A DNA stretch of 64,000 nucleotides from Intestinimonas butyriciproducens (GTDB lineage Bacteria > Bacillota > Clostridia > Oscillospirales > Oscillospiraceae), in the NCBI RefSeq assembly GCF_004154955.1, contig NZ_CP011524.1:992001-1056000 (forward strand), written 5' to 3'. This document shows, piece after piece, positions 1 to 64,000 of the stretch. Under the pieces are notes generated by a model. That model did not search any database. It had not been told where the DNA came from and worked only from the letters and a program-made list of their open reading frames with translations. Positions within the stretch are counted from its first letter, which is position 1; each line of letters opens with the position of its first letter. A program made the translations under genes and the position numbers.

Positions 1-848
1 ATGTCGACCAACACGTCGGCAAAGGGGGCGGTCCGCCCAATGGCTTCCCGCCAGGGCAGGTTGCCCGCTACGGCTGTGGATACCAGACACAGCATGGAGG
101 TGACCAGGAAAAGACAGACGATGAGGGCCCAGCCTGCTTTTCGGGCCGCTTTTCCCGTGGCGTCGGCAGCTGCCTTAGCCACCGTCTCCCAGCCGGCCAC
201 GGAGAACACCAGCAGGGAAAGAAGGGACAGGGAACCACTGAGATCAAAGTCCAGCCCGCCGTCCGAGGCGTAGATGGCGGGATCGAAGTGAACGAAAGCG
301 GCGGCCAGCCCGGCAATGCACATCACCAGCAAGGTGACGGTGGCGATCTTGGCCAAAGCGGCGCACACGCTGGCGCCCCTATACTGAATGTAGAGGATGG
401 CACCGGCCAGCACAAGCTGTACGACCACATTGGGCAAGGTGACGCTGTATCCGCCGACCGCATACAAAAAACAAGTCCGGCCCAATGCGGGAAAGAGTTC
501 GTCCAGCAGGGAGAGCGCGGCCAGATCCACCCAGCAAAAGACGATCGCGTTCATCAGAACGCCGGCCCAACCGACCACGAAGCCGCCCCGGCTCCCGAAA
601 GCGGCGGCGGAGTAGACCACCTCGCCTCCCGCCAGGGGCAGCATGGGGATGGCCTCCATATAGGCAAAGGCGAAGGGCAGCTCTATGATGATACACAGCG
701 CAAAGGCCACGATTAGATTGAGGGGGCCGCCGGCGGTTTCCAGCCAAGTGCCCGTGAGCAGCAACCAGGAGGTCCCCAGCATACAGCCGATCCCCATAGC
801 GACCAGGCCGAAAAAGCTGATGGATTGTTTCTCGGGGAAATGGGCCAT
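1..848 (-). CDS. APC-family amino acid permease, 3' end cut off by the window
   Basis: Integral membrane transporter of the amino acid-polyamine-organocation superfamily; the substrate cannot be told. The protein begins MAHFPEKQSISFFGLVAMG, followed by a glycine-rich first helix (GIGCMLGTSW), the usual TM1 signature of the family, and at least seven hydrophobic helices are visible in the 282 residues present. The ATG at 848 has an AAAGGA ribosome site about 10 nt upstream (859-864). The reading frame is open to base 1, so the C-terminal part lies outside the window. The gene lies about 100 nt downstream of a hairpin terminator on the same strand (948-995), so it could be controlled by that leader. 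The family call is firm; specificity is unknown. Confidence 0.85.
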   Translation of the reverse strand, partial: MAHFPEKQSISFFGLVAMGIGCMLGTSWLLLTGTWLETAGGPLNLIVAFALCIIIELPFAFAYMEAIPMLPLAGGEVVYSAAAFGSRGGFVVGWAGVLMNAIVFCWVDLAALSLLDELFPALGRTCFLYAVGGYSVTLPNVVVQLVLAGAILYIQYRGASVCAALAKIATVTLLVMCIAGLAAAFVHFDPAIYASDGGLDFDLSGSLSLLSLLVFSVAGWETVAKAAADATGKAARKAGWALIVCLFLVTSMLCLVSTAVAGNLPWREAIGRTAPFADVLVD

Positions 849-947
849 GGAATACACATCCTTTGCACGGAAAAGACCGCCGCAGCGGTCTCTTGCCCGT
901 TTAGTATATCATAGAGAGATGAAAAAGTCGAGCGGTGGCTTCCGGTG

Positions 948-995
948 AAAAACAGAGCGGGCCGGACGCCTGCTCCTGACGTCCGGTCCGCTCTG
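948..995 (-). terminator. Rho-independent terminator upstream of the APC permease
   Basis: Arms 978-995 and 953-970 form an 18-bp stem with two G-U wobbles around the loop AGGAGCA. On the minus strand it is followed directly by five T (952-948). It is the 3' end of repeat copy B and lies 100 nt before the permease start, so it could act as an attenuator. Confidence 0.7.
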
Positions 996-1067
996 AAAGG
1001 AAAGAGGATACAATGAAATGAAAGAATTTGTCTCTTGCAAATCTTATAGTACCCCATAGATGTTAAA
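948..1067 (-). repeat. Copy B of a duplicated RNA-like element
   Basis: Read on the minus strand, this stretch matches 17707-17816 of the plus strand almost base for base. The order is TTTAACATCT, a GGGTA-TATAA block, GCAAGAGACA, then a TTCTTTC and TTTCATTGTATCCTCTTT stretch, then a GC-rich hairpin with an AGGAGC-type loop and a T tract. No open reading frame is shared. A promoter plus a short terminated transcript, or a leader regulating the permease, would both fit. Confidence 0.5.
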
Positions 1068-1192
1068 GAAGCGCTTTAAAACTGTTACGAGAACATTAAA
1101 TCTTTTGGGGGCGCCGGTGGGCGGAGCCTCCTTGCAGATCGACGGTATCTCCAACGCCCCGAGCGATCTGACGGAGAAATGCTCCCGTGGTT

Positions 1193-1624
1193 TTAGAGGC
1201 CCGCACGCAGCCGCTGCGCGCCCTCCCGCTCGGCAACCTCATGCGCATCCTCAGGCTCATCCAGTACGATACCATGGGGATGCTTTTCACCGGTCTCTTT
1301 ATAAACGGTGACAAAGGTCAGGTAGCCGTCCACGGCCAACTGCCCGGTGAGTTCATCCGAGACCTCTACATGGACCATCAGGCTGGTGGAGCCGGTGTGG
1401 ACGACGCGGCTGGTAAATCTGACCACGGAGCCGTTGCGTACCGGTGTGCGGAAAGACATACCGTGGATATTGCGGCAGACGATTTCGCTGGGGTCGCCAT
1501 GCTCGCAGGCGGCGGCGATAAAGGCCGACTCGACGAACCAAGAGGCCGTCCGCGCGGCAAACAGGGTGCCGTGGTGATTGAGATCTTCACTTTTGACTAG
1601 GTGTGTGGCATAGTATTTTTTCAT
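1193..1624 (-). CDS. Acyl-CoA thioesterase-like hotdog protein
   Basis: A 143-residue single hotdog-domain protein resembling the YkhA/YciA acyl-CoA hydrolases, which cleave acyl-CoA to free acid and CoA in the cytoplasm. The N-terminal part has the family pattern of a HHGTLFAA segment (the active-site Asn/Asp region, here D-L-N-H-H-G) followed by an Ala/Ser-rich helix and VDGYLTFVTV near the end. Length is close to single-domain members. The ATG at 1624 has an AGGAGGG site upstream. It stands alone on the minus strand. Substrate chain length cannot be inferred. Confidence 0.8.
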   Translation of the reverse strand: MKKYYATHLVKSEDLNHHGTLFAARTASWFVESAFIAAACEHGDPSEIVCRNIHGMSFRTPVRNGSVVRFTSRVVHTGSTSLMVHVEVSDELTGQLAVDGYLTFVTVYKETGEKHPHGIVLDEPEDAHEVAEREGAQRLRAGL

Positions 1625-2026
1625 AGAAGAGCCCTCCTATTTTTAATAGAGATAGCAGTAATGAGACAGCCGCCGCAAAACAATAAAGTATCCCTATTGC
1701 TAATATGCTAACCGCCACTTTGGGGCTAGAGGCTATTGCGTAGACATAGCAGGGCGGAATAAAAGCAGATAGCGGAATACATACGAAACCAGTTGAGGCG
1801 GAGCAACTAACAGAGTAAGATGGGATGAAAGAAATTGTTGACTCATTTACGGATCTCTAGAGAACGATGAAACCTCTTAAAGGATAGCCCGGGAAAGAAA
1901 TGTAGCCAGCAGACCTTTCAGGGATCGCTCTAGCCTCTGACTTGGCCGGAGCATCTCGACTTGGAGGTTGGCTTGCACTTACTCCGTTCCGGAAGTAGAT
2001 GCTTGCGTAGCGGTAAAAGAAAGCAA
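1625..2026. other. Intergenic stretch with no recognisable gene
   Basis: About 400 bases between the thioesterase and the tRNA terminator. The base composition is more AT-rich than the neighbouring genes. Open frames crossing it have no ribosome site and no protein-like composition. Apart from the thioesterase ribosome site near 1634-1640 I see nothing that can be supported. Confidence 0.5.
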
Positions 2027-2068
2027 ATAATCCGAACCTATCACCGATTGGAAATAGGTTCGGATTAT
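2027..2068 (-). terminator. Terminator of tRNA-Leu
   Basis: A perfect 15-bp inverted repeat (2027-2041 and 2054-2068) with a 12-nt loop lies immediately downstream of the tRNA on its strand. It is followed by a T-rich run (TTTGCTTTCTTTT). Confidence 0.75.
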
Positions 2069-2071
2069 ATT

Positions 2072-2158
2072 TGGTGCCGGTAGTCGGACTCGAACCGACA
2101 CGATGTCGCCACCAACGGATTTTGAGTCCGTCACGTCTACCAATTCCATCATACCGGC
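2072..2158 (-). tRNA. tRNA-Leu (anticodon CAA)
   Basis: The 7-bp acceptor stem GCCGGTA/TACCGGC closes exactly, followed by A and an encoded CCA (2074-2072). The anticodon stem ACGGA/TCCGT holds the loop CTCAAAA, giving CAA for UUG codons. A long variable arm typical of a class II tRNA and a canonical GGTTCGAGTCC T-arm are present. Length is 87 nt with CCA. It has its own promoter and terminator. Confidence 0.95.
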
Positions 2159-2173
2159 AAATCATGCTCATTT

Positions 2174-2202
2174 ATTATACACAAAGCGGCGGCAGGAAGC
2201 AA
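2174..2202 (-). promoter_or_regulatory. Sigma-A promoter of tRNA-Leu
   Basis: On the minus strand TTGCTT (2202-2197) and TATAAT (2179-2174) are separated by exactly 17 nt. Transcription would begin about 8 nt before the mature tRNA 5' end. Confidence 0.8.
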
Positions 2203-2314
2203 GTATCTATTTTCGATTTGTGGAGACAAAATTCCGAAATTCCCATACCCAAAGAGAGGGATTTATGGTATGATACAAAAAAGATTCATCTGCGTCAAAG
2301 GGAGGGCTGCCGAT

Positions 2315-3706
2315 ATGTGGAAAAACGGATGGAGGCCGCTGCTGCTGACGGCGGTCCTGGTATTGCTGGGCGGATGCTCGTTCAACTCGCCGGAGGACCT
2401 GTACACGGTGCCCAAGGCAGCGGAGGATTATACCAACCTGCAGATGGAGATCGACAAGGTGCGCAACGCCAATGCGGAGTATGCGGGCCCCCTTACGGGA
2501 AGCTATACCCAGCCGGTCCAGCTTATGGACCTGGACGGTGACGGCGTACAGGAGGCGGTGGCCTTTTTCCGGACCACGGCGGTCGACAACTCTCCCCCAC
2601 TGAAGATCTACATTTATCACCAGACCGAGGAAGGCCAATATGCGGTCCAAACCATCATAGAAGGGGAGGGCACTGCCATCAACTCTATTTCCTATGTGGA
2701 CCTGGACGGGCACACAGGCCCGAACGGGGAGACCGACAGAGAGCTGGTGGTGAGTTGGCGGCTGAGCGACCAGATGTACCGCCTGATGGCTTACTCGGTG
2801 AGCGGTGGAGAGGCGAATGTGGTCCTCCCCGCCGTCTCCTATACGGAATATACCCTGATGGACATGGACAAGGACAACCAGCAGGAGATCGTGGTTTTGA
2901 ACCTGAACACGGTAGAGGGCATCTGTCAGGCCGACTATTATGACTACCGGGAGGGGCAGATGGTACTGCGCAGCAGCGCGCCTATGTCGGACGCCATTAC
3001 CGGATTGGTCAGCAACACCAAGCCCCAGCCTGGATATCTCCGAAATGGAGAGATTGCAGAACCCGCTCTGTTTGTGACCTCGTCGCTGACCACCGGCGTC
3101 ATTACGGATATTTTTGCTTGGCGGGAGTCGGATCTGGTCAACATCACCCTCAATTCCAACACCGGGATGAGTGATGGGACCTTCCGGCTGAGCAACAGCA
3201 TTTCCATCCAGGATATCAATGCGGACGGCTATCTGGAGGTCCCGCGGCCCATCGCCTTCCCGGAACTGAGACCGACGGGAAGCGCCGAGAATTTCTACTC
3301 GGTCCAGTGGATGCAGTACGATCTCTCCGGGGCGGCTTCGGTGGCGAGGATAACCTATTATAACGGGGAGGATGGGTGGTATCTGACGCTGCCGGACAGC
3401 TGGCAGGGCAAGATCGCCCTGGCCCGACAGGACAACTCGGGCAGCGGAGAACGGGGCGTACTGTTCTATCCCTATCCTGCGGTGGAGAATCAGGAGCCGC
3501 AGCCCTTCCTGGCGATCTACAAGCTTACGGGCCCCAACCAGACGGCCAGGGCTCATGCGGGGAACCGCTTCATTCTGCTGTCTCAGGACGACGCCATTTA
3601 TGCTGCGGAGTTCATTGACGGCAGCGGCTGGGACTGTGGGCTCACAGAGGAGTCCTTGACAGAGCTCTTCCACCTGATCCAGCCAGACCTCACCTCAGCA
3701 TCCTGA
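2315..3706 (+). CDS. Lipoprotein with VCBS/FG-GAP-like repeats, linked to a two-component system
   Basis: A secreted lipoprotein of 463 residues. It starts at the ATG with an AAAGGGAGGG site about 9 nt upstream; an upstream in-frame ATG at 2270 lacks one. The N-terminus is positively charged, then hydrophobic, ending in the lipobox LLGGC with the acceptor Cys at residue 21. The mature part carries calcium-binding-like loops such as MDLDGDGVQE, VDLDGHTG and DMDKDNQQE, spaced as in VCBS/FG-GAP beta-propeller proteins. The response regulator starts about 20 nt after the stop, so the lipoprotein is probably co-transcribed and may act as a surface sensor or accessory. The exact function is unknown. 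Confidence 0.75.
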   Translation: MWKNGWRPLLLTAVLVLLGGCSFNSPEDLYTVPKAAEDYTNLQMEIDKVRNANAEYAGPLTGSYTQPVQLMDLDGDGVQEAVAFFRTTAVDNSPPLKIYIYHQTEEGQYAVQTIIEGEGTAINSISYVDLDGHTGPNGETDRELVVSWRLSDQMYRLMAYSVSGGEANVVLPAVSYTEYTLMDMDKDNQQEIVVLNLNTVEGICQADYYDYREGQMVLRSSAPMSDAITGLVSNTKPQPGYLRNGEIAEPALFVTSSLTTGVITDIFAWRESDLVNITLNSNTGMSDGTFRLSNSISIQDINADGYLEVPRPIAFPELRPTGSAENFYSVQWMQYDLSGAASVARITYYNGEDGWYLTLPDSWQGKIALARQDNSGSGERGVLFYPYPAVENQEPQPFLAIYKLTGPNQTARAHAGNRFILLSQDDAIYAAEFIDGSGWDCGLTEESLTELFHLIQPDLTSAS

Positions 3707-3725
3707 ACGGAAAGGAGTGTCCCAC

Positions 3726-4415
3726 TTGAAAAAAGTATTGGTACTGGAAGACGAGGCCAATATCCGCAGCTTTGTGGTCATCAACCTGAAGCGGGCGGGA
3801 TATGAGGCCATTGAGGCCGCCACCGGCGAGGAGGCGCTGGCCCAGCTGCGCCGGAATCCGGACATCAAGGTGGCCCTTTTGGATATCATGCTGCCCGATG
3901 ATATGGACGGCTTCGAGGTCTGCCGCCGCATCCGGGCCAGCGATTCGAAAATCGGAATCATCATGCTCACTGCCCGTACCCAGGAGATGGACAAGGTCAC
4001 CGGACTGATGACAGGGGCGGATGACTATGTGACCAAGCCCTTCTCTCCGGCGGAGCTCACCGCCCGGGTAGACGCCCTTTACCGCCGCACGGGAGGCGAC
4101 GTAGAAATGGATGCCGGAGAGATCAGCCAGCCGCCCTTCCTGCTGAATACCCGCAACCGTACCCTGGAGAAAAATGGGGCACGGGTCAAGCTGACCCAGG
4201 TAGAGTATTCTATCATGAAGCTTTTCATGGACAACCCGGGCAAGGCCCTCTCCCGTGAAGAGATCTTGGACGCGGTGTGGGGGCGAGACTACTTCGGCGA
4301 ACTAAAGATCGTGGATGTGAATATCCGCCGCCTGCGCATCAAGATCGAGGACGATCCCACGAACCCAAGCTATATCACCACAGTGTGGGGATACGGGTAC
4401 AAGTGGGGATTCTGA
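3726..4415 (+). CDS. OmpR/PhoB-family response regulator
   Basis: Cytoplasmic transcription factor of 229 residues with a receiver domain and a C-terminal winged helix. The receiver has the acidic pair E8/D9, the phospho-acceptor D53 (LLDIMLP), T82 and K104 (TKPFS). The C-terminal domain (from about 125) has the OmpR signature LTQVEYSIMKLF and ends with the wing TVWGYGYKWG. I chose the TTG at 3726 because AAAGGAG lies 8 nt upstream; the in-frame GTG at 3717 overlaps that site. It is paired with the histidine kinase downstream and the lipoprotein upstream. Confidence 0.93.
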   Translation: MKKVLVLEDEANIRSFVVINLKRAGYEAIEAATGEEALAQLRRNPDIKVALLDIMLPDDMDGFEVCRRIRASDSKIGIIMLTARTQEMDKVTGLMTGADDYVTKPFSPAELTARVDALYRRTGGDVEMDAGEISQPPFLLNTRNRTLEKNGARVKLTQVEYSIMKLFMDNPGKALSREEILDAVWGRDYFGELKIVDVNIRRLRIKIEDDPTNPSYITTVWGYGYKWGF

Positions 4416-4543
4416 CGGCCCCATCGGGGTGAGGCGAAGGCGCACATAATGGTTTGCCGGGTAAGACCTGGCGGTTAGGCAATGGATTTGTCACGGGCGG
4501 ATGAAGAGGCGGGACCCTGCAAAACCAGGAGGAGGTGGAATAC

Positions 4544-5953
4544 ATGGCAAAAGTGAAGGGGATTCGGAAGCGCTGGATGCTCAACAGTATTTCCGCCGTC
4601 CTGCTTATCGTCCTGTTTGCCGTGGCGGCCTTTTCGGCGGCCATTACCAGTTACTTTTATTCCACCATGAGCATTGGACTCAACTCGCGGATCACGTCGG
4701 CCCTGCCCTATTTCAGCAGCGTCAAATCCCGGAGCGAGTACTATCAGAGCGCGAGCAACTATGTCCAGAATTTTACGGAGAAAAACCGCCTGGAGCTCCA
4801 GATCATCAACCCCAGCGGCAGCATCTATGAGTCCACCAACGACCTGACCATCTCCGGCTCCTACCCCAATACGCCGGATGTGACCGGCGCCATAGAGGAG
4901 AGAAAGCAATCCTCATGGTCGGGGACCGCGCCGGTCACCGGAGAACGGATCATGTCGGTCTCCGCGCCCATCGTCAGCCGCAACGGTACGCTGATAGGGG
5001 TCATCCGCATGGTTACATCCCTGAGCCGTGCGGACATCCAGGTGGTGAAGATCGTGGCCGCGGCGCTGGCGGTAGGCGCGACTATCGTACTTCTGGTCTA
5101 CTTTTCCAACCTCTATTTCGTGCGCTCCATCGTAGAGCCGGTCACGGCGGTCACCGATACCGCGAAGCGCATCGCCGCCGGATCTTATGGCATCCAGATG
5201 GAGAAAAAATATGACGACGAAGTGGGCGATCTGATCGACGCTGTCAACGATATGTCCATGAAGATCAAGCAGTCGGAGAAGATGAAGTCGGAGTTCATCT
5301 CTTCCGTGTCCCATGAGCTGCGCACCCCTCTCACCGCTATCAACGGCTGGGCCGAGACCATCATGAACGGGGAGGTACGGGACGCCTCCGATGTGAAGAA
5401 GGGGATGGGCATCATTGTCTCCGAGGCCCGGCGGCTCACCAACATGGTGGAGGAGCTCCTGGAGTTTTCACGCATCGAGGACGGGCGCTTCACCCTCTCC
5501 GTAGAACCCATGGACATCAAGGCGGAGCTGGAGGACGCGGTGTACACATATACGGAGTTTTTCCGCCGGGAGGGCATTACTCTCACCCACACCGACTGTG
5601 AAGAGGAGTTCCCCCCCATTCCGGGCGACCCGGAGCGGATGCGCCAGGTGTTCTGCAATCTGCTGGACAACGCGGCCAAGCACGGTGGCTCCGGCAAGCG
5701 CATCGATACGGCGATCCGCCGGGAGGGGGATGCCGCCGTCATCACCATCCGGGACTATGGGCCCGGTATCCCGGAGGAGGAGCTCCCCCACGTCAAATAC
5801 AAGTTTTACAAAGGCAGCTCCAAGGCCAGAGGGTCCGGGATCGGCCTTGCGGTGTGCGAGGAGATCGTCACCCGGCACAACGGTCGCCTGGATATTGGCA
5901 ACGCTGAGGGCGGAGGGTGCATCGTCACCATCCGCCTGCCGATCGGCAGCTGA
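4544..5953 (+). CDS. Membrane sensor histidine kinase
   Basis: A 469-residue kinase and the likely partner of the preceding regulator. Domain order: TM1 (about 14-36), an extracytoplasmic sensor of about 130 residues, TM2 (about 167-190), HAMP, HisKA with SHELRTPLT and phospho-acceptor H257, and an HATPase with the N box NLLDNAAKH and G boxes DYGPGIP and GSGIGLAV. The start ATG has AGGAGGAGG 8 nt upstream. The 128-nt gap after the regulator holds no gene. The arrangement resembles PhoR/WalK-type phosphate or envelope-stress systems, but the signal cannot be told. Confidence 0.93.
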   Translation: MAKVKGIRKRWMLNSISAVLLIVLFAVAAFSAAITSYFYSTMSIGLNSRITSALPYFSSVKSRSEYYQSASNYVQNFTEKNRLELQIINPSGSIYESTNDLTISGSYPNTPDVTGAIEERKQSSWSGTAPVTGERIMSVSAPIVSRNGTLIGVIRMVTSLSRADIQVVKIVAAALAVGATIVLLVYFSNLYFVRSIVEPVTAVTDTAKRIAAGSYGIQMEKKYDDEVGDLIDAVNDMSMKIKQSEKMKSEFISSVSHELRTPLTAINGWAETIMNGEVRDASDVKKGMGIIVSEARRLTNMVEELLEFSRIEDGRFTLSVEPMDIKAELEDAVYTYTEFFRREGITLTHTDCEEEFPPIPGDPERMRQVFCNLLDNAAKHGGSGKRIDTAIRREGDAAVITIRDYGPGIPEEELPHVKYKFYKGSSKARGSGIGLAVCEEIVTRHNGRLDIGNAEGGGCIVTIRLPIGS

Positions 5954-5981
5954 GGGATAGAACGTGAGTTCGATAAAAACC

Positions 5982-6010
5982 TTGCATTTTTCCAATGCAT
6001 TTGATATAGT
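5982..6010 (+). promoter_or_regulatory. Sigma-A promoter of the DUF1385-prmC-recA operon
   Basis: TTGCAT (5982-5987), a 17-nt spacer, and TATAGT (6005-6010), about 40 nt before the first gene. It is the best promoter before the operon that ends at the 12.14-kb terminator. Confidence 0.75.
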
Positions 6011-6049
6011 AAGGACACAACGCTACATAGCGAAGGAGAACCAAACAGA

Positions 6050-7033
6050 ATGCCTGAAAAAGAACCGCAATCCTGCGCCACGCCCTTCCGCACCATGATC
6101 GGCGGGCAGGCCCTTATCGAGGGGATCATGATGCTGGGGCCTGAGAAAAAATCCATTGTGGTCCGCCGTCCGGACGGCGGACTGGAAATCAAGACCGAGG
6201 AGCGCAAGCTCATCAAGGACCGACACCCCATCTTGGGCTGGCCCTTTATCCGCGGAGTAGTCAATTTCTGCACCTCCATGTATACCGGCGTCACCGCCCT
6301 GATGTACTCGGCGGAGTTTTACCCCGAGGATGAAGCGGGGGAGGAGGAACCCTCCCGATTCGAGCAGTGGCTGGACAAAAAGCTGGGGAGTGAAAATGCG
6401 ATGTCCCTTTTCACCACCTTGGCGGTCATCCTGGGTATGGCCTTTTCTGTCGGCCTCTTTTTTGTGCTGCCGACGCTGCTCTCCGGAGCGATCATGTATT
6501 TTTTCCCGGCTGTCCCCTTGTGGGCCAGAAACGTGGTGGAGGGGGCCACGCGGGTGGTCATTTTTCTGGGGTACTTGATCCTGTGCTCCAAGATGAAGGA
6601 CATCCGCCGGGTCTTTTCTTACCATGGTGCGGAGCACAAGACGATCTTCTGTTATGAAAAGGGGCTGGCGCTGACGGTGGAGAACGTGCGCATCCAGCCC
6701 AAACACCACCCGCGGTGCGGCACCAGTTTCCTCTTTGTCGTGATCGTGGTATCGATCCTCCTCTCCAGCGTCGTTTTTGCCTTTTGGCAATTCACCAACC
6801 CGTGGCTGCGGACGCTGGTCCATCTGGCCCTCCTGCCCGTGGTGGTGGGACTTACCTGGGAATTCAACCGCTATGTGGGAGGACACGACAATCTCTTCTG
6901 CCGCGCCGTTCGGCGGCCCGGCATGGCCATTCAGCGCTGGACTACCTTTGAGCCGGACGACTCCATGATCGAGGTGGGCATCGAGGCGCTGAAGCAGGTG
7001 CTCCCCAAGGAAAAGGGAAAGGACCAGTGGTGA
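6050..7033 (+). CDS. DUF1385 membrane protein (YqhQ-like)
   Basis: A 327-residue membrane protein of the DUF1385 family, related to B. subtilis YqhQ; the molecular role is not established. It shows the family N-terminus IGGQALIEGIMMLGP, a YHGAEHKTIFCYE segment, the HHPRCGTSFL motif, and about four hydrophobic helices. AAGGAG lies 11 nt before the ATG. In many Firmicutes the gene is found beside prmC and the prfA or rpmE genes; here it directly precedes prmC with 46 nt between them. Confidence 0.88.
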   Translation: MPEKEPQSCATPFRTMIGGQALIEGIMMLGPEKKSIVVRRPDGGLEIKTEERKLIKDRHPILGWPFIRGVVNFCTSMYTGVTALMYSAEFYPEDEAGEEEPSRFEQWLDKKLGSENAMSLFTTLAVILGMAFSVGLFFVLPTLLSGAIMYFFPAVPLWARNVVEGATRVVIFLGYLILCSKMKDIRRVFSYHGAEHKTIFCYEKGLALTVENVRIQPKHHPRCGTSFLFVVIVVSILLSSVVFAFWQFTNPWLRTLVHLALLPVVVGLTWEFNRYVGGHDNLFCRAVRRPGMAIQRWTTFEPDDSMIEVGIEALKQVLPKEKGKDQW

Positions 7034-7079
7034 GTTCTTTGCGGCCCTGAGAGAAACAACTATTTCAGGCGGTGAGAGC

Positions 7080-7943
7080 ATGGCGACCACCTACAACAAT
7101 CTATATCTGGATACCCGCAAGCGGCTGAAGGCGGCGGGCGTGGAGATGGCCCAGCTTGAGGCGCGGGAGCTGGTATGCTTCGCGGCGGACAAGACGCGGG
7201 AGCAGTTCTTCCGGGACCTAACCCTTTACGCCTCCAAGGAGGTGGAGGACAGGGTGGAGGAGTTGACACGCCGCCGCCTGTCCGGAGAGCCAGTGGCCTA
7301 CATCATCGGAGAGTGGGAGTTTTACGGCCTTCCACTGGATATTTCCCGGGAGGTGCTGATTCCGCGCTCCGATACGGAGGTGCTGGCGGAACGGGCCATC
7401 CTCCTGACGCGGGCGGCGGGGGACGGGGCCAGAGTACTGGATCTGTGCGCCGGAAGCGGCTGTGTGGGCCTGGCAGTGGCTGCCAATGCTCCGGACTGCC
7501 GCGTGGTGCTGACCGACCTGTCGGAGGGGGCGCTGCGCATCTGTAAGCAGAACGTCCGGCGCAACCAGCTCAACGCCAGGGTGACCTGTGTTCAGGCCGA
7601 TGCCATGACCGCCCCGGCCTCGGCCCTTTGGGACTTTGACGTGATTGCCTGCAATCCACCCTATATTCCCCATGGGGATTTGGCGAATCTGGACGTGTCT
7701 GTCAGGGATTATGAGCCCTGGGGCGCGTTGGACGGGGGCGAGGACGGCCTGGATTTCTACCGGGCGGTTTCGGCCAGATGGGGGACGGCCCTCCGTCTGG
7801 GAGGCACGCTGATCTTTGAAGTCGGCATAGGGCAGGCCCCCGATGTGGAACAAATTATGGCGCAAAACGGCTTTGAGAACATTGTCACCCACCAGGATAC
7901 CAGAGGGATCTGGCGTGTAGTGGAGGGAACGGCAAATCACTGA
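7080..7943 (+). CDS. prmC: Peptide chain release factor N5-glutamine methyltransferase PrmC
   Basis: S-adenosylmethionine-dependent enzyme that methylates the Gln of the GGQ motif in release factors 1 and 2, raising termination efficiency. The 287-residue protein has an N-terminal helical domain (about 1-85), motif I VLDLCAGSGCVGL, and the catalytic NPPY tetrapeptide at residues 192-195. Length matches the family. It sits between DUF1385 and recA in a same-strand run. The usual partner prfA is not next to it here. Confidence 0.93.
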   Translation: MATTYNNLYLDTRKRLKAAGVEMAQLEARELVCFAADKTREQFFRDLTLYASKEVEDRVEELTRRRLSGEPVAYIIGEWEFYGLPLDISREVLIPRSDTEVLAERAILLTRAAGDGARVLDLCAGSGCVGLAVAANAPDCRVVLTDLSEGALRICKQNVRRNQLNARVTCVQADAMTAPASALWDFDVIACNPPYIPHGDLANLDVSVRDYEPWGALDGGEDGLDFYRAVSARWGTALRLGGTLIFEVGIGQAPDVEQIMAQNGFENIVTHQDTRGIWRVVEGTANH

Positions 7944-7964
7944 TGTTTGGAAGGATGATCAAAC

Positions 7965-9077
7965 TTGGCAGATAAAAAGAAGGCCGCCGTGGAGGCTGCG
8001 GCGCCCGCCAGCGACAAGCGGAAGGCGCTGGAAACCTGCATGGCTCAGATCGAAAAGGCCTACGGCAAGGGGTCCATCATGCGTCTGGGGGAGAACACCG
8101 GCGTGGTGGTGGAGGCCATCCCCACCGGGTCGCTGTCTCTGGACTTGGCGCTGGGGATTGGCGGCGTACCCAAGGGCAGGATCGTGGAGATCTATGGACC
8201 GGAATCCTCCGGCAAGACCACTCTGGCCCTCCATATTGTGGCGGAAGCCCAGAAGCGGGGCGGCGAGGTCGCCTTCATAGACGCCGAGCACGCCCTCGAC
8301 CCCTCATATGCCCGCGCTCTGGGGGTGGACATCGACTCTATGCTGATTTCTCAGCCGGACACCGGCGAGCAGGGGCTGGAGATCTGTGAAGCTCTGGTGC
8401 GCTCCGGCGCCATCGACGTGGTGGTGGTGGACTCGGTGGCCGCGCTCACCCCTCGGGCCGAGATCGAAGGGGACATGGGCGACTCCCATGTAGGCCTGCT
8501 GGCCCGGCTGATGAGCCAGGCACTGCGGAAGCTGGCGGGTTCCATCGCCAAGACCAACTGCATCGTGATCTTTATCAACCAGCTCCGGGAAAAGGTGGGC
8601 GTGATGTACGGCAACCCCGAGGTCACCACCGGAGGACGGGCCCTCAAGTTCTACGCCTCCGTCCGCATTGACGTGCGCAAGGTGGAGACGCTGAAGGTCG
8701 GCAGTGAGATGGTGGGCAACCATGTCAAGGCCAAAGTGGTCAAAAATAAGGTGGCGCCCCCCTTCCGTACAGCGGAATTCGACATCATGTTCGGTGAGGG
8801 CATCTCCAAGATCGGAGAGCTCATCGATATCGGTATCCAACTGGACCTGGTCCAGAAGTCCGGCTCTTGGTTCGCCATGGGAGAGACCCGTATGGGACAG
8901 GGCAAGGACGCCGCCAAGCAGTACCTGCGGGATCATCCCGAGGTGGCGGAGCAGTTGGAAGAGGACATCCGGGCCAATGCGTATAAGCTGATGCCCACCC
9001 AGGCCAAGGCTGCGGCCAAGGCGGCCGGCCGGGCGGTGGATGTGTCCGCCGAGGACTTCGAGGATGAAGATCAGTAA
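7965..9077 (+). CDS. recA: Recombinase RecA
   Basis: DNA-dependent ATPase that forms filaments on single-stranded DNA, drives homologous recombination and triggers LexA self-cleavage. The 370-residue protein has Walker [10 protein letters not shown] (about 78-86), the [11 protein letters not shown] Walker B region and the [11 protein letters not shown]2-region segment. It starts with TTG, with GGAAGGA 9 nt upstream. The acidic C-terminal tail ends [12 protein letters not shown]. The recX start overlaps its last 14 bases, which suggests translational coupling. No LexA box was recognised near it; the operon promoter is 2 kb upstream. Confidence 0.97.
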
Positions 9078-9684
9078 GCTGGAGCCCAGCAAGCGGAAGA
9101 AGGGCCGTTTTCTGATCCATCTGGAGAGCGGAGATATTCTTCGGGTGGGCGAGAACGAGATGGCCGACTTTGCTCTCTACACGGGGCTGGAGCTCTCGGA
9201 GGCGCAGTTGGCCGCGCTGCGGGCGGCCTCACGGGAGCGCGCCCTCCGGGAAAAGGCCCTGAACGCGTTGACGGACCGGCCTATGTCCCGAAAAGAGCTG
9301 ACGGATCGGCTGAAGTCGTGGGAGGCCGGTCAGGAGGAGGCCGAGGGTGTAGCCGACTGGCTGGAGGGCCTTGGACTCCTCAACGATGAGGAGTACGCCA
9401 AGAGTCTGGTTCGGCAATACGCGGCCAAGGGGTATGGCCCCTATAAGCTCCGGGACGAGCTCTATCGCCGGGGCATCCCCAAACCGTACTGGGAAGACGC
9501 CCTCCAGGAGGCAGAGGACCCGGCGGAGATCATTGACGCCCTCCTCCGGCGCAGGCTGGGCGGAGGCGCGGCCGACCAGAAAGCGCTCAAGCGCGCATCC
9601 GACGCGCTGGCCCGCCGGGGGTATTCCTGGGGGGACATTCACGCAGGACTGCGCCGCTATGGTGCGGAGATTGAGGAGGAATGA
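9064..9684 (+). CDS. recX: RecA regulator RecX
   Basis: Small helical protein that binds RecA filaments and limits their activity. The 206-residue product has three-helix repeats typical of RecX, with signatures such as [27 protein letters not shown] and [14 protein letters not shown]. The ATG overlaps the recA stop by 14 bases; the ORF could extend upstream but would then lie inside recA. Overlap with recA is the classic arrangement. Confidence 0.9.
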
Positions 9685-9687
9685 CCT

Positions 9688-10263
9688 GTGGATGCCATGG
9701 AGTGTCTGTTTACCCGCCGCAGTATCCGAATGTACAAGCGCGACCCCATCCCGGAGGAGACCCTGAAAGAGATATTGGCTGCGGCAGCCTGCGCGCCCTC
9801 GGCGGTTAACATGCAGCATTGGTATTTTGTTGTGATCCGGACGCCGGAAAAGATGGAGGAGTTCCGGAAGGTGATGCGGGAAGTGAAGGAAAAATTCCAC
9901 CCCGTGCTCGTAGACCGCTTTCAGCGGCATCCGGAGACCCTCCAGGAGACAGAGACCTTTTTTACCAGTCTGGGCGGCGCTCCGGTCTGCGTACTGGCGT
10001 TTTTTCTGAAGGATAACTACCCCGATCGGGATGGGGCTATGCAGTCGGTGTCCGCGGCATTGGAAAATCTGATGCTGGCCGCCTGGGCCAAAGGGGTGGG
10101 CTCCTGCTGGATGAGCGCCGCCCAGCGTATGGGCTACAGCGACGAGATCCGGAGAAAATTTGCGCCCGGGAAGGGCGAGTTCGTGGCCGCCATCACCCTC
10201 GGATACCCGGACCAGGCGCCTAAAATGCCGCCCCGCCGGGAGGGCCGCTGCGACTTTATCTAA
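9688..10263 (+). CDS. Nitroreductase-family flavoprotein
   Basis: FMN-dependent oxidoreductase-like protein of 191 residues. It begins with the family signature CLFTRRSIRMYKRDPI and ACAPSAVNMQHWYFVV, and has GVGSCWM, where members contact the flavin. Start GTG at 9688 follows GAGGAGGA by 7 nt, only 3 nt after the recX stop; an ATG at 9697 is the alternative. The natural substrate is unknown. Its place between recX and rimO suggests co-transcription, not shared function. Confidence 0.87.
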   Translation: MDAMECLFTRRSIRMYKRDPIPEETLKEILAAAACAPSAVNMQHWYFVVIRTPEKMEEFRKVMREVKEKFHPVLVDRFQRHPETLQETETFFTSLGGAPVCVLAFFLKDNYPDRDGAMQSVSAALENLMLAAWAKGVGSCWMSAAQRMGYSDEIRRKFAPGKGEFVAAITLGYPDQAPKMPPRREGRCDFI

Positions 10264-10283
10264 ACCGCAAAGGAGACATTCTG

Positions 10284-11603
10284 TTGAAGGTTGCATTTAT
10301 ATCCCTGGGCTGTGCCAAAAATCTGGTGAACACCGAGCAGATGATGGCGCTGTGCCGGGAGGCAGGCTATACCGTGACCGGAGAGCCGGAGGGCGCTGAC
10401 GTGGCGGTGGTGAACACCTGCGGCTTTATCGACTCGGCCAAGAGCGAGGCCATCGATACGATCCTGTCCATCGCCCCCCTCAAGGAGCAGGGCAGGCTGG
10501 GCAAGCTGCTGGTGGCGGGCTGCCTCACCCAGCGGTATCAGGACGAGATTTTGGAGGAGCTCCCCGAGGTGGACGGCATCCTGGGGACCGGAAGCTATAC
10601 CGACATCGTCCCCGCCATTGAGGCCGTGCTGGAGGGAGATACCCCCACTTATTTCGGGGACATCGACCACACAATTGAGGATGGGAAACGCCTGGTCTCC
10701 ACGCCCGCCTATACAGCCTATCTGAAGATCGCGGAGGGCTGTGACAATCGCTGTGCCTACTGTGTCATCCCCTACCTGCGGGGCCGATACCGCAGCCGGC
10801 CCATGGAGTCCCTGCTGGAAGAAGCCAGGGGGCTGGCTGAGGGCGGGGTCCGGGAGCTCATGGTCATCGCCCAGGACATCACCCGCTATGGTACCGACCT
10901 CTATGGGAAGCGCCGACTGGCCGAGCTGCTGCGAGAACTGTGCCGGATGGACTTCCATTGGATCCGGCTCCACTACCTTTATCCGGATGAGATCGATCAG
11001 GAACTCATCGACGTCATCGCCGAAGAGCCCAAGATCGTCAAATATCTGGATATCCCCATCCAGCACCTCAGCGATAAAATCCTCAGGGCCATGAACCGCC
11101 GGGGGAACGGCGCGCTCATCAGCGACGTGATTTCCACGCTGCGGGAGGATATTCCGGACCTGGTACTGCGCACCTCCATCATTGTGGGATTCCCTGGCGA
11201 GGGGGAAGAGGAATTTGAAGAGCTCTGCCGCCTGCTGCCGGGGTACCATTTTCAGCGGGCAGGTGTGTTCACCTTCTCAGCGGAGGAGGGGGCCCCTGCC
11301 GCCGCCATGCCGGACCAGGTGCCGGAGGATGTGGCCAAACACCGCATGGAGCTGCTGGTAGACCTTCAGTCCAGGGTCATGGATCAGTGGAACGAGGACA
11401 GACTGGGCACGGTAATGGAGGTCCTGTGCGAGGGCTTCGACGGCGATATGGGCTGCTGGGTGGGGCGGACCTATGCTGACTCTCCGGATATTGATGGGCA
11501 TGTCTACTTCACCGCCGCCGGACAGATACCGGCGGGCACGTTTGTGAATGTGCGCATCACCGGCACGTCGGACGGAGACCTGACCGGAGAAATCGAGGAG
11601 TAG
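10284..11603 (+). CDS. rimO: Ribosomal protein S12 methylthiotransferase RimO
   Basis: Radical SAM enzyme that adds a methylthio group to the conserved Asp of ribosomal protein S12. The 439-residue protein has the N-terminal UPF0004 domain (SLGCAKNLVNTE, NTCGFIDSAK with cluster Cys residues), the radical SAM motif CDNRCAYC (C153, C157, C160) and a C-terminal TRAM domain. The start is TTG with AAAGGAG upstream. Its substrate S12 is encoded at 53.4 kb in this window, and the Asp-containing segment is present there. Confidence 0.95.
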   Translation: MKVAFISLGCAKNLVNTEQMMALCREAGYTVTGEPEGADVAVVNTCGFIDSAKSEAIDTILSIAPLKEQGRLGKLLVAGCLTQRYQDEILEELPEVDGILGTGSYTDIVPAIEAVLEGDTPTYFGDIDHTIEDGKRLVSTPAYTAYLKIAEGCDNRCAYCVIPYLRGRYRSRPMESLLEEARGLAEGGVRELMVIAQDITRYGTDLYGKRRLAELLRELCRMDFHWIRLHYLYPDEIDQELIDVIAEEPKIVKYLDIPIQHLSDKILRAMNRRGNGALISDVISTLREDIPDLVLRTSIIVGFPGEGEEEFEELCRLLPGYHFQRAGVFTFSAEEGAPAAAMPDQVPEDVAKHRMELLVDLQSRVMDQWNEDRLGTVMEVLCEGFDGDMGCWVGRTYADSPDIDGHVYFTAAGQIPAGTFVNVRITGTSDGDLTGEIEE

Positions 11604-11610
11604 GAACGAT

Positions 11611-12135
11611 ATGAATACGGCCAATAAGCTCACACTCACCCGGGTGGTCATGATCCCTATTTTCCTAGTGGTCCTCTACCTGGATTTTGCGTTCAACAAA
11701 TACATTGCCCTGGCGATTTTTATCCTGGCCAGCATCACCGATTTCATCGACGGCTATGTGGCCCGCCATTACAACCAGATCACGGATTTTGGAAAGTTCA
11801 TGGACCCATTGGCCGACAAGCTGCTGGTGGTCTCCGCCATGCTGTGGTTTGTGGAGGCGGGACAGATGCCGGCCTGGACGGTCCTGATCGTCGTGGCCAG
11901 GGAATTTGCCGTAACGGGGCTTCGGCTGGTGGCTGTGGACAACGGACGGGTCATTGCCGCCGGCTGGTCGGGTAAGGTAAAAACCGCTACCACCATGGTC
12001 TGTATCTGCCTGATGCTCCTGCCCATCCCGGCGGCGCTCAATGCCGTTTGCGTGGCGCTGATCGTGGCTACCACGGTCTATTCCGGGGCGGAGTATTTTA
12101 TCAAAAACCGTGACGTACTCAATTGGAAGAAGTAA
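11611..12135 (+). CDS. pgsA: CDP-diacylglycerol-glycerol-3-phosphate 3-phosphatidyltransferase
   Basis: Membrane enzyme making phosphatidylglycerophosphate, the precursor of phosphatidylglycerol. The 174-residue protein has the CDP-alcohol phosphotransferase motif spread over DFIDGYVARHYNQITDFGKFMDPLADK, which is the D-G-x2-A-R-x8-G-x3-D-x3-D pattern of the family, and four or five hydrophobic helices. It starts 7 nt after rimO and ends the operon at a strong terminator. rimO-pgsA adjacency is common in Firmicutes. Confidence 0.94.
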   Translation: MNTANKLTLTRVVMIPIFLVVLYLDFAFNKYIALAIFILASITDFIDGYVARHYNQITDFGKFMDPLADKLLVVSAMLWFVEAGQMPAWTVLIVVAREFAVTGLRLVAVDNGRVIAAGWSGKVKTATTMVCICLMLLPIPAALNAVCVALIVATTVYSGAEYFIKNRDVLNWKK

Positions 12136-12140
12136 TGTAC

Positions 12141-12179
12141 CATAAAAGCGGCGGCCCCATCGGGGCCGCCGCTTTTATG
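12141..12179. terminator. Bidirectional terminator between pgsA and the zinc-ribbon gene
   Basis: An 18-bp perfect stem with a 3-nt loop (CATAAAAGCGG... paired with ...CCGCTTTTATG). A/T tracts on both sides let it serve the plus-strand operon and the minus-strand gene. Confidence 0.9.
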
Positions 12180-12193
12180 GTTTGAAATTGGTT

Positions 12194-12700
12194 TTACACA
12201 GACGCCAAGAGGAAGCCCAGGATCAGAAGAAAAAGATTCCAGAGGGCGAGGGCGGTCAGAATGGCGCCCACGGTTTTCCAGAACGAGAGGGGGCGGGGGA
12301 AATGCAAAGGTACAGACTGCGGCGAGCAGGAACAGATTGGCTGGGCACGGGAGAGGCGCCCGGGGACAGCATCTTCATCCAGATAGACGGATAAGCTGTT
12401 TCCACGGCCGAATCGCTGTGCGGTTTCCATACACGCGGCACAGGAAAGCGCCCGCTGAACTACCAGCGGCGTCTGGCCGCGCAGTGTGGCGGTTTCCTCC
12501 TCCGCACACCCCATCAGCTCTCCCAGAAGGGCAGCCAGATTCGGGTCGTTGAAGTCGGCCTCTTCCAGAACAAGCGCGCAGGAGAGCTGCTCCAGATCAT
12601 CGGGCAGCTTCCGGGGATGCAGAGGCCGGCCGCAGTGCGGGCAGACCGGGGCTTGATCGGAGACTGCGCTCAGGCAGTCCGGGCAACGGACCAGGGGCAT
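12194..12700 (-). CDS. Zinc-ribbon membrane protein
   Basis: A 168-residue protein of unknown function. It opens with a zinc ribbon of two CxxC pairs (RCPDC and VCPHCG), continues with a polar central region that contains extra Cys residues (LSCAACMET, ICSC), and ends in one hydrophobic segment (ILTALALWNLFLLILGFLL), so it is probably a tail-anchored membrane protein. The ATG at 12700 is preceded by AAAAGGATG; the upstream in-frame extension has no ribosome site. Confidence 0.65.
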   Translation of the reverse strand: MPLVRCPDCLSAVSDQAPVCPHCGRPLHPRKLPDDLEQLSCALVLEEADFNDPNLAALLGELMGCAEEETATLRGQTPLVVQRALSCAACMETAQRFGRGNSLSVYLDEDAVPGRLSRAQPICSCSPQSVPLHFPRPLSFWKTVGAILTALALWNLFLLILGFLLASV

Positions 12701-12913
12701 ACGGCTCACATCCTTTTTCGGTTGATAAGGGGGCCCGCCCGGCGGATAACCGGGAAAAAGGGGAAAAGACACTATCCGGTCGGGTGGGGAAAACATCCTG
12801 CGGGCGGAACAGAAAGTCCTAAAAGAATATCGACTGTATCAGGTAATATGTTACATATCGGGGAACTTTTTTGAAAGATAAACGTCTACTCGGGTGAAAA
12901 GGAGGGAGCGCAT

Positions 12914-13912
12914 ATGCGCCACATCCGGCTGGCCTTCTATTCCGCCGCCCATTTTTGGGTGGATCTCTCCTGCGCGCTGCTGTTGCTGGGGGTGGTCTGT
13001 CCGGAGGCGGACCCGGTCCGGTGCATCCTCCTCTATAACTTCTCAGCCTTTGCCGTTCAGATGCCCATTGGTCTGCTGGCAGACCGGCTGAACCGGAATC
13101 ATCAAGTGGCGGCCGCGGGCTGCGGGCTGGTGGCTGCGGCCTGGTTTCTCACCAAAGGGGCAGAGGCGGCTGTACTTGCGGGAGTGGGGAACGCCCTCTT
13201 TCACGTGGGAGGCGGACTGGATACAATGAACCGGAGCGGCGAAAAGGCGGGGCCGCTGGGAGTTTTCGTCTCGCCGGGAGCGGCGGGGCTTTTCCTCGGG
13301 GCTGCGGCCAGGGGTGCGGCAGAGGCGCTTGCACTGCCAGTATGCGGCGTCTTGGTCGCCGCGGCTGTGCTCATCCTCCTGTGGTGCCGGGGGCGGGAGA
13401 ACCCACCGGCAGCCCTGCCGGAGGGGAGGGGGAAATGGCTTCCAGCGCTGCTATGCCTGCTGCTGGTGGTGGTGCTGCGCTCCTGGAACGGCTTTCTGTT
13501 TCGCTTCCCCTGGAAAGGGGCGCTAGGGGCGCCGTTGACATGCGCCGTGGTACTGGGAAAGACGGCGGGCGGACTGGCGGCGGACCGATTTGGGACCAGC
13601 CGGACGGCAGCAATCACGCTGGGACTCTCGGCGTTTTGTTTTCTGGGGTCCGATTGGGCGCCGATAGGGCTTTTGGGCGTGTTTCTCTTCCAAATGACGA
13701 TGCCTCTCACTCTGTGGGCGGCGGGCCAGCTGCTGCCCAGCGCCAAAGGGCTGGCGTTTGGAGTGCTTACCTTTGGGCTTTTTCTGGGGGCGCTACCCAC
13801 GCATCTGGGCTGGGAGCCGATAATGCCCGGTCCGGAGGTCTATGCCGCCACGGCCCTCCTATCTCTGCCACTGCTGTGCTATGGGCTATGTACAGCCCAG
13901 AAAAGAAGGTGA
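12914..13912 (+). CDS. MFS-like multi-spanning membrane protein
   Basis: A 332-residue protein with about ten hydrophobic segments, arranged like a shortened major facilitator. GLLADRLNRNHQ in the N-terminal half resembles the loop 2-3 motif A (G-x3-D-R-x-G-R), and GLAADRFGTSRT repeats it in the second half. Such proteins move small solutes; the substrate is unknown. AAAAGGAGGGA lies upstream of the ATG. Two small membrane/secreted genes follow within 12 nt each, so the three form one unit. Confidence 0.7.
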   Translation: MRHIRLAFYSAAHFWVDLSCALLLLGVVCPEADPVRCILLYNFSAFAVQMPIGLLADRLNRNHQVAAAGCGLVAAAWFLTKGAEAAVLAGVGNALFHVGGGLDTMNRSGEKAGPLGVFVSPGAAGLFLGAAARGAAEALALPVCGVLVAAAVLILLWCRGRENPPAALPEGRGKWLPALLCLLLVVVLRSWNGFLFRFPWKGALGAPLTCAVVLGKTAGGLAADRFGTSRTAAITLGLSAFCFLGSDWAPIGLLGVFLFQMTMPLTLWAAGQLLPSAKGLAFGVLTFGLFLGALPTHLGWEPIMPGPEVYAATALLSLPLLCYGLCTAQKRR

Positions 13913-13916
13913 GGAT

Positions 13917-14231
13917 ATGCTGGGGATTCTGTCTGCTTCCCTGGCGCTTACCTTGCTCCTGGAGACGACAGCGGCTGCCCTATGGGGGCTCCGGAGGCAG
14001 AATCTGCTCCTGGGGGTGATGGTGAACCTGCTCACCAATCCCGCGGCAGTGCTGCTCCACCAGCTTTTTCCCGGATGGGGTGTCACCCTGGTCCTGGAGG
14101 GAGCGGTGGTGATGATTGAGGGGGCCTATTATGCCAAGTATGGACTGCGGATCCGGCACCCCTGGCTGCTGTCTCTCAGCGCAAATGCCCTCTCTTTTGG
14201 AGTGGGGGTTGTTATCAATCGACTGTTGTGA
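13917..14231 (+). CDS. Small membrane protein, unknown function
   Basis: A 104-residue hydrophobic protein with three or four predicted membrane helices (from MLGILSASLALTLLLETT). It starts 4 nt after the MFS-like gene with AAGGTGAGG as its ribosome site. The longer frame from 13842 overlaps the previous gene and has no site. I do not recognise the family. Co-location suggests it works with its two neighbours at the membrane. Confidence 0.65.
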   Translation: MLGILSASLALTLLLETTAAALWGLRRQNLLLGVMVNLLTNPAAVLLHQLFPGWGVTLVLEGAVVMIEGAYYAKYGLRIRHPWLLSLSANALSFGVGVVINRLL

Positions 14232-14243
14232 GGAGGTCTTTGC

Positions 14244-15038
14244 ATGAAACGAGGGTGCGCGCTGCTTCTGACCCTATTGCTGTTGGGAACCACGGCAACG
14301 GCCGATGTGCTCATCGAGCCGTCGGACGATTTTTACCGTACCCATGCGGAAGAATGTGAATACCTCGATCGAAGCTATACGGCCAATGGAAAAGCGGGGT
14401 ATGTTGCGCTCTATCAGAGCCCGAAATCATCTCGGCAAAGGGAGACCGTGGGTAACGGCGCGGTCCTGCGCGGCAGGTGGATCTACCGTGGGACGTGGCT
14501 GGCCGTGGAGGAGGAGGATAGCGAGGAGCTCCGAGGCTGGGTGGAGCTCTCCGAGTGTGTCCCGGTGGCCGACTACCTCTCCTTTGAAGAGGTCCATGGG
14601 GGAGAGTTTGTACCCTATGACCGTGCCCTGGATACCAATTTCGCAGATATTGAGAATGTGGTGCTATGGACCTATCCCGGTTCCGGGAAGATCGCCTGGG
14701 CAGAGGCAGACGCCCGGTGGTTCCGGGAAAACGTCACGCCCGCCGAGGCATTTTCCCAATGCTGGGAAGACGGTGAGGGCCGTCTGTGGGGGTTCGTAAA
14801 CTACTGCTATGGGTGGAGAAACACCTGGGTCTGTCTCTCAGACCCGGACAACACGGATTTGGCCGCCGACCCAGAGGTGTTGCCGGAGAAAATGGTCTAC
14901 TATCCGGCGGCGGACCCTGTGCCCGCTCCCTCCAGCGGTGTGTCCGGCCTGGCGGCGGTGCTGGTGGTCCTGGTGGTTGCGGGTACCGCCGTGCTGATCC
15001 CGGTGGTGTGCCGGGGCGGCAGACGCCCCGGAGAGTGA
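14244..15038 (+). CDS. Secreted, C-terminally anchored protein, unknown function
   Basis: A 264-residue protein with a signal peptide (MKRGCALLLTLLLLGTTATA, then D) and a C-terminal hydrophobic anchor (LAAVLVVLVVAGTAVLIPVV) followed by a basic tail. The extracytoplasmic part contains an SH3-like stretch (ALYQSP...GAVLRGRWIYRGTWLAVEE...GWVELSE). This resembles Gram-positive surface proteins that gauge the wall or bind ligands. It begins 12 nt after the previous gene. The specific role is unknown. Confidence 0.65.
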   Translation: MKRGCALLLTLLLLGTTATADVLIEPSDDFYRTHAEECEYLDRSYTANGKAGYVALYQSPKSSRQRETVGNGAVLRGRWIYRGTWLAVEEEDSEELRGWVELSECVPVADYLSFEEVHGGEFVPYDRALDTNFADIENVVLWTYPGSGKIAWAEADARWFRENVTPAEAFSQCWEDGEGRLWGFVNYCYGWRNTWVCLSDPDNTDLAADPEVLPEKMVYYPAADPVPAPSSGVSGLAAVLVVLVVAGTAVLIPVVCRGGRRPGE

Positions 15039-15089
15039 GCGCGGCGCGGAAGAAAAAGCAGCCGATCTGGAAGGAGGGCCGGGTTTCGC

Positions 15090-15118
15090 TTGCAATATCT
15101 GCGCTTTTCGAGTATAAT
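15090..15118 (+). promoter_or_regulatory. Sigma-A promoter of leuS
   Basis: TTGCAA (15090-15095), 17-nt spacer, TATAAT (15113-15118). It is followed about 60 nt later by the leuS start. No T-box leader fits in the short untranslated region. Confidence 0.85.
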
Positions 15119-15185
15119 ATCAAAGATTGAAACAGTGGGCGGGAACGGCGCCCGCCGGACGATAAGATACGAGGAAGTGCAGAAG

Positions 15186-17615
15186 ATGAAGTACGATTTT
15201 GCCAGCATCGAACCCAAGTGGCAGAAGAAATGGCTGGAAGAGAAGACCTTCCACTGCGAGAATCACAGCAGCGACAAACCTAAATTCTATGCGTTGGTAG
15301 AGTTCCCTTATCCCTCCGGTCAGGGGCTCCATGTGGGGCATGCCCGCCCCTACACCGCTATGGACGTGGTGGCGCGCAAACGCCGGATGGATGGCTATAA
15401 CGTTCTTTTCCCCATGGGATACGACGCCTTTGGCCTGCCCACAGAGAATTACGCCATCAAAAACCACATCCATCCCGCCAAGGTGACGCACGATAATATC
15501 CAGAACTTCCGGAGGCAGCTCCAGATGCTGGGCTATTCCTTTGACTGGGACCGGGAGATCAACACCACCGATCCGGCCTACTACAAGTGGACCCAGTGGA
15601 TCTTCCTTCAGCTTTACAAGCACGGCCTTGCCTATAAGACGACAATGCCCGTGAACTGGTGCACCTCCTGCAAGTGCGTGTTGGCCAACGAAGAGGTGGT
15701 GGAGGGGGTATGTGAGCGCTGCGGATCTCCTGTCATAAGAAAAGAGAAGAGCCAGTGGATGCTGAAAATCACAGAATATGCCCAGCGGCTCATCGATGAC
15801 CTGGATGGGCTGGACTTCATCGAGCGGGTGAAGATCCAGCAGAAAAACTGGATCGGCCGGTCCACTGGCGCGGAAGTTGCTTTCAAAGCAACCACCGGAG
15901 ACGACATCGTGGTGTTTACCACCCGGCCGGATACCCTTTTCGGTGCCACCTATATGGTGCTCTCCCCAGAGCATGAGCTGCTCAAGAAGTGGATGTCCCT
16001 GCTGGGCAATGCGGACGAGGTGAAGGCCTATCAGGCGGCTGCGGCCTCCAAGTCCGATTTGGAGCGCACCGAGCTCAATAAGGAAAAGACCGGCGTATGT
16101 CTGGATGGTGTGAAGGGTGTCAACCCCGTGAATGGAAGAGAAATCCCGATTTTCATCTCCGACTATGTCCTGGCAACCTACGGTACCGGCGCCATTATGG
16201 CGGTGCCCGCCCACGATGACCGCGACTGGGAATTCGCCAAGAAGTTTGGCTGTGAGATCATTGAGGTGGTATCCGGCGGCGAGGATGTGCAGAAGGCTGC
16301 TTTTACCGCCAAGGACGAGACCGGTATCCTGGTGAACTCCGAGTTCCTGAACGGGCTCACCGTCAAAGATGCCATTCCAGTCATTACCAAGTGGCTGGAG
16401 GAGAAGGGCATCGGCAAGGCCAAGGTCAACTACAAGCTCCGGGACTGGGTATTCTCCCGCCAGCGCTACTGGGGTGAGCCCATCCCCATGGTCTACTGCG
16501 AAACATGCGGCTGGCAGCCCCTGCCCGAAGATCAGCTTCCCCTGCTCCTCCCGGATGTGGAGAGCTATGAGCCCACGGACGACGGTGAAAGCCCCCTCTC
16601 CAAGATGACGGAATGGGTGAGCACCACCTGTCCGCACTGTGGCGGCCCCGCCCGGCGGGAGACGGATACGATGCCGCAGTGGGCCGGTTCCTCCTGGTAT
16701 TTCCTGCGGTATATGGACCCCTGCAACGACAAGGCGCTGGCCTCCCAGGAGGCCATGGCCTATTGGTCTCCGGTGGATTGGTACAATGGAGGAATGGAGC
16801 ATACCACGCTGCATCTCCTCTACTCCCGGTTCTGGCACAAATTCCTCTATGATATCGGCGTGGTCCCCACGAAGGAGCCCTACCAGAAGCGCACCAGCCA
16901 CGGCATGATTCTGGGCGAGGGCGGCGAGAAGATGTCCAAGAGCCGCGGCAACGTCATCAATCCCAATGACGTAGTGGCCCAGTACGGCGCGGACACCATG
17001 CGCCTTTACATCATGTTTATCGGGGACTTTGAGAAGGCGGCCGCCTGGAGCGACAACGCGGTCAAGGGTTGCAAGCGATTCCTGGATCGGGTATGGAACC
17101 TGATGGATGCCTGTACGGACAGCTTGGACTATATGCCGGTCAATGAGCTGGCTATTCACAAGGCCATTAAGAAGGTGTCCTCCGACATCGAGGCGATGAA
17201 GTTCAACACTGCCATTGCCGCGCTGATGTCTCTCGTCAACGATTTTTATGCCAATGGCTGTTCCAAGGGAGATATGAGCGCGCTGCTGATGATGCTCTCT
17301 CCCTTCGCGCCCCATATGGTAGAGGAGATGTGGGAGCTCCTGGGCTTTGCCGCAGAGAGGGGCATGGCGTGTCGCCAGCCCTGGCCTGCATATGACGAGA
17401 GTAAGACCATTGAGGCCGAGGTCACCCTGGCCGTTCAGGTGGGCGGCAAGCTGAAGGGAACCGTCAGCGTACCCGTGGACAGCGATGACCAGACCTGCGT
17501 GGACGCCGCCCTGGCGCTGGACAAGGTGGCCAAGATGCTGGAGACGATGACGGTGGTTAAGACCATCGTAGTCAAAAACAAGCTGGTCAATGTGGTGATG
17601 AAACCAAAGGCGTGA
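15186..17615 (+). CDS. leuS: Leucine-tRNA ligase
   Basis: Class I aminoacyl-tRNA synthetase charging tRNA-Leu. The 809-residue protein has the HIGH motif as HVGH (residues 49-52), a Cys-rich zinc knuckle ([10 protein letters not shown]... CERCGSP), the CP1 editing domain with [13 protein letters not shown], and KMSKS at 582-586. The ATG at 15186 gives the usual [16 protein letters not shown] start; the open frame upstream of it is leader. Transcription comes from the promoter at 15090. The window also encodes its substrate tRNA-Leu(CAA). Confidence 0.97.
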
Positions 17616-17706
17616 GCTCATTTGCCCTTGGGTGCCATACAGGTTTCAGATAAATGACAGAGATATCCCCAAATTTAATAGATCTGTAATATCTGAAGCC
17701 TTTTCA

Positions 17707-17816
17707 TTTAACATCTTGCGGGTATTATAATACCCGCAAGAGACAGTTTCTTTCCTTTCATTGTATCCTCTTTTCTTAGGCGAAGCCGGACGTCAGGGAG
17801 CGGACGTCCGGCTTTT
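17707..17816 (+). repeat. Copy A of a duplicated RNA-like element
   Basis: Matches the minus strand of 948-1067 along its length. This copy contains a perfect 26-bp palindrome (17715-17740, CTTGCGGGTATTA and its complement). It then has the shared GCAAGAGACA and TTTCATTGTATCCTCTTT stretches and ends in a GC hairpin with an AGGGAGCG loop. It lies between leuS and the next gene without any coding potential. Confidence 0.5.
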
Positions 17817-17817
17817 G
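17783..17817 (+). terminator. Intrinsic terminator at the end of element A
   Basis: A 12-bp perfect stem AAGCCGGACGTC (17783-17794) and GACGTCCGGCTT (17803-17814) with an 8-nt loop and TTTT following. It could end leuS transcription, a short RNA, or both. Confidence 0.75.
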
Positions 17818-17951
17818 CTTTATACAGAGGGGAGGCGCCTTTCCGTGTCATAAAACTGATACATCCCCTTTCCGACCAGGGGATTCGGCCAAAAATGATG
17901 TTACTGATATTGAAATTTGGTTAAATTTTGGTTAATTCAGCACAGAATCCC

Positions 17952-17980
17952 TTGCGCCTTAGTAGGATGCGGTATAGAAT
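17952..17980 (+). promoter_or_regulatory. Promoter of the Cys-tailed protein gene
   Basis: TTGCGC (17952-17957), 17-nt spacer, TAGAAT (17975-17980), 44 nt before the ATG. Confidence 0.6.
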
Positions 17981-18023
17981 AAGACCAGAATCCCAAAGAA
18001 AACGAATTTAGGAGGTTTTTCAT

Positions 18024-18431
18024 ATGACTTCTTTTGACGAGCTGAAATCCAAGGCGCTGGACCTGGCGCAGGCGGGGGCCGCCAAAGCCAAAGAGCTCAC
18101 CGACATCGCCAAGCTGAACATCGCCAATTCCGCCGAAGAGGATGCCATCCGCAAAGCCTATATCGATCTGGGCAAGCTGTATTATGCGGAGCGTGGCATG
18201 GCACCCGAAGGGGCTTATATGTCCCTGTGTGAGAAGATCACCGCGTCCAAACAGAAGATCGAGGAGAACAAGGCCAAGATTGCGGAGATGAAGGCTGCTG
18301 GCAACATTGACGATGATGTGGTGGTCTCCACCTGCGACTGCGGGTGCAGTTGTGACGTGCCGGAAACCGAGGTGCCTCATGAAGAGCCCCCGGTGGTGGA
18401 ACCTCTGGCCCATGATGGGACCAAAGAGTAA
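18024..18431 (+). CDS. Coiled-coil protein with Cys-rich segment, unknown function
   Basis: A 135-residue soluble protein. The N-terminal 90 residues form amphipathic helices (LKSKALDLAQAGAAKAKELTD, LCEKITASKQKIEENKAKIAEMK), as in a group of Firmicutes proteins that end in a zinc ribbon. In place of the ribbon this one has CDCGCSCD followed by an acidic tail, so metal binding by tightly spaced Cys is possible. AGGAGG lies upstream of the ATG. It is a single gene with its own promoter and terminator. The role is unknown. Confidence 0.7.
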   Translation: MTSFDELKSKALDLAQAGAAKAKELTDIAKLNIANSAEEDAIRKAYIDLGKLYYAERGMAPEGAYMSLCEKITASKQKIEENKAKIAEMKAAGNIDDDVVVSTCDCGCSCDVPETEVPHEEPPVVEPLAHDGTKE

Positions 18432-18443
18432 CACTTGAAGGAT

Positions 18444-18479
18444 AAAAACGGCGGACCGCATTAGCGGTCCGCCGTTTTT
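18444..18479. terminator. Terminator shared by 18024 (+) and the EamA gene (-)
   Basis: A 16-bp perfect stem (AAAAACGGCGGACCGC with its complement) and an ATTA loop; A and T runs on both ends make it bidirectional. The last bases overlap the stop of the minus-strand EamA gene. Confidence 0.88.
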
Positions 18480-19369
18480 CAACTGGTTGGTCGTTGAGAG
18501 AGCCATAATCCCGGGAGAATGAGAAAGATGGCTCCGATGGCCTGCGGACGGACAGGCTCCCCCAAAATGAGGGCGGAGGCAATCAAGGTGACCACAGGGG
18601 TAAGGTAGATATATACATTGGTGGCCACGGTACCAATGAGGACCATGGCTTTATTCCAACAGACAAAGCACAGCGCAGAGGCGACCAAACCCAGATAAAG
18701 TATATTGAAAAGCATGGAAGGGTCAGAAAAGCGGGATAGGGAGTAGTCGGGATGGAGGATGGGAAGGAGCGGAAGAAGGGTCGCAAGGCCCCAAAAAAAG
18801 ACCTTGCGGGTGCACTGGAGCTGGTTGAGACCGGAGGAGGAGGCGAACTCCAGACACACTCCGTAGGCTCCCCAGCACAGCGCGGCGCCGAGGGTCAGCA
18901 GGTCCCCAAGAGGATTGAGCTCCAGGCTTTCGCCTCCCGACAGGGAGATGAGAGCGATTCCAGTGAGCGCGATGGCAAAGCCGGCAAAGAAAACGGCCCT
19001 CGGTCTGGGGCCACGGCGGCACAGCCACAGCAGGAGGGCGGCGAACATGGGGGCGGCGGAAATAATGATCCCCACATTGGAGGCAAGCGTATACCGCAGC
19101 GCGGTATTTTCCAGGAGAAAATATAGGGTCAGGCCGCTGACACCCGCCGCCGCGAAGGGAAGCTCTGAGCGGAAGTCCTGCGGGCGCAAGAGTCTGGGGG
19201 AGAGGCAAAAGAGTACCGCCCAGGCGATGAGGAAGCGGAAGGTCATGATTTCCAGAGGGGTAAAGGCGCGGAGAAGGATCTTGCTGGAAATCAGAGTGGT
19301 GCCCCAGACCACGGTAACAAAAAGAGCAAGAATGTGCCCCAGCACGCGACTGTGCGGCGGAGATCCCAT
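18479..19369 (-). CDS. EamA/DMT-family transporter
   Basis: Drug/metabolite transporter superfamily membrane protein of 296 residues with ten hydrophobic helices in two EamA repeats. The first holds TVVWGTTLISSK and LIAWAVLFCL; the second opens with LTLGAALCWGAYGVCLEFASS. Such carriers export metabolites or amino acids; the substrate is unknown. AGGGAGGTG precedes the ATG. It shares its terminator with the converging gene. Confidence 0.88.
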   Translation of the reverse strand: MGSPPHSRVLGHILALFVTVVWGTTLISSKILLRAFTPLEIMTFRFLIAWAVLFCLSPRLLRPQDFRSELPFAAAGVSGLTLYFLLENTALRYTLASNVGIIISAAPMFAALLLWLCRRGPRPRAVFFAGFAIALTGIALISLSGGESLELNPLGDLLTLGAALCWGAYGVCLEFASSSGLNQLQCTRKVFFWGLATLLPLLPILHPDYSLSRFSDPSMLFNILYLGLVASALCFVCWNKAMVLIGTVATNVYIYLTPVVTLIASALILGEPVRPQAIGAIFLILPGLWLSQRPTS

Positions 19370-19431
19370 CCCTCACACCTCCCTATAAAAATTTTGCAGC
19401 AGAAGTGGAGCAGTCCGCGCCTCAAAAAAGA

Positions 19432-19467
19432 AATGGTGTACGGAAGCGCAGTCTCCCGTACACCATT
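19432..19467 (-). terminator. Terminator of the NlpC/P60 gene
   Basis: A 12-bp perfect stem (AATGGTGTACGG and complement). On the minus strand it is followed by TTCTTTTTT (19430-19422), 30 nt beyond the stop codon. Confidence 0.85.
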
Positions 19468-19497
19468 GTGTCTGGTTTTGAAAGAACGCCTGTAGGC

Positions 19498-20391
19498 TCA
19501 GCCAATGATGCGCCGGGCGTACACATAGACGTTGGCGTAGTGACCGCTTTCCATCTGGTCGATCTGGACCACATAGCGGTTGGTAGAGGCGTGGATGAAC
19601 TCACCGTTTCCGATATAAATCCCCACATGGGAGACGGGTTTGCTGGTGCGATATTTGAAAAATACCAAATCACCCGGCTGAAGCTCGTCTTTGCTGACGG
19701 ATACGCCATTCTGGAGCTGGTCGGTGGCAGTGCGGTTGAGGGTGTAGCCGAAATGGGAGTATACGTACTTGGTGAACCCGGAGCAGTCGAACTGATTGGG
19801 GCCGTTGCCGCCCAGCACATAAGGGGTTCCCAGATACTCCTCTGCGTAGGCCACGATCTGCGCACCCAAATCGCTGCTGGCTGTTTCAGTCACATCGGGC
19901 TCAGTGGTAATGGTGATATAGTCGCTGCTTACGTAACCGGTCTTTCCAGAATATGTAACTTTATACCAGCCGTTATCCACGCCCTCCAGTTCCAAAACAG
20001 TACCGCCGGGAATGGAGGCCACGGTGTCGTAGTTGGTACCTGCAGCGGCACGCATGTTCAGGGAGGAGCCGTCGGTATCCACCAGTCCGTAACCAAGCGC
20101 AGCATCGGCGGTGGTGGAGACAGTGAGGTACTCGCTGGACATATACCCCTCGACGGTATTGAAGTTGACCTTGTACCAACCGTTACCGGTGTCCTCCAGC
20201 ACCACGACGCTGGTGCCGCCGGATGCGGTGGCGAGGATCTCTCCCTCTGCGGCGGGGGTATCCCGCAGGCGAAGCGCGTCAGCCGTGACGGTGCCGGCAC
20301 CCAAGGTGGCGGCGGAAGCGCCGACGGTAAACATTGCGGTGAATACAGTACCAAGCACGGCTGCACGCAGCAGGTGAGATGGCTTTATCAT
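19498..20391 (-). CDS. Secreted SH3-SH3-NlpC/P60 cell-wall endopeptidase
   Basis: A 297-residue secreted peptidoglycan hydrolase that cuts within stem peptides. Signal peptide to about residue 27 (ends GASA). Two bacterial SH3 domains follow (about 33-95 and 100-162), each with LRxRxxP or LNMRAAAG and GWYKV motifs. The NlpC/P60 catalytic domain (about 178-297) has the Cys in QFDCSGFTKYV, the His in SHVGIYIGNG and a third polar residue in EFIHAS. Domain order matches clostridial cell-separation or sporulation hydrolases. It is a single gene with its own terminator. Confidence 0.93.
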   Translation of the reverse strand: MIKPSHLLRAAVLGTVFTAMFTVGASAATLGAGTVTADALRLRDTPAAEGEILATASGGTSVVVLEDTGNGWYKVNFNTVEGYMSSEYLTVSTTADAALGYGLVDTDGSSLNMRAAAGTNYDTVASIPGGTVLELEGVDNGWYKVTYSGKTGYVSSDYITITTEPDVTETASSDLGAQIVAYAEEYLGTPYVLGGNGPNQFDCSGFTKYVYSHFGYTLNRTATDQLQNGVSVSKDELQPGDLVFFKYRTSKPVSHVGIYIGNGEFIHASTNRYVVQIDQMESGHYANVYVYARRIIG

Positions 20392-20431
20392 CGGTGAGGA
20401 CCTCCATCTTTTTCTCTATATCAGGGGGCGA

Positions 20432-20722
20432 TCATTTGCTGTTGAGCATCCGTTCCAGCCAGACGGAGGCCACGTCCATAGCGGCGTACAGGCTGTCCTT
20501 TTCCGTTTTCTTGACCACGCGGTCCCGGCTTTTGAGATCGGGATCGGTGAGCTGGAGCTGAACGGCCACCTTGGTGGCCACGTCCAGGTCGTCCACCTTC
20601 TTTGTCTCCATGACCTGAAGCATGATGATATATTTGTCAGCCATGCTGCCGTAGTAGATGAGATTCTCCTTGCGGCGCAGAGGATGTCCTTTGTAGCTAA
20701 GGGGAATTTTTTCTTCGGCCAT
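20432..20722 (-). CDS. Conserved hypothetical protein
   Basis: A 96-residue soluble protein of a family I cannot name. Visible features are an N-terminal basic stretch (YKGHPLRRKENLIYYG), a hydrophobic core segment MADKYIIMLQVMETKKV, and a Lys/Asp-rich second half. The ATG at 20722 has TTTAGGAGG upstream, and a consensus promoter lies 40 nt before it. This supports real expression. It sits 40 nt upstream of the NlpC/P60 gene on the same strand, so the two may be co-transcribed. Confidence 0.75.
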   Translation of the reverse strand: MAEEKIPLSYKGHPLRRKENLIYYGSMADKYIIMLQVMETKKVDDLDVATKVAVQLQLTDPDLKSRDRVVKKTEKDSLYAAMDVASVWLERMLNSK

Positions 20723-20761
20723 TATGTGCCTCCTAAAGAAAGAATTAAAAATTGTAACCAA

Positions 20762-20790
20762 ATTGTAACACATTGTTTCCGCCCCGTCAA
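20762..20790 (-). promoter_or_regulatory. Promoter for the minus-strand 20722 gene
   Basis: On the minus strand TTGACG (20790-20785), 17-nt spacer, TACAAT (20767-20762). Confidence 0.75.
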
Positions 20791-20850
20791 CCCTGGAAGA
20801 GATGGAAAATGTGAATAATTTGTAAAGTGGAGCCATATGGCAACAATATC

Positions 20851-20879
20851 TTGTGCAAAACGGTTCTGAGGGGTAGAAT
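20851..20879 (+). promoter_or_regulatory. Promoter for the radical SAM gene
   Basis: TTGTGC (20851-20856), 17-nt spacer, TAGAAT (20874-20879), 25 nt before the start; divergent from the promoter at 20762-20790. Confidence 0.65.
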
Positions 20880-20903
20880 AAACGGGAAACGGAGGGGTTT
20901 TTG

Positions 20904-22247
20904 GTGCGAATTCTGTTGGTTCGTCCCCGAAGAATGGATCTGATGACGGCGTTCGGCGGCATTACATGTGAACCGCTGGAGCTGGAGACCCTGTTACCGG
21001 TTTGTCGTCAAGTGGGAAGAACAGAGCTCTATGACGGCATTACGGAGGAGCGGCGGTTCACTGACGTGCTTCTTGCGTTTCGGCCCGATGTGATGGCGCT
21101 TACCGGCTATCTCACCCAGGAGCGGGAGATGGCGGAGTATATCAGGCTGACAAAGAGGGCGTGCCCGGCCTGCACCGTAATCGTGGGGGGCGTCCACGCC
21201 CAGCTCAATTATCGCCGTCTCTGCTGGCCGGGGGTGGACTATGTGTTCCGTACGGAGTCGGCGGACTGGTTCCGGAGCCTGTTGGAGGCGCTGGACCGGG
21301 GGGAGATGCCCATAGGGATTCCGGGACTGTGCCGCAGGGAGGGCGGCAGGTTTGTGGAGACACCCTACGAGCCCTGCGACATCGACACACTTCCCCGGCC
21401 GGACCGGAGCGGATGGGCGGAGCGGGCGGACTGGTTCCGCTATCTGGATTTTGCGAGGCTCTCCACGCTCAAGACGGCGGTCTCCTGTCCCTTCCGATGC
21501 GAGTTCTGCTATGGGCGAAACCTCCACGGCGGACGGTATCAGCCCCGCAGGCTGGAGCTTGTCATGGAGGAGTTGGAGGAGGTACCGGGGGACACGGTAT
21601 TTATCGTGGACTCCGACTTCCTGCTGGAGGAGACCCGCGTGGAGGCTTTCCTGGACGCACTGGAGGAGCGGGGCATCCGAAAAACATTTTTGTGCTACGG
21701 GCGGGCGGATTTTATCGCAGGACATCCGGCGCTGACGGCCCGGCTGTGCCGGTGTGGATTTCGGCTTTTCCTGGTAGGCCTGGAGGGGATTCGGGATCAG
21801 CGCCTGGAGGCATGGAACAAAGGGACCACACGGGAGATAAATGAGGCATGCCTCCAAGTCCTGAACGCGTGCGGTGCGGACTGCATGGGGCTCCTGCTGG
21901 CCGACCCGGATTTCACTGCGGCTGATTTTCAGGCGCTCTATCGCTGGGCCAAAGAGCACGGGCTGCGATACACGTCTGTGCAGGTCCTCACGCCCATTCC
22001 GCCCACGCCCCTTTATGAGCGGAAAAAAGGGGAGCTCCTCTCCAACGATCTGAGACAATGGGATCTGGCCCATTTGCTGCTCGAGCCGGTACATATGGGC
22101 CGACGGGTCTTTATGCTGCGGTACTACTGGCTTATGGCGAGACTGGTGTTGCTGGGGTGGCGGCGGGGGGCGTACCACTTTGTGACGCCGGCTTACCTCG
22201 GTCGGGCCGTGGGACGCTGGCGGCGGAGACGGGCCGCCCTGCGCTGA
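20904..22247 (+). CDS. B12-binding-domain radical SAM protein
   Basis: A 447-residue protein with an N-terminal cobalamin-binding-like Rossmann domain (about 1-140: ILLVRPRR, DVMALTGYLT, TVIVGGVHAQL) and a radical SAM domain with the cluster motif CPFRCEFC at about 197-204 (CxxxCxxC). The C-terminal part is basic. Relatives carry out methylations or unusual carbon skeleton chemistry; the substrate is unknown. Start: GTG at 20904 is 6 nt after GGAGGGG; a TTG at 20901 is too close. No biosynthetic partner lies next to it. Confidence 0.85.
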   Translation: MRILLVRPRRMDLMTAFGGITCEPLELETLLPVCRQVGRTELYDGITEERRFTDVLLAFRPDVMALTGYLTQEREMAEYIRLTKRACPACTVIVGGVHAQLNYRRLCWPGVDYVFRTESADWFRSLLEALDRGEMPIGIPGLCRREGGRFVETPYEPCDIDTLPRPDRSGWAERADWFRYLDFARLSTLKTAVSCPFRCEFCYGRNLHGGRYQPRRLELVMEELEEVPGDTVFIVDSDFLLEETRVEAFLDALEERGIRKTFLCYGRADFIAGHPALTARLCRCGFRLFLVGLEGIRDQRLEAWNKGTTREINEACLQVLNACGADCMGLLLADPDFTAADFQALYRWAKEHGLRYTSVQVLTPIPPTPLYERKKGELLSNDLRQWDLAHLLLEPVHMGRRVFMLRYYWLMARLVLLGWRRGAYHFVTPAYLGRAVGRWRRRRAALR

Positions 22248-22288
22248 ACCGGATCCTATAAACGCGAGATAAGCTGTTGAATAATAGA

Positions 22289-22322
22289 AAAGCCGCCCAG
22301 CCTCAGAGGACTAGGCGGCTTT
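22289..22322. terminator. Terminator between the radical SAM gene and the surface protein gene
   Basis: A 9-bp stem AAAGCCGCC/GGCGGCTTT with a 16-nt loop; T-rich sequence on both strands lets it serve both converging genes. Confidence 0.75.
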
Positions 22323-22373
22323 CTCTGCTTTTGCATGAGAACGTCGGAAAACCTGCAGTGATGCAGGATGGAA

Positions 22374-25300
22374 TTACAGGGTCAGGACTCTATGAAGGAT
22401 AACGGCCATCTCAGCCCTAGTCAGAGAGCCCTTGGGGTTGAGATTCCCAGCGTCATCGCCCTGGATTACACCGGCCTGAACCAGTGCTGCCACAGAGCCC
22501 TGTGCATAGCTGGAGACCGACTTTCCATCAGAAAAGCGGTTCAGATAAGAGGCAGAGGCGTCATCGATGCCATGGCCGGTACGGTTCAGCGTTCTCTGGA
22601 GAAGGACCATGGCATCCTCGCGGGTAAGGGAGGCGGAGGGGTTAAATCTTCCGTCAATGCCGCCCTGTGCGATCCCCAGTGCCTTGGCAGAGGAGATGGC
22701 CTGGGCGTAATAGCTCTCCGCAGGCACATCCTTGAAGTTATCACCGCCGGAGACGGAAAAGCGGAAGGCGCGGGAGAGCATCAGAACGAAATCGCCGCGG
22801 GTGATGAGCCCATCTGGATGGTAGGTGGTGGCGCCTACGCCGGTGGTGATCCCATTTTCGTAGAGGTAGTCCACGGACTCGGCAGCCCAACTGTAGCGCC
22901 CCATATCGGTGAAGTAGGAGGAGGAACTGGAGGGGGTCACGCCGATCTGTACATAGCCAGTGTAGGTGGAGCCGCTCTCGTCAGTACCGGTATAGGCGAT
23001 GGTCACTGTGCCGGAAAAGCCCGCTTTCGGAACGAAAGAGATCCTGCTGATGGAGGGGCTGCCGTCAACTTCATACGCAGTATCGTCATCCACCAAGCCG
23101 CCATAGGAGGTGGGGCTGCCATAGTTGTAGTAAAGCCGCCCGGCACTCTCGGGAGGGAGCTGGAATACCACGGAGGCGAGACCGGCGCCGCCCCGCTTGT
23201 CGCAGGCACTGCTGAAATCGCTGGAGCGGAATGTCACCTCCTGTGCATCAGTGGTATAGTAGATCACACCGGGATCCTTAACGGTGGCGAATGAGAGAAG
23301 GAGACTGCCGGAGAAGGCTTTTCCACCTGTGCTCTCGCCAGTAAAGTCGATTATTACGGTGCCGGTATAGTTCTTGGCGGGGACGAAGGTGACCTGTTCC
23401 AGATAGGGGCTCTTGGAGAGGAAATACTCGGTGGAAGCGGAGACCTTCTTGTCATAGTCACCATCATCGTAGCCGTAGTACAGGATACCCCTGCTGGTAG
23501 CGGGAAGCGTAAACTGGACATAGCTCAGGGATTTTCCGGTCTCATCCTTGCAGTAATCATTGAAATCGTCTGAAGAGAGGGTGATGGGAGAATTTACTGC
23601 GGCAGAGTATTCGATGTCGCCGCTGTCTCCGCCGCCCACGGTGACCCGGATGGTGCCGGAGAAGCTGTCGCTGTCTGCACTGGAGCCCTGGAAGGGGATA
23701 GACACGGTGCCGGTATAGTTCCTGGCCGGAACAAACGTAATGTTTTCCAGATAGGGGCGCTGGTTGCGGTAGTAGCGCTTGGAGGACGAGACCTTCTCAT
23801 CATAGTCGCCGTCGTCATAGTTGTAGTAAAGGGTGCCCTTGTTGCTGGAAGGCAGGGTAAATTCCACATAGTCCAGGCTGGAGCCGGTGGCACTTTTGCT
23901 GAAGCTGTTGAAATCGCCGGCGTCAAAGGCAACGGAGCCGTTTCGGTCCACGGAGTACATAATATCGTCAGCGGTCCTGCTTACGGTGATCTCAATGGTG
24001 CCGGAGAAAGTGTTTCGTTTGGTATCCCGAGCCGTAAAGGAAATGGTCAGTGTGCCGGACCAGTTTCTGGCGGGGACGAAGCTCACGTCCTCCAGATAAG
24101 GGGAGTCGTCATAATAGTAAGCAGCGGAAGAGGAAACTTTCTTATCATAGTCGCCGTTGTCATAGCGGTAATAGAGAGTGCCTTTTCCAGAAGAGGGGAG
24201 CGTGAAGTGCACATAGTCCAGGCCATAGCCGGTGATCTCCTTGGAGAGCGCGTTGAAATCGCCGGCGTCAAAGGGAATGACCTCATTTTGGGCGCCGGAA
24301 AATTCGATGCTGCCGGTGGGCTCGCTTACGGTAATGGCCACGGCACCGGTATAGCTGTAACCAGAAGTATCTACGGCGGAGTAAGAAATGGTGACTTTGC
24401 CGGAATAGTCGGGCTCTGCGACAAAGGAGACCTTGGACAGAGCGGATTTAAAGACGCCGCCTCCATAGTAATATTTGGTGGACTCCGAAACCTTCTGGTC
24501 GTAGGTCCCGTTGGAGTAGTTATAGTAGAGCGTGCCGCGGCTGGAGGAGGGGAGCGTGAAGGTCACATAGTTGAGCTTGTTTCCGTAGACCTCGGTACAT
24601 GCGCTGTTAAACTTGGACTCATCAAAGGTAACAGAGCCGCCGGAGGCCACGGAGCTGGTGATGTCGGGGGCTGAGGCGGCGGTGACGGTGACAGTGCAGG
24701 CGGGGGCGGCCAGCCGATTGCCGCGGCGGTCTGTGACCACGGCGGTGACGGTGACGCTCTTTCCGGCTGTGACGCCCTTGACGGTACAGTTGGCGTTGCC
24801 CGTGCCGCTGGGACTCAGCGATACGATGTTCTTCTCATCGGCGGACCAGGAGACGCTGGCCCCATCGGGGAGATTGCTTACCGAGAGGGAAGAGGTTTTG
24901 CCGAACATGACGGAGAGCTCGGTTTTGCTGAGTGTGAGGTAGGACGGATCGCTGACGGTGACGGCGCAGGTAGCTCCCGCGCCGCCCTCCGGTATGGCGG
25001 TGATGGTGGCGGTTCCCGTACCCACGGCGGTCACTTTGCCGGATTGATCCACAGAGGCGACCTTGCTGTTGCTGGAGCTCCAGCTCACCCGGGTCCCCTC
25101 GGGCGCGGTGGTGGCCGACAGCGTTTCACTGCTCCCCGTGGTGAGAGACAGGGAGGTTTTATTCAGAGAGAGGGTGGGAGGTGCAGAGGGAAACTGCACC
25201 CGGACGGTACAGTAGGCGGTGAACCCGCCGTCGGCAGTTGTGACGGTGACAGTGCCGACGCCGTTGCCCACGGCGGTTACTTTGCCGGACTGGTCCACCG

Positions 25301-25841
25301 AGATGACGCCGGAATCGTCCACCGTCCAAAAGACGTTCTGATTGGCGGCGTCAGGGGGGGAGACCATGGCCTTGAGGGTCGCGCTTTCTCCATCCTTGGT
25401 CAGCGTGAGCTCAGTGCGGTCCAGACGAACGCCGGTAACCGGAACGGCGGCGGTGACAATCACATGGCAGGAGGCGGTGAAGCCTCCGTCATCGGTGGTG
25501 ACGGTGATGTCGGCCTCCCCGGGTGAGAGGGCGGTCACTCTGCCGTTTGAGACCTCGGCCACACCAGTGTTGCTGCTGTACCAGGAGAGATCCTGAGCGA
25601 AGGCACTGGAAGGAGAGACCGTGGCATGGAGGGTCTCGTGGCTCCCCACCTCCAGAGAGAGAGAATCCCGGTCCAGGGTGACCCCGTCCACGCGGGCGGA
25701 GGGGAACAGCGACCAGTCGCTGCTGTCTCTGCCGGATTCCGAAGGGACGCCCCCGGCGGCCCAGGCCGCAGGCACCAGGCCCGCCGTCAGGGCCAGGACC
25801 AGCAAGACGGACAGGAAACGGGACAACAGCTTTGTTTGCAT
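22374..25841 (-). CDS. Large SLH-anchored surface protein with Ig-like and tandem repeats
   Basis: A 1155-residue secreted surface protein. A signal peptide (MQTKLLSRFLSVLLVLALTA..., cleavage near AWA-A at about residue 29) is followed by four BIG2-type Ig-like domains (about 45-390, each with the pattern LSLEVG...SWSSSN..VA.V...GKVTAVG.GTATITA). Five repeats of about 110 residues come next (about 395-965, each with FTLPSSS.GTLYYNY..G.YD.KVS, FVPA.NY.GTV and a closing beta strand). Three SLH domains end the protein (about 975-1155, TRGDFVLMLSRAF, TREDAMVLLQRTL, TRAEMAVILHRVL) and bind secondary cell-wall polymer. AAGGAG precedes the ATG. It is probably an S-layer or adhesin component. Confidence 0.9.
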   Translation of the reverse strand: MQTKLLSRFLSVLLVLALTAGLVPAAWAAGGVPSESGRDSSDWSLFPSARVDGVTLDRDSLSLEVGSHETLHATVSPSSAFAQDLSWYSSNTGVAEVSNGRVTALSPGEADITVTTDDGGFTASCHVIVTAAVPVTGVRLDRTELTLTKDGESATLKAMVSPPDAANQNVFWTVDDSGVISVDQSGKVTAVGNGVGTVTVTTADGGFTAYCTVRVQFPSAPPTLSLNKTSLSLTTGSSETLSATTAPEGTRVSWSSSNSKVASVDQSGKVTAVGTGTATITAIPEGGAGATCAVTVSDPSYLTLSKTELSVMFGKTSSLSVSNLPDGASVSWSADEKNIVSLSPSGTGNANCTVKGVTAGKSVTVTAVVTDRRGNRLAAPACTVTVTAASAPDITSSVASGGSVTFDESKFNSACTEVYGNKLNYVTFTLPSSSRGTLYYNYSNGTYDQKVSESTKYYYGGGVFKSALSKVSFVAEPDYSGKVTISYSAVDTSGYSYTGAVAITVSEPTGSIEFSGAQNEVIPFDAGDFNALSKEITGYGLDYVHFTLPSSGKGTLYYRYDNGDYDKKVSSSAAYYYDDSPYLEDVSFVPARNWSGTLTISFTARDTKRNTFSGTIEITVSRTADDIMYSVDRNGSVAFDAGDFNSFSKSATGSSLDYVEFTLPSSNKGTLYYNYDDGDYDEKVSSSKRYYRNQRPYLENITFVPARNYTGTVSIPFQGSSADSDSFSGTIRVTVGGGDSGDIEYSAAVNSPITLSSDDFNDYCKDETGKSLSYVQFTLPATSRGILYYGYDDGDYDKKVSASTEYFLSKSPYLEQVTFVPAKNYTGTVIIDFTGESTGGKAFSGSLLLSFATVKDPGVIYYTTDAQEVTFRSSDFSSACDKRGGAGLASVVFQLPPESAGRLYYNYGSPTSYGGLVDDDTAYEVDGSPSISRISFVPKAGFSGTVTIAYTGTDESGSTYTGYVQIGVTPSSSSSYFTDMGRYSWAAESVDYLYENGITTGVGATTYHPDGLITRGDFVLMLSRAFRFSVSGGDNFKDVPAESYYAQAISSAKALGIAQGGIDGRFNPSASLTREDAMVLLQRTLNRTGHGIDDASASYLNRFSDGKSVSSYAQGSVAALVQAGVIQGDDAGNLNPKGSLTRAEMAVILHRVLTL

Positions 25842-25965
25842 GGAAAAGACTCCTTCCAAACTCCAAAATTATGGATGCGCCGTAGGGGGCTTTCTACCCT
25901 TACATCGATTATAGACGGTAAAACGTGACAAGTGGTTTCGAAATTCTGAAAGAATTCTTAAAAAC

Positions 25966-26190
25966 AGAGATTACCGCCCCACATGCTCTGAATGAGCATG
26001 TGGGGCGGTAATCTCTTGGCCTGTCGAAAAACCTGTATGTTAGGGATCTCTTGCGGCCTGCGGCGGCAGGCATTCGGCGAGCGGAGTGAGGACTTTCCCG
26101 GGGCAGAGACCCGGGAAAGTAAACGGCATTGGAGAAAAGGACGGGGAGGGGGCACGGCCCTCCCCGCGAGATGCGGTATGGAGCCGTGCC
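25966..26190. other. Series of three strong hairpins between two minus-strand genes
   Basis: Perfect 23-bp inverted repeat 25966-25988/25994-26016 with a 5-nt loop; an 11-bp stem 26092-26102/26110-26120; and an 8-bp stem 26151-26158/26183-26190 that follows the stop codon of the upstream gene. None has a long T tract. I see no gene here; the open frames lack ribosome sites. The hairpins could be processing sites, an insulator or a degenerate repeat. Confidence 0.5.
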
Positions 26191-26192
26191 GG

Positions 26193-27560
26193 TCACACGG
26201 CAGGGGGACGGCGGCGCCTTACAGGCCCGCCTTCTCCGTGTCTCCACTCCTGATACAGGCAGAAAAGGGTCCAGATCAGGGTGGCGAGGAGCATCAGCGA
26301 GCCCCAAGCCATGGGAAAGGCATAGCGCAGCATGAGATAGGCGTGGTAGGCGCCCAGAGAGGCGATCTGCACCAGAATGGCTGCGGGGATTCCCCGGCGG
26401 CGGTCCAGGCAGGCCCAGCAGAGGGTGATCGTATCCGCAAGAAAGAAATAGCGGTCGTGCATATGGGGAAGCAACAGGGGGATGCCGACGGCAAAGGCCG
26501 CGCCCGCGGTAAACAGAGCACGGTCCGTCAGACGGTCCCGGCGAAGCAGCAGCCAGAGAAGAATGCCGACGGTAAACAGGAAAGCGGCCAGGATGCCCAG
26601 ACGAGCGGCAAGGGTGGTGTCCACCTCCGCGCCGTAAGGGATGAGCGCATAGAGCGAGGGCGCGTTCAGCGTCAAATAGTCGCTGTATTCCGCCGCCTGT
26701 CCAAAATAGACGCCCAGAATATCCCCCAGTGGTTTCCCTAGAAAAAGGGCGGGGACGATGGTGAGGACATAGGTGGCGGGGAAAAGGAGCAGGTCCCGGA
26801 ACCGTACCCGTCCGGCAAACCACAGTGCGCCCCACAACGGCACGAGAAAGACGGTCTGAAGCTTGAAGGAGAAGGCCAGCGCCAGCAGAACCACGGAGCC
26901 CACAGGGCGCCGGTCCAGGGCGGAGGAGAGGGCATGGAGGCACAGCGCGCCGTAGATGGAGTCACACTGGGCCCAATAGGCACCGTTGAGTGCCACGGTG
27001 GGAAGCAGCAGCAGAATACAGAAGGCGGCACAAGGGCGGTAACTGCCCGGAACGGACAGACGATGCACCAGCCGGTAGCCTCCCCAGGCAAGCAGCACGT
27101 CGAAGAGCATGGAAAAGAGTTTGATCAGGTAGAGATCGCGCACCGGGAGATAGGAGATGGCGGCCAGAAAGTAGAGATAGGGGACGTTGTAGTTCCCCTT
27201 GGGCAGCGCCACTGCCGCCCAGCCGCCGTTTTCCCGGAAGAAGGAGGCCCAGCCGGAGAGAAAGTCCCGATAGTCGTAGGTCACATGCTCCAGGCAGAGG
27301 GCACGGAGAAAAAGAGCAAGTCCGATGGGAAGAAGGGAGAACAGTGCGGCACCGGGTCTCCTGTCCTCATAAAAAAGAAGCCCTGCCGCCAACGCACACA
27401 GCAGGACAAGGCACAGCCCCACGGGAAGGCGGGAGGGGGCATCGCTGAGGCCGGCGGTCCTGCACAGGGCCAGAAGGAGGAGCAAGAGCCCCGCGCCGCC
27501 GCAGAGCGCGGCCGCATACGGGGGAAAGAGTTGGGATTGCAGGGGATGGGAGCGGGACAT
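26193..27560 (-). CDS. GT-C-type (GT87/DUF2029-like) membrane glycosyltransferase
   Basis: A 455-residue protein with about eleven hydrophobic segments. It resembles the GT-C mannosyltransferase-type proteins that use lipid-linked sugars: a large extracytoplasmic first loop with HVTYDYRDFLSGWASFF and YNVPYLYFLAAISYLP, and LNGAYWAQCDSIYGAL further on, where acidic residues near the membrane are typical. Such enzymes decorate surface polymers or proteins. Neighbour context (SLH surface protein on the same strand) fits a role in surface glycosylation, which is inference. The ATG at 27560 follows GAGGTGA. Confidence 0.7.
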   Translation of the reverse strand: MSRSHPLQSQLFPPYAAALCGGAGLLLLLLALCRTAGLSDAPSRLPVGLCLVLLCALAAGLLFYEDRRPGAALFSLLPIGLALFLRALCLEHVTYDYRDFLSGWASFFRENGGWAAVALPKGNYNVPYLYFLAAISYLPVRDLYLIKLFSMLFDVLLAWGGYRLVHRLSVPGSYRPCAAFCILLLLPTVALNGAYWAQCDSIYGALCLHALSSALDRRPVGSVVLLALAFSFKLQTVFLVPLWGALWFAGRVRFRDLLLFPATYVLTIVPALFLGKPLGDILGVYFGQAAEYSDYLTLNAPSLYALIPYGAEVDTTLAARLGILAAFLFTVGILLWLLLRRDRLTDRALFTAGAAFAVGIPLLLPHMHDRYFFLADTITLCWACLDRRRGIPAAILVQIASLGAYHAYLMLRYAFPMAWGSLMLLATLIWTLFCLYQEWRHGEGGPVRRRRPPAV

Positions 27561-27628
27561 AGCGTTCACCTCGTTGTCGGGAAGAAAGAAAAAAGTCCGG
27601 ATCACTCCGAACTTCGACACAAAAAAAC

Positions 27629-27657
27629 TTGACGCGGAAAAATCTACATGGTATACT
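27629..27657 (+). promoter_or_regulatory. Sigma-A promoter reading toward rpoB
   Basis: TTGACG (27629-27634), 17-nt spacer, TATACT (27652-27657). It would give rpoB a leader of about 240 nt. It faces the minus-strand promoter at 27712-27740. Confidence 0.8.
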
Positions 27658-27711
27658 GAAATGCTTTCGTACATCCAGTATCCTCTGCAGAGACCCTCCC
27701 ACAGTGTATTC

Positions 27712-27740
27712 AGTATAGCAGTTCTGACGGTCCTGCGCAA
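27712..27740 (-). promoter_or_regulatory. Sigma-A promoter reading toward the glycosyltransferase gene
   Basis: On the minus strand TTGCGC (27740-27735), 17-nt spacer, TATACT (27717-27712). It faces the rpoB promoter, so the two transcripts would overlap by about 40 nt at their 5' ends. Confidence 0.75.
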
Positions 27741-27905
27741 GAGGGAACGAAAAACAAGGAGACAACGCAGCCGGGCGTGTCATAAAATCCGAGACCGGCG
27801 TTTTTGGCCAATTCGACGAGAAGTGGCCTGCTGAAGATGAGAAGATAGCCGAAATATCAGGGCTTTTCGGCACCGAATGCGAGAAAACGGAGTGTGATTT
27901 TCGGA

Positions 27906-30900
27906 ATGGTCAACGACAAGCTGAACGGCATGGTCAAGGACGTACACTACGGCAAGACCCTGCGCAAGAGCTATGCCCGCCACGCAGAGATCCTGGACAT
28001 GCCCAACCTGCTGGAGGTCCAGAAGAAATCCTATCAGTGGTTTTTGGACACCGGCCTGCGCGAGGTCTTTAAGGATGTGGCCGCCATCACCGACTATGCG
28101 GGCAACCTGGAGCTCTCCTTTATCGACTATAAAATGGATGAGGCCCCCAAGTACGATGTGGAGGAGTGCAAGGCCAGGGACGCCACCTATGCCGCCCCCA
28201 TCAAGGTGCGGGTCCGTCTGCGGAACAAGGAGACCGAGGAGATCAAGGAGCAGGAGATCTTTATGGGAGATTTCCCCCTCATGACCGATTCCGGTTCCTT
28301 TGTCATCAACGGCGCCGAGCGGGTCATCGTCTCCCAGATCGTCCGCTCCCCCGGCGTGTACTTTGCCCGAAACGAGGACAAGGCGGGCAATGTGACCTTC
28401 GGCACCACTGTCATCCCCTACCGCGGCGCGTGGCTGGAGTATGAGACGGATCTGTCCGACATCTTCTATGTGAGGATCGACAAGAACAGAAAGCTGCCCA
28501 TCACCTGCCTCATCCGTGCGGTAGGCCCCCGGACCGATGCGGAGATCATCGATATGTTCGGTGAGGACCCCCGCATCCTGGCCACGATGGAGAAGGACAC
28601 CTGTAAGAGCCGGGAGGAGGCCCTCCTGGAGATCTACCGTAAGCTCCGCCCCGGCGAGCCCCCCACGGTGGATTCCTCGGAATCCCTTCTGAATGCGCTG
28701 TTCTTTGATCCCCGGCGGTACGATCTCTCTGCTGTGGGCCGCTATAAATTCAATAAAAAGCTGGCCATCTGGGGCCGCCTGAACGGCCAGAAGCTGGCCC
28801 AGCCCATTGCCGATCCCATGACGGGCGAGATCATTGCCGAGGCCGGTGAGGTCCTGACCCGGGAACGGGCCCGTGAGATCGAGGCCAAGGGCGTCAATGA
28901 GGCTGTGATCGACCTGGAGGGCACTCTTATCAAGGTGTTTTCCAATGATATGGTGGACGCCAAGGGCTTCCTTCCCTTCGACCCCGCCGAGTGCGGCGTG
29001 ACCGAAAAAGTGTACTTCCCCCTGCTCCGGGAGCTCCTGGAGCAGTATGAGGGGGATGAAGAGGGCCTGAAGGAGGCCGTCCGGGATCGGGTGGACGACC
29101 TGGTGCCCAAGCACATCTTTGTGGAGGACATCATGGCCTCCATCAACTACCTCAACTGTCTGGCCCATGGCGTGGGTACCCACGACGACATCGACCACCT
29201 GGGGAACCGCCGCCTGCGCTGCGTAGGCGAGCTGCTCCAGAATCAGTTCCGCATCGGGTTCAGCCGCATGGAGCGCGTGATCCGTGAGCGCATGACCATC
29301 CAGGATCTGGATATTGTCACCCCCCAGAGCCTCATCAATATTCGCCCGGTCACTGCGTCCATCAAGGAGTTCTTCGGCTCCTCCCCTCTGAGCCAGTTTA
29401 TGGATCAGACCAACCCTCTGGCGGAGCTCACCCACAAGCGGCGTATGTCCGCCCTGGGCCCCGGCGGTCTGTCCCGTGACCGCGCCTCCTTCGATGTCCG
29501 GGACGTCCACTACAGCCATTACGGCCGGCTGTGTCCCATTGAGACGCCCGAAGGACCCAATATCGGCCTCATTTCCTATCTGGCCTCCTATGCCCGCATC
29601 AACCGGTACGGCTTTATTGAGACCCCCTACCGCAAGGTGGACAAGGAGACCGGCTGCCTTACCGATGAAATCGAATATATGACCGCCGATGTGGAGGATG
29701 AATATATCATCGCCCAGGCCACCGAGCCCGTGGACGAGAGCAATCATCTGCTGCATGACCGTATCACCTGCCGCCACCGCAATGAGATCATCGAGGTGGA
29801 CCGCGACCATGTGGACTATATCGACGTCTCCCCCAAGATGATGGTCTCCGTGGCTACCGCCATGATCCCCTTCCTGGAGAATGACGATGCCAACCGCGCC
29901 CTGATGGGCGCCAACATGCAGCGGCAGGCCGTGCCTCTGCTCACCACCGAGGCCCCCATCGTGGCCACCGGCCAGGAGCACAAAAACTGCATCGATTCCG
30001 GTGTGGTCATTCTGGCGGAGGGCGACGGTGAGGTCACCAAGGTTTCCGCCCAGTATATCACCGTCCGTTACGACGATGGTCGGGTGGTGGACTACAAGCT
30101 GACCAAGTTCATGCGCTCCAACCACACCACCTGTATCAATCAGCGGCCCATCGTCACCGCCGGACAGCGGGTGGAGAAGGGGGATGTCCTGGTGGACGGC
30201 CCCTCCACCAGTCAGGGAGAGATCGCGCTGGGCAAGAACATCCTTATGGGCTTTATGACGTGGGAGGGCTACAACTACGAGGACGCCATCCTGCTCAACG
30301 AGCGTATGGTCAAGGAGGACGTGTTCACCTCCATCCATATCGAAGAGTATGAGACCGAGTCCCGGGACACCAAGCTGGGGCCCGAGGAGATTACCCGGGA
30401 TATCCCCAACGTGGGCGAGGATGCGCTGAAGGATCTGGACGAGCGAGGCATCATCCGCGTGGGCGCCGAGGTCCGTGCCGGCGATATCCTGGTGGGCAAG
30501 GTCACGCCCAAGGGCGAGACCGACCTCACCGCCGAGGAGCGGCTCCTCCGCGCCATTTTCGGCGAGAAGGCCCGCGAGGTCCGTGACACCTCCCTGAAGG
30601 TCCCCCACGGAGAGAGCGGCATCATCGTGGACGTGAAGGTGTTCACCCGGGAGAACGGCGACGAGCTCTCTCCCGGTGTCAACGAAGTGGTCCGTGTCTA
30701 TATTGCCCAGAAGCGTAAGATCAGCGTGGGCGACAAAATGGCCGGCCGCCACGGCAATAAGGGCGTCGTCTCCCGCATCCTGCCCCAGGAGGATATGCCC
30801 TTCCTGCCCGACGGTACGCCGCTGGACATCGTCCTCAATCCCCTGGGCGTGCCCTCCCGTATGAACATCGGGCAGGTGCTGGAGGTCCACCTAGGCTATG

Positions 30901-31658
30901 CGGCCAAGGCCCTGGGCTGGAAGGTGGCCACACCCATCTTCAATGGTGCCAACGAGCCCGAGATCGAGGCCACGCTCACTGCGGCCGGCCTTGCCAAGGA
31001 CGGTAAGAGCTGGCTTTATGACGGACGCACCGGCGAGCGGTTTGACAATCGCGTCACCGTGGGCTACGTCTACTTCCTCAAGCTCCATCACCTGGTAGAC
31101 GACAAGATCCACGCCCGGTCCACCGGCCCCTACAGCCTGGTCACTCAGCAGCCCTTGGGCGGCAAGGCCCAGTTCGGCGGACAGCGCTTCGGCGAGATGG
31201 AGGTCTGGGCCCTGGAGGCCTATGGCGCGGCCTACACGCTCCAGGAGATCCTTACCGTCAAGTCCGACGATGTGACCGGCCGTGTCCGGACCTATGAGTC
31301 CATCGTCAAGGGCCATAACGTGCCCAAGCCCGGTGTGCCCGAGTCCTTCAAAGTGTTGGTCAAGGAGCTTCAGGCACTGTGCCTGGACATCAAGGTGCTG
31401 GACGCCAAGGGCGAGGAGATCGAGCTCAAGGACGACGATGAGGACACCTACCAGCCTGACCGTATCCGGGACGACGACTTCTACGGCTATAACGCCGGCG
31501 GTGAGTCCGATTTCGCCGCGGCCGGCTTTACGCTCAAGGAGGGCAGTGACGATGACGACCTGGCGGCGGCCGACGACACTGACGACGCCGATGAGGACGT
31601 CGGATTCGAGGAAGAGATCGTCTTGGACGACAGTACCGACGACGGTGATTTGGACTGA
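27906..31658 (+). CDS. rpoB: DNA-directed RNA polymerase subunit beta
   Basis: Core RNA polymerase subunit of about 1250 residues. The rifampicin pocket reads [28 protein letters not shown] in two adjoining pieces, with the Gln, Asp, His and Ser positions of sensitive enzymes intact. [14 protein letters not shown] and [25 protein letters not shown] are the catalytic and RpoC-contact motifs. The C-terminus carries an extra acidic tail of about 80 residues. Start choice is uncertain: ATG at 27906 gives [17 protein letters not shown] with AACGGAG 13 nt before it; GTG at 27894 is only 1 nt from that site. The usual upstream rplL is absent. Confidence 0.97.
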
Positions 31659-31678
31659 GAAAGGGAGGATGATCATAT

Positions 31679-35464
<3,786 letters not shown>

Positions 35465-35512
35465 CTTGAACGGAGCGCTTTCTTTTGAAGTGCGTTCCCG
35501 CTGTTAAGAGGA

Positions 35513-35546
35513 GAACCGCCCCGGTCCGATCGGACCGGGGCGGTTC
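35513..35546 (+). terminator. Hairpin after rpoC
   Basis: A perfect 34-bp palindrome (GAACCGCCCCGGTCCGAT and its complement) 49 nt after the rpoC stop. It lacks a good T tract, so termination strength is uncertain. Confidence 0.55.
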
Positions 35547-35695
35547 GGCATTCCCAAGAAGTGGTATTATGCAGGAGAAAATATGAAAGGGGACGGCCAG
35601 CCCATCGATGCCCGTACATGGATGACAACAAAGGAAATGCAGCCTTATGAAAAAGTCGAGGAGAGGGCAGAAAACCCTCCCCCTAGCATTCGGCA

Positions 35696-35920
35696 TCAGG
35701 CGCAGTGCCTGTGAATGCAGTCAGCAGTGATTTGGGGGGGAATGCTCATTGTCATGGCACCGCTATAGTGAATACATACGCAGTCGCCGCGGGAGAAGCA
35801 ACAGGCATCGTCAGAGCGAACTAGGACTCTCTGATGTGAGGAACAGTCACAGACCAAAAGCCGACAGCGCTCAGCACATATGACTCTTGCGATCATTGTG
35901 GTGCGGTTATTTTGTTCCAA
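35696..35920 (-). CDS. Small Cys-rich protein, unknown function
   Basis: A 74-residue protein read against rpoC. Its ribosome site GGAGGTGATC is a full anti-SD match, 8 nt from a TTG start; this strongly supports translation. The sequence is MEQNNRTTMIARVICAERC, then paired Cys residues (CDC, DDACC) and a C-terminal GDCVCIHYSGAMTMSIPPQI stretch. It looks like an OB/SH3-type small beta protein, but I cannot name the family. It lies between rpoC and the tail cluster and may be part of neither. Confidence 0.65.
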   Translation of the reverse strand: MEQNNRTTMIARVICAERCRLLVCDCSSHQRVLVRSDDACCFSRGDCVCIHYSGAMTMSIPPQITADCIHRHCA

Positions 35921-36692
35921 GGTGATCACCTCCACATTGCAGGATATGTCGGATGGAACCGGAGTGTGACGGCTTTTGATTCAAGCGGTGCGCCGGACCT
36001 CAAGAGGCATGACCCCCAAAGAGGGGGGAGCACGTTGATATGAGCATCAGTACGGGGGAGCTCATGGATGCCAGGGACATATTGGAGACACCTATGCAAA
36101 TGGTGTGGCAGGAAACTGTCATGAATATCGAAGCGCCTGAACCAAAGACAATCCGTGATGGGTGTCGTGGCTTGGGCGCTTTTTGCTTGCAGGATGCCCT
36201 CCAACACCCAGGGAAGGTTCTGCCCGGCTTGGCGCAATAACCGCGGGCATCCTTCCGGAAAGGATTTTGCCTGAAAATGGCTGGTACGTCCCTGTATTTG
36301 AAAAGAGCGGGAAAACAGAAAGCGCAGAGGGCAGGCGCATAGGGGATAAGGGAGTATGGAGACAAAAACGCAGTTGGGCAGGGCGCAGGGTATTTTTCAC
36401 AGGGATCCGACATGCGCCCGAACGAGCGGGTCGTGTTGGGGAGAAACTGAGCCCGCAGGACGGCTCTTGGCCTAAGATGAAGCGCGTGGGTAGAGCGAAT
36501 ATCCGGCGGACAACCATGAGGCGGAAGGGACGTTGTTCCAGCGACGAAACAGGGGAAGTACATAGGGGTCCGACGTAAGAATCCCAAGAGCGTGACAAGC
36601 GAATGGCCACCCCAGAGCCAAAACAAAGAGGTAAGATAGCTACACAAGGGCGGCCGAGGCAGATCTTGAAGAGACAATAAAGGAGGGTTGGG
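35921..36692. other. Left flank of the tail cluster; no firm gene
   Basis: About 770 bases between the small Cys-rich gene and the first tail gene. Long open frames on both strands (for example 36000-36677 minus and 36162-36578 plus) have no ribosome site and a composition rich in Arg, Pro and Cys that looks non-coding. No integrase, repressor or attachment repeat is visible, and no consensus promoter was found for the tail genes. Confidence 0.5.
36040..36240 (+). CDS. Possible small hypothetical protein
   Basis: A 66-residue frame beginning MSISTGELMDARDILETP. A purine-rich GGGGGGAG lies about 11 nt before the ATG. The N-terminal 35 residues look protein-like (PMQMVWQETVMNIEAPEPK), the rest less so. 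No family is recognised. It could be a remnant. Confidence 0.3.
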   Translation: MSISTGELMDARDILETPMQMVWQETVMNIEAPEPKTIRDGCRGLGAFCLQDALQHPGKVLPGLAQ

Positions 36693-37148
36693 ATGCTTTC
36701 ATTTTTGGCGATTACGGAGGCGGTAAAGGGGCTGGTGGAGGAGCGGTATCCGGAGAATACGGTCTATCTGGAGCGGGTACCGGTGGACTTTGCGCGGCCG
36801 TCCTTCCTGGTGGAGCTGGGGCCGGTGGAGATGCTGGACGCCTCGTGCGGCTGCCTGGAGGTCAAGGCCACGGTGGTGGTCACCGCCTTTGTGGAGGCGG
36901 ACGACTACTATAACAGCCACGTGCCGGACCTGATGACCCGGATGGGGGCGGTACAGGAGCTCTTCGCGGTGGACGGACTCCAGGTGGAGGACCGGTTCCT
37001 CCACGTGACGGCCAACAAGGGCAACTGCCAATTCGACTACGCGGAGACCAGCGTCACATTCCAGTATCAGGACGACCGCCCGGGCGGGGACGAGTGGCCC
37101 CTGATGGGCGAAATACAGACAAAGTGGGGCCCCCCGCAGGGCGAATAA
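36693..37148 (+). CDS. Phage tail terminator-like protein (DUF6838 type)
   Basis: First gene of the contractile tail cluster, 151 residues. It has the layout of clostridial phage tail-terminator proteins: MLSFLAITEAVKGLVEER, YLERVPVDFARPSFLVEL, then beta strands and a final VTFQYQDDR. Such proteins cap the sheath/tube at the head-proximal end; in a headless particle they close the tube. AAAGGAGGG is the ribosome site. Its place just before the sheath matches the PBSX order. The assignment rests on position and general similarity. Confidence 0.65.
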   Translation: MLSFLAITEAVKGLVEERYPENTVYLERVPVDFARPSFLVELGPVEMLDASCGCLEVKATVVVTAFVEADDYYNSHVPDLMTRMGAVQELFAVDGLQVEDRFLHVTANKGNCQFDYAETSVTFQYQDDRPGGDEWPLMGEIQTKWGPPQGE

Positions 37149-37153
37149 AGGGA

Positions 37154-37336
37154 CCCCACCGGGCCGTGAAGCCCGGTGGGGGGAGGAGGGAGAACGAAGC
37201 GAAGCAGATATCCGGCGGACAGCCGGATGGAGCAAAGCTGAGTTTCTTCCGACGACGTGGGGGAGAGGACGAACAACGGAATGGAGCGGATATCCGCCTT
37301 TTGGCGGATGGAGCGAAATAGAGTTTGTGAGGACGA
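37154..37336 (+). repeat. Hairpin and tail-cluster repeat R, copy 1
   Basis: An 11-bp hairpin (37154-37164/37171-37181) follows the terminator-protein gene. Repeat R follows at 37261-37336: a 28-nt left block GGGAGAGGACGA..., a variable hairpin (ATATCCGCC/GGCGGAT), and a right block GAGCGAAAT.GA.TTTG.GAGGACGA that ends 13 nt before the sheath start. The second copy is at 44205-44280. An imperfect earlier version of the hairpin plus right block lies at about 37207-37255. Confidence 0.6.
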
Positions 37337-37349
37337 AAGGGGAATTGAA

Positions 37350-38417
37350 ATGGGACTTCCCAGCATCAACATTGCATTCAAATCCACAGCGGCGAGCGCC
37401 ATCGAGCGCTCTGAGAAGGGGGTGGTGGCGCTCATCATCAAGGACGCCAAGGAGAACGGCGGCCACGCCTACACCAACGCCAGCCAGATCCCGGCCACCC
37501 TGGGGACGGACAACCAGGCATACATCCAGCGGGCCTTTACGGGGTATGTGAATACGCCCCGGCAGGTGCTGGTCTACGTGCTGCCCGCAGCGGCGGAGGC
37601 GCTGACCGACGCCCTGACGTGGCTGGCCACCCAGACCTTTGACTATCTGGCGGGGCCCCCCGACTGCACGGAGGCCGAGGCCACGGCCATCGCGACCTGG
37701 ATCGCCGGCCGGAGGAGCAACGACGCGGCCATCTGCAAGGCGGTGCTGCCCAACAAGGCGGCGGACAGCGAGGCGGTGGTCAACTTCGCCACCGGGGATA
37801 TCCTGGTGGGCACGACCGAGTTCACTGCGGCGCAGTACTGCTCCCGGATCGCGGGGCTCATCGCCGGGACGCCCATGACCATCTCCTGCACCTACGCCCC
37901 TCTCCCCGAGGTGAGCGACGTGGGGCGGCTGACCCGTGAGGCCATGGACGCCGCGGTGGACGCGGGCAAGTTCATCCTCTTCCACGACGGGGAGAAGGTG
38001 AAGGTGGCCCGCGGGGTGAACTCCCTCCAGACCACCACCCAGGACAAGGGGGACGCCTGGAAGAAGATCAAGATGGTGGAGGTCATGGATATGATCCAGA
38101 CCGACATCCGGACCACGGCCCAGGACGCTTACATCGGCAAGTACGCCAACAGCTACGACAATAAGTGCCTGCTGGTGACGGCCATCAAGGGCTACCTGGT
38201 GGGGCTGGAGCAGTCCGGCATCCTCCAGGCGGGGAGCTCCTCGGTGGGGATCGACCTGGCACACCAGGAGGCATACCTCCAGTCTGTGGGCACGGACACC
38301 TCCAAGATGAGCCAGCAGGAGATCAAGGAGGCCAACACCGCCGACAAGGTGTTTTTGGAGGCGTCCATCAAGATCCTCGACGCCATTGAGGATATCAGCC
38401 TCAATATCACAATCTGA
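37350..38417 (+). CDS. Contractile tail sheath protein
   Basis: A 355-residue sheath subunit of the XkdK/phage sheath family. It polymerises around the tube and contracts on triggering. Features: N-terminal GLPSINIAFKSTAASAIERSEKGVVALI, central YVLPAAAEALTDALTWLA, and the conserved C-terminal insertion-arm region IGKYANSYDNKCLLVTAIKGYL. ATG at 37350 has AAAGGGG 7 nt upstream; the frame is open back to 37257, but that part is repeat R. The tube gene follows 13 nt later. It is shorter than phage sheaths such as XkdK. Confidence 0.93.
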   Translation: MGLPSINIAFKSTAASAIERSEKGVVALIIKDAKENGGHAYTNASQIPATLGTDNQAYIQRAFTGYVNTPRQVLVYVLPAAAEALTDALTWLATQTFDYLAGPPDCTEAEATAIATWIAGRRSNDAAICKAVLPNKAADSEAVVNFATGDILVGTTEFTAAQYCSRIAGLIAGTPMTISCTYAPLPEVSDVGRLTREAMDAAVDAGKFILFHDGEKVKVARGVNSLQTTTQDKGDAWKKIKMVEVMDMIQTDIRTTAQDAYIGKYANSYDNKCLLVTAIKGYLVGLEQSGILQAGSSSVGIDLAHQEAYLQSVGTDTSKMSQQEIKEANTADKVFLEASIKILDAIEDISLNITI

Positions 38418-38430
38418 GGAGGGCTAAAAC

Positions 38431-38859
38431 ATGGATTCGGCAAAGCGAGTGATTTCAGGGACCTGGGGCGAGGTGTGGCTGGACGGAGACAAGGTATCCG
38501 AGTGCTACGGGCTCCAGGCCAAGGTGAGCTTCAACAAGGAGGACATCGCCCTGTGCGGGCAGATGGCCAGCGACAAAAAGGTGACGAGCATCGAGTGTAC
38601 GGGGTCCCTGCGGATGCACAAGGTGACCTCCCGGATGGCGCTGGCCATTGGGGAGAACATCCGAAACGGAAAGGACGTGCGCTTTACCATTGTGAGCAAG
38701 CTGAAGGACCCGGACGCCTACGGGGCGGAGCGGGTGGTCCTGAGCAACGTCAGCTTCGACGACCTCACCCTGGCCGACTGGGAGGCCAAGAGCGTGGGCA
38801 AGGTGGAGTGCCCCTTCACCTTTACCGGCTATGAGTTCCTGGACGAGATCAACGTATAA
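38431..38859 (+). CDS. Tail tube protein (XkdM-like)
   Basis: A 142-residue inner tube subunit of the DUF2001/XkdM type. It starts MDSAKRVISGTWGEVWLDGDKV and has SFNKEDIALCGQ, LRMHKVTSRMALAIGENI and FTFTGYEFLDEINV, the typical beginning and end of the family. Hexamers stack inside the sheath. It directly follows the sheath gene, as in PBSX and diffocin. Confidence 0.92.
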   Translation: MDSAKRVISGTWGEVWLDGDKVSECYGLQAKVSFNKEDIALCGQMASDKKVTSIECTGSLRMHKVTSRMALAIGENIRNGKDVRFTIVSKLKDPDAYGAERVVLSNVSFDDLTLADWEAKSVGKVECPFTFTGYEFLDEINV

Positions 38860-38871
38860 GGAGCGGCGCGG

Positions 38872-39198
38872 ATGAAAAAGAAACCTGCGGAGGGGCTGAT
38901 GCGCCACGCCATAGTGGACGGCAAGGAGAAATATGCCCGGATCGCGATCCACAGGAGACGAACGCCATTGTACGCCTTTGAACTGGTTGGAGTTCTAAAC
39001 GAGTATATGACGCCGGAGGGGCTGGACATCGAGGCTATGCGTACTGCGGCGACAGAGATATTCGCCCAAGAACATCCAGATTACGAGTATGGGGGCATGA
39101 TTTTGTCTGCGTTGGACTTCGCGCGGGTATTCAACCTCCGCCGGGGATCGTTCCAAGCGGCGGACCTTGCGCTTACGATAGAAGGGAGAAGCGTATGA
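38872..39198 (+). CDS. Tail cluster protein of unknown function
   Basis: A 108-residue protein (MKKKPAEGLMRHAIVDGKEK...) without a recognised family. It holds mixed charged alpha/beta sequence and no hydrophobic helix. AAGGAG precedes the ATG, and its stop overlaps the next start (ATGA). Position between tube and tape-measure chaperone suggests an assembly role. Confidence 0.65.
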   Translation: MKKKPAEGLMRHAIVDGKEKYARIAIHRRRTPLYAFELVGVLNEYMTPEGLDIEAMRTAATEIFAQEHPDYEYGGMILSALDFARVFNLRRGSFQAADLALTIEGRSV

Positions 39199-39584
39199 AC
39201 GAAAAGAGGAGCATTCTGGAGCTGCTGCTGCGGGAGGAGACGCCCAATGTGCGGAAAAGCCTGCCCACGGCGCGGTACCGTGTGAAGCGGCTGAGCGAGC
39301 TGCTGGGGGAGGACGTGGTATTCGAGCTGCGGGCGCTGCCCTACGGGAAGGTGAGCGAGCTGAAGGAGAGTATGTCGGAGGATCTGAGCGTACATATCGT
39401 GCTCTCTGGGGTGGTCTCACCGGACCTGAAGGACCCTGCGCTCCAGGCTAAATTCGGCGGAGCCACGCCGGCGGAGACGGTAAAGGCGCTGCTGCTGCCG
39501 GGTGAGATCGAGGACCTGAGCCGTGCGGTGGAGCGGCTGTGCGGATACCGGACGGCGACCATTGAAGAAGTAAAAAACGCCTAG
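39195..39584 (+). CDS. Tail assembly chaperone, short form (XkdN-like)
   Basis: A 129-residue protein positioned like XkdN/gpG, the tape-measure chaperone. It opens MNEKRSILELLLREETPNVRKSLPTARYRVKRL and later has ALPYGKVSELKES and the VERLCGYRTATIEEVKNA end. The stop TAG at 39582-39584 is preceded by a slippery A AAA AAC, and the -1 frame continues in a coding-like 50-residue tail, so a longer form is made by frameshifting. Confidence 0.85.
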   Translation: MNEKRSILELLLREETPNVRKSLPTARYRVKRLSELLGEDVVFELRALPYGKVSELKESMSEDLSVHIVLSGVVSPDLKDPALQAKFGGATPAETVKALLLPGEIEDLSRAVERLCGYRTATIEEVKNA

Positions 39585-39730
39585 AGGACGGCAGCGACGC
39601 GGAGCTGGGTCTCGTCTACTACCTCTTCCATGTGAAGGGGTGGGCCCCGGGGGACTACTACCGGAAGTCCCCCGGGGAGCGGGACCTCATCTGGGCGCTG
39701 GCGTCCTATGAGGTGGAAGCGCGAGGATAG
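39195..39730 (+). CDS. Tail assembly chaperone, long form by -1 frameshift
   Basis: Product of programmed -1 slippage at 39572-39578 (A AAA AAC, in-frame codons GTA AAA AAC). After the slip the reading frame continues CGC CTA GAG GAC and runs to TAG at 39728-39730. The added 50 residues look real (LGLVYYLFHVKGWAPGDYY, ERDLIWALASYEVEARG). Total about 178 residues. This is the gpG/gpGT arrangement conserved in long-tailed phages, where the ratio of the two forms is needed to load the tape measure. No stable pseudoknot was modelled. Confidence 0.75.
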
Positions 39731-39755
39731 GCGGAGCAGAGATCAAAATGAGCGC

Positions 39756-39779
39756 AAAAAAGCCGCCCCGAAGGGCGGC
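39756..39779 (-). terminator. Terminator of the minus-strand membrane gene
   Basis: On the minus strand a 7-bp GC stem with a TTCG loop (39779-39762), then TTTTTT (39761-39756), just past the stop of the gene at 39787. Confidence 0.8.
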
Positions 39780-39786
39780 GGAGAGG

Positions 39787-39996
39787 TCATTCATCTTTGG
39801 GCGGAAAGCTGGCCCAAACGGCCCAGAGTAAGCAGAGCAGGAACCCTCCCCACATCATGCCGTCGTAGGGAGACATATTACCCACCAAAGAGAAGAAGGC
39901 GGCACAGAAGAGAGTGCCAACCACGAGGAGCCACACGATCATAAGGATGACTGGTTCATGAGAGAGCGCCCGAAATTCTTTCCAAAAACGCTTCAT
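39787..39996 (-). CDS. Two-helix membrane protein inserted in the tail cluster (moron)
   Basis: A 69-residue protein on the opposite strand to every tail gene. After a basic start (MKRFWKEFRALSHEP) it has two hydrophobic helices (VILMIVWLLVVGTLFCAAFF and MMWGGFLLCLLWAVWAS) and ends PPKDE. It has its own AAGGAGGG site, a consensus promoter and a terminator, the hallmarks of a phage moron. A role in immunity to the particle, release, or host benefit is possible. No homology is recognised. Confidence 0.75.
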   Translation of the reverse strand: MKRFWKEFRALSHEPVILMIVWLLVVGTLFCAAFFSLVGNMSPYDGMMWGGFLLCLLWAVWASFPPKDE

Positions 39997-40020
39997 AACC
40001 GCAACCCTCCTTCTGTGGAA

Positions 40021-40049
40021 ATCATATCGCCAAAAAGGTAAAAAGTCAA
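40021..40049 (-). promoter_or_regulatory. Sigma-A promoter of the inserted membrane gene
   Basis: On the minus strand TTGACT (40049-40044), 17-nt spacer, TATGAT (40026-40021). It would start transcription only about 15-20 nt before the ATG. Confidence 0.85.
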
Positions 40050-40063
40050 GAGGAGGCGAGACT

Positions 40064-42187
40064 ATGCCGGAAGAAAGCATCAACATTTATATGTCGCTGG
40101 TCGACAAGGTGTCCGGCCCCCTGAGCGGCATCGGGACGAAGACAAAGGCATTCAGCAAGGAACTCCAGGAGCTGGAGCAGACTACACAGGCCTACAGCAA
40201 GATACAGGACAAGCTGTCCAAGGAGACGGTAGATTACCGGAAGAAGCTGGAGCAGTCAAGCGTGACGGTCAGAGAGGCGCGGAAGGCGTTCGCCAAGTAC
40301 AAGGACGAGGCGCATAAAGGCGCGCTGGATAAGGCGCTGGAGGAACAGGAGGAATACCGGCGCAGGCTCAAAGAGACGGAGACGGCCATGAAGAGCAACT
40401 ACGGCGCGTTGAAGTCGCTGATGGACCAGCAGCGAAAGGCGGAGAATCAGGGGGGAGAAACCAGCTTGGCAAAGGGGCTGATGTCTGCCGGCCTGGGGAA
40501 ACTGGCAAGTGATTCGCTGTCTCGTCTGGCCGGGTCAGTCCTGACCAGCGCCATAGGGGAACCACAAGCACAGTTAGTTTCCTCTATGGTTTCCGGGTTG
40601 ATATCCGGGGCGACTATGGGGGCCGTACTCGGGCCTACAGGGGCTGCCATTGGCGCGGCGGTAGGCGGCATATCAGGCGCTATATCCGGCGGGACGGAGA
40701 TTTTCAAGGCCAGGGACGACGCATTCAAGAGCTACTACGGAGAATTGTACAGCTCGGCGGGGGAACGGCACGCGGCGGAGCTGGAGAGCGGGTCGGGGAT
40801 CGCGTCGGGCCGGGAGACGGACCTCATTTCGTTCTCCACCCTGTTCGGGAGCCGGGAGACGGCAAATACGTACCTGTCGGGGCTTGTGAACATGGCCAAC
40901 ACCACGCCCTTCCTCTACGACGACCTGACGGCCATGAGCAAGACGCTGGCCACCTTCGGATACGATGCGGAGAGCATTCTGCCGGTGCTGTCCACCATAG
41001 GCGACGCAGGGGCGGCGCTGGGCATGAGCACCAGCGCTATGACCACGGTGGCCCAGGCCCTGGGACAGATGAAGTCCAGCGACAAGGCGACGCTGGAGTA
41101 CCTGAACATCCTCAACGGCCGCGGTATCGGCGCGGTGGGGATACTGGCCGAGGCGAAGGGAAAGAGCCGGGGGGAGATCTACAATATGATCTCCAAGGGA
41201 CAGATCGCCGGGACGGAGGCGGTGGAGATCATCCTGTCGGCCCTGACGGACGGATTCTCCGGCGCGATGGAGGAGCAGAGCAAAACCTTCGCGGGGCGGA
41301 GCTCCACGCTGGAGGGCTGGGAGCAGGAGATGGCCAACGCCCAGGGCGAGGCGTACAACACGCTGCGCAGCGAGGGGAAACAGCGGCAGATCGACTACTA
41401 TGCGGGCATCACCGACGAGCTGTCCGGACTCAACGCCATGATCGGCGCGGGAGAGGCCGCCCAGGAGAACCTGAAGGAGCAATATCTGCGGGAGGCGATG
41501 ACCACGCTGCTGACCGGAAAGGGGGGAAGCCTGTACAAGGGGGAACAGGCGGAGACGCTGGCCCGGCTGCACGAGGAGTACACCGCGCTGGCGGCGGCGT
41601 TCCAGGACGCGAGCGAGGAGGAAAAGATCACGCTGGGCGAAAAGGCGGACTCCCTCAAAAGTCAGGCGGAGGCCCTGGCGGAGGGGGCGTTCGACGCCAG
41701 CGGCGAAATGCAGGAGGTCAGGGACGTGGAGCTGGAGCTGATCTCAGCCATCCGGGAGAACACGCTGGCGCTGGGCGAGGCGGCCTACCTGGGGGATTAC
41801 GAGAAGCAGCAGGAGCTGTCTGTGGGGAGGGGAGGCGCGTATATCGACTCCCTTGACCTTCAGGAGCAGGCGGCGGGCATCCGGGAGTCCGTGGACCGCT
41901 TCACCGGACCGGGATACAACGGGCCCTTCGACGTGGACCCTGCGAACTGGAGCGCCCACGCCTGGGGGCTGGGCTATGTGCCCTACGACAACTTTCCTGC
42001 ACTGCTGCACCAGGGGGAACGGGTGCTGACGGCGTCCCAGGCCCGCGCGGCGGATCAGGGGGCTGGTCCCCGGGTGCAGGTGACGGTGACGGGAAACAGC
42101 TTTTACGGCTCGGACAAGGACCTGGAGGACCGTGTGGCCCGGCGGGTGGCGTCCGAGGTGGTACGGGCAGTGGAACTGGGGGTATAG
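40064..42187 (+). CDS. Tail tape measure protein
   Basis: A 707-residue protein that sets tail length. The N-terminal third is coiled coil (SKELQELEQTTQAYSKIQDKLS..., RRRLKETETAMKSN). A Gly/Ala-rich hydrophobic stretch (about 155-225, VSGLISGATMGAVLGPTGAA) follows, then the phage tape-measure core with FSTLFGSRETANTYLSGLVNMANTTPFLYDDL. The C-terminus ends in a hub-like part. At the commonly used 0.15 nm per residue it predicts a tail near 105 nm. AGAGGAGGCGAG is its ribosome site. It is short compared with siphophage tape measures and typical for contractile tailocins. Confidence 0.93.
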   Translation: MPEESINIYMSLVDKVSGPLSGIGTKTKAFSKELQELEQTTQAYSKIQDKLSKETVDYRKKLEQSSVTVREARKAFAKYKDEAHKGALDKALEEQEEYRRRLKETETAMKSNYGALKSLMDQQRKAENQGGETSLAKGLMSAGLGKLASDSLSRLAGSVLTSAIGEPQAQLVSSMVSGLISGATMGAVLGPTGAAIGAAVGGISGAISGGTEIFKARDDAFKSYYGELYSSAGERHAAELESGSGIASGRETDLISFSTLFGSRETANTYLSGLVNMANTTPFLYDDLTAMSKTLATFGYDAESILPVLSTIGDAGAALGMSTSAMTTVAQALGQMKSSDKATLEYLNILNGRGIGAVGILAEAKGKSRGEIYNMISKGQIAGTEAVEIILSALTDGFSGAMEEQSKTFAGRSSTLEGWEQEMANAQGEAYNTLRSEGKQRQIDYYAGITDELSGLNAMIGAGEAAQENLKEQYLREAMTTLLTGKGGSLYKGEQAETLARLHEEYTALAAAFQDASEEEKITLGEKADSLKSQAEALAEGAFDASGEMQEVRDVELELISAIRENTLALGEAAYLGDYEKQQELSVGRGGAYIDSLDLQEQAAGIRESVDRFTGPGYNGPFDVDPANWSAHAWGLGYVPYDNFPALLHQGERVLTASQARAADQGAGPRVQVTVTGNSFYGSDKDLEDRVARRVASEVVRAVELGV

Positions 42188-42189
42188 GG

Positions 42190-42951
42190 ATGGCGCGGCA
42201 ATTTATCTTCAAGGACACGGAGACGGGGCGGGAGCTGGTGCTGCCGGTGACGCCCGGGAGCTATGACGTCGAGCACGGGCGGAAGGCGGCGGGGATTACG
42301 ATGCAGGAGTCGGGGGACGTGAACCTGCCGGGTCCTGCGGTGCTGCTGGACACGGAGCTTACCTGCCTGCTGCCCGCCCAGGGGTATCCCTTCAACCAGC
42401 CGGGCGCGGGGACGAACCCGTGGGTATACCTGGAGCAGTTGGAGAAATGGAGCGACGCGGGGACGGTGCTGCGGTTCGTGGTGTCCGGGACGCCGGTGAA
42501 CGCGGCGGTGCTGCTGGACCCGATCCGTTACCGGGAGCAGGACGGGACAGGGGACCTCTACTGCACGATCCCGCTGCGGGGCTACCGCGCGCTGGCGGTG
42601 GAGACGACGGAAAGCCGCCGGACGGGGAACGGGGCGCGGACGGTGGAGGCGGAGCCGGAGCGGTCGGAGACGTACACGGTGGCGGCGGGGGACACGCTGT
42701 CGGCCATCTGCCGGAGGTTCTACGGCGACGCGTCGCTGTACGGGCGCCTGGCGGCGGCCAACGGGATCGCCAACCCCAACCTCATCCACCCCGGTCAGGT
42801 GCTCAAGCTGCCCGCCCGGGAGGAGCTGCCGGCGGCGGCGACGCCCTCCCGGTCCCAGAAAGCGGCGGCGGCCACGGTATATGGGCGGGACCCGGAGACG
42901 GGCAAATCCTATCTGAACCTCTCCCGGGACAAGCTGCTGGAGATCATGTGA
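42190..42951 (+). CDS. LysM-domain baseplate/tail protein (XkdP-like)
   Basis: A 253-residue protein. The N-terminal part resembles the gp53/XkdP baseplate hub connector (FIFKDTETGRELVLPVTPGSYDV), and a LysM domain follows at about 160-205 (ESYTVAAGDTLSAICRRFYGD...NPNLIHPGQVLKLP). LysM would bind peptidoglycan and help the tail pass the wall. It begins 2 nt after the tape measure stop. Confidence 0.88.
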   Translation: MARQFIFKDTETGRELVLPVTPGSYDVEHGRKAAGITMQESGDVNLPGPAVLLDTELTCLLPAQGYPFNQPGAGTNPWVYLEQLEKWSDAGTVLRFVVSGTPVNAAVLLDPIRYREQDGTGDLYCTIPLRGYRALAVETTESRRTGNGARTVEAEPERSETYTVAAGDTLSAICRRFYGDASLYGRLAAANGIANPNLIHPGQVLKLPAREELPAAATPSRSQKAAAATVYGRDPETGKSYLNLSRDKLLEIM

Positions 42952-42961
42952 GGAGGCCGTC

Positions 42962-43963
42962 ATGGAGGAAAAGCTGAAGCTGCTGATCACCCCGCCGGAG
43001 GGAGGGACCCGGGAGGCGGCGGCGCTGTGCCGGAGCGTTACGTGGGGCGGGAGCTACGACCAGGCGGCGCGGACGCTGGACTTCCCGCTGCTGGTGTGCC
43101 CGGAGGACAAGCGCCTACCCGCAGTGGACTGCCCTCCCGGGAGCCGGGTACAGTTCTACCGGGGGGAGACGCTGCTCTTCGACGGCTTTGTGTTCTCCCG
43201 GCAGCGGGACACGCTGTCCAACACGGTGGAGGTGTCCTGTGCGGACCGGGGGCTGTACTTAAAGCGGAACCAGGGGGCGTACCGCTTCCGGGGCCAGACC
43301 CCTGAGGGCATCACGGGGCGGGTGGCGGCGGACTTCGGGCTGACGGTGGGGAGCCTGGCCCGGACGGGGACGGCGATCAGCCGGAATTTTCCCGGGGTGA
43401 GCCTGTACCAGATCATCCAGACGGCGTACACCCAGGCGTCAGCCGCCACCGGGGGGCGGTATATGGTGCGGTTCCGGGGCGAGGCGCTGGAGGTGATCGA
43501 AAAAAAGCAGGGGGAGCGGACCCTGGCGCTGCGGCCGGGGTCCAACCTCATCAGCCTGACGGCCACGGACAGCGTGGAGAGCCTGGTGAACCGGGTGCAG
43601 ATCCTGAGCAGGGACGGCACGGCCAAGGGGAGCCCTGTGGAGGACGGGGCGTCCATCGCGCGGTACGGCCTGTTCCAGCAGATGGTGACGGAGCGCAGCG
43701 GGAAGGACGCGGCGGCGGAGGCAAGGAAGCTGCTGGAGGACAACGCCCCGGCGCAGAAGATCACGGCGCAGGTGCGGGGGAACCCGGCGCTCATCGCCGG
43801 GGAGTGCGCGGTGCTCCAGGAGCCGGTGACGGGGCTGTACGGCCTGTGCTGGATCGACAGCGACACTCACACCTGGAAGGGCGGGACCTACACCGCCAAG
43901 CTGGTGCTGAATTTCCGCAGCATCATGGACGAGCAGGAGGCGGGACGGCTGCCGGACGCCTGA
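42962..43963 (+). CDS. Late-control gpD-like baseplate hub protein (XkdQ-like)
   Basis: A 333-residue protein of the XkdQ/gpD type that forms the baseplate hub under the tube. It has VTWGGSYDQAARTLDFPLLV, then a beta-rich Tudor-like core (FYRGETLLFDGFVFSRQRDTLSNTVEV) and YLKRNQGAYRF. Start ATG follows GAGGAGG. It is followed by a 332-nt non-coding gap with strong hairpins before the next baseplate gene. Confidence 0.85.
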   Translation: MEEKLKLLITPPEGGTREAAALCRSVTWGGSYDQAARTLDFPLLVCPEDKRLPAVDCPPGSRVQFYRGETLLFDGFVFSRQRDTLSNTVEVSCADRGLYLKRNQGAYRFRGQTPEGITGRVAADFGLTVGSLARTGTAISRNFPGVSLYQIIQTAYTQASAATGGRYMVRFRGEALEVIEKKQGERTLALRPGSNLISLTATDSVESLVNRVQILSRDGTAKGSPVEDGASIARYGLFQQMVTERSGKDAAAEARKLLEDNAPAQKITAQVRGNPALIAGECAVLQEPVTGLYGLCWIDSDTHTWKGGTYTAKLVLNFRSIMDEQEAGRLPDA

Positions 43964-43973
43964 GAGGGCGCGG

Positions 43974-44112
43974 AGGGCCCGCCCTCCGGGGGGCCCCTTT
44001 CTTCCCGAAGAAAGGGGCCGGAAAGAAGGGCCAAAGAGGGGGATTTCGATCTTCCCCCTCTTTGGAATCTCCCCTTTTAAAAACGACCAATCAGGGGGGC
44101 CTCGGCCCCCCT
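43974..44112 (+). other. Cluster of strong hairpins inside the tail operon
   Basis: Part of the 332-nt gene-free gap after the XkdQ-like gene. In order: GGAGGGC/GCCCTCC near 43974-43988; a 13-bp stem 43992-44004/44007-44019; a 13-bp stem 44031-44043/44053-44065; and a 9-bp GC stem 44093-44101/44104-44112. None is followed by a T tract, so transcription may pass through. They could be RNase stops, attenuators or remnants of repeats. Confidence 0.6.
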
Positions 44113-44204
44113 ATTGGAGACACCCCCAGGAGCTCTTCTCCAGCGGCGTGGGCAAGCCGTCGGGAGAGGTCACAAAGGCCCCCACAAAGCCGCGCAGCTT
44201 TGTG

Positions 44205-44280
44205 GGGAGAGGACGAGCAAGGGAATGGAGCGAGAAATCGCCGCAGGCGGTTGTGAGCGAAATGGACTTTGCGAGGACGA
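44205..44280 (+). repeat. Tail-cluster repeat R, copy 2
   Basis: The left block 44205-44232 matches 26 of 28 bases of copy 1 at 37261-37288. The right block 44255-44280 matches 23 of 26 bases of 37311-37336. The middle differs in sequence but both form a hairpin (here TCGCCGCAGGCGG). It is preceded by a CCCCACAAAGC/GCTTTGTGGGG hairpin. A shorter GTTGCGAGGACG copy follows directly, and the DUF2577 gene starts 16 nt after the right block. Confidence 0.6.
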
Positions 44281-44295
44281 GGAGGTTGCGAGGAC

Positions 44296-44571
44296 GTGGA
44301 GGATAATCCTTATCAGCGGCTGGCGCGAATCTTTACGCCCGGGGCGGAGGAGGGGTCGCTGTGCCTGGGGACGGTGGCGTCCTGGCCGGACCAGGACCAC
44401 CCGACCCGGCCCCACCGGGTGATCGCCGGGGGGACGTCCCAGGAGCGGGAAGACCTGCTCTCGTCGCCGGGACTGCTGCCCTATGGTCTGGCGGCGGGAG
44501 ACCAGGTGGTGCTCCTGCCCATTGAGGAGAACCAGCGGTATATCATTCTGTGCAAGGCGGTGAAGGTATGA
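44296..44571 (+). CDS. Baseplate protein, DUF2577/XkdR-like
   Basis: A 91-residue protein of the XkdR-type baseplate family. It starts with GTG at 44296 (MEDNPYQRLARIF), with AGGAGG 10 nt upstream. The short OB-like fold has LLPYGLAAGDQVVLLPIEENQRYIIL near the C-terminus. The upstream continuation of the frame is repeat R and is not included. It sits between the gpD-like hub and the DUF2634 protein, as in PBSX. Confidence 0.82.
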   Translation: MEDNPYQRLARIFTPGAEEGSLCLGTVASWPDQDHPTRPHRVIAGGTSQEREDLLSSPGLLPYGLAAGDQVVLLPIEENQRYIILCKAVKV

Positions 44572-44725
44572 GCCGCAGGCACCGGCGAAGCCGGGACGCG
44601 CTTAGAGCGCGCACAGGCATTTTGCCGCAGGCAAAATCTTGGCGCAGGGCGGATCCACTCCGCCCGAGCAGGTCAAAGGAAGATGGGGCCCCCGCACGGC
44701 GGGAGCCGTGTGGGGAGGTGAAGGT

Positions 44726-45154
44726 ATGAGTACGACATTGTTCCCCGTGGTGCAGCCGGAGGCAGTCCGGACCGGGACGGCGCTTCCGCTGTGCCGGGAG
44801 GTCAAATGGGACTACGACGGGAACCGGCCCGTGTTCCGCAACGGAGAACCGGAGACGGTGGAGGGCGCGGAGGCGGTACGGGTCTGGGCCTGGCTGGCCC
44901 TGCACACCACCCGGTTCCGGCATGAGATTTACTCCCGGGCCTACGGGACGGAGCTGGAGAACCTGATGGGACAGCCGTACACCGAGGCGCTGAAGCAGTC
45001 CGAGGCCCAGCGGTACGTGCGGGAGGCCCTGGAGATCAACCCCTACATCAGCGCCGTGGAGGACGTGGGCGTGGACTTCGACGACGGGCGGCTGTCCATC
45101 TCCTGCACGGTGCGGACCATTTATGGAACAAGCGAGGTGAGATTACATGTTTGA
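44726..45154 (+). CDS. Baseplate wedge protein, DUF2634/XkdS-like
   Basis: A 142-residue relative of gp25/XkdS with the characteristic C-terminal VWAWLALHTTRFRHEIYSRAYG...LENLMGQPYTEALKQSEAQR. Such proteins couple the sheath to the baseplate. Start ATG at 44726 follows GGGGAGGTG; the longer frame from 44639 crosses hairpins and is excluded. The last 8 bases overlap the next gene. Confidence 0.88.
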   Translation: MSTTLFPVVQPEAVRTGTALPLCREVKWDYDGNRPVFRNGEPETVEGAEAVRVWAWLALHTTRFRHEIYSRAYGTELENLMGQPYTEALKQSEAQRYVREALEINPYISAVEDVGVDFDDGRLSISCTVRTIYGTSEVRLHV

Positions 45155-46190
45155 AGATATCACACCTGAGAGCATCAAGGCAGCCATCCTGGCGGAGGCC
45201 GGGGAGAGCCTGGAGACCCGTGAGGGGAGCTTTCTGGACTCCATGGCGGGGCCCGCCGCGCTGGAGATCTGGAAGGTCTACCAGGCGATGAACGCGGTGG
45301 TGTCCATCGCCTTCGTGGACGAGAGCTCGGGGGGCTACCTGGACCTGGAGGGGGCCAAGTACGGCATCACCCGGAAGCCGGGCGCCAAAGCACGGTGTAC
45401 CATGACCCTCACCGGCACGGCGGGGGCGACGGTACCGGCGGGGACGGTGTTCGTCACGCCGGGCGGGCTGGAGTTCGCCCTGACGGAGGCGGTGGTCCTC
45501 ACCGGGAGCGGCGACGCGGGAACGGCGGAGGCGGCGGAGGTGGGCGGAGCGTACAACGTGGAGGCGGGGGAGCTGTCTCAGATGGTGGCGACACTGCCGG
45601 GGCTGTCCTCCTGGACCAACGGCCCCGCCGCCGGCGGCACGGACCCGGAGAGCGACGGGGCCCTCTATGGGCGCATCCACGCCTACCTGAGCCGCCCGGC
45701 CACCTCCGGAAACGCCTACCACTACGAGCAGTGGGCGCTGGAGGTGGCGGGCGTGGGCGCCGCGAGGGTATTCCCCCTGTGGAACGGCGCGGGGACGGTC
45801 AAGGTGGTGCTGGTGGACGGCGGCATGGAGCCCGCCTCGGCGGAGATCGTGGCGGCGGTACAGGCCCACATCGAGGCGAACCGGCCCATCGGGGCCACGG
45901 TGACGGTGGCGGCGGCCGCGCCGCTGAGCATCAACGTGACGGCGGCGGTGACGCTGGATGGGAGCGCCCCCCTCAGCCAGGTCAAGACGGAGTTTGAGGC
46001 GGCGCTGGACACCTATCTCATGGAGCTGGCCTTCTCGGCCTCCACCCTGCGGTATAACCAGGTGGCCTATCTGCTGCTGAGCATCCCGGGAGTGTCCGAT
46101 TTTACGGCGCTGACGATCAACGGCGGCACGGGCAACGTGAGCATCGGGGATGAGCAGGTGCCCGTGAAAGGGACGGTGACGCTGACGTGA
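45147..46190 (+). CDS. Baseplate J-like protein
   Basis: A 347-residue gpJ-family wedge protein (XkdT type) that frames the baseplate. Features: ITPESIKAAILAEAGESLETREGSFL, SGGYLDLEGAKYGITRKPGAKA, the variable beta domain, and NANQ-less C-terminal region with YNQVAYLLLSIPGVSDFTALTI. It overlaps the preceding gene and shares GTGA with the next one, which implies coupled translation. Confidence 0.92.
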   Translation: MFEDITPESIKAAILAEAGESLETREGSFLDSMAGPAALEIWKVYQAMNAVVSIAFVDESSGGYLDLEGAKYGITRKPGAKARCTMTLTGTAGATVPAGTVFVTPGGLEFALTEAVVLTGSGDAGTAEAAEVGGAYNVEAGELSQMVATLPGLSSWTNGPAAGGTDPESDGALYGRIHAYLSRPATSGNAYHYEQWALEVAGVGAARVFPLWNGAGTVKVVLVDGGMEPASAEIVAAVQAHIEANRPIGATVTVAAAAPLSINVTAAVTLDGSAPLSQVKTEFEAALDTYLMELAFSASTLRYNQVAYLLLSIPGVSDFTALTINGGTGNVSIGDEQVPVKGTVTLT

Positions 46191-46720
46191 AACTGATTGG
46201 CTATCTGCCGGACTTCTACGCCGCCTCGCCCCAGATCGCGGCCCTCCAGGGGGCGCTGGAGCAGCAGACCGAGGCCCTGTGGACGGCGGAGAACGGGCTC
46301 ATCGATCAACTGGACGTTAACAAGGCCACCTGGGGACTGTCCTGCTGGGAGGCGTCCCTGGGGCTGGATGTGGACGTGTCCCGCCCCGACGCCTACCGGC
46401 GAACCCGCATCCTCTCCAAGCTGCGGGGGCAGGGCGCCACCACCGTGGCCATGATCCAGAACGTGGCCGAGAGCTTCTACAACGGCCAGGTGGCGGTGGA
46501 GGAGCAGCCGGAGGCATACCGTTTCGACATTAGATTCCTGAGCAGCATCGGGGTGCCGCCCAACCTGGACGACCTGTCGGCAGCCCTGGAGGAGATCAAG
46601 CCCGCGCACCTGGCATACGACTACATCATCCTCTACCGGACTTGGGGAGAGCTGGAGGAGAAGACCTGGGGAGAGCTGGAGAGCCGGACCTGGGATGAGA
46701 TTTTAGGAGGTGAGCTCTGA
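46187..46720 (+). CDS. Tail protein, DUF2313/XkdU-like (gpI type)
   Basis: A 177-residue protein that joins the baseplate to fibres. The N-terminal MKLIGYLPDFYAASPQIAALQGALE and the C-terminal AHLAYDYIILYRTWGELEEK are usual for the family. The end carries three tandem units of about nine residues built on TWGELE (YRTWGELEEKTWGELESRTWDEIL). It begins with GTG in the GTGA overlap. Confidence 0.87.
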   Translation: MKLIGYLPDFYAASPQIAALQGALEQQTEALWTAENGLIDQLDVNKATWGLSCWEASLGLDVDVSRPDAYRRTRILSKLRGQGATTVAMIQNVAESFYNGQVAVEEQPEAYRFDIRFLSSIGVPPNLDDLSAALEEIKPAHLAYDYIILYRTWGELEEKTWGELESRTWDEILGGEL

Positions 46721-46721
46721 G

Positions 46722-47588
46722 ATGGAGCAGACAACGAATTATGGCCTCAATAAGCCGGGCGGCAGCGACTATGCCAGGATCGACGCGCTCAACGCCAATA
46801 TGGACGCCGTCGACGCGGCGCTGAAGGACCTGGAGGAGAGCAAGGCGGAGGGGGCGGCGCTGGCGGCGCACGAAGCGGACGGAGTGAAGCACGTCGGCGC
46901 GGCGGAACGGACGGCGTGGAACGCCAAGGCGGACGGGGCGTCCACCAGCGCGCACATCTCCAACACCAACAACCCCCATGGGGTGACGGCGGCCCAGGTG
47001 GGGGCGCTCCCCCTGTCGGGCGGAACGCTGACGGGAAACCTTGATATTGCCAAAACCATAGCAAGCGTGGTCTTAAGGACTGGAGACTCGTCAAACCGCC
47101 TGTCAGGCCGCCTGATGAAAAACGCAAATGTAGAGGGCACTGTAGACGATGGGCTATATCTGACAGATTATGGCGCTGACGGCGCTGAGGCCACGCTAAA
47201 GATACAAGGGGGCCAGCAGCGGCTGCGGATCAAGTTGGGCGGCACGGATTATGCCGTGTATCATGAGGGGAGCAAGCCTACCCCGGCGGACATCGGGGCG
47301 GCGGTGAAGTACCGGTATACGGCGACGATCCCCACCGGAACATGGACGGAGGTATCCGGGGGCGGGTACTACAAGGACGTCACAGTATCTGGTATTACGG
47401 CGGCCATGACTCCCTGCGTGGGCGTGGTGCAGACCTCTGATGTCGTCGCCTCGGAGCTTATGGTGGAGGAGTTCGCCAACAACATTCGCAGGATCGAGAC
47501 TATGGCTGGCAAAATCCGGGTCTACACCAGGACCGACGGCGCAGCTCCGTCCGTCAATATACCGATCCAGCTCGTGGGCACGGTGTGA
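46722..47588 (+). CDS. Tail fibre protein
   Basis: A 288-residue fibre. It opens with the clostridial fibre start MEQTTNYGLNKPGGSDYARIDALNANMDAVD, has NTNNPHGVTAAQVGALPLSGGTLTGNL, the modular fibre linker, and ends with a beta-rich tip that may bind a surface ligand. ATG at 46722 was chosen because TAGGAGG lies 11 nt upstream; the upstream GTG at 46710 overlaps that site. It begins the first of two fibre cassettes. Confidence 0.88.
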   Translation: MEQTTNYGLNKPGGSDYARIDALNANMDAVDAALKDLEESKAEGAALAAHEADGVKHVGAAERTAWNAKADGASTSAHISNTNNPHGVTAAQVGALPLSGGTLTGNLDIAKTIASVVLRTGDSSNRLSGRLMKNANVEGTVDDGLYLTDYGADGAEATLKIQGGQQRLRIKLGGTDYAVYHEGSKPTPADIGAAVKYRYTATIPTGTWTEVSGGGYYKDVTVSGITAAMTPCVGVVQTSDVVASELMVEEFANNIRRIETMAGKIRVYTRTDGAAPSVNIPIQLVGTV

Positions 47589-47601
47589 GGAGGGTGGGGG
47601 T

Positions 47602-48036
47602 ATGAGCGATTGTATTTTGCCGGTGATGGGTGACAATTTGTCGACCAAGCTGTGCAGCGGGAAGAAACTTCGAAAGGTAATCGACGCGACCTGCACCTCC
47701 ACATCTTTTAGAGACTTTACGTTCAGCGGAATTACTGCGGCGGAATTGAAATCCCTGCTTATCGGGAGCCCAATATTGATGATGGCATGCGAGTCAACTG
47801 ACTATTACATCACAGTTTTTGGAGCTGCGGCGGGAGTAACAGATTCAGCTACATCAGCACAATTTTATGCATCAGGGCTGAATGTAACCAAATCCAATGC
47901 GGCAAGCACTGGATACACGGGAAGTTTCTTTTCCGTCACCTTTGATACGCTTTTGGTGAGGCACACCTATAGCAACGGTTCTCGCGTTCCCTATGGCATC
48001 GATGGGACGGCGGCTAAATTTTATGTTTTTAACTGA
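47602..48036 (+). CDS. Fibre-associated protein, unknown function
   Basis: A 144-residue protein without recognised family, lower in GC than most tail genes. It opens MSDCILPVMGDNLSTKLCSG, has SGITAAELKSLLIGSPILMM and a beta-rich C-terminal half ending YVFN. GAGGAGGGTGGGG precedes the ATG. It may be a receptor-binding or fibre-tip protein, given its place. Confidence 0.65.
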   Translation: MSDCILPVMGDNLSTKLCSGKKLRKVIDATCTSTSFRDFTFSGITAAELKSLLIGSPILMMACESTDYYITVFGAAAGVTDSATSAQFYASGLNVTKSNAASTGYTGSFFSVTFDTLLVRHTYSNGSRVPYGIDGTAAKFYVFN

Positions 48037-48048
48037 GGAGGGTGGAGC

Positions 48049-48432
48049 ATGATCTTAAAAACCAATGGCCAGGAGGCGGAACTGCTGTCCTTTGTCCCTG
48101 GCGCACAGATGGTATGTCTGGAGACGGCGGAGCCGGTGGAACTGGGAGAGAGCCTGGAGGTGTGGACCGAGCTGGAGGACGGGCCTTTCCTGCTGGCCTC
48201 CTATACCGTGGCCGACTGGCTGCGGGTGGGACAGACGGGCGGATCGATCTGCCTGACACAGCTCCCCGTCCCGGAGCCCACCCCTGAGCCCGAGCCGGAG
48301 CCGGACGCGCTCACCCAGACCCAGCTTGCCGTGGCGGAGCTGGCACAGGTGGTCGAGGACAACAACACTGCAGCGCAGCTCGCCATCGCGGAGCTTGCCG
48401 AGGCGCTGCTGGGAGGTGAGACGAATGGCTAA
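48049..48432 (+). CDS. Fibre cassette protein with Pro-Glu linker
   Basis: A 127-residue protein. The N-terminal 80 residues are beta-rich (TNGQEAELLSFVPGAQMVCLE). A PEPTPEPEPEPD linker follows, and the last 40 residues form an Ala-rich helix (LAVAELAQVVEDNNTAAQLA). It resembles small proteins next to fibres in clostridial prophages. Its last bases overlap the next start. Confidence 0.7.
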   Translation: MILKTNGQEAELLSFVPGAQMVCLETAEPVELGESLEVWTELEDGPFLLASYTVADWLRVGQTGGSICLTQLPVPEPTPEPEPEPDALTQTQLAVAELAQVVEDNNTAAQLAIAELAEALLGGETNG

Positions 48433-48535
48433 GCTGTACGCGGACTTGATTCAAAAGGGGCTCAAGACCATCGACGACGTGCCCCTGCGCTGGCGGGACG
48501 AGGTCCAGGCGCTGCTGGAGGAGGCGCAGGCATGA
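48425..48535 (+). CDS. XkdX-like small tail protein
   Basis: A 36-residue protein, [19 protein letters not shown] then [17 protein letters not shown]. Short proteins of this kind (XkdX family) follow fibre genes in PBSX-type clusters. Its start overlaps the previous stop and its stop overlaps the next start (ATGA). Confidence 0.7.
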
Positions 48536-49905
48536 TCAGGCTTGATAACTGGCGCGTGACGCTGGAGGTGGGGGACCGGGAGCTCGGCTACGAGTCGGAC
48601 CACCTGCACCGGCGGCTGGAGATCGCCGCGGACCTGGACGCGGGGTGGGCGGTCAAGCTGGATATGGCTCTGGGGCAAGCAAAGAACGTGGTGGACCTGG
48701 AGCGGACGGGGGACGTGCTGTGGGTGGACCTCACGCGGGATATCCTGGCCTCCGACGGGCTGTACCGCTGTCAGCTCCGGGGGCTCAAAGGGGATACGGT
48801 GGCCCACAGCAACCAGTTTGAACTGCTGGTGAGCGGGAGCATCAACGCTGCGGAGGCATTTCCGAGCGTCGAGCCCTCGGAGCTTGCCCAGATGGAGGCC
48901 AGGGTCACGCAGGCCAAGGCCGACGCAGTGGCCGCCGCAGACCGGGCGGAAGCGGCGGCGGTCCACCCGCCCAAGCTGTCCGGGGATCAGACGTGGATGG
49001 TGTGGGACCTGGAGAGCGGGGCGTATCAGGATACCGGCGTCTACTCCGGCGGGGCGGCCCCCAACATTGGGCCCGGCGGGAATTGGGTCGTCGTCGGCGT
49101 GGATACCGGCGTATCGGCGACCGGTCCCAGAGGAGAACAGGGACCTATCGGTCCCGCCGGTCCCCAGGGAGAGAAGGGAGATCCAGGAGAACAGGGACCA
49201 GCGGGGCCCAAGGGAGACACCGGGGAGCAAGGCCCGCAGGGGTCGAAGGGCGATACCGGCGCCCAGGGATTGCAAGGCCCAAAAGGAGACCAGGGGGAAC
49301 AGGGCATCCAAGGCCCGCAGGGGCCAAAAGGTGACACCGGAGACACCGGCCCGCAGGGTCCCGCAGGTGCGGATGGCGTCGGCCTCCCCACGGTGACCGC
49401 AGAGGACAACGGCATGTATGCGGGCGTGGTGGACGGAGCGTGGGGCAAAGTGAGCGCGCCGGGTGGAGGTGGAGAGTGGACAGAGCTCTTGCGCAATGAT
49501 GGGATCGTGCTCGATTCTGCCGGGGTAGGAAGTGTCCAACTTACGCTAACCCATCAGTTGAGCACATACAAAGAGATGATGTGCGCAGTGGAATGCCCAG
49601 CTAATACGAAACAATACCAGCCATCCAGCATTACGGTGGATGGGATACAAGTCACTTTTTATCCGGGGGTTGTTCCTGCGAACACTATGAAGCAATATCT
49701 ATTCCACGTTACATTATTTGGCGACGGGTCTTTTGCGGAATATTTGTCAACTGCCACAACTGATATTCTGTTTGGGGCATTCCTGGGGGCAACCACCGGA
49801 GGAACCCGGTACGGGAAAATAGGAGTTCCTACAGGGCAGTTACGCATGGATTTTAATGCAGCAGACATAACCGGCACGGTAAAAGTTCGCATTTTGGCAA
49901 GATAG
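48532..49905 (+). CDS. BppU-like tail fibre with collagen-like repeats
   Basis: A 457-residue fibre. The N-terminal part (about 1-110) resembles BppU-type baseplate upper proteins ([23 protein letters not shown]). A helical segment follows at 115-145, then about 24 Gly-X-Y triplets (about 198-280, [20 protein letters not shown]). The C-terminal globular head (about 310-457) is lower in GC and is the probable receptor-binding part. Collagen-like rods extend fibres away from the baseplate. It begins the second fibre cassette. Confidence 0.85.
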
Positions 49906-49916
49906 GAGGGGAGCAC

Positions 49917-50087
49917 GTGAGGGTTTATGATAACGGCATCTACCGCGACGCCACAGCAGAAGAACTCGCGGAGCTGGAGGCCATGGGACAGGCCCAGCCC
50001 CCCATCTCGCCCACAGTGACGGAACGGCTCTCCGCGCTGGAGGCGGCCATGCTGGAGCTGATGATGGGAGGGACAGGCGATGGTTGA
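49917..50087 (+). CDS. Small tail-cluster protein, unknown
   Basis: A 56-residue protein starting GTG at 49917 after AGGAGGGGAG. It reads MRVYDNGIYRDATAEELAEL, then EAMGQAQPPISPTVTERLSALEAAMLELMMGG. It resembles the short proteins between fibre and lysin in clostridial prophages that carry a YRDATAEE motif. It overlaps the next start. Confidence 0.75.
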   Translation: MRVYDNGIYRDATAEELAELEAMGQAQPPISPTVTERLSALEAAMLELMMGGTGDG

Positions 50088-50196
50088 GTTTATCCGCATT
50101 CAGTATCGTCTGGGCCGTCTGACGGCGGAGCAGGTGCGCTCCATGGCCCCGAAGTGGATCACCGCCGATCAGGCGGAAGAGATTATCCATATGTGA
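50080..50196 (+). CDS. XkdX-like small tail protein
   Basis: A 38-residue protein, MVEFIRIQYRLGRLTAEQV then RSMAPKWITADQAEEIIHM. It repeats the XkdX-like theme of 48425-48535 and closes the second fibre cassette. Its ATG overlaps the previous stop. Confidence 0.7.
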   Translation: MVEFIRIQYRLGRLTAEQVRSMAPKWITADQAEEIIHM

Positions 50197-50227
50197 CAGG
50201 CCAACTTGGCCGGAAAGGAAGTCAGCT

Positions 50228-50551
50228 ATGAAGCATCTGTACGAGTACATCAACGAGATCATGGACATCGCCGCAGTCAATCACGCGGAGCCGCAGAACG
50301 CCAAGGATATGTTTTTGGCCAACATCCGGAACGCCGGGGACCCCACGCTGCCCCACTACAGGGGCGCGGGGGATGTGGACTACGCCGCGCTGGCGGAGGA
50401 CCTGCCCAGACTAACCAATGAGGGAGCGGCCCTCACTCAGGCGTTATTTGACCACTACAAGGCGCTGGTGGAGCTCCGCAGGGCGGGGCGGTACGCCGAG
50501 GCGGTGGAGCTGATGCGCGGGGCGGTGGAGGCGGCTGAGGGCGATGAGTAA
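50228..50551 (+). CDS. Helical protein before the lysin, unknown
   Basis: A 107-residue, almost fully alpha-helical protein (MKHLYEYINEIMDIAAVNHAE..., YKALVELRRAGRYAEAVELM). Ribosome site GGAAAGGA. Its last 8 bases overlap the lysin start. No family is recognised; a regulatory or chaperone role for lysis is possible but unsupported. Confidence 0.65.
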   Translation: MKHLYEYINEIMDIAAVNHAEPQNAKDMFLANIRNAGDPTLPHYRGAGDVDYAALAEDLPRLTNEGAALTQALFDHYKALVELRRAGRYAEAVELMRGAVEAAEGDE

Positions 50552-52064
50552 GTACATCACCTCTATCCCACTGGGGGACATAGACAGGGTGCAAATCTAC
50601 ATCAACTCCAGCAAGCTGCCCCTCCGACAGATTGTGGCCCAAGAGGCTCCAGACCTTGCGATCACGGGCAACTTCTGGCTCTACGGCAGCTATCAGCCCG
50701 CGTGCCCCATCAAGGCTGACGGGAAGGTGCTGGCGACCGACGCATACCACTACCCGGCTCTGATCTGGGATACCGGGCCGGACATCTCCATGGGCATAGT
50801 CCCGCCCGGCGGGGCCTGCGGCAAGGCGAACTATATTGCAAATTCCGCCGGACTCTACCAGGGCAAGCCGGAGACCATGTACTGCAAGCCAGATGTCCGG
50901 GGGCGTCGCGGCCGGACGGGGTGGGGCTTCTGCGGCGGGGCGCTCGCCTTCATCGCCTTCCCGGATGGGAGCGACGGCATGGAGCCGGAGGAGCTGCGGG
51001 ACTATGTGCAGGGACTCGGATGGTCCGACTGCATCATGGGCGACGGTGGACGCAAGGTGAACTATTATAACAGGGCCACTGGGGATATGGTGCAGGGCCG
51101 TGACCCAAGCCAGAATCTGATTTTGGTCTACAAGCGCAAGGGGCACTCATCCAAGCCCGACGACAGCGATAAGGAGGACAAGCCTATGGACGACATCACC
51201 CAGGCCATCATGACCAACAGCGACTGCTACAAGGCCGGGAGGACCATTATCCCCAAGGGGATCATGGTACACTCCACCGCCACCCCGGGGGCGGATGCCC
51301 AGACCATCCGGTCCGCCTGGGACCGGTCAGGCGCAGAGGCGGCGGTCCACTACATCATCGACGACCAGCGCACGCTCCAGACCCTGCCGGACACCTGCCG
51401 GGCGTGGCACTGCGGCGGGGCGGCCAACAACACCCACCTAAGCTTTGAGATTTGTGAGCCCCAGGAGTGCCGCCTGATCCCCGCCGAGTGGATTGCCCTC
51501 AAACGGGGGTCCTCTGGCTGGGCTGTCCAGCGCCTCCAGATGGAGCTCCAGGCCAGAGGATACGACCCCAAGGGGGTGGACGGCTCTTTCGGGCCCGGCT
51601 GCGACGCGGCGCTGCGGGCCTGCCAAAAGGACCTGGGACTCACGGCGGACGGGTCCTGCGGACCGGCCACCCTCTCCAAACTGGCAAGCCGCCAGGGCTC
51701 GTATCTGGCTTACAACCCCCAGGATACCGCGACGTATTTCGGGGCCGTGTGGGGCCGCGCCGTGGCCCTGTGCGTCCAGCTCTGCAAGACCTACGGCCTG
51801 AGACAGTCGGATATCCTGTGCCACGCCGAGGGCTATGCCAAGAGCATCGCCTCCAACCACGCGGACGTGATGCACTGGTGGCCTTACCACAGTAAGACCA
51901 TGGATATCTTCCGGGCGGCGGTGGACAAGGCATTGGGCGCGCAGGAGCCGGATTACCGGGCCCAGGTACAGGCGCGCTTCGGGCTGGCCGAGGAGACCAT
52001 GGACTACCTGGAGGCGTACCGATACGGCGCGGACCTGCTGCAAAAGCTGGCCGCGGCAAATTAG
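50544..52064 (+). CDS. Two-domain lysin: phosphodiester glycosidase-like plus amidase with inserted PG-binding domain
   Basis: A 506-residue endolysin. The N-terminal 200 residues resemble phosphodiester glycosidases (NAGPA family), ending in GDGGRKVNYYNR and DPSQNLILVYK. A linker and an Amidase_2 (N-acetylmuramoyl-L-alanine amidase) domain follow: the first zinc His is in GIMVHSTATPG, the second in the ILCHAEGYAKSIASNH part. Between them, at about 317-378, a peptidoglycan-binding domain interrupts the amidase (SSGWAVQRLQMELQARGYDP, VDGSFGPGCDAALRA). In a tailocin it opens the producer cell. Confidence 0.85.
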   Translation: MSKYITSIPLGDIDRVQIYINSSKLPLRQIVAQEAPDLAITGNFWLYGSYQPACPIKADGKVLATDAYHYPALIWDTGPDISMGIVPPGGACGKANYIANSAGLYQGKPETMYCKPDVRGRRGRTGWGFCGGALAFIAFPDGSDGMEPEELRDYVQGLGWSDCIMGDGGRKVNYYNRATGDMVQGRDPSQNLILVYKRKGHSSKPDDSDKEDKPMDDITQAIMTNSDCYKAGRTIIPKGIMVHSTATPGADAQTIRSAWDRSGAEAAVHYIIDDQRTLQTLPDTCRAWHCGGAANNTHLSFEICEPQECRLIPAEWIALKRGSSGWAVQRLQMELQARGYDPKGVDGSFGPGCDAALRACQKDLGLTADGSCGPATLSKLASRQGSYLAYNPQDTATYFGAVWGRAVALCVQLCKTYGLRQSDILCHAEGYAKSIASNHADVMHWWPYHSKTMDIFRAAVDKALGAQEPDYRAQVQARFGLAEETMDYLEAYRYGADLLQKLAAAN

Positions 52065-52080
52065 GAGAGGAGTACTTATC

Positions 52081-52329
52081 ATGACCAACAAGATCAGCGC
52101 GGGCACGATTGCCCGGACCGTTGTACTGCTGCTGGCCCTGGTCAACCAGGTGCTGAGCATGCTGGGCGTCCAGACCATCCCCATCGCGGACGAGGACGTC
52201 AACACCCTCATCGCCACCGGCTGGACCATAGCCGCCTCCCTGGCGGCGTGGTGGAAGAACAACAGCTTTACACAGGCCGCCCTTGCGGGGGACGCCCTGA
52301 AGGACGAAATCAGGGCCAGGGAGGAGTAA
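52081..52329 (+). CDS. Phage holin (SPP1-type)
   Basis: An 82-residue holin with two hydrophobic segments (ARTVVLLLALVNQVLSML and IAASLAAWW) separated by TIPIADEDVNTLIATG, then an acidic/basic tail. This matches the SPP1-type holin family start TNKISAGTIARTVVLLLALVNQ. It forms pores that let the lysin out. It begins 16 nt after the lysin. Confidence 0.9.
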   Translation: MTNKISAGTIARTVVLLLALVNQVLSMLGVQTIPIADEDVNTLIATGWTIAASLAAWWKNNSFTQAALAGDALKDEIRAREE

Positions 52330-52332
52330 GCC

Positions 52333-52626
52333 ATGGCGGAGGACATCGCGGTCAAGGTGGCCGAAATTGATCAGCGGAGCAAATCGAACACCCACCGGCT
52401 GGACAAGGTGGAGGAGCGACAGGACAACCTGGACAAGCTGGTGTCCTCCGTGGAGGTGTTGGCGACACGGCAGGAGACGGTGGAGACCGACGTGAAGGAG
52501 ATTAAGAGCGACGTGAAGGCTCTCACCGAGAGGCCCGCCAAGCGCTGGGACGGTATCGTGGACAAGCTCATTTGGCTGGCCGTCTCGGGCGCTGTGGGAT
52601 TCCTTGCGGCACAGATCGTGAGATAG
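52333..52626 (+). CDS. XhlA-like holin partner
   Basis: A 97-residue protein: a coiled coil of heptad repeats (SNTHRLDKVEERQDNLDKLV and ATRQETVETDVKEIK) followed by one C-terminal membrane helix (LIWLAVSGAVGFLAAQIV). This is the layout of XhlA/haemolysin-type proteins in PBSX that work with the holin. It is the last gene of the cluster and is followed by a terminator. Confidence 0.87.
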   Translation: MAEDIAVKVAEIDQRSKSNTHRLDKVEERQDNLDKLVSSVEVLATRQETVETDVKEIKSDVKALTERPAKRWDGIVDKLIWLAVSGAVGFLAAQIVR

Positions 52627-52634
52627 TCGTAAAA

Positions 52635-52658
52635 AGGCCGGGGATTACTCCCCGGCCT
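52635..52658 (+). terminator. Terminator closing the tail cluster
   Basis: A 9-bp stem AGGCCGGGG/CCCCGGCCT with a 6-nt loop, preceded by A residues and followed by CTCTCCCCTTT. It ends the cluster 9 nt after the last stop. Confidence 0.7.
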
Positions 52659-52916
52659 CTCCCCTTTGTGCCCAGAGAATATCGCTTCTAAAGCGGTATA
52701 TCATTCTCATTGTGATTGGAATATTCAGGACGGGCTGCGGCGGGGGAGGTAACCGGGCACCCTGCCGCCCTTCCTTCCTACTGATTAGAAACAGAAAGAC
52801 TGGAGTTCGTTTCATAAAATATTTAAAAATTTTTACCCCAAATGCCTTACCATTTTCCTATGGGATGCGGTAGAAATGGCAAGGCCCGAAGGCAGGGACG
52901 CCTGTCAAAATATTGC
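52659..52916. other. Right flank of the tail cluster, no gene
   Basis: An AT-richer gap between the tail-cluster terminator and the str-operon promoter. It contains an imperfect inverted repeat (52844-52855/52874-52885, 12 bp with one mismatch). No open frame with a ribosome site is present and no attachment repeat matching the left flank was found by eye. Confidence 0.5.
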
Positions 52917-52945
52917 TTGACTTCCCCATAACGCCATGGTATAAT
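52917..52945 (+). promoter_or_regulatory. Sigma-A promoter of the L7Ae-rpsL-rpsG-fusA operon
   Basis: TTGACT (52917-52922), 17-nt spacer, TATAAT (52940-52945). It lies between the tail cluster and the L7Ae-like gene and so gives the str genes an independent start. Confidence 0.88.
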
Positions 52946-53036
52946 TCCAAATTGCGCAGGTGTATCCGCGTACGGTGGAAAACAAGGTGGAAAACCCCGC
53001 TTTCCATTGGGACATCTGAAACAGGGGGGATGACGG

Positions 53037-53279
53037 TTGCTGACCGAACTCAAAGCCGGACCCCGGGTGGTGGGTGCCAAACAGACCCGCCGTGCCCTTG
53101 CCGACGGGCGGGCCGTCCGGGTATTTCTGGCAGAGGATGCAGACCCGGGTGTGACGGACCCCGTCGAGGTACTTTGCGCCGAACACGGCGTGCCCGTGGA
53201 GCGGATTTCCGCCACGCGGGAGCTGGGCCAGGCCTGCGGCATCGCTGTGGGAGCCGCCGTGGCGGCGCTGGTCCGCTAA
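53037..53279 (+). CDS. rplGB: L7Ae/YbxF-family K-turn-binding ribosomal protein
   Basis: An 80-residue protein of the L7Ae/L30e family that binds kink-turn RNA. It has LTELKAGPRVVGAKQTRRAL, DGRAVRVFLAEDADP and TRELGQACGIAVGAAVAALV, the family core. Its place before rpsL is the classic Firmicutes one (rpoC - this gene - rpsL); here the tail cluster separates it from rpoC. TTG start 7 nt after GGGGGGA. Confidence 0.88.
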   Translation: MLTELKAGPRVVGAKQTRRALADGRAVRVFLAEDADPGVTDPVEVLCAEHGVPVERISATRELGQACGIAVGAAVAALVR

Positions 53280-53285
53280 CTTTGG

Positions 53286-53321
53286 TTTTAACAGAATAAT
53301 TCTACCATTATTTTGTTAAAA
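53286..53321 (+). promoter_or_regulatory. AT-rich inverted repeat before rpsL
   Basis: TTTTAACAGAATAAT (53286-53300) and ATTATTTTGTTAAAA (53307-53321) form a 15-bp stem with one mismatch and a 6-nt loop, about 20 nt before the rpsL ribosome site. It may be a regulator site or RNA element; the sequence alone does not decide. Confidence 0.45.
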
Positions 53322-53357
53322 TAATAAAATGAGAACTCGAGAAAGGAGGAACTATTT

Positions 53358-53780
53358 ATGCCTACGTTTAATCAGCTCGTCCGGAAGGGCCGGGAGGCCG
53401 CGACTTATAAGTCCAATTCTCCCGCGATGCAGCATGGTCTGAACACCCTGAAGAACCGCGAGACCGACCTGCCTTCTCCTCAGAAGCGCGGCGTGTGCAC
53501 CGCTGTTCGTACCTCTACTCCGAAGAAGCCGAACTCCGCGCTCCGTAAGATCGCCCGTGTGAAGCTCACCAACGGCTACGAGGTTACCGCTTATATCCCC
53601 GGTGTGGGGCACAACCTGCAGGAGCACTCCGTGGTCATGATCCGCGGCGGCCGTGTTAAGGACCTGCCCGGCGTACGCTACCACATCATCCGCGGCACTC
53701 TGGATACCCAGGGCGTCAACGGTCGTATGCAGGCCCGTTCCAAGTATGGCGCGAAGCGGCCCAAGGCTGGCAAGAAGTAA
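53358..53780 (+). CDS. rpsL: 30S ribosomal protein S12
   Basis: A 140-residue S12, decoding-centre protein of the small subunit. The streptomycin-sensitivity loops are wild type: [11 protein letters not shown] and [13 protein letters not shown]. The Asp in the second loop is the RimO target; rimO is in this window. AAAGGAGG precedes the ATG. Confidence 0.97.
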
Positions 53781-53973
53781 GACTTCTTCCAAACATGAAA
53801 GCATGTTTGCGCCCCGGCGCAAGACGACAGTCTTGCCAACGTGCGCTTCCTATATAATAGGGGCGTTTCTTTGGCAGGCACTGGACAAGCAGGCACTTGT
53901 CTTTACACGGGGGCTGCCCACTGAGGCGGCTTTCGAGTACCTATGAAATCATACTGTGAAGGAGGGAAGCAAA

Positions 53974-54444
53974 GTGCCCAGAAGAGGAAACGTACCCAAG
54001 CGAGAGGTTCTGCCCGACCCGCTGTATAACTCCGTCCTGGTGACCAAGCTGGTCAACAGCATCATGCTGGACGGTAAGAAGGGCGTCTCTCAGAAAGTGG
54101 TCTACGGTGCTTTCGATATCATCAAGGAAAAGACCGGAAAAGACCCTCTGGAGGTCTTTACCACCGCTCTGGAGAACATCATGCCGTCCCTGGAAGTCAA
54201 GGCCCGCCGCGTGGGCGGCGCCACTTACCAGGTGCCCATCGAGGTTCGGCCTGAGCGCCGTCAGACCCTGGGGCTGCGGTGGCTCACCACTTATGCCCGC
54301 AACCGCAGCGAGAAGACCATGAGAGAGCGCCTCGCCGGCGAGATCATGGATGCCGCCAATAACCTCGGCTCCGCGGTCAAAAAGCGCGAGGATACCCACA
54401 AGATGGCCGAGTCCAACAAGGCTTTCGCGCACTACCGCTGGTAG
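53974..54444 (+). CDS. rpsG: 30S ribosomal protein S7
   Basis: A 156-residue S7, primary 16S rRNA-binding protein of the small-subunit head. Start GTG ([16 protein letters not shown]) gives the standard length; AAGGAGGG lies upstream. It is separated from rpsL by a 193-nt gap that holds a small AAACATG/CATGTTT hairpin but no gene. The DNA before it (53781-53973) is otherwise featureless. Confidence 0.96.
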
Positions 54445-54464
54445 TTATAAGGAGTTATTAGAGT

Positions 54465-56570
54465 ATGCCTAGGAAAGTATCCTTAGAGAATACCCGGAAC
54501 ATCGGTATCATGGCTCATATCGACGCCGGCAAGACCACCACGACAGAACGGATTTTGTTCTACACCGGCGTCAACTATAAGATCGGCGAGACCCACGACG
54601 GTACCGCCACCATGGACTGGATGGCCCAGGAGCAGGAACGCGGCATCACCATCACCTCCGCTGCCACCACCTGCTATTGGAAGGGCAGCAAGGACCAGTT
54701 CCCCCAGACCCGTATCAATATCATCGACACCCCGGGTCACGTGGACTTCACCGTGGAGGTGGAGCGCTCCCTGCGCGTGCTGGACGGCTCTGTGACCGTC
54801 ATGTGCGCCAAGGGCGGCGTGGAGCCCCAGTCTGAGACTGTGTGGCGCCAGGCCGACCACTACAAGGTCCCCCGCATGATCTATGTCAACAAAATGGACA
54901 TCATGGGCGCCGATTTCTACAACGTGCTGCGTATGATTCACGACCGCCTGAAATGCAATGCCGTGCCCATTCAGCTCCCCATTGGCAAGGAGGAGACCTT
55001 CAAGGGTATCATTGACCTGGTGGAGATGGACGCCGACATCTATTATGACGAGATGGGCAAGGACATGCGCGTGGAGGAGATCCCTGCCGATATGATGGAG
55101 TTGGCGCAGGAATACCGCACCAAACTCATCGACGCCTGCGCCGACCTCTCCGACGAGATCATGGAGTTGGCGCTGGAGGAGAAGCCCATCCCCGAGGATC
55201 TGATCCGCAAGGTGCTCCGGCAGGGCACCATCGACAACAAGATTGTCCCTGTGACCTGCGGCACCTCTTACAAAAATAAGGGTGTGCAGAAGTTGCTGGA
55301 CGCCATCGTGGACTTCATGCCCTCTCCTGTTGACATTCCCCCCATCGACGGCATCAACCCGGACACTGAGGAGGAGGACTCCCGCCCTGCGGACGACAAC
55401 GCCCCCTTCTCCGCGCTGGCATTCAAGATCGCCACGGATCCCTATGTGGGCCGGCTGTCCTTTGTCCGCGTGTACTCCGGTATGCTCAACACCGGTACTT
55501 CGGTGCTCAACAGCACAAAGAATCAGAAGGAGCGTATCGGTCGCATCCTGCAGATGCACGCCAACCACCGGGAGGATATCGAGACCGTCTATTCCGGCGA
55601 TATCGCCGCGGTCATCGGTCTGAAGAACTCCACCACCGGTGATACCCTGTGCGATGAGAAGCACCCCATCATCCTCGAGTCCATGGAGTTCCCCGAGCCG
55701 GTCATCCGTGTGGCCATCGAGCCCAAGACCAAGGCTGGTCAGGAGAAGATGGGCCTGGCGCTGATGAAGCTGGCCGAGGAGGACCCCACCTTCAAGACTT
55801 GGACCGACGAGGAGACCGGACAGACCATCATCGCCGGTATGGGTGAGCTCCATCTGGAGATTATCGTGGACCGTCTGCTCCGTGAATACAAGGTGGAGGC
55901 CAACGTGGGCGCGCCCCAGGTCGCCTATAAGGAGACCATCAAGAAAGCCGTCGAGCAGGACACCAAGTATGCCCGGCAGTCCGGCGGTAAGGGCCAGTAC
56001 GGCCATGTGCGTATCACCGTGGAGCCCAACGAGCCCGGCAAGGGCTATGAGTTCCTCAACGAGATCACCGGCGGCGTGATCCCCAAGGAGTATATCCCTG
56101 CGGTGGATCAGGGCATCCAAGGCGCCATGCAGGCCGGTGTGCTGGCGGGCTATCCCGTGGTGGATGTGAAGGTCCATCTGACCTTCGGCTCCTACCACGA
56201 GGTGGACTCCTCCGAAATGGCCTTTAAGATCGCCGGTTCCATGGCGTTCAAGGAGGCCTGCCGGAAGGCCAACCCCATCCTGCTCGAGCCCATCATGAAG
56301 GTCTCCGCCATCGCGCCCGACGAGTATATGGGCGATGTGATGGGCGACCTCTCCTCCCGCCGCGGCATGATCCAGGGCACCGAGACCCGTCCCGGCGCCA
56401 CCCAGATCGACGCGCTGGTCCCCCTCTCCGAGATGTTCGGTTACGCCACCGACCTGCGTTCTTCCACGCAGGGCCGCGGCCAGTACACCATGGAGCCCCA
56501 CAGCTATGTGGAGATCCCCAAGAGCATCGCGGATAAGATCATTGCCGAGCGCGGCCACAACGCGGAATAA
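54465..56570 (+). CDS. fusA: Elongation factor G
   Basis: A 701-residue translational GTPase that drives ribosome translocation. G1 [10 protein letters not shown]3 DTPGHVDF, G4 NKMD and the C-terminal EF-G domains are present (for example the RGQGDLxx-like [18 protein letters not shown] region and GGKGQYGHV). 20 nt after rpsG. Member of the str operon. Confidence 0.97.
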
Positions 56571-56575
56571 AGGAC

Positions 56576-56604
56576 TTGCAATTCTAGCGTCTATGCGGTA
56601 GAAT
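56576..56604 (+). promoter_or_regulatory. Promoter of tuf
   Basis: TTGCAA (56576-56581), 17-nt spacer, TAGAAT (56599-56604), about 60 nt before the tuf start. It lets tuf be expressed above the operon level. Confidence 0.75.
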
Positions 56605-56665
56605 GTAAGCCGTAAAAACTAAATTTTGTCGCTTACAACCTGTAATATAAGGAGGATCACTCAAA

Positions 56666-57865
56666 ATGGCTAAGGCTAAGTTTGAACGCACCAAGCCCCA
56701 TGTCAACATCGGCACCATCGGCCACGTTGACCACGGCAAGACCACTCTGACCGCCGCTATCACCAAGTACCTGGCCCTGAAGGGTCAGGCTCAGTACGAG
56801 GATTATTCCAGCATCGACAAGGCTCCCGAGGAGCGTGAGCGCGGCATCACCATCAACACCGCCCACGTGGAGTACGAGACCGACGCCCGCCACTATGCCC
56901 ACGTCGACTGCCCGGGCCACGCCGACTATATCAAGAACATGATCACCGGTGCTGCTCAGATGGACGGTGCCATCCTGGTCATCGCCGCCACCGACGGCCC
57001 TATGGCTCAGACCAAGGAGCACATCCTGCTGGCCCGCCAGGTGGGCGTGCCCGCCATCGTCGTGTTCCTGAACAAGTGTGATCAGGTGGACGATCCCGAG
57101 CTGCTGGAGCTGGTCGAGATGGAGGTCCGCGAGACCCTCGACAAGTATGAGTTCCCCGGCGACGACACCCCCATCATCAAGGGGTCCGCTCTGAACGCCC
57201 TGACCTGTGAAGGTGGTGTGGACGATCCCGATTTTGCCTGCATCAAGGAGCTGATGGACGCCGTTGACTCCTATATCCCCACCCCCGCCCGCAACGACGA
57301 CCTGCCCTTCCTGATGCCCGTCGAGGACGTGTTCACCATCTCCGGCCGTGGCACTGTGGCCACCGGCCGTGTGGAGCGTGGCGTACTGAAGGCTGGTGAG
57401 ACCGTTGATATCGTCGGTCTGACCGAGGAGAAGAAGTCCACCGTGGTCACCTCCATGGAGATGTTCCGCAAGACGCTGGACTTCATCGAGGCTGGTGACA
57501 ACGCCGGCTGCCTGCTCCGTGGTATCGCCAAGACCGATATTGAGCGCGGCCAGGTCCTGTGCAAGCCCGGCTCCATCCACCCCCACACCAAGTTCAAGGG
57601 CCAGGTCTACGTCCTGTCTAAGGAAGAGGGCGGTCGTCATACCCCCTTCTTCAACAACTATCGTCCCCAGTTCTATTTCCGTACCACCGACGTGACCGGC
57701 GTCATCACTCTGCCTGAGGGCACTGAGATGTGCATGCCCGGCGACAACGTCGACATGGACGTGGAGCTGATCACCCCCATCGCCATTGAGAAGGGCCTCC
57801 GCTTCGCTATCCGCGAGGGCGGTCGTACCGTCGGTTCCGGCGTGGTCATCGAGATCAACGAGTAA
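56666..57865 (+). CDS. tuf: Elongation factor Tu
   Basis: A 399-residue GTPase delivering aminoacyl-t[25 protein letters not shown] and NKCDQVD are the nucleotide-binding loops. Domains II and III end with the usual [17 protein letters not shown] precedes the ATG. Terminated by a perfect hairpin 13 nt after the stop. Confidence 0.98.
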
Positions 57866-57877
57866 TCAAGCGTGAGG

Positions 57878-57915
57878 GAATACCCCGCCGCAAAATGCGG
57901 CGGGGTATTCTTTTT
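57878..57915 (+). terminator. Terminator after tuf
   Basis: A 14-bp perfect stem (57878-57891/57897-57910) with an AAAAT loop and TTTTT after it. Confidence 0.92.
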
Positions 57916-58022
57916 CCAGCCGGGTATGGCAGGGGTGGGAGCATCTTTCCTTTTGATCAAGGATGTGGTATACTGAACCAGCAGCCTGTCAAATGGTGAT
58001 GATATGTAAGGAGGCCGGTTCC

Positions 58023-58883
58023 TTGTCCGATATTCTGCCCTTGGAAAGTACTTCACCTGAGGAAGTCACCGAGACCTTTGAAAAGATATCCAGCTCCATG
58101 ACGTGGAGCAAGGCGCTGTATGTGGCGCTGCTGTTTGTCATCTGTGTGGTGGGGATGCGGCTGGTCATCAGTATTTTGGACCGAACGATGACCCGCCTGC
58201 GGATCGAGCCCACAGTCCACAAGTTTACGCGCTCGTGCTTGAAAGTCATCATGTGGATGGTGACGCTTCTTGTTTTGGCCGGATATATCGGCATCCCTGT
58301 GGATTCCTTTGTGGCCGTGCTGGGGATCATCGGCGTGGCGCTCTCCCTCGCGCTGCAGGGCATTTTGTCCAATCTGGCCGGTGGTATCATGGTCATGGTG
58401 TCCAAGCCCTTTGCCGTGGGGGACTATGTGGATGCAGCGGGACTCTCCGGTACGGTGGCGGAGATCGGACTTGTCTATACCAGGCTGAAGACCATTGACA
58501 ACAAGATCATCTTCGTGCCCAATGGAGAGATTTCCGGTGAGAAAATCACCAACTATAACAGTCAGGACCGGCGCAGAGTAGACCTCTCCTTTGCCGTGTC
58601 CTACGAAGATGATCCGGAACGGGTTAAACAGGTCATGCGGGAGGTCGTGGGGGCCCATCCCAAGGCGCTGTTTACGCCGGAGCCTTTTGTCCGCACCACA
58701 GCGCTGGGGGACAGCAGCGTGAGCTATACCCTGAGGGTTTGGTGTGCCACGGAGGACTATTGGGAGCTTTATTATGATCTGCTGGAACAGGTCCGGGCCG
58801 CTTTTGACCGGAACGGCATCGGGCTGACCTATAACCACCTGAATGTCCATCTGATCTCAAATCCGGTGGAGAAGGACCGCTGA
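58023..58883 (+). CDS. MscS-type mechanosensitive channel
   Basis: A 286-residue small-conductance mechanosensitive channel that releases ions on osmotic downshock. Three membrane helices end in the pore-lining TM3 (VALSLALQGILSNLAGGIMVMVSKPFAVGDYV), followed by the beta domain with NKIIFVPNGEISGEKITNY and the alpha/beta vestibule. Start TTG at 58023 is 8 nt after AAGGAGG; the frame is open upstream, but that part is leader. Confidence 0.92.
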   Translation: MSDILPLESTSPEEVTETFEKISSSMTWSKALYVALLFVICVVGMRLVISILDRTMTRLRIEPTVHKFTRSCLKVIMWMVTLLVLAGYIGIPVDSFVAVLGIIGVALSLALQGILSNLAGGIMVMVSKPFAVGDYVDAAGLSGTVAEIGLVYTRLKTIDNKIIFVPNGEISGEKITNYNSQDRRRVDLSFAVSYEDDPERVKQVMREVVGAHPKALFTPEPFVRTTALGDSSVSYTLRVWCATEDYWELYYDLLEQVRAAFDRNGIGLTYNHLNVHLISNPVEKDR

Positions 58884-58903
58884 AAAAGAGGAGTGATTGA
58901 TTT

Positions 58904-59461
58904 ATGTATGAAGACTACGCGCTGGCCGGAAAGGGACTCAAAACACTGTTTTTATCTGAAATCGTGGGCTTGATCGCCACAGTGCTGAGCGGCGTGGCAC
59001 TGGTGGGCAGCCTAGCGGGACTGGCGGGTCTGATCCTGGGACTTGTGGGCCTTCACACCGCGTCCCCCACCCATCCCTATTTTAAAAATGCGTTCTTTAC
59101 CTCGGTCGGCAATATTGTGGCCAACTTTTTGGGCGCATTGCTCGGGGAAAGCGGCTTTTTCTCCGGTATATTGAGTATTTGCAGCGGTATTCTGGGATTG
59201 TTGACCGTATACTATGTCTGTATGGCGGCTTCCCATCTGCTCTCTGCCAAGGGGGATCAGGCCTGTGCAGACAAGGGGGGAACCGTCTGGAAGCTGTACG
59301 CCGTGTGTACGCTAGTATCCATTGTCTGCGCTGTGCTGGTCCTGGTGCCGATCATCAACATTGCGGCCGCCCTGCTGCTGATTATAGTGGCGCTGGTCAT
59401 GTTCGTGGCTGGCATCCTGTACTTGGTGTTTCTCTATCAAGCATCCCAGTCGCTCCAATAG
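58904..59461 (+). CDS. Multi-spanning membrane protein, unknown
   Basis: A 185-residue protein with four or five hydrophobic helices; the second is Gly/Leu-rich (GVALVGSLAGLAGLILGLVGL) and the last pair is VSIVCAVLVLVPIINIAAALLLI. It starts 20 nt after the channel gene on the same strand. I cannot name the family. It resembles small Clostridia membrane proteins often near channels. Confidence 0.65.
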   Translation: MYEDYALAGKGLKTLFLSEIVGLIATVLSGVALVGSLAGLAGLILGLVGLHTASPTHPYFKNAFFTSVGNIVANFLGALLGESGFFSGILSICSGILGLLTVYYVCMAASHLLSAKGDQACADKGGTVWKLYAVCTLVSIVCAVLVLVPIINIAAALLLIIVALVMFVAGILYLVFLYQASQSLQ

Positions 59462-59472
59462 GCAGAAGAAAA

Positions 59473-59504
59473 CGGCGCGGCGCTCATTTATGAGCGCCGC
59501 GCCG
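59473..59504. terminator. Terminator shared by 58904 (+) and 59990 (-)
   Basis: A 15-bp perfect stem CGGCGCGGCGCTCAT and complement with a 2-nt loop. On the minus strand it is followed by TTTTCTTC; on the plus strand by a weaker CTGTTATCC. Confidence 0.8.
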
Positions 59505-59507
59505 CTG

Positions 59508-59990
59508 TTATCCAGGCATGGCCAGTCCGTGGATGAAGCCGCCCAGTTGGCTGGAGAGGACTTCGCCACCGACCACGGTGTTTTTGTAGATCAGCAGACC
59601 GGCCTGGACGCCGGTCTCTCCTGTGGGATAATTGGATATCTCGTAAGTATAGCGTTTGACCCGCTTGCCCTTGTATTTTTCCAGGTCAAAGCCTTGGCCG
59701 GACTGGAGGGAGAGGTACTGGGTATAGGTCTCGTCAAATTCCTCAGGGATGGCCAGCTCTTCTACAGAGAGCGGGTCGGCGGAGACCTGCCAGCCGTAGC
59801 TCTCCAGATAGGCGATCCTGTCCTCATTGGTTTTGATGCCCTTGGGGCTGGCCGGGGCGGGAGAGACCGCGTCCACTCCCCTGGCGGACAGTACCCCGCC
59901 CACCAGAGCCACGGCGCCACAGAGCACCACGATAGCGGCCACGCCCGCAACAAGTCTCCCACGGCGCAGTTTGGCGGTCCAGATAAACAC
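59508..59990 (-). CDS. DUF4830 membrane-anchored protein
   Basis: A 160-residue protein with one N-terminal membrane helix (LVAGVAAIVVLCGAVALVGGVL) and an external DUF4830 domain of unknown role. The domain pattern is LESYGWQVSADPLSVEELAIP, QGFDLEKYKGKRVKRYTYEI and VVGGEVLSSQLGGFIHGL. Start GTG at 59990 follows GGAAGGAG. Divergent from the pseudouridine synthase gene. Confidence 0.82.
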   Translation of the reverse strand: MFIWTAKLRRGRLVAGVAAIVVLCGAVALVGGVLSARGVDAVSPAPASPKGIKTNEDRIAYLESYGWQVSADPLSVEELAIPEEFDETYTQYLSLQSGQGFDLEKYKGKRVKRYTYEISNYPTGETGVQAGLLIYKNTVVGGEVLSSQLGGFIHGLAMPG

Positions 59991-60048
59991 AGCGCAACGC
60001 TCCTTCCATTTCTTTTCGGGTTATTTGTATGTGCAGGAGTCCCCGGGT

Positions 60049-60816
60049 ATGATACAATATTACAAAAAGGACAAGGAGCGAGGCTCCGGAGGGGAGTGGA
60101 TTCTGATCGAGCGGCTGGACAAAATTCTGGCGGGAACAGGCCGATGGTCCCGGCGGGAGGCCGGAGAACTGGTACGGGCCGGGCGTGTGGAGGCGGCCGG
60201 GGCGGTGGCGCGGCGCCCGGAGGAAAAGTATGAGCGGGAGGGGCTGGACCTGCGCGTGGACGGAGAGCAGGTCTGCGGGGAGCGATATGTCTATCTGATG
60301 CTCCACAAGCCGGCGGGACTGCTCTCCGCCACGGAGGACCCCAGGCAGCCCACCGTGCTGGAGCTGCTGCCGGAGCATCTCAGGCGGGTGGGACTGTTTC
60401 CGGTGGGGCGGTTGGACAAGGATACGGAGGGTCTGCTCCTCCTCACCAACGACGGCCCGCTGGGGCACCGCCTTCTCGCGCCCGCGCGTCATGTGGACAA
60501 AGTGTACTTTGTCCGCGCCGCGGGGCGTCTGGATGAGGAGGACGCCGCGGCCTTCCGCGCGGGCATGATGCTGGGGGATGGGCTGCGCTGCCTGCCGGCG
60601 GAGCTGAAGCTGCTCCCGGAGCCGGATGCCGGCCTTGTTACCCTGCGGGAGGGGAAATACCATCAGGTCAAGCGGATGCTCGCGGCCAGGGGAAAGCCGG
60701 TGCTCTACCTGAAAAGGCTCTCTATGGGACCGCTGGAGTTGGACCCGGAATTGGTGACCGGAGGCTGGAGACCTCTGACGGAGGAGGAGCGGAAGAGGTT
60801 GAAGGAATTGGAATAA
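60049..60816 (+). CDS. RsuA/RluB-family pseudouridine synthase
   Basis: A 255-residue rRNA pseudouridine synthase, probably for 16S or 23S rRNA. An S4 domain is N-terminal (ERLDKILAGTGRWSRREAGEL), and the catalytic motif GRLDKDTEGLLLLTNDG holds the Asp nucleophile. Start choice is uncertain: ATG at 60049 has CAGGAG upstream, but a promoter-like TATGAT overlaps it, so translation could start further down near a second GGAGGGGAG (60079-60088) at a non-ATG codon. Confidence 0.87.
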   Translation: MIQYYKKDKERGSGGEWILIERLDKILAGTGRWSRREAGELVRAGRVEAAGAVARRPEEKYEREGLDLRVDGEQVCGERYVYLMLHKPAGLLSATEDPRQPTVLELLPEHLRRVGLFPVGRLDKDTEGLLLLTNDGPLGHRLLAPARHVDKVYFVRAAGRLDEEDAAAFRAGMMLGDGLRCLPAELKLLPEPDAGLVTLREGKYHQVKRMLAARGKPVLYLKRLSMGPLELDPELVTGGWRPLTEEERKRLKELE

Positions 60817-60867
60817 TTTCCACGAGCACCCCTTCGGCATTTTTCACAAAAAAATACGTTTTCCCTA

Positions 60868-60896
60868 TTGAAAAGGGAGAAAAAAACCAGTATAAT
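60868..60896 (+). promoter_or_regulatory. Sigma-A promoter of the CdaR-like regulator
   Basis: TTGAAA (60868-60873), 17-nt A-rich spacer, TATAAT (60891-60896), about 75 nt before the gene. Confidence 0.85.
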
Positions 60897-60970
60897 AGAA
60901 AGGCCGGGTCTGAAAAGAACCGCGGTGTTGAGAGATTAAGCGCCGCAGGCGCATAGAAGGGGGCAAAGCG

Positions 60971-62062
60971 ATGTCCAGCCGGGTTTTCCAGAGTGTGGTT
61001 TTGCAAATGAAGGACAGTACCGACCGTGCCATCGGCGTGATTGATTCTGAGGGAACGGTGGTAGCTTGCAATGAACTGACCTGTATTGGAGAGAAGTGGA
61101 CGGGAGCGGTCGAAGCGATCAACGAGGCCGACACGGAACTGGTGGCCTTTGACGGCAATACGTTCAAACCGCTGGCAGGGTGGAGCTCTCAGTTTGATTA
61201 CGCAGCCTTTGCACGCGGGGAGGACGATGCGGCCCGCATGGTATGCTCCATGGCCGCAGTGGCCCTCAACGGCGCCAAGGCCTACTATGAAGAAAAGCAC
61301 GACAAGGCCACTTTTGTCAAGAGCATCATCTCCGACAATATTTTGCTGGGGGATATCTATGTCCGGGCCAAGGAGCTCCACTTCACCTCCGAGGCGCCCC
61401 GGGCGGTGTTCCTGGTCCGCCAGGTGGGCACTACGGATATGGCCGCGATTGACGTGGTACAGTCCCTCTTCCCCGACAAACAGGTGGACTTTGTCCTGTC
61501 CATCAATGAGACGGATATCGCCCTCATTAAGCAGCTCTCCGACGGCACGGAGAGTAAGGATCTCTATAAGGTGGCCGAGCAGGTGGAGGCCGCGCTGAGG
61601 TCGGAGCTCAATCTCAAGGTCGTGATCGGCGTGGGCACCATCGTGACCCACATCCGGGAGTTGGCACGTGCTTACAAGGAGGCCCAGGTGGCCATCGACG
61701 TGGGCAAGGTGTTTGACACAGAGAAGTCCATCATCAACTATGAGAATTTGGGGATCGGGCGTCTCATCTATCAGCTCCCGACCACCCTGTGTGAGATGTT
61801 CCTCCAGGAGGTCTTTAAGAAGAACCCCATCGACTCCCTGGATCAGGAGACGCTGTTCACCATCAATAAGTTCTTTGAAAACAATCTGAACGTCTCGGAG
61901 ACCGCACGCAAGCTCTTTGTCCACCGAAATACCCTGGTATACCGGCTGGAAAAGATCAAAAAGCTCACCGGGCTGGACCTGCGGGAGTTTGACGACGCCA
62001 TCACCTTTAAGGTGGCGCTGATGGTCAAGAAATATCTGGTGTCCAGGGGCATCGAATCCTGA
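60971..62062 (+). CDS. CdaR/PucR-family transcription regulator
   Basis: A 363-residue regulator. An N-terminal sensor part (about 1-120) begins MSSRVFQSVVLQMKDSTDRA and holds SEGTVVACN. A GGDEF-like middle segment with LNLKVVIGVGTIVTHIRELARAYKEAQVAIDVG follows. The C-terminal PucR-type helix-turn-helix ends NNLNVSETARKLFVHRNTLVYRLEKIKKLTGLDLREFDD. AAGGGGG precedes the ATG. Ligand and targets are unknown. It stands alone, upstream of ftsEX. Confidence 0.88.
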   Translation: MSSRVFQSVVLQMKDSTDRAIGVIDSEGTVVACNELTCIGEKWTGAVEAINEADTELVAFDGNTFKPLAGWSSQFDYAAFARGEDDAARMVCSMAAVALNGAKAYYEEKHDKATFVKSIISDNILLGDIYVRAKELHFTSEAPRAVFLVRQVGTTDMAAIDVVQSLFPDKQVDFVLSINETDIALIKQLSDGTESKDLYKVAEQVEAALRSELNLKVVIGVGTIVTHIRELARAYKEAQVAIDVGKVFDTEKSIINYENLGIGRLIYQLPTTLCEMFLQEVFKKNPIDSLDQETLFTINKFFENNLNVSETARKLFVHRNTLVYRLEKIKKLTGLDLREFDDAITFKVALMVKKYLVSRGIES

Positions 62063-62187
62063 AAAAGAAATCACAAGATGACCAGCGGCGGAGGCGGACC
62101 TTCGTCCTACCGTGTCCCGGCTAACAGATCTGGTAGGGCGGGTGGGGCCCCGCCGCTCGTTTGTGTCCAAATGTGTGAGGATTGCCA

Positions 62188-62877
62188 ATGATTCGACTCA
62201 TAGATGTACAAAAGACATATGACAACGGCACCCGTGCCCTGAAAGGGGTGTCCATGCGCATTGAGGACGGGGAGTTTGTCTTCCTGGTGGGGCCTTCCGG
62301 GTCCGGGAAGTCGACCATCCTCAAGCTCATCACTGGCGAGGTGAGCTGCACCGAAGGGCGGCTGATGGTGAACGGCTATAACCTCAACAACATTCACGTC
62401 CGACAGATCCCTTACCTGCGCCGCACGCTGGGCGTCATCTTCCAGGATTTCAGGCTCATCGAGAAAAAGACGGTGGAGGAGAACCTCACGTTTGTCATGC
62501 GGGTGGTGGGTGCTTCTCCGCGGGAGATCCGGAAGCGGGTGTCTTATGTGCTGCAACTGGTGGGCTTGGATCATAAGGGCGACCGCCTGCCCACCGAGCT
62601 TTCCGGAGGGGAGCAGCAGCGCGTAGCCATTGCCAGGGCCCTGGTGAACAATCCACAGGTCATCGTTGCCGACGAGCCTACCGGAAACCTGGACCCCCAG
62701 CGTTCCCTGGAGATCATGATGCTGTTGGAAAAGATCAACGAGCTGGGCACCACCGTTCTGGTGGTCACCCATGAGAAAGAGCTGGTCAACCGCTTTTCCA
62801 AACGGGTGGTGGCCATTGAGAACGGCAGGATCATCAGCGACGGGATGGGTGGTTATTACAACAATGAATCAGTATAA
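62188..62877 (+). CDS. ftsE: Cell division ATP-binding protein FtsE
   Basis: A 229-residue ABC ATPase that powers FtsX and activates wall hydrolases during division. Walker A GPSGSGKST, signature LSGGEQQR, Walker B VIVADEPTGNLD. The ATG at 62188 has GAGGA 6 nt upstream; the TTG 6 bases earlier overlaps that site. ftsX overlaps its last 14 bases. Confidence 0.96.
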   Translation: MIRLIDVQKTYDNGTRALKGVSMRIEDGEFVFLVGPSGSGKSTILKLITGEVSCTEGRLMVNGYNLNNIHVRQIPYLRRTLGVIFQDFRLIEKKTVEENLTFVMRVVGASPREIRKRVSYVLQLVGLDHKGDRLPTELSGGEQQRVAIARALVNNPQVIVADEPTGNLDPQRSLEIMMLLEKINELGTTVLVVTHEKELVNRFSKRVVAIENGRIISDGMGGYYNNESV

Positions 62878-63760
62878 CATGGGTTATCACCTGAAGGAGG
62901 GCTTCCGCAGTATCTTTACCCACGGCCTGATGTCCTTTGCGGCTGTGTGTATGATCGTGGCCTGCCTGATCATCATGGGCTCATTTTCCCTGGTGGCCGT
63001 CAATCTGGACAATACGCTGGGGGACCTGGAGGCCCAGAACGAGTTCACCGCCTATGTGGACGAATCTCTCACTGAGGAGCAGGCCAAAGCCCTCCAGGGC
63101 AAGCTGGAGCGCCTCGCCAATATCTCTTCCGCCACCTTTGTGGACCGGCAGGCCGCCATGGACCAGTATGTGGAACGCTATGCCGACAGCGAGAACAAGG
63201 ACCTCTTTGAGGACCTGCCGGAAAACACACTCCGCCACCGCTACCGCATCCATGTGGTGGAGATCGAGAAGATGGGGGAGACGGTGAAGGCGGTGGAGCA
63301 GATCTCCGGCATCGCAAAGGTCACGGCTTCGCTGGATATTGCAGACGGCTTTGTCACCCTGCGCAATATGGCCGGTGCGGTGGCGTGGATCCTGATCGCT
63401 ATGCTGCTGATCATCTCCCTCTTTATCATTGCAAACACCATCAAGCTGGCCACCTTCCACCGCCGGGAGGAGATCGCCATTATGAAGATGTGCGGCGCGA
63501 CCAATTGGTTCGTCCGCTGGCCCTTTATTTTTGAGGGCATGATCCTGGGCCTTTTGGGTGCGGTGCTGGCGTTCTTCCTGCAATGGGGCATCTACAGCCT
63601 TATCGTAAGCGCCATCTCCGAACAGGGGGGCCTGCAGCTCATCGCCATCGTTCCATTTCAAACGCTGGCGGCCCGTGTGCTGGGCGCCTTTGTTGCTGCC
63701 GGCCTAGCCATCGGCGCCTGCGGAAGCCTGATGGCCATTCGGAAATTCCTTCAGGTTTGA
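62864..63760 (+). CDS. ftsX: Cell division protein FtsX
   Basis: A 298-residue membrane partner of FtsE. It has a cytoplasmic start MNQYNMGYHLKEGFRSIF, TM1, an extracytoplasmic domain (about 55-170), and three C-terminal helices with the REEIAIMKMCGATNWFV loop. It overlaps ftsE by 14 bases, suggesting translational coupling. Confidence 0.95.
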   Translation: MNQYNMGYHLKEGFRSIFTHGLMSFAAVCMIVACLIIMGSFSLVAVNLDNTLGDLEAQNEFTAYVDESLTEEQAKALQGKLERLANISSATFVDRQAAMDQYVERYADSENKDLFEDLPENTLRHRYRIHVVEIEKMGETVKAVEQISGIAKVTASLDIADGFVTLRNMAGAVAWILIAMLLIISLFIIANTIKLATFHRREEIAIMKMCGATNWFVRWPFIFEGMILGLLGAVLAFFLQWGIYSLIVSAISEQGGLQLIAIVPFQTLAARVLGAFVAAGLAIGACGSLMAIRKFLQV

Positions 63761-63794
63761 GTTCCACCCCTCCCTCGTGAAAGGAGAAGATCCC

Positions 63795-64000
63795 GTGTCC
63801 AATCCGAAGCAGAACACAAAGCAGAGAAGACCCAGGCGCGACTGGCACAAGACGGTTGTGGCCCTGCTGGCGCTGCTGATGGCGCTCCTGATGATCCTGC
63901 CCATGATCACAGTGGTGTTCCAGACCGCGGGCGCCGTCAGTCAGGAGGAGCTGCAGGAGCAGATCAACGCGGGGAAATCACAGGCCGCCGACTTGAATGC
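63795..64000 (+). CDS. FtsEX-linked murein hydrolase activator (partial)
   Basis: The first 68 residues of a protein cut by the window end. A basic start (MSNPKQNTKQRRPRRDWHK) is followed by one membrane helix (TVVALLALLMALLMILPMI) and the beginning of a coiled coil (GAVSQEELQEQINAGKSQAADLN). This is the layout of EnvC/PcsB-like coiled-coil peptidase M23 proteins that FtsEX activates. GTG start after AAAGGAGAAG. The catalytic domain is not visible. Confidence 0.7.
   Translation, partial: MSNPKQNTKQRRPRRDWHKTVVALLALLMALLMILPMITVVFQTAGAVSQEELQEQINAGKSQAADLN

Follow-up and report, generated by a model that had tools for sequence, protein, structure and literature searches.

A contractile tail and lysis cassette of approximately 16 kb in Intestinimonas butyriciproducens is probably a working R-type tailocin of the headless, diffocin kind, derived from a prophage family that still resides in the same genome. 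The cassette occupied positions 36693-52626 of the window, by which is meant the whole stretch of 64,000 nucleotides that was analysed. Phage and genome matches make the bacterium kin of gut Oscillospiraceae, and it too is probably from the gut. This reading was reached because of the set and order of the genes, a beginning at the tail terminator, a fossil of the phage packaging side, a second headless locus in another genome (L083), and frames that were open and constrained. It was reached also because one of two sister copies of the tail module in the same genome (here called B and C), namely C, which keeps a capsid gene, has a broken tape measure. Expression of the locus and killing by it are predictions.

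Gene content and likeness to diffocin

Pfam profiles were searched across 20 ORFs and PHROG profiles across 10, and eight proteins (terminator, sheath, tube, LysM protein, hub, sheath initiator, Baseplate J and Gp48) were compared with solved structures; the chaperone, tape measure and DUF2577 protein lay outside the structural comparison. The gene order was terminator, sheath, tube, chaperone, tape measure, LysM tube initiator, hub, DUF2577, sheath initiator, Baseplate J, Gp48, fibres, amidase, holin and XhlA-like protein, and the Pfam families agreed, across the 20 ORFs, with the tail and lysis genes listed in an earlier note on this DNA. All features lie on the forward strand unless otherwise stated.

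Diffocin is an R-type bacteriocin of Clostridioides difficile (CD1362-CD1372). It was matched by seven of the eight compared proteins in the order of the CD numbers, as the earlier note had proposed, and was the top match for six. The tail terminator or collar (36693..37148; PF20765, E = 3.7e-5; phrog_525) had no match among solved structures; diffocin too begins with a collar, CD1362, for which structural homology to a phage tail terminator is described (excerpt of PMC13324602). Next came the sheath (37350..38417, 355 aa; Pfam E = 2.5e-13), the counterpart of CD1363 (E = 8.5e-96), and the tube (38431..38859; DUF2001, E = 5.9e-52), the counterpart of CD1364 (E = 2.3e-48). Further along, the LysM tail tube initiator (42190..42951; LysM, E = 1.6e-12) matched the tube tail protein CD1367 (E = 5.8e-14). 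The baseplate hub (42962..43963, 333 aa; YqbQ, E = 9e-51) aligned with residues 10-322 of the 581 residues of CD1368 (E = 5.9e-44). Unlike the diffocin hub, it was without the half that carries hydrolase domains, resembling in this respect the hub of phage PhiCD508 as described in the same excerpt (PMC13324602); the missing peptidoglycan hydrolase was not taken as a trait required of all tailocins. The DUF2577 gene (44269..44571, start uncertain; Pfam E = 1.1e-5) is the positional counterpart of CD1369, named as the spike in that excerpt (PMC13324602), and by Pfam family and position it is a putative spike. The sheath initiator (44726..45154, longest frame from 44639; Pfam E = 6.4e-31) matched CD1370 (E = 3e-32), and the two triplex proteins, Baseplate J (45147..46190; E = 2.6e-66) and Mu Gp48-like (46190..46720; E = 1.1e-28), matched CD1371 (E = 6.4e-54) and CD1372 (E = 2e-13) respectively; for Gp48, two phage-type structures scored slightly above CD1372. 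Diffocin and the window locus are also alike in having no head. They differ in that no regulator was seen at the window locus, that the latter has a collagen-like fibre cassette, and that its tail module is carried by resident sister prophages as well.

Between the tube and the tape measure lay a 108-aa ORF of no assigned function (38872..39198), identical in B and not found in C or L083, followed by the tail assembly chaperone (39195..39730; PF08890, XkdN-like, E = 2.9e-17). Frame 0 of the chaperone ran to 39584, with the slip site A AAA AAC at 39572-39578 and a -1 extension after the heptamer. Both the heptamer in register and the extension were present in all five copies examined (50 residues in the window, B, C and L083; 61 in a further locus, L086), and the frameshifted chaperone that the earlier note had reported was thereby upheld. 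PBSX of Bacillus subtilis resembles the locus in this XkdN-like chaperone and through a match of the tube to XkdM (E = 9.5e-18); unlike the headless locus considered here, PBSX forms particles with heads, into which host DNA is packaged.

The tape measure (40064..42187, 707 aa; TMP_3, E = 2.2e-22) was preceded by an antisense ORF on the reverse strand (39787..39996), encoding 69 aa with two hydrophobic segments. A strict pairing of this ORF with tape-measure alleles was not upheld, because the first tape-measure remnant of C shares 59 residues with the window and has another antisense ORF, and because L083 and a further locus, L084, start alike, yet their antisense ORFs differ. In a survey of 29 loci, a tape-measure ORF was present in 24, and four of these (L034, L083, L084 and L086) had an antisense membrane ORF; prophage B, surveyed as L082, was scored without this ORF there, though it is present in B.

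The fibre cassette began with fibre 1 (46710..47588), a PHROG tail fibre whose C-terminal part varied between copies. After it came a cassette protein (47602..48036) that was as in C and without a match in B or L083, which have a repeat protein of 382-386 aa in its place, then a 127-aa protein (48049..48432), again as in C, and a collagen-like tail fibre (48532..49905; Pfam collagen, E = 2.4e-15, and PHROG). The locus has its own lysis genes: an endolysin with Amidase_2 and PG_binding_1 domains (50544..52064; Amidase_2, E = 1.1e-13), an SPP1-type holin (52081..52329; E = 1.3e-24), and an XhlA-like small protein (52333..52626) that fell under the Pfam cut-off (0.0012) and received the PHROG label 'hemolysin' (8.9e-14).

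The earlier note had found no capsid, portal, terminase or integrase gene in the insert, and this held: none was detected among the 20 ORFs of 36693-52626 by Pfam, and genome-wide searches placed portal (PF04860) at one site, TerL (PF03354) at one and capsid (PF05065) at three, none of them in the window. The sole head-type label among the 10 ORFs scanned with PHROG was a weak one on fibre 1 (phrog_2163, 'head and packaging', E = 0.0015); it was set aside, fibre 1 fitting tail-fibre families better. A headless contractile gene set might also belong to an extracellular contractile injection system delivering a protein effector. Such systems carry an AAA ATPase, and neither that nor any effector-like family was seen in the scanned ORFs; given in addition the lysis genes and the diffocin-type order, this explanation was considered extremely improbable.

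Derivation from a resident prophage family

A search of the genome with the sheath gene identified four places. Besides the one in the window there was a distant match at 524.6 kb, and the remaining two, the close relatives B and C, lie in prophages with head genes. Prophage B, at C1:1115506 to approximately 1153950 (about 1.1155-1.154 Mb), is inserted in feoB and looks complete. Its sheath is at 1138496; TerL, portal and capsid were recognised by Pfam, and a serine integrase (1115506-1116912, inside feoB), DnaB and replication genes, HNH, TerS and connectors by eye, as was the resumption of the right part of feoB near 1153950. Prophage C, at about 2.0 Mb with its sheath at 2021241 on the reverse strand, looks defective; a capsid gene was found by Pfam, and a tyrosine integrase and repressor-like genes by eye, portal and TerL_ATPase were not found by Pfam, and its tape measure was split into fragments, among which three distinct N-terminal starts occur. 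Over blocks longer than 400 bases, identity to the window was 96.0-98.6% for B and 95.6-99.8% for C, and shorter blocks were 82-97% identical. Of the 16-kb tail and lysis module, approximately 12.5 kb was shared with B (blocks of 96-98.6%, two shorter ones at 88%); the fibre cassette of B was unlike that of the window, and in B no counterpart of the window's holin was detected. The part shared between window and sisters began at 36678-36681 and ended at 52639.

To the left of the shared part lies the leader of the headless locus (35907..36680), which contains a 59-base fossil (36132..36190) comprising the end of a Com-like translational regulator gene, its frame broken as judged by eye, and a hairpin whose pattern occurs once in the genome. 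The fossil was 93% identical to the prophage of a relative of the same genus (G005), and in complete relatives this segment stands just before an HNH gene and the terminase genes. Flavonifractor phage Cormatin gave a match at 82% (two pieces, E = 2e-4) that overlaps the fossil; the features annotated there are 'translational regulator' and 'HNH endonuclease', after which come one hypothetical gene and the genes for the small and large terminase subunits. The corresponding region of B was recognisable by eye, and diverged. Because this fossil represents what stands ahead of the packaging genes in related phages, we infer that the packaging side was formerly present at this place, in the same orientation, and that the locus was once a prophage.

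No long, close match to 35547-36680 was found, and a third complete prophage as the source of the whole leader was sought in 99 genomes and not found. Leader matches occurred in four of the 99, the genome itself included: 59 bases at 93% in G005, 67 bases at 77% in G078, 50 bases at 80% in G003 and, in its own genome, the self-match plus 33 bases (91%). A comparison of the leader with the two sister prophages and that of G005 gave further matches, to C over 140 bases at 66% (E = 8.5e-7) and to B over 205 bases at 57% (E = 9.1e-5). In 100 shuffles there were eight matches at E < 0.05, the best having E = 0.002 among the five of these eight that were listed; the matches to C and B surpass the listed shuffles and enter none of the arguments made here.

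The earlier description of the locus as having the content of an R-type bacteriocin, and not of a prophage, stood in part. In its favour are the headless tail content, the diffocin-like order, the open frames and the presence of the locus in more than one strain; against it, the locus has its origin in a prophage family whose copies B and C carry head and integrase genes, and its leader retains the packaging-side fossil. The earlier note had said that head and integrase genes of this element elsewhere in the genome would count against it; such genes exist, and they belong to the sister prophages, not to this locus. The locus does not qualify as a complete temperate prophage: no integrase, packaging or head genes were found there, and the 59-base fossil was all that was recognised of that side.

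The fossil also suits the main alternative to a tailocin, a decapitated remnant with no present function. Under this explanation a third prophage of the family recently lost its left arm, and the tail genes would look intact because the loss was recent and because gene conversion from the resident prophages refreshed them. Copy C shows that members of this family decay within the same genome. However, the left edge of the locus coincides with the first gene that a tailocin needs. This alternative was judged possible, at rather worse than even chances, having regard also to the evidence from the second genome.

A second headless locus, constraint and exchange

The IMG/VR record IMGVR_UViG_2667527550_000003, from another genome (L083; its leader was compared as G099), aligned with the window from the leader to the XhlA end at approximately 97% in most blocks. 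It had the same leader and the same headless start, so that the single-strain occurrence which the earlier note had named as a refutation was not what was found. The leaders were 100% identical over 35907-35974 and 96% over 36095-36700, with 35975-36094 missing in the second record. An exact 26-base leader pattern occurred in the viral collection in L083 only, a collection from which near kin of the window's genome may be absent. L083 also shared three insertions with the window, at 37124-37337, 43977-44177 and 44573-44714, that were absent at those places in B and C; the first marks the headless lineage, and the third has a further copy elsewhere in the cluster in C and L083. Where the record stops, the window has 443 bases to go to the end of rpoC, and the L083 locus is accordingly predicted to lie beside rpoC.

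Of the 20 window proteins, 14 aligned nearly full-length with open frames of L083 (the tape measure at 41% identity), two matched partially (fibre 1 over 101 of 292 residues; the lysin in two short pieces), and the remaining four, orf108, fib2, o127 and o107, had no match. Fibre, tape-measure and lysin alleles thus differ between the two loci, the fibre cassette being B-like in L083 and C-like in the window. A headless state with intact genes, kept across strains, was therefore seen in two genomes. A remnant without function fits poorly with a headless leader common to two genomes, whose loci are approximately 3% diverged in most blocks and retain open frames.

Codon changes also favoured constraint. 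Between the window and L083, 16 gene pieces contained 138.7 synonymous and 91.3 non-synonymous differences (dN/dS = 0.21) and no stops; the tape-measure end piece, which was misaligned in pairs with B, was aligned here and is included in this total (5 synonymous, 0 non-synonymous), and totals for pairs with B are left out. Private changes were counted in 10 gene pieces, at codons on which the remaining three copies are in agreement. The window had 16 synonymous and 6 non-synonymous private changes (P = 3.5e-6 for a chance synonymous share of 25%, 4.4e-5 for 30%), B had 17 and 11, C 22 and 10, and L083 31 and 15, with no stops in any. These ratios showed no relaxation in the headless copies, and the preponderance of synonymous private changes is contrary to a remnant.

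Part of the signal of constraint may nevertheless be supplied by recent conversion, because the window shares near-identical tracts with both sisters: two mismatches with B in 37461-40660 and none in 50261-51060, and none with C in 42661-43860. Alignment distorted the C comparison over 38661-41460, which is left out. The tracts show recent exchange with B and C. Exchange of this kind can preserve open frames even if the headless locus serves no purpose, and in this the tracts agree with a remnant. The closeness to B (3 of 1878 bases differing across sheath, tube and chaperone, 13 of 432 in the terminator), the different fibre cassettes and the lack of a regulator of its own would also suit a helper-dependent tail supplier, switched on by late functions of B, whose tails join B heads to form mixed virions with other fibres. 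This was thought quite improbable: upstream of 36681 blastn identified no block shared with B, the 57% match over 205 bases coming from the separate leader comparison, and B encodes a full tail of its own. A broader proposal, that the headless locus belongs with the resident prophages to a single exchange system in which gene conversion updates fibres and tape measures in both directions, and in which the locus may donate whole tails to B heads, was regarded as unlikely, if less so than the tail supplier.

Carotovoricin and the R-type syringacins are likewise tailocins with fibre genes changed by recombination, in carotovoricin at one fixed locus (excerpts of PMC13195805 and PMC6331570). They differ from the present case in being proteobacterial; here, the exchange is between a headless locus and resident prophages and includes structural genes, and the position is established for one genome and predicted for another.

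Genomic position and predicted action

The insert is flanked by rpoC on the left and by the L7Ae-like gene, rpsL and an rpsG-like gene (the last by eye) on the right, as the earlier note had it for rpoC and L7Ae-like/rpsL. Its statement that rpoC and rpsL are normally adjacent was borne out in two (G005 and G008) of the seven same-genus relatives in which both genes were found, with approximately 190-230 bases between rpoC and the L7Ae-like gene; in the other five they were on separate contigs, with other genes next to them where inspected. A conserved rif-str location for the cluster was not supported. Among 60 genomes, the own genome included, 48 yielded rpsL and 14 a sheath match, and none of the 59 others, many of them drafts, had a sheath gene near rpsL; the sole contig with both (G032) had them approximately 125 kb apart. 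No attachment-site repeat of 9-20 bases was found between 35465-36130 and 52627-52960, no tailocin beside rpoC in the literature searched, judged from titles and the starts of abstracts, and no megablast-level relative of the whole cluster in the phage collection.

A perfect inverted repeat (35513..35546), detected as a self-match and not among the sites of the terminator scan, may be the end of rpoC transcription; the scan did call the fossil hairpin (36160-36181). Read-through from rpoC into the locus may occur, though nothing pointed to it. The promoter-like site of the str operon (TTGACT-17-TATAAT, 52917..52945) is to the right of the insert, in a flank common to relatives. Coupling to rpsL was accordingly rejected, and the suggestion that particle production is tied to growth found no evidence. 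In 35400-37400 no promoter-like site was found, with 0.7 expected in shuffles, which makes this a weak test. The pattern GAACNNNNGTTC, which we take to be the LexA-like consensus, was not found near the locus; in this low-power scan it occurred once in the window, at 5960, with 0.8 expected. That neither promoter, LexA-like site nor regulator was found is, by these weak tests, in keeping with a remnant; like the near-identical tracts and the number of genomes, which is two, it counts against a tailocin.

As a tailocin, the locus would be expressed under stress, its tails assembling on the 707-aa tape measure, and the holin and amidase would lyse the cell and release the particles. The fibre cassette would select related target bacteria, which contraction would depolarise, and fibre, tape-measure and lysin alleles would be renewed by recombination with the tail modules of resident prophages.

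A diffocin-type tailocin, as the locus probably is, belongs to a kind already known, and the record of its origin is unusually clear. Tailocins are usually met after domestication, without the parent. Here, a single genome has the same tail module in a prophage that looks complete, in one that is decaying and in a headless locus, where a fossil of the lost packaging side survives as well. In a second genome the headless locus recurs with other fibres, and the passage from phage to weapon, together with ongoing exchange with phages, is thereby open to direct test.

Possible repeats in the leader and at gene junctions

Part of the leader upstream of the tail genes (window 36298-36428) was 66% identical over 140 bases to C1:2019610-2019748, which lies in the gap 3' of the tube gene in copy C, the apparently defective sister tail module in the same genome. 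The same leader part also resembled a stretch in a relative (G078:C112:627-693), and it may be a scattered repeat. The gene junctions of the cluster contained short, hairpin-rich stretches (37124-37337 and 44204-44280) that were similar to each other and to other places in the genome, for instance C1:103518; the search of the genome returned six places including the query itself, which matched different parts of the query.

Flanking genes and other putative mobile elements

Read by eye, same-genus relatives (L013, L017, L053-L056) had a LacI-like regulator gene following rpoC, while a fructose-bisphosphatase-like gene adjoined the str operon. Within the genome itself, another, distant contractile sheath locus was found at C1:524578, and a further capsid locus at C1:1529693; together these point to the presence of more prophages. 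To the right of prophage B, genes resembling parts of an integrative conjugative element were read by eye (L008 16832-19946).

Tape measures and the antisense membrane protein

In copy C (L009 16165-18102), three differing tape-measure N-terminal fragments occurred in tandem, followed by a single shared C-terminal part, as if alleles had been successively replaced. Between the chaperone and tape-measure genes of the cluster, a small membrane protein was encoded on the minus strand (39787-39996). Such antisense proteins were also present in L083 (the IMG/VR record from a second genome with a headless locus), in the further loci L034, L084 and L086, and in copy C, which had several; they varied strongly from copy to copy. 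When copies were compared, these proteins and the tape-measure alleles did not strictly go together. The antisense protein could serve in exclusion or self-protection.
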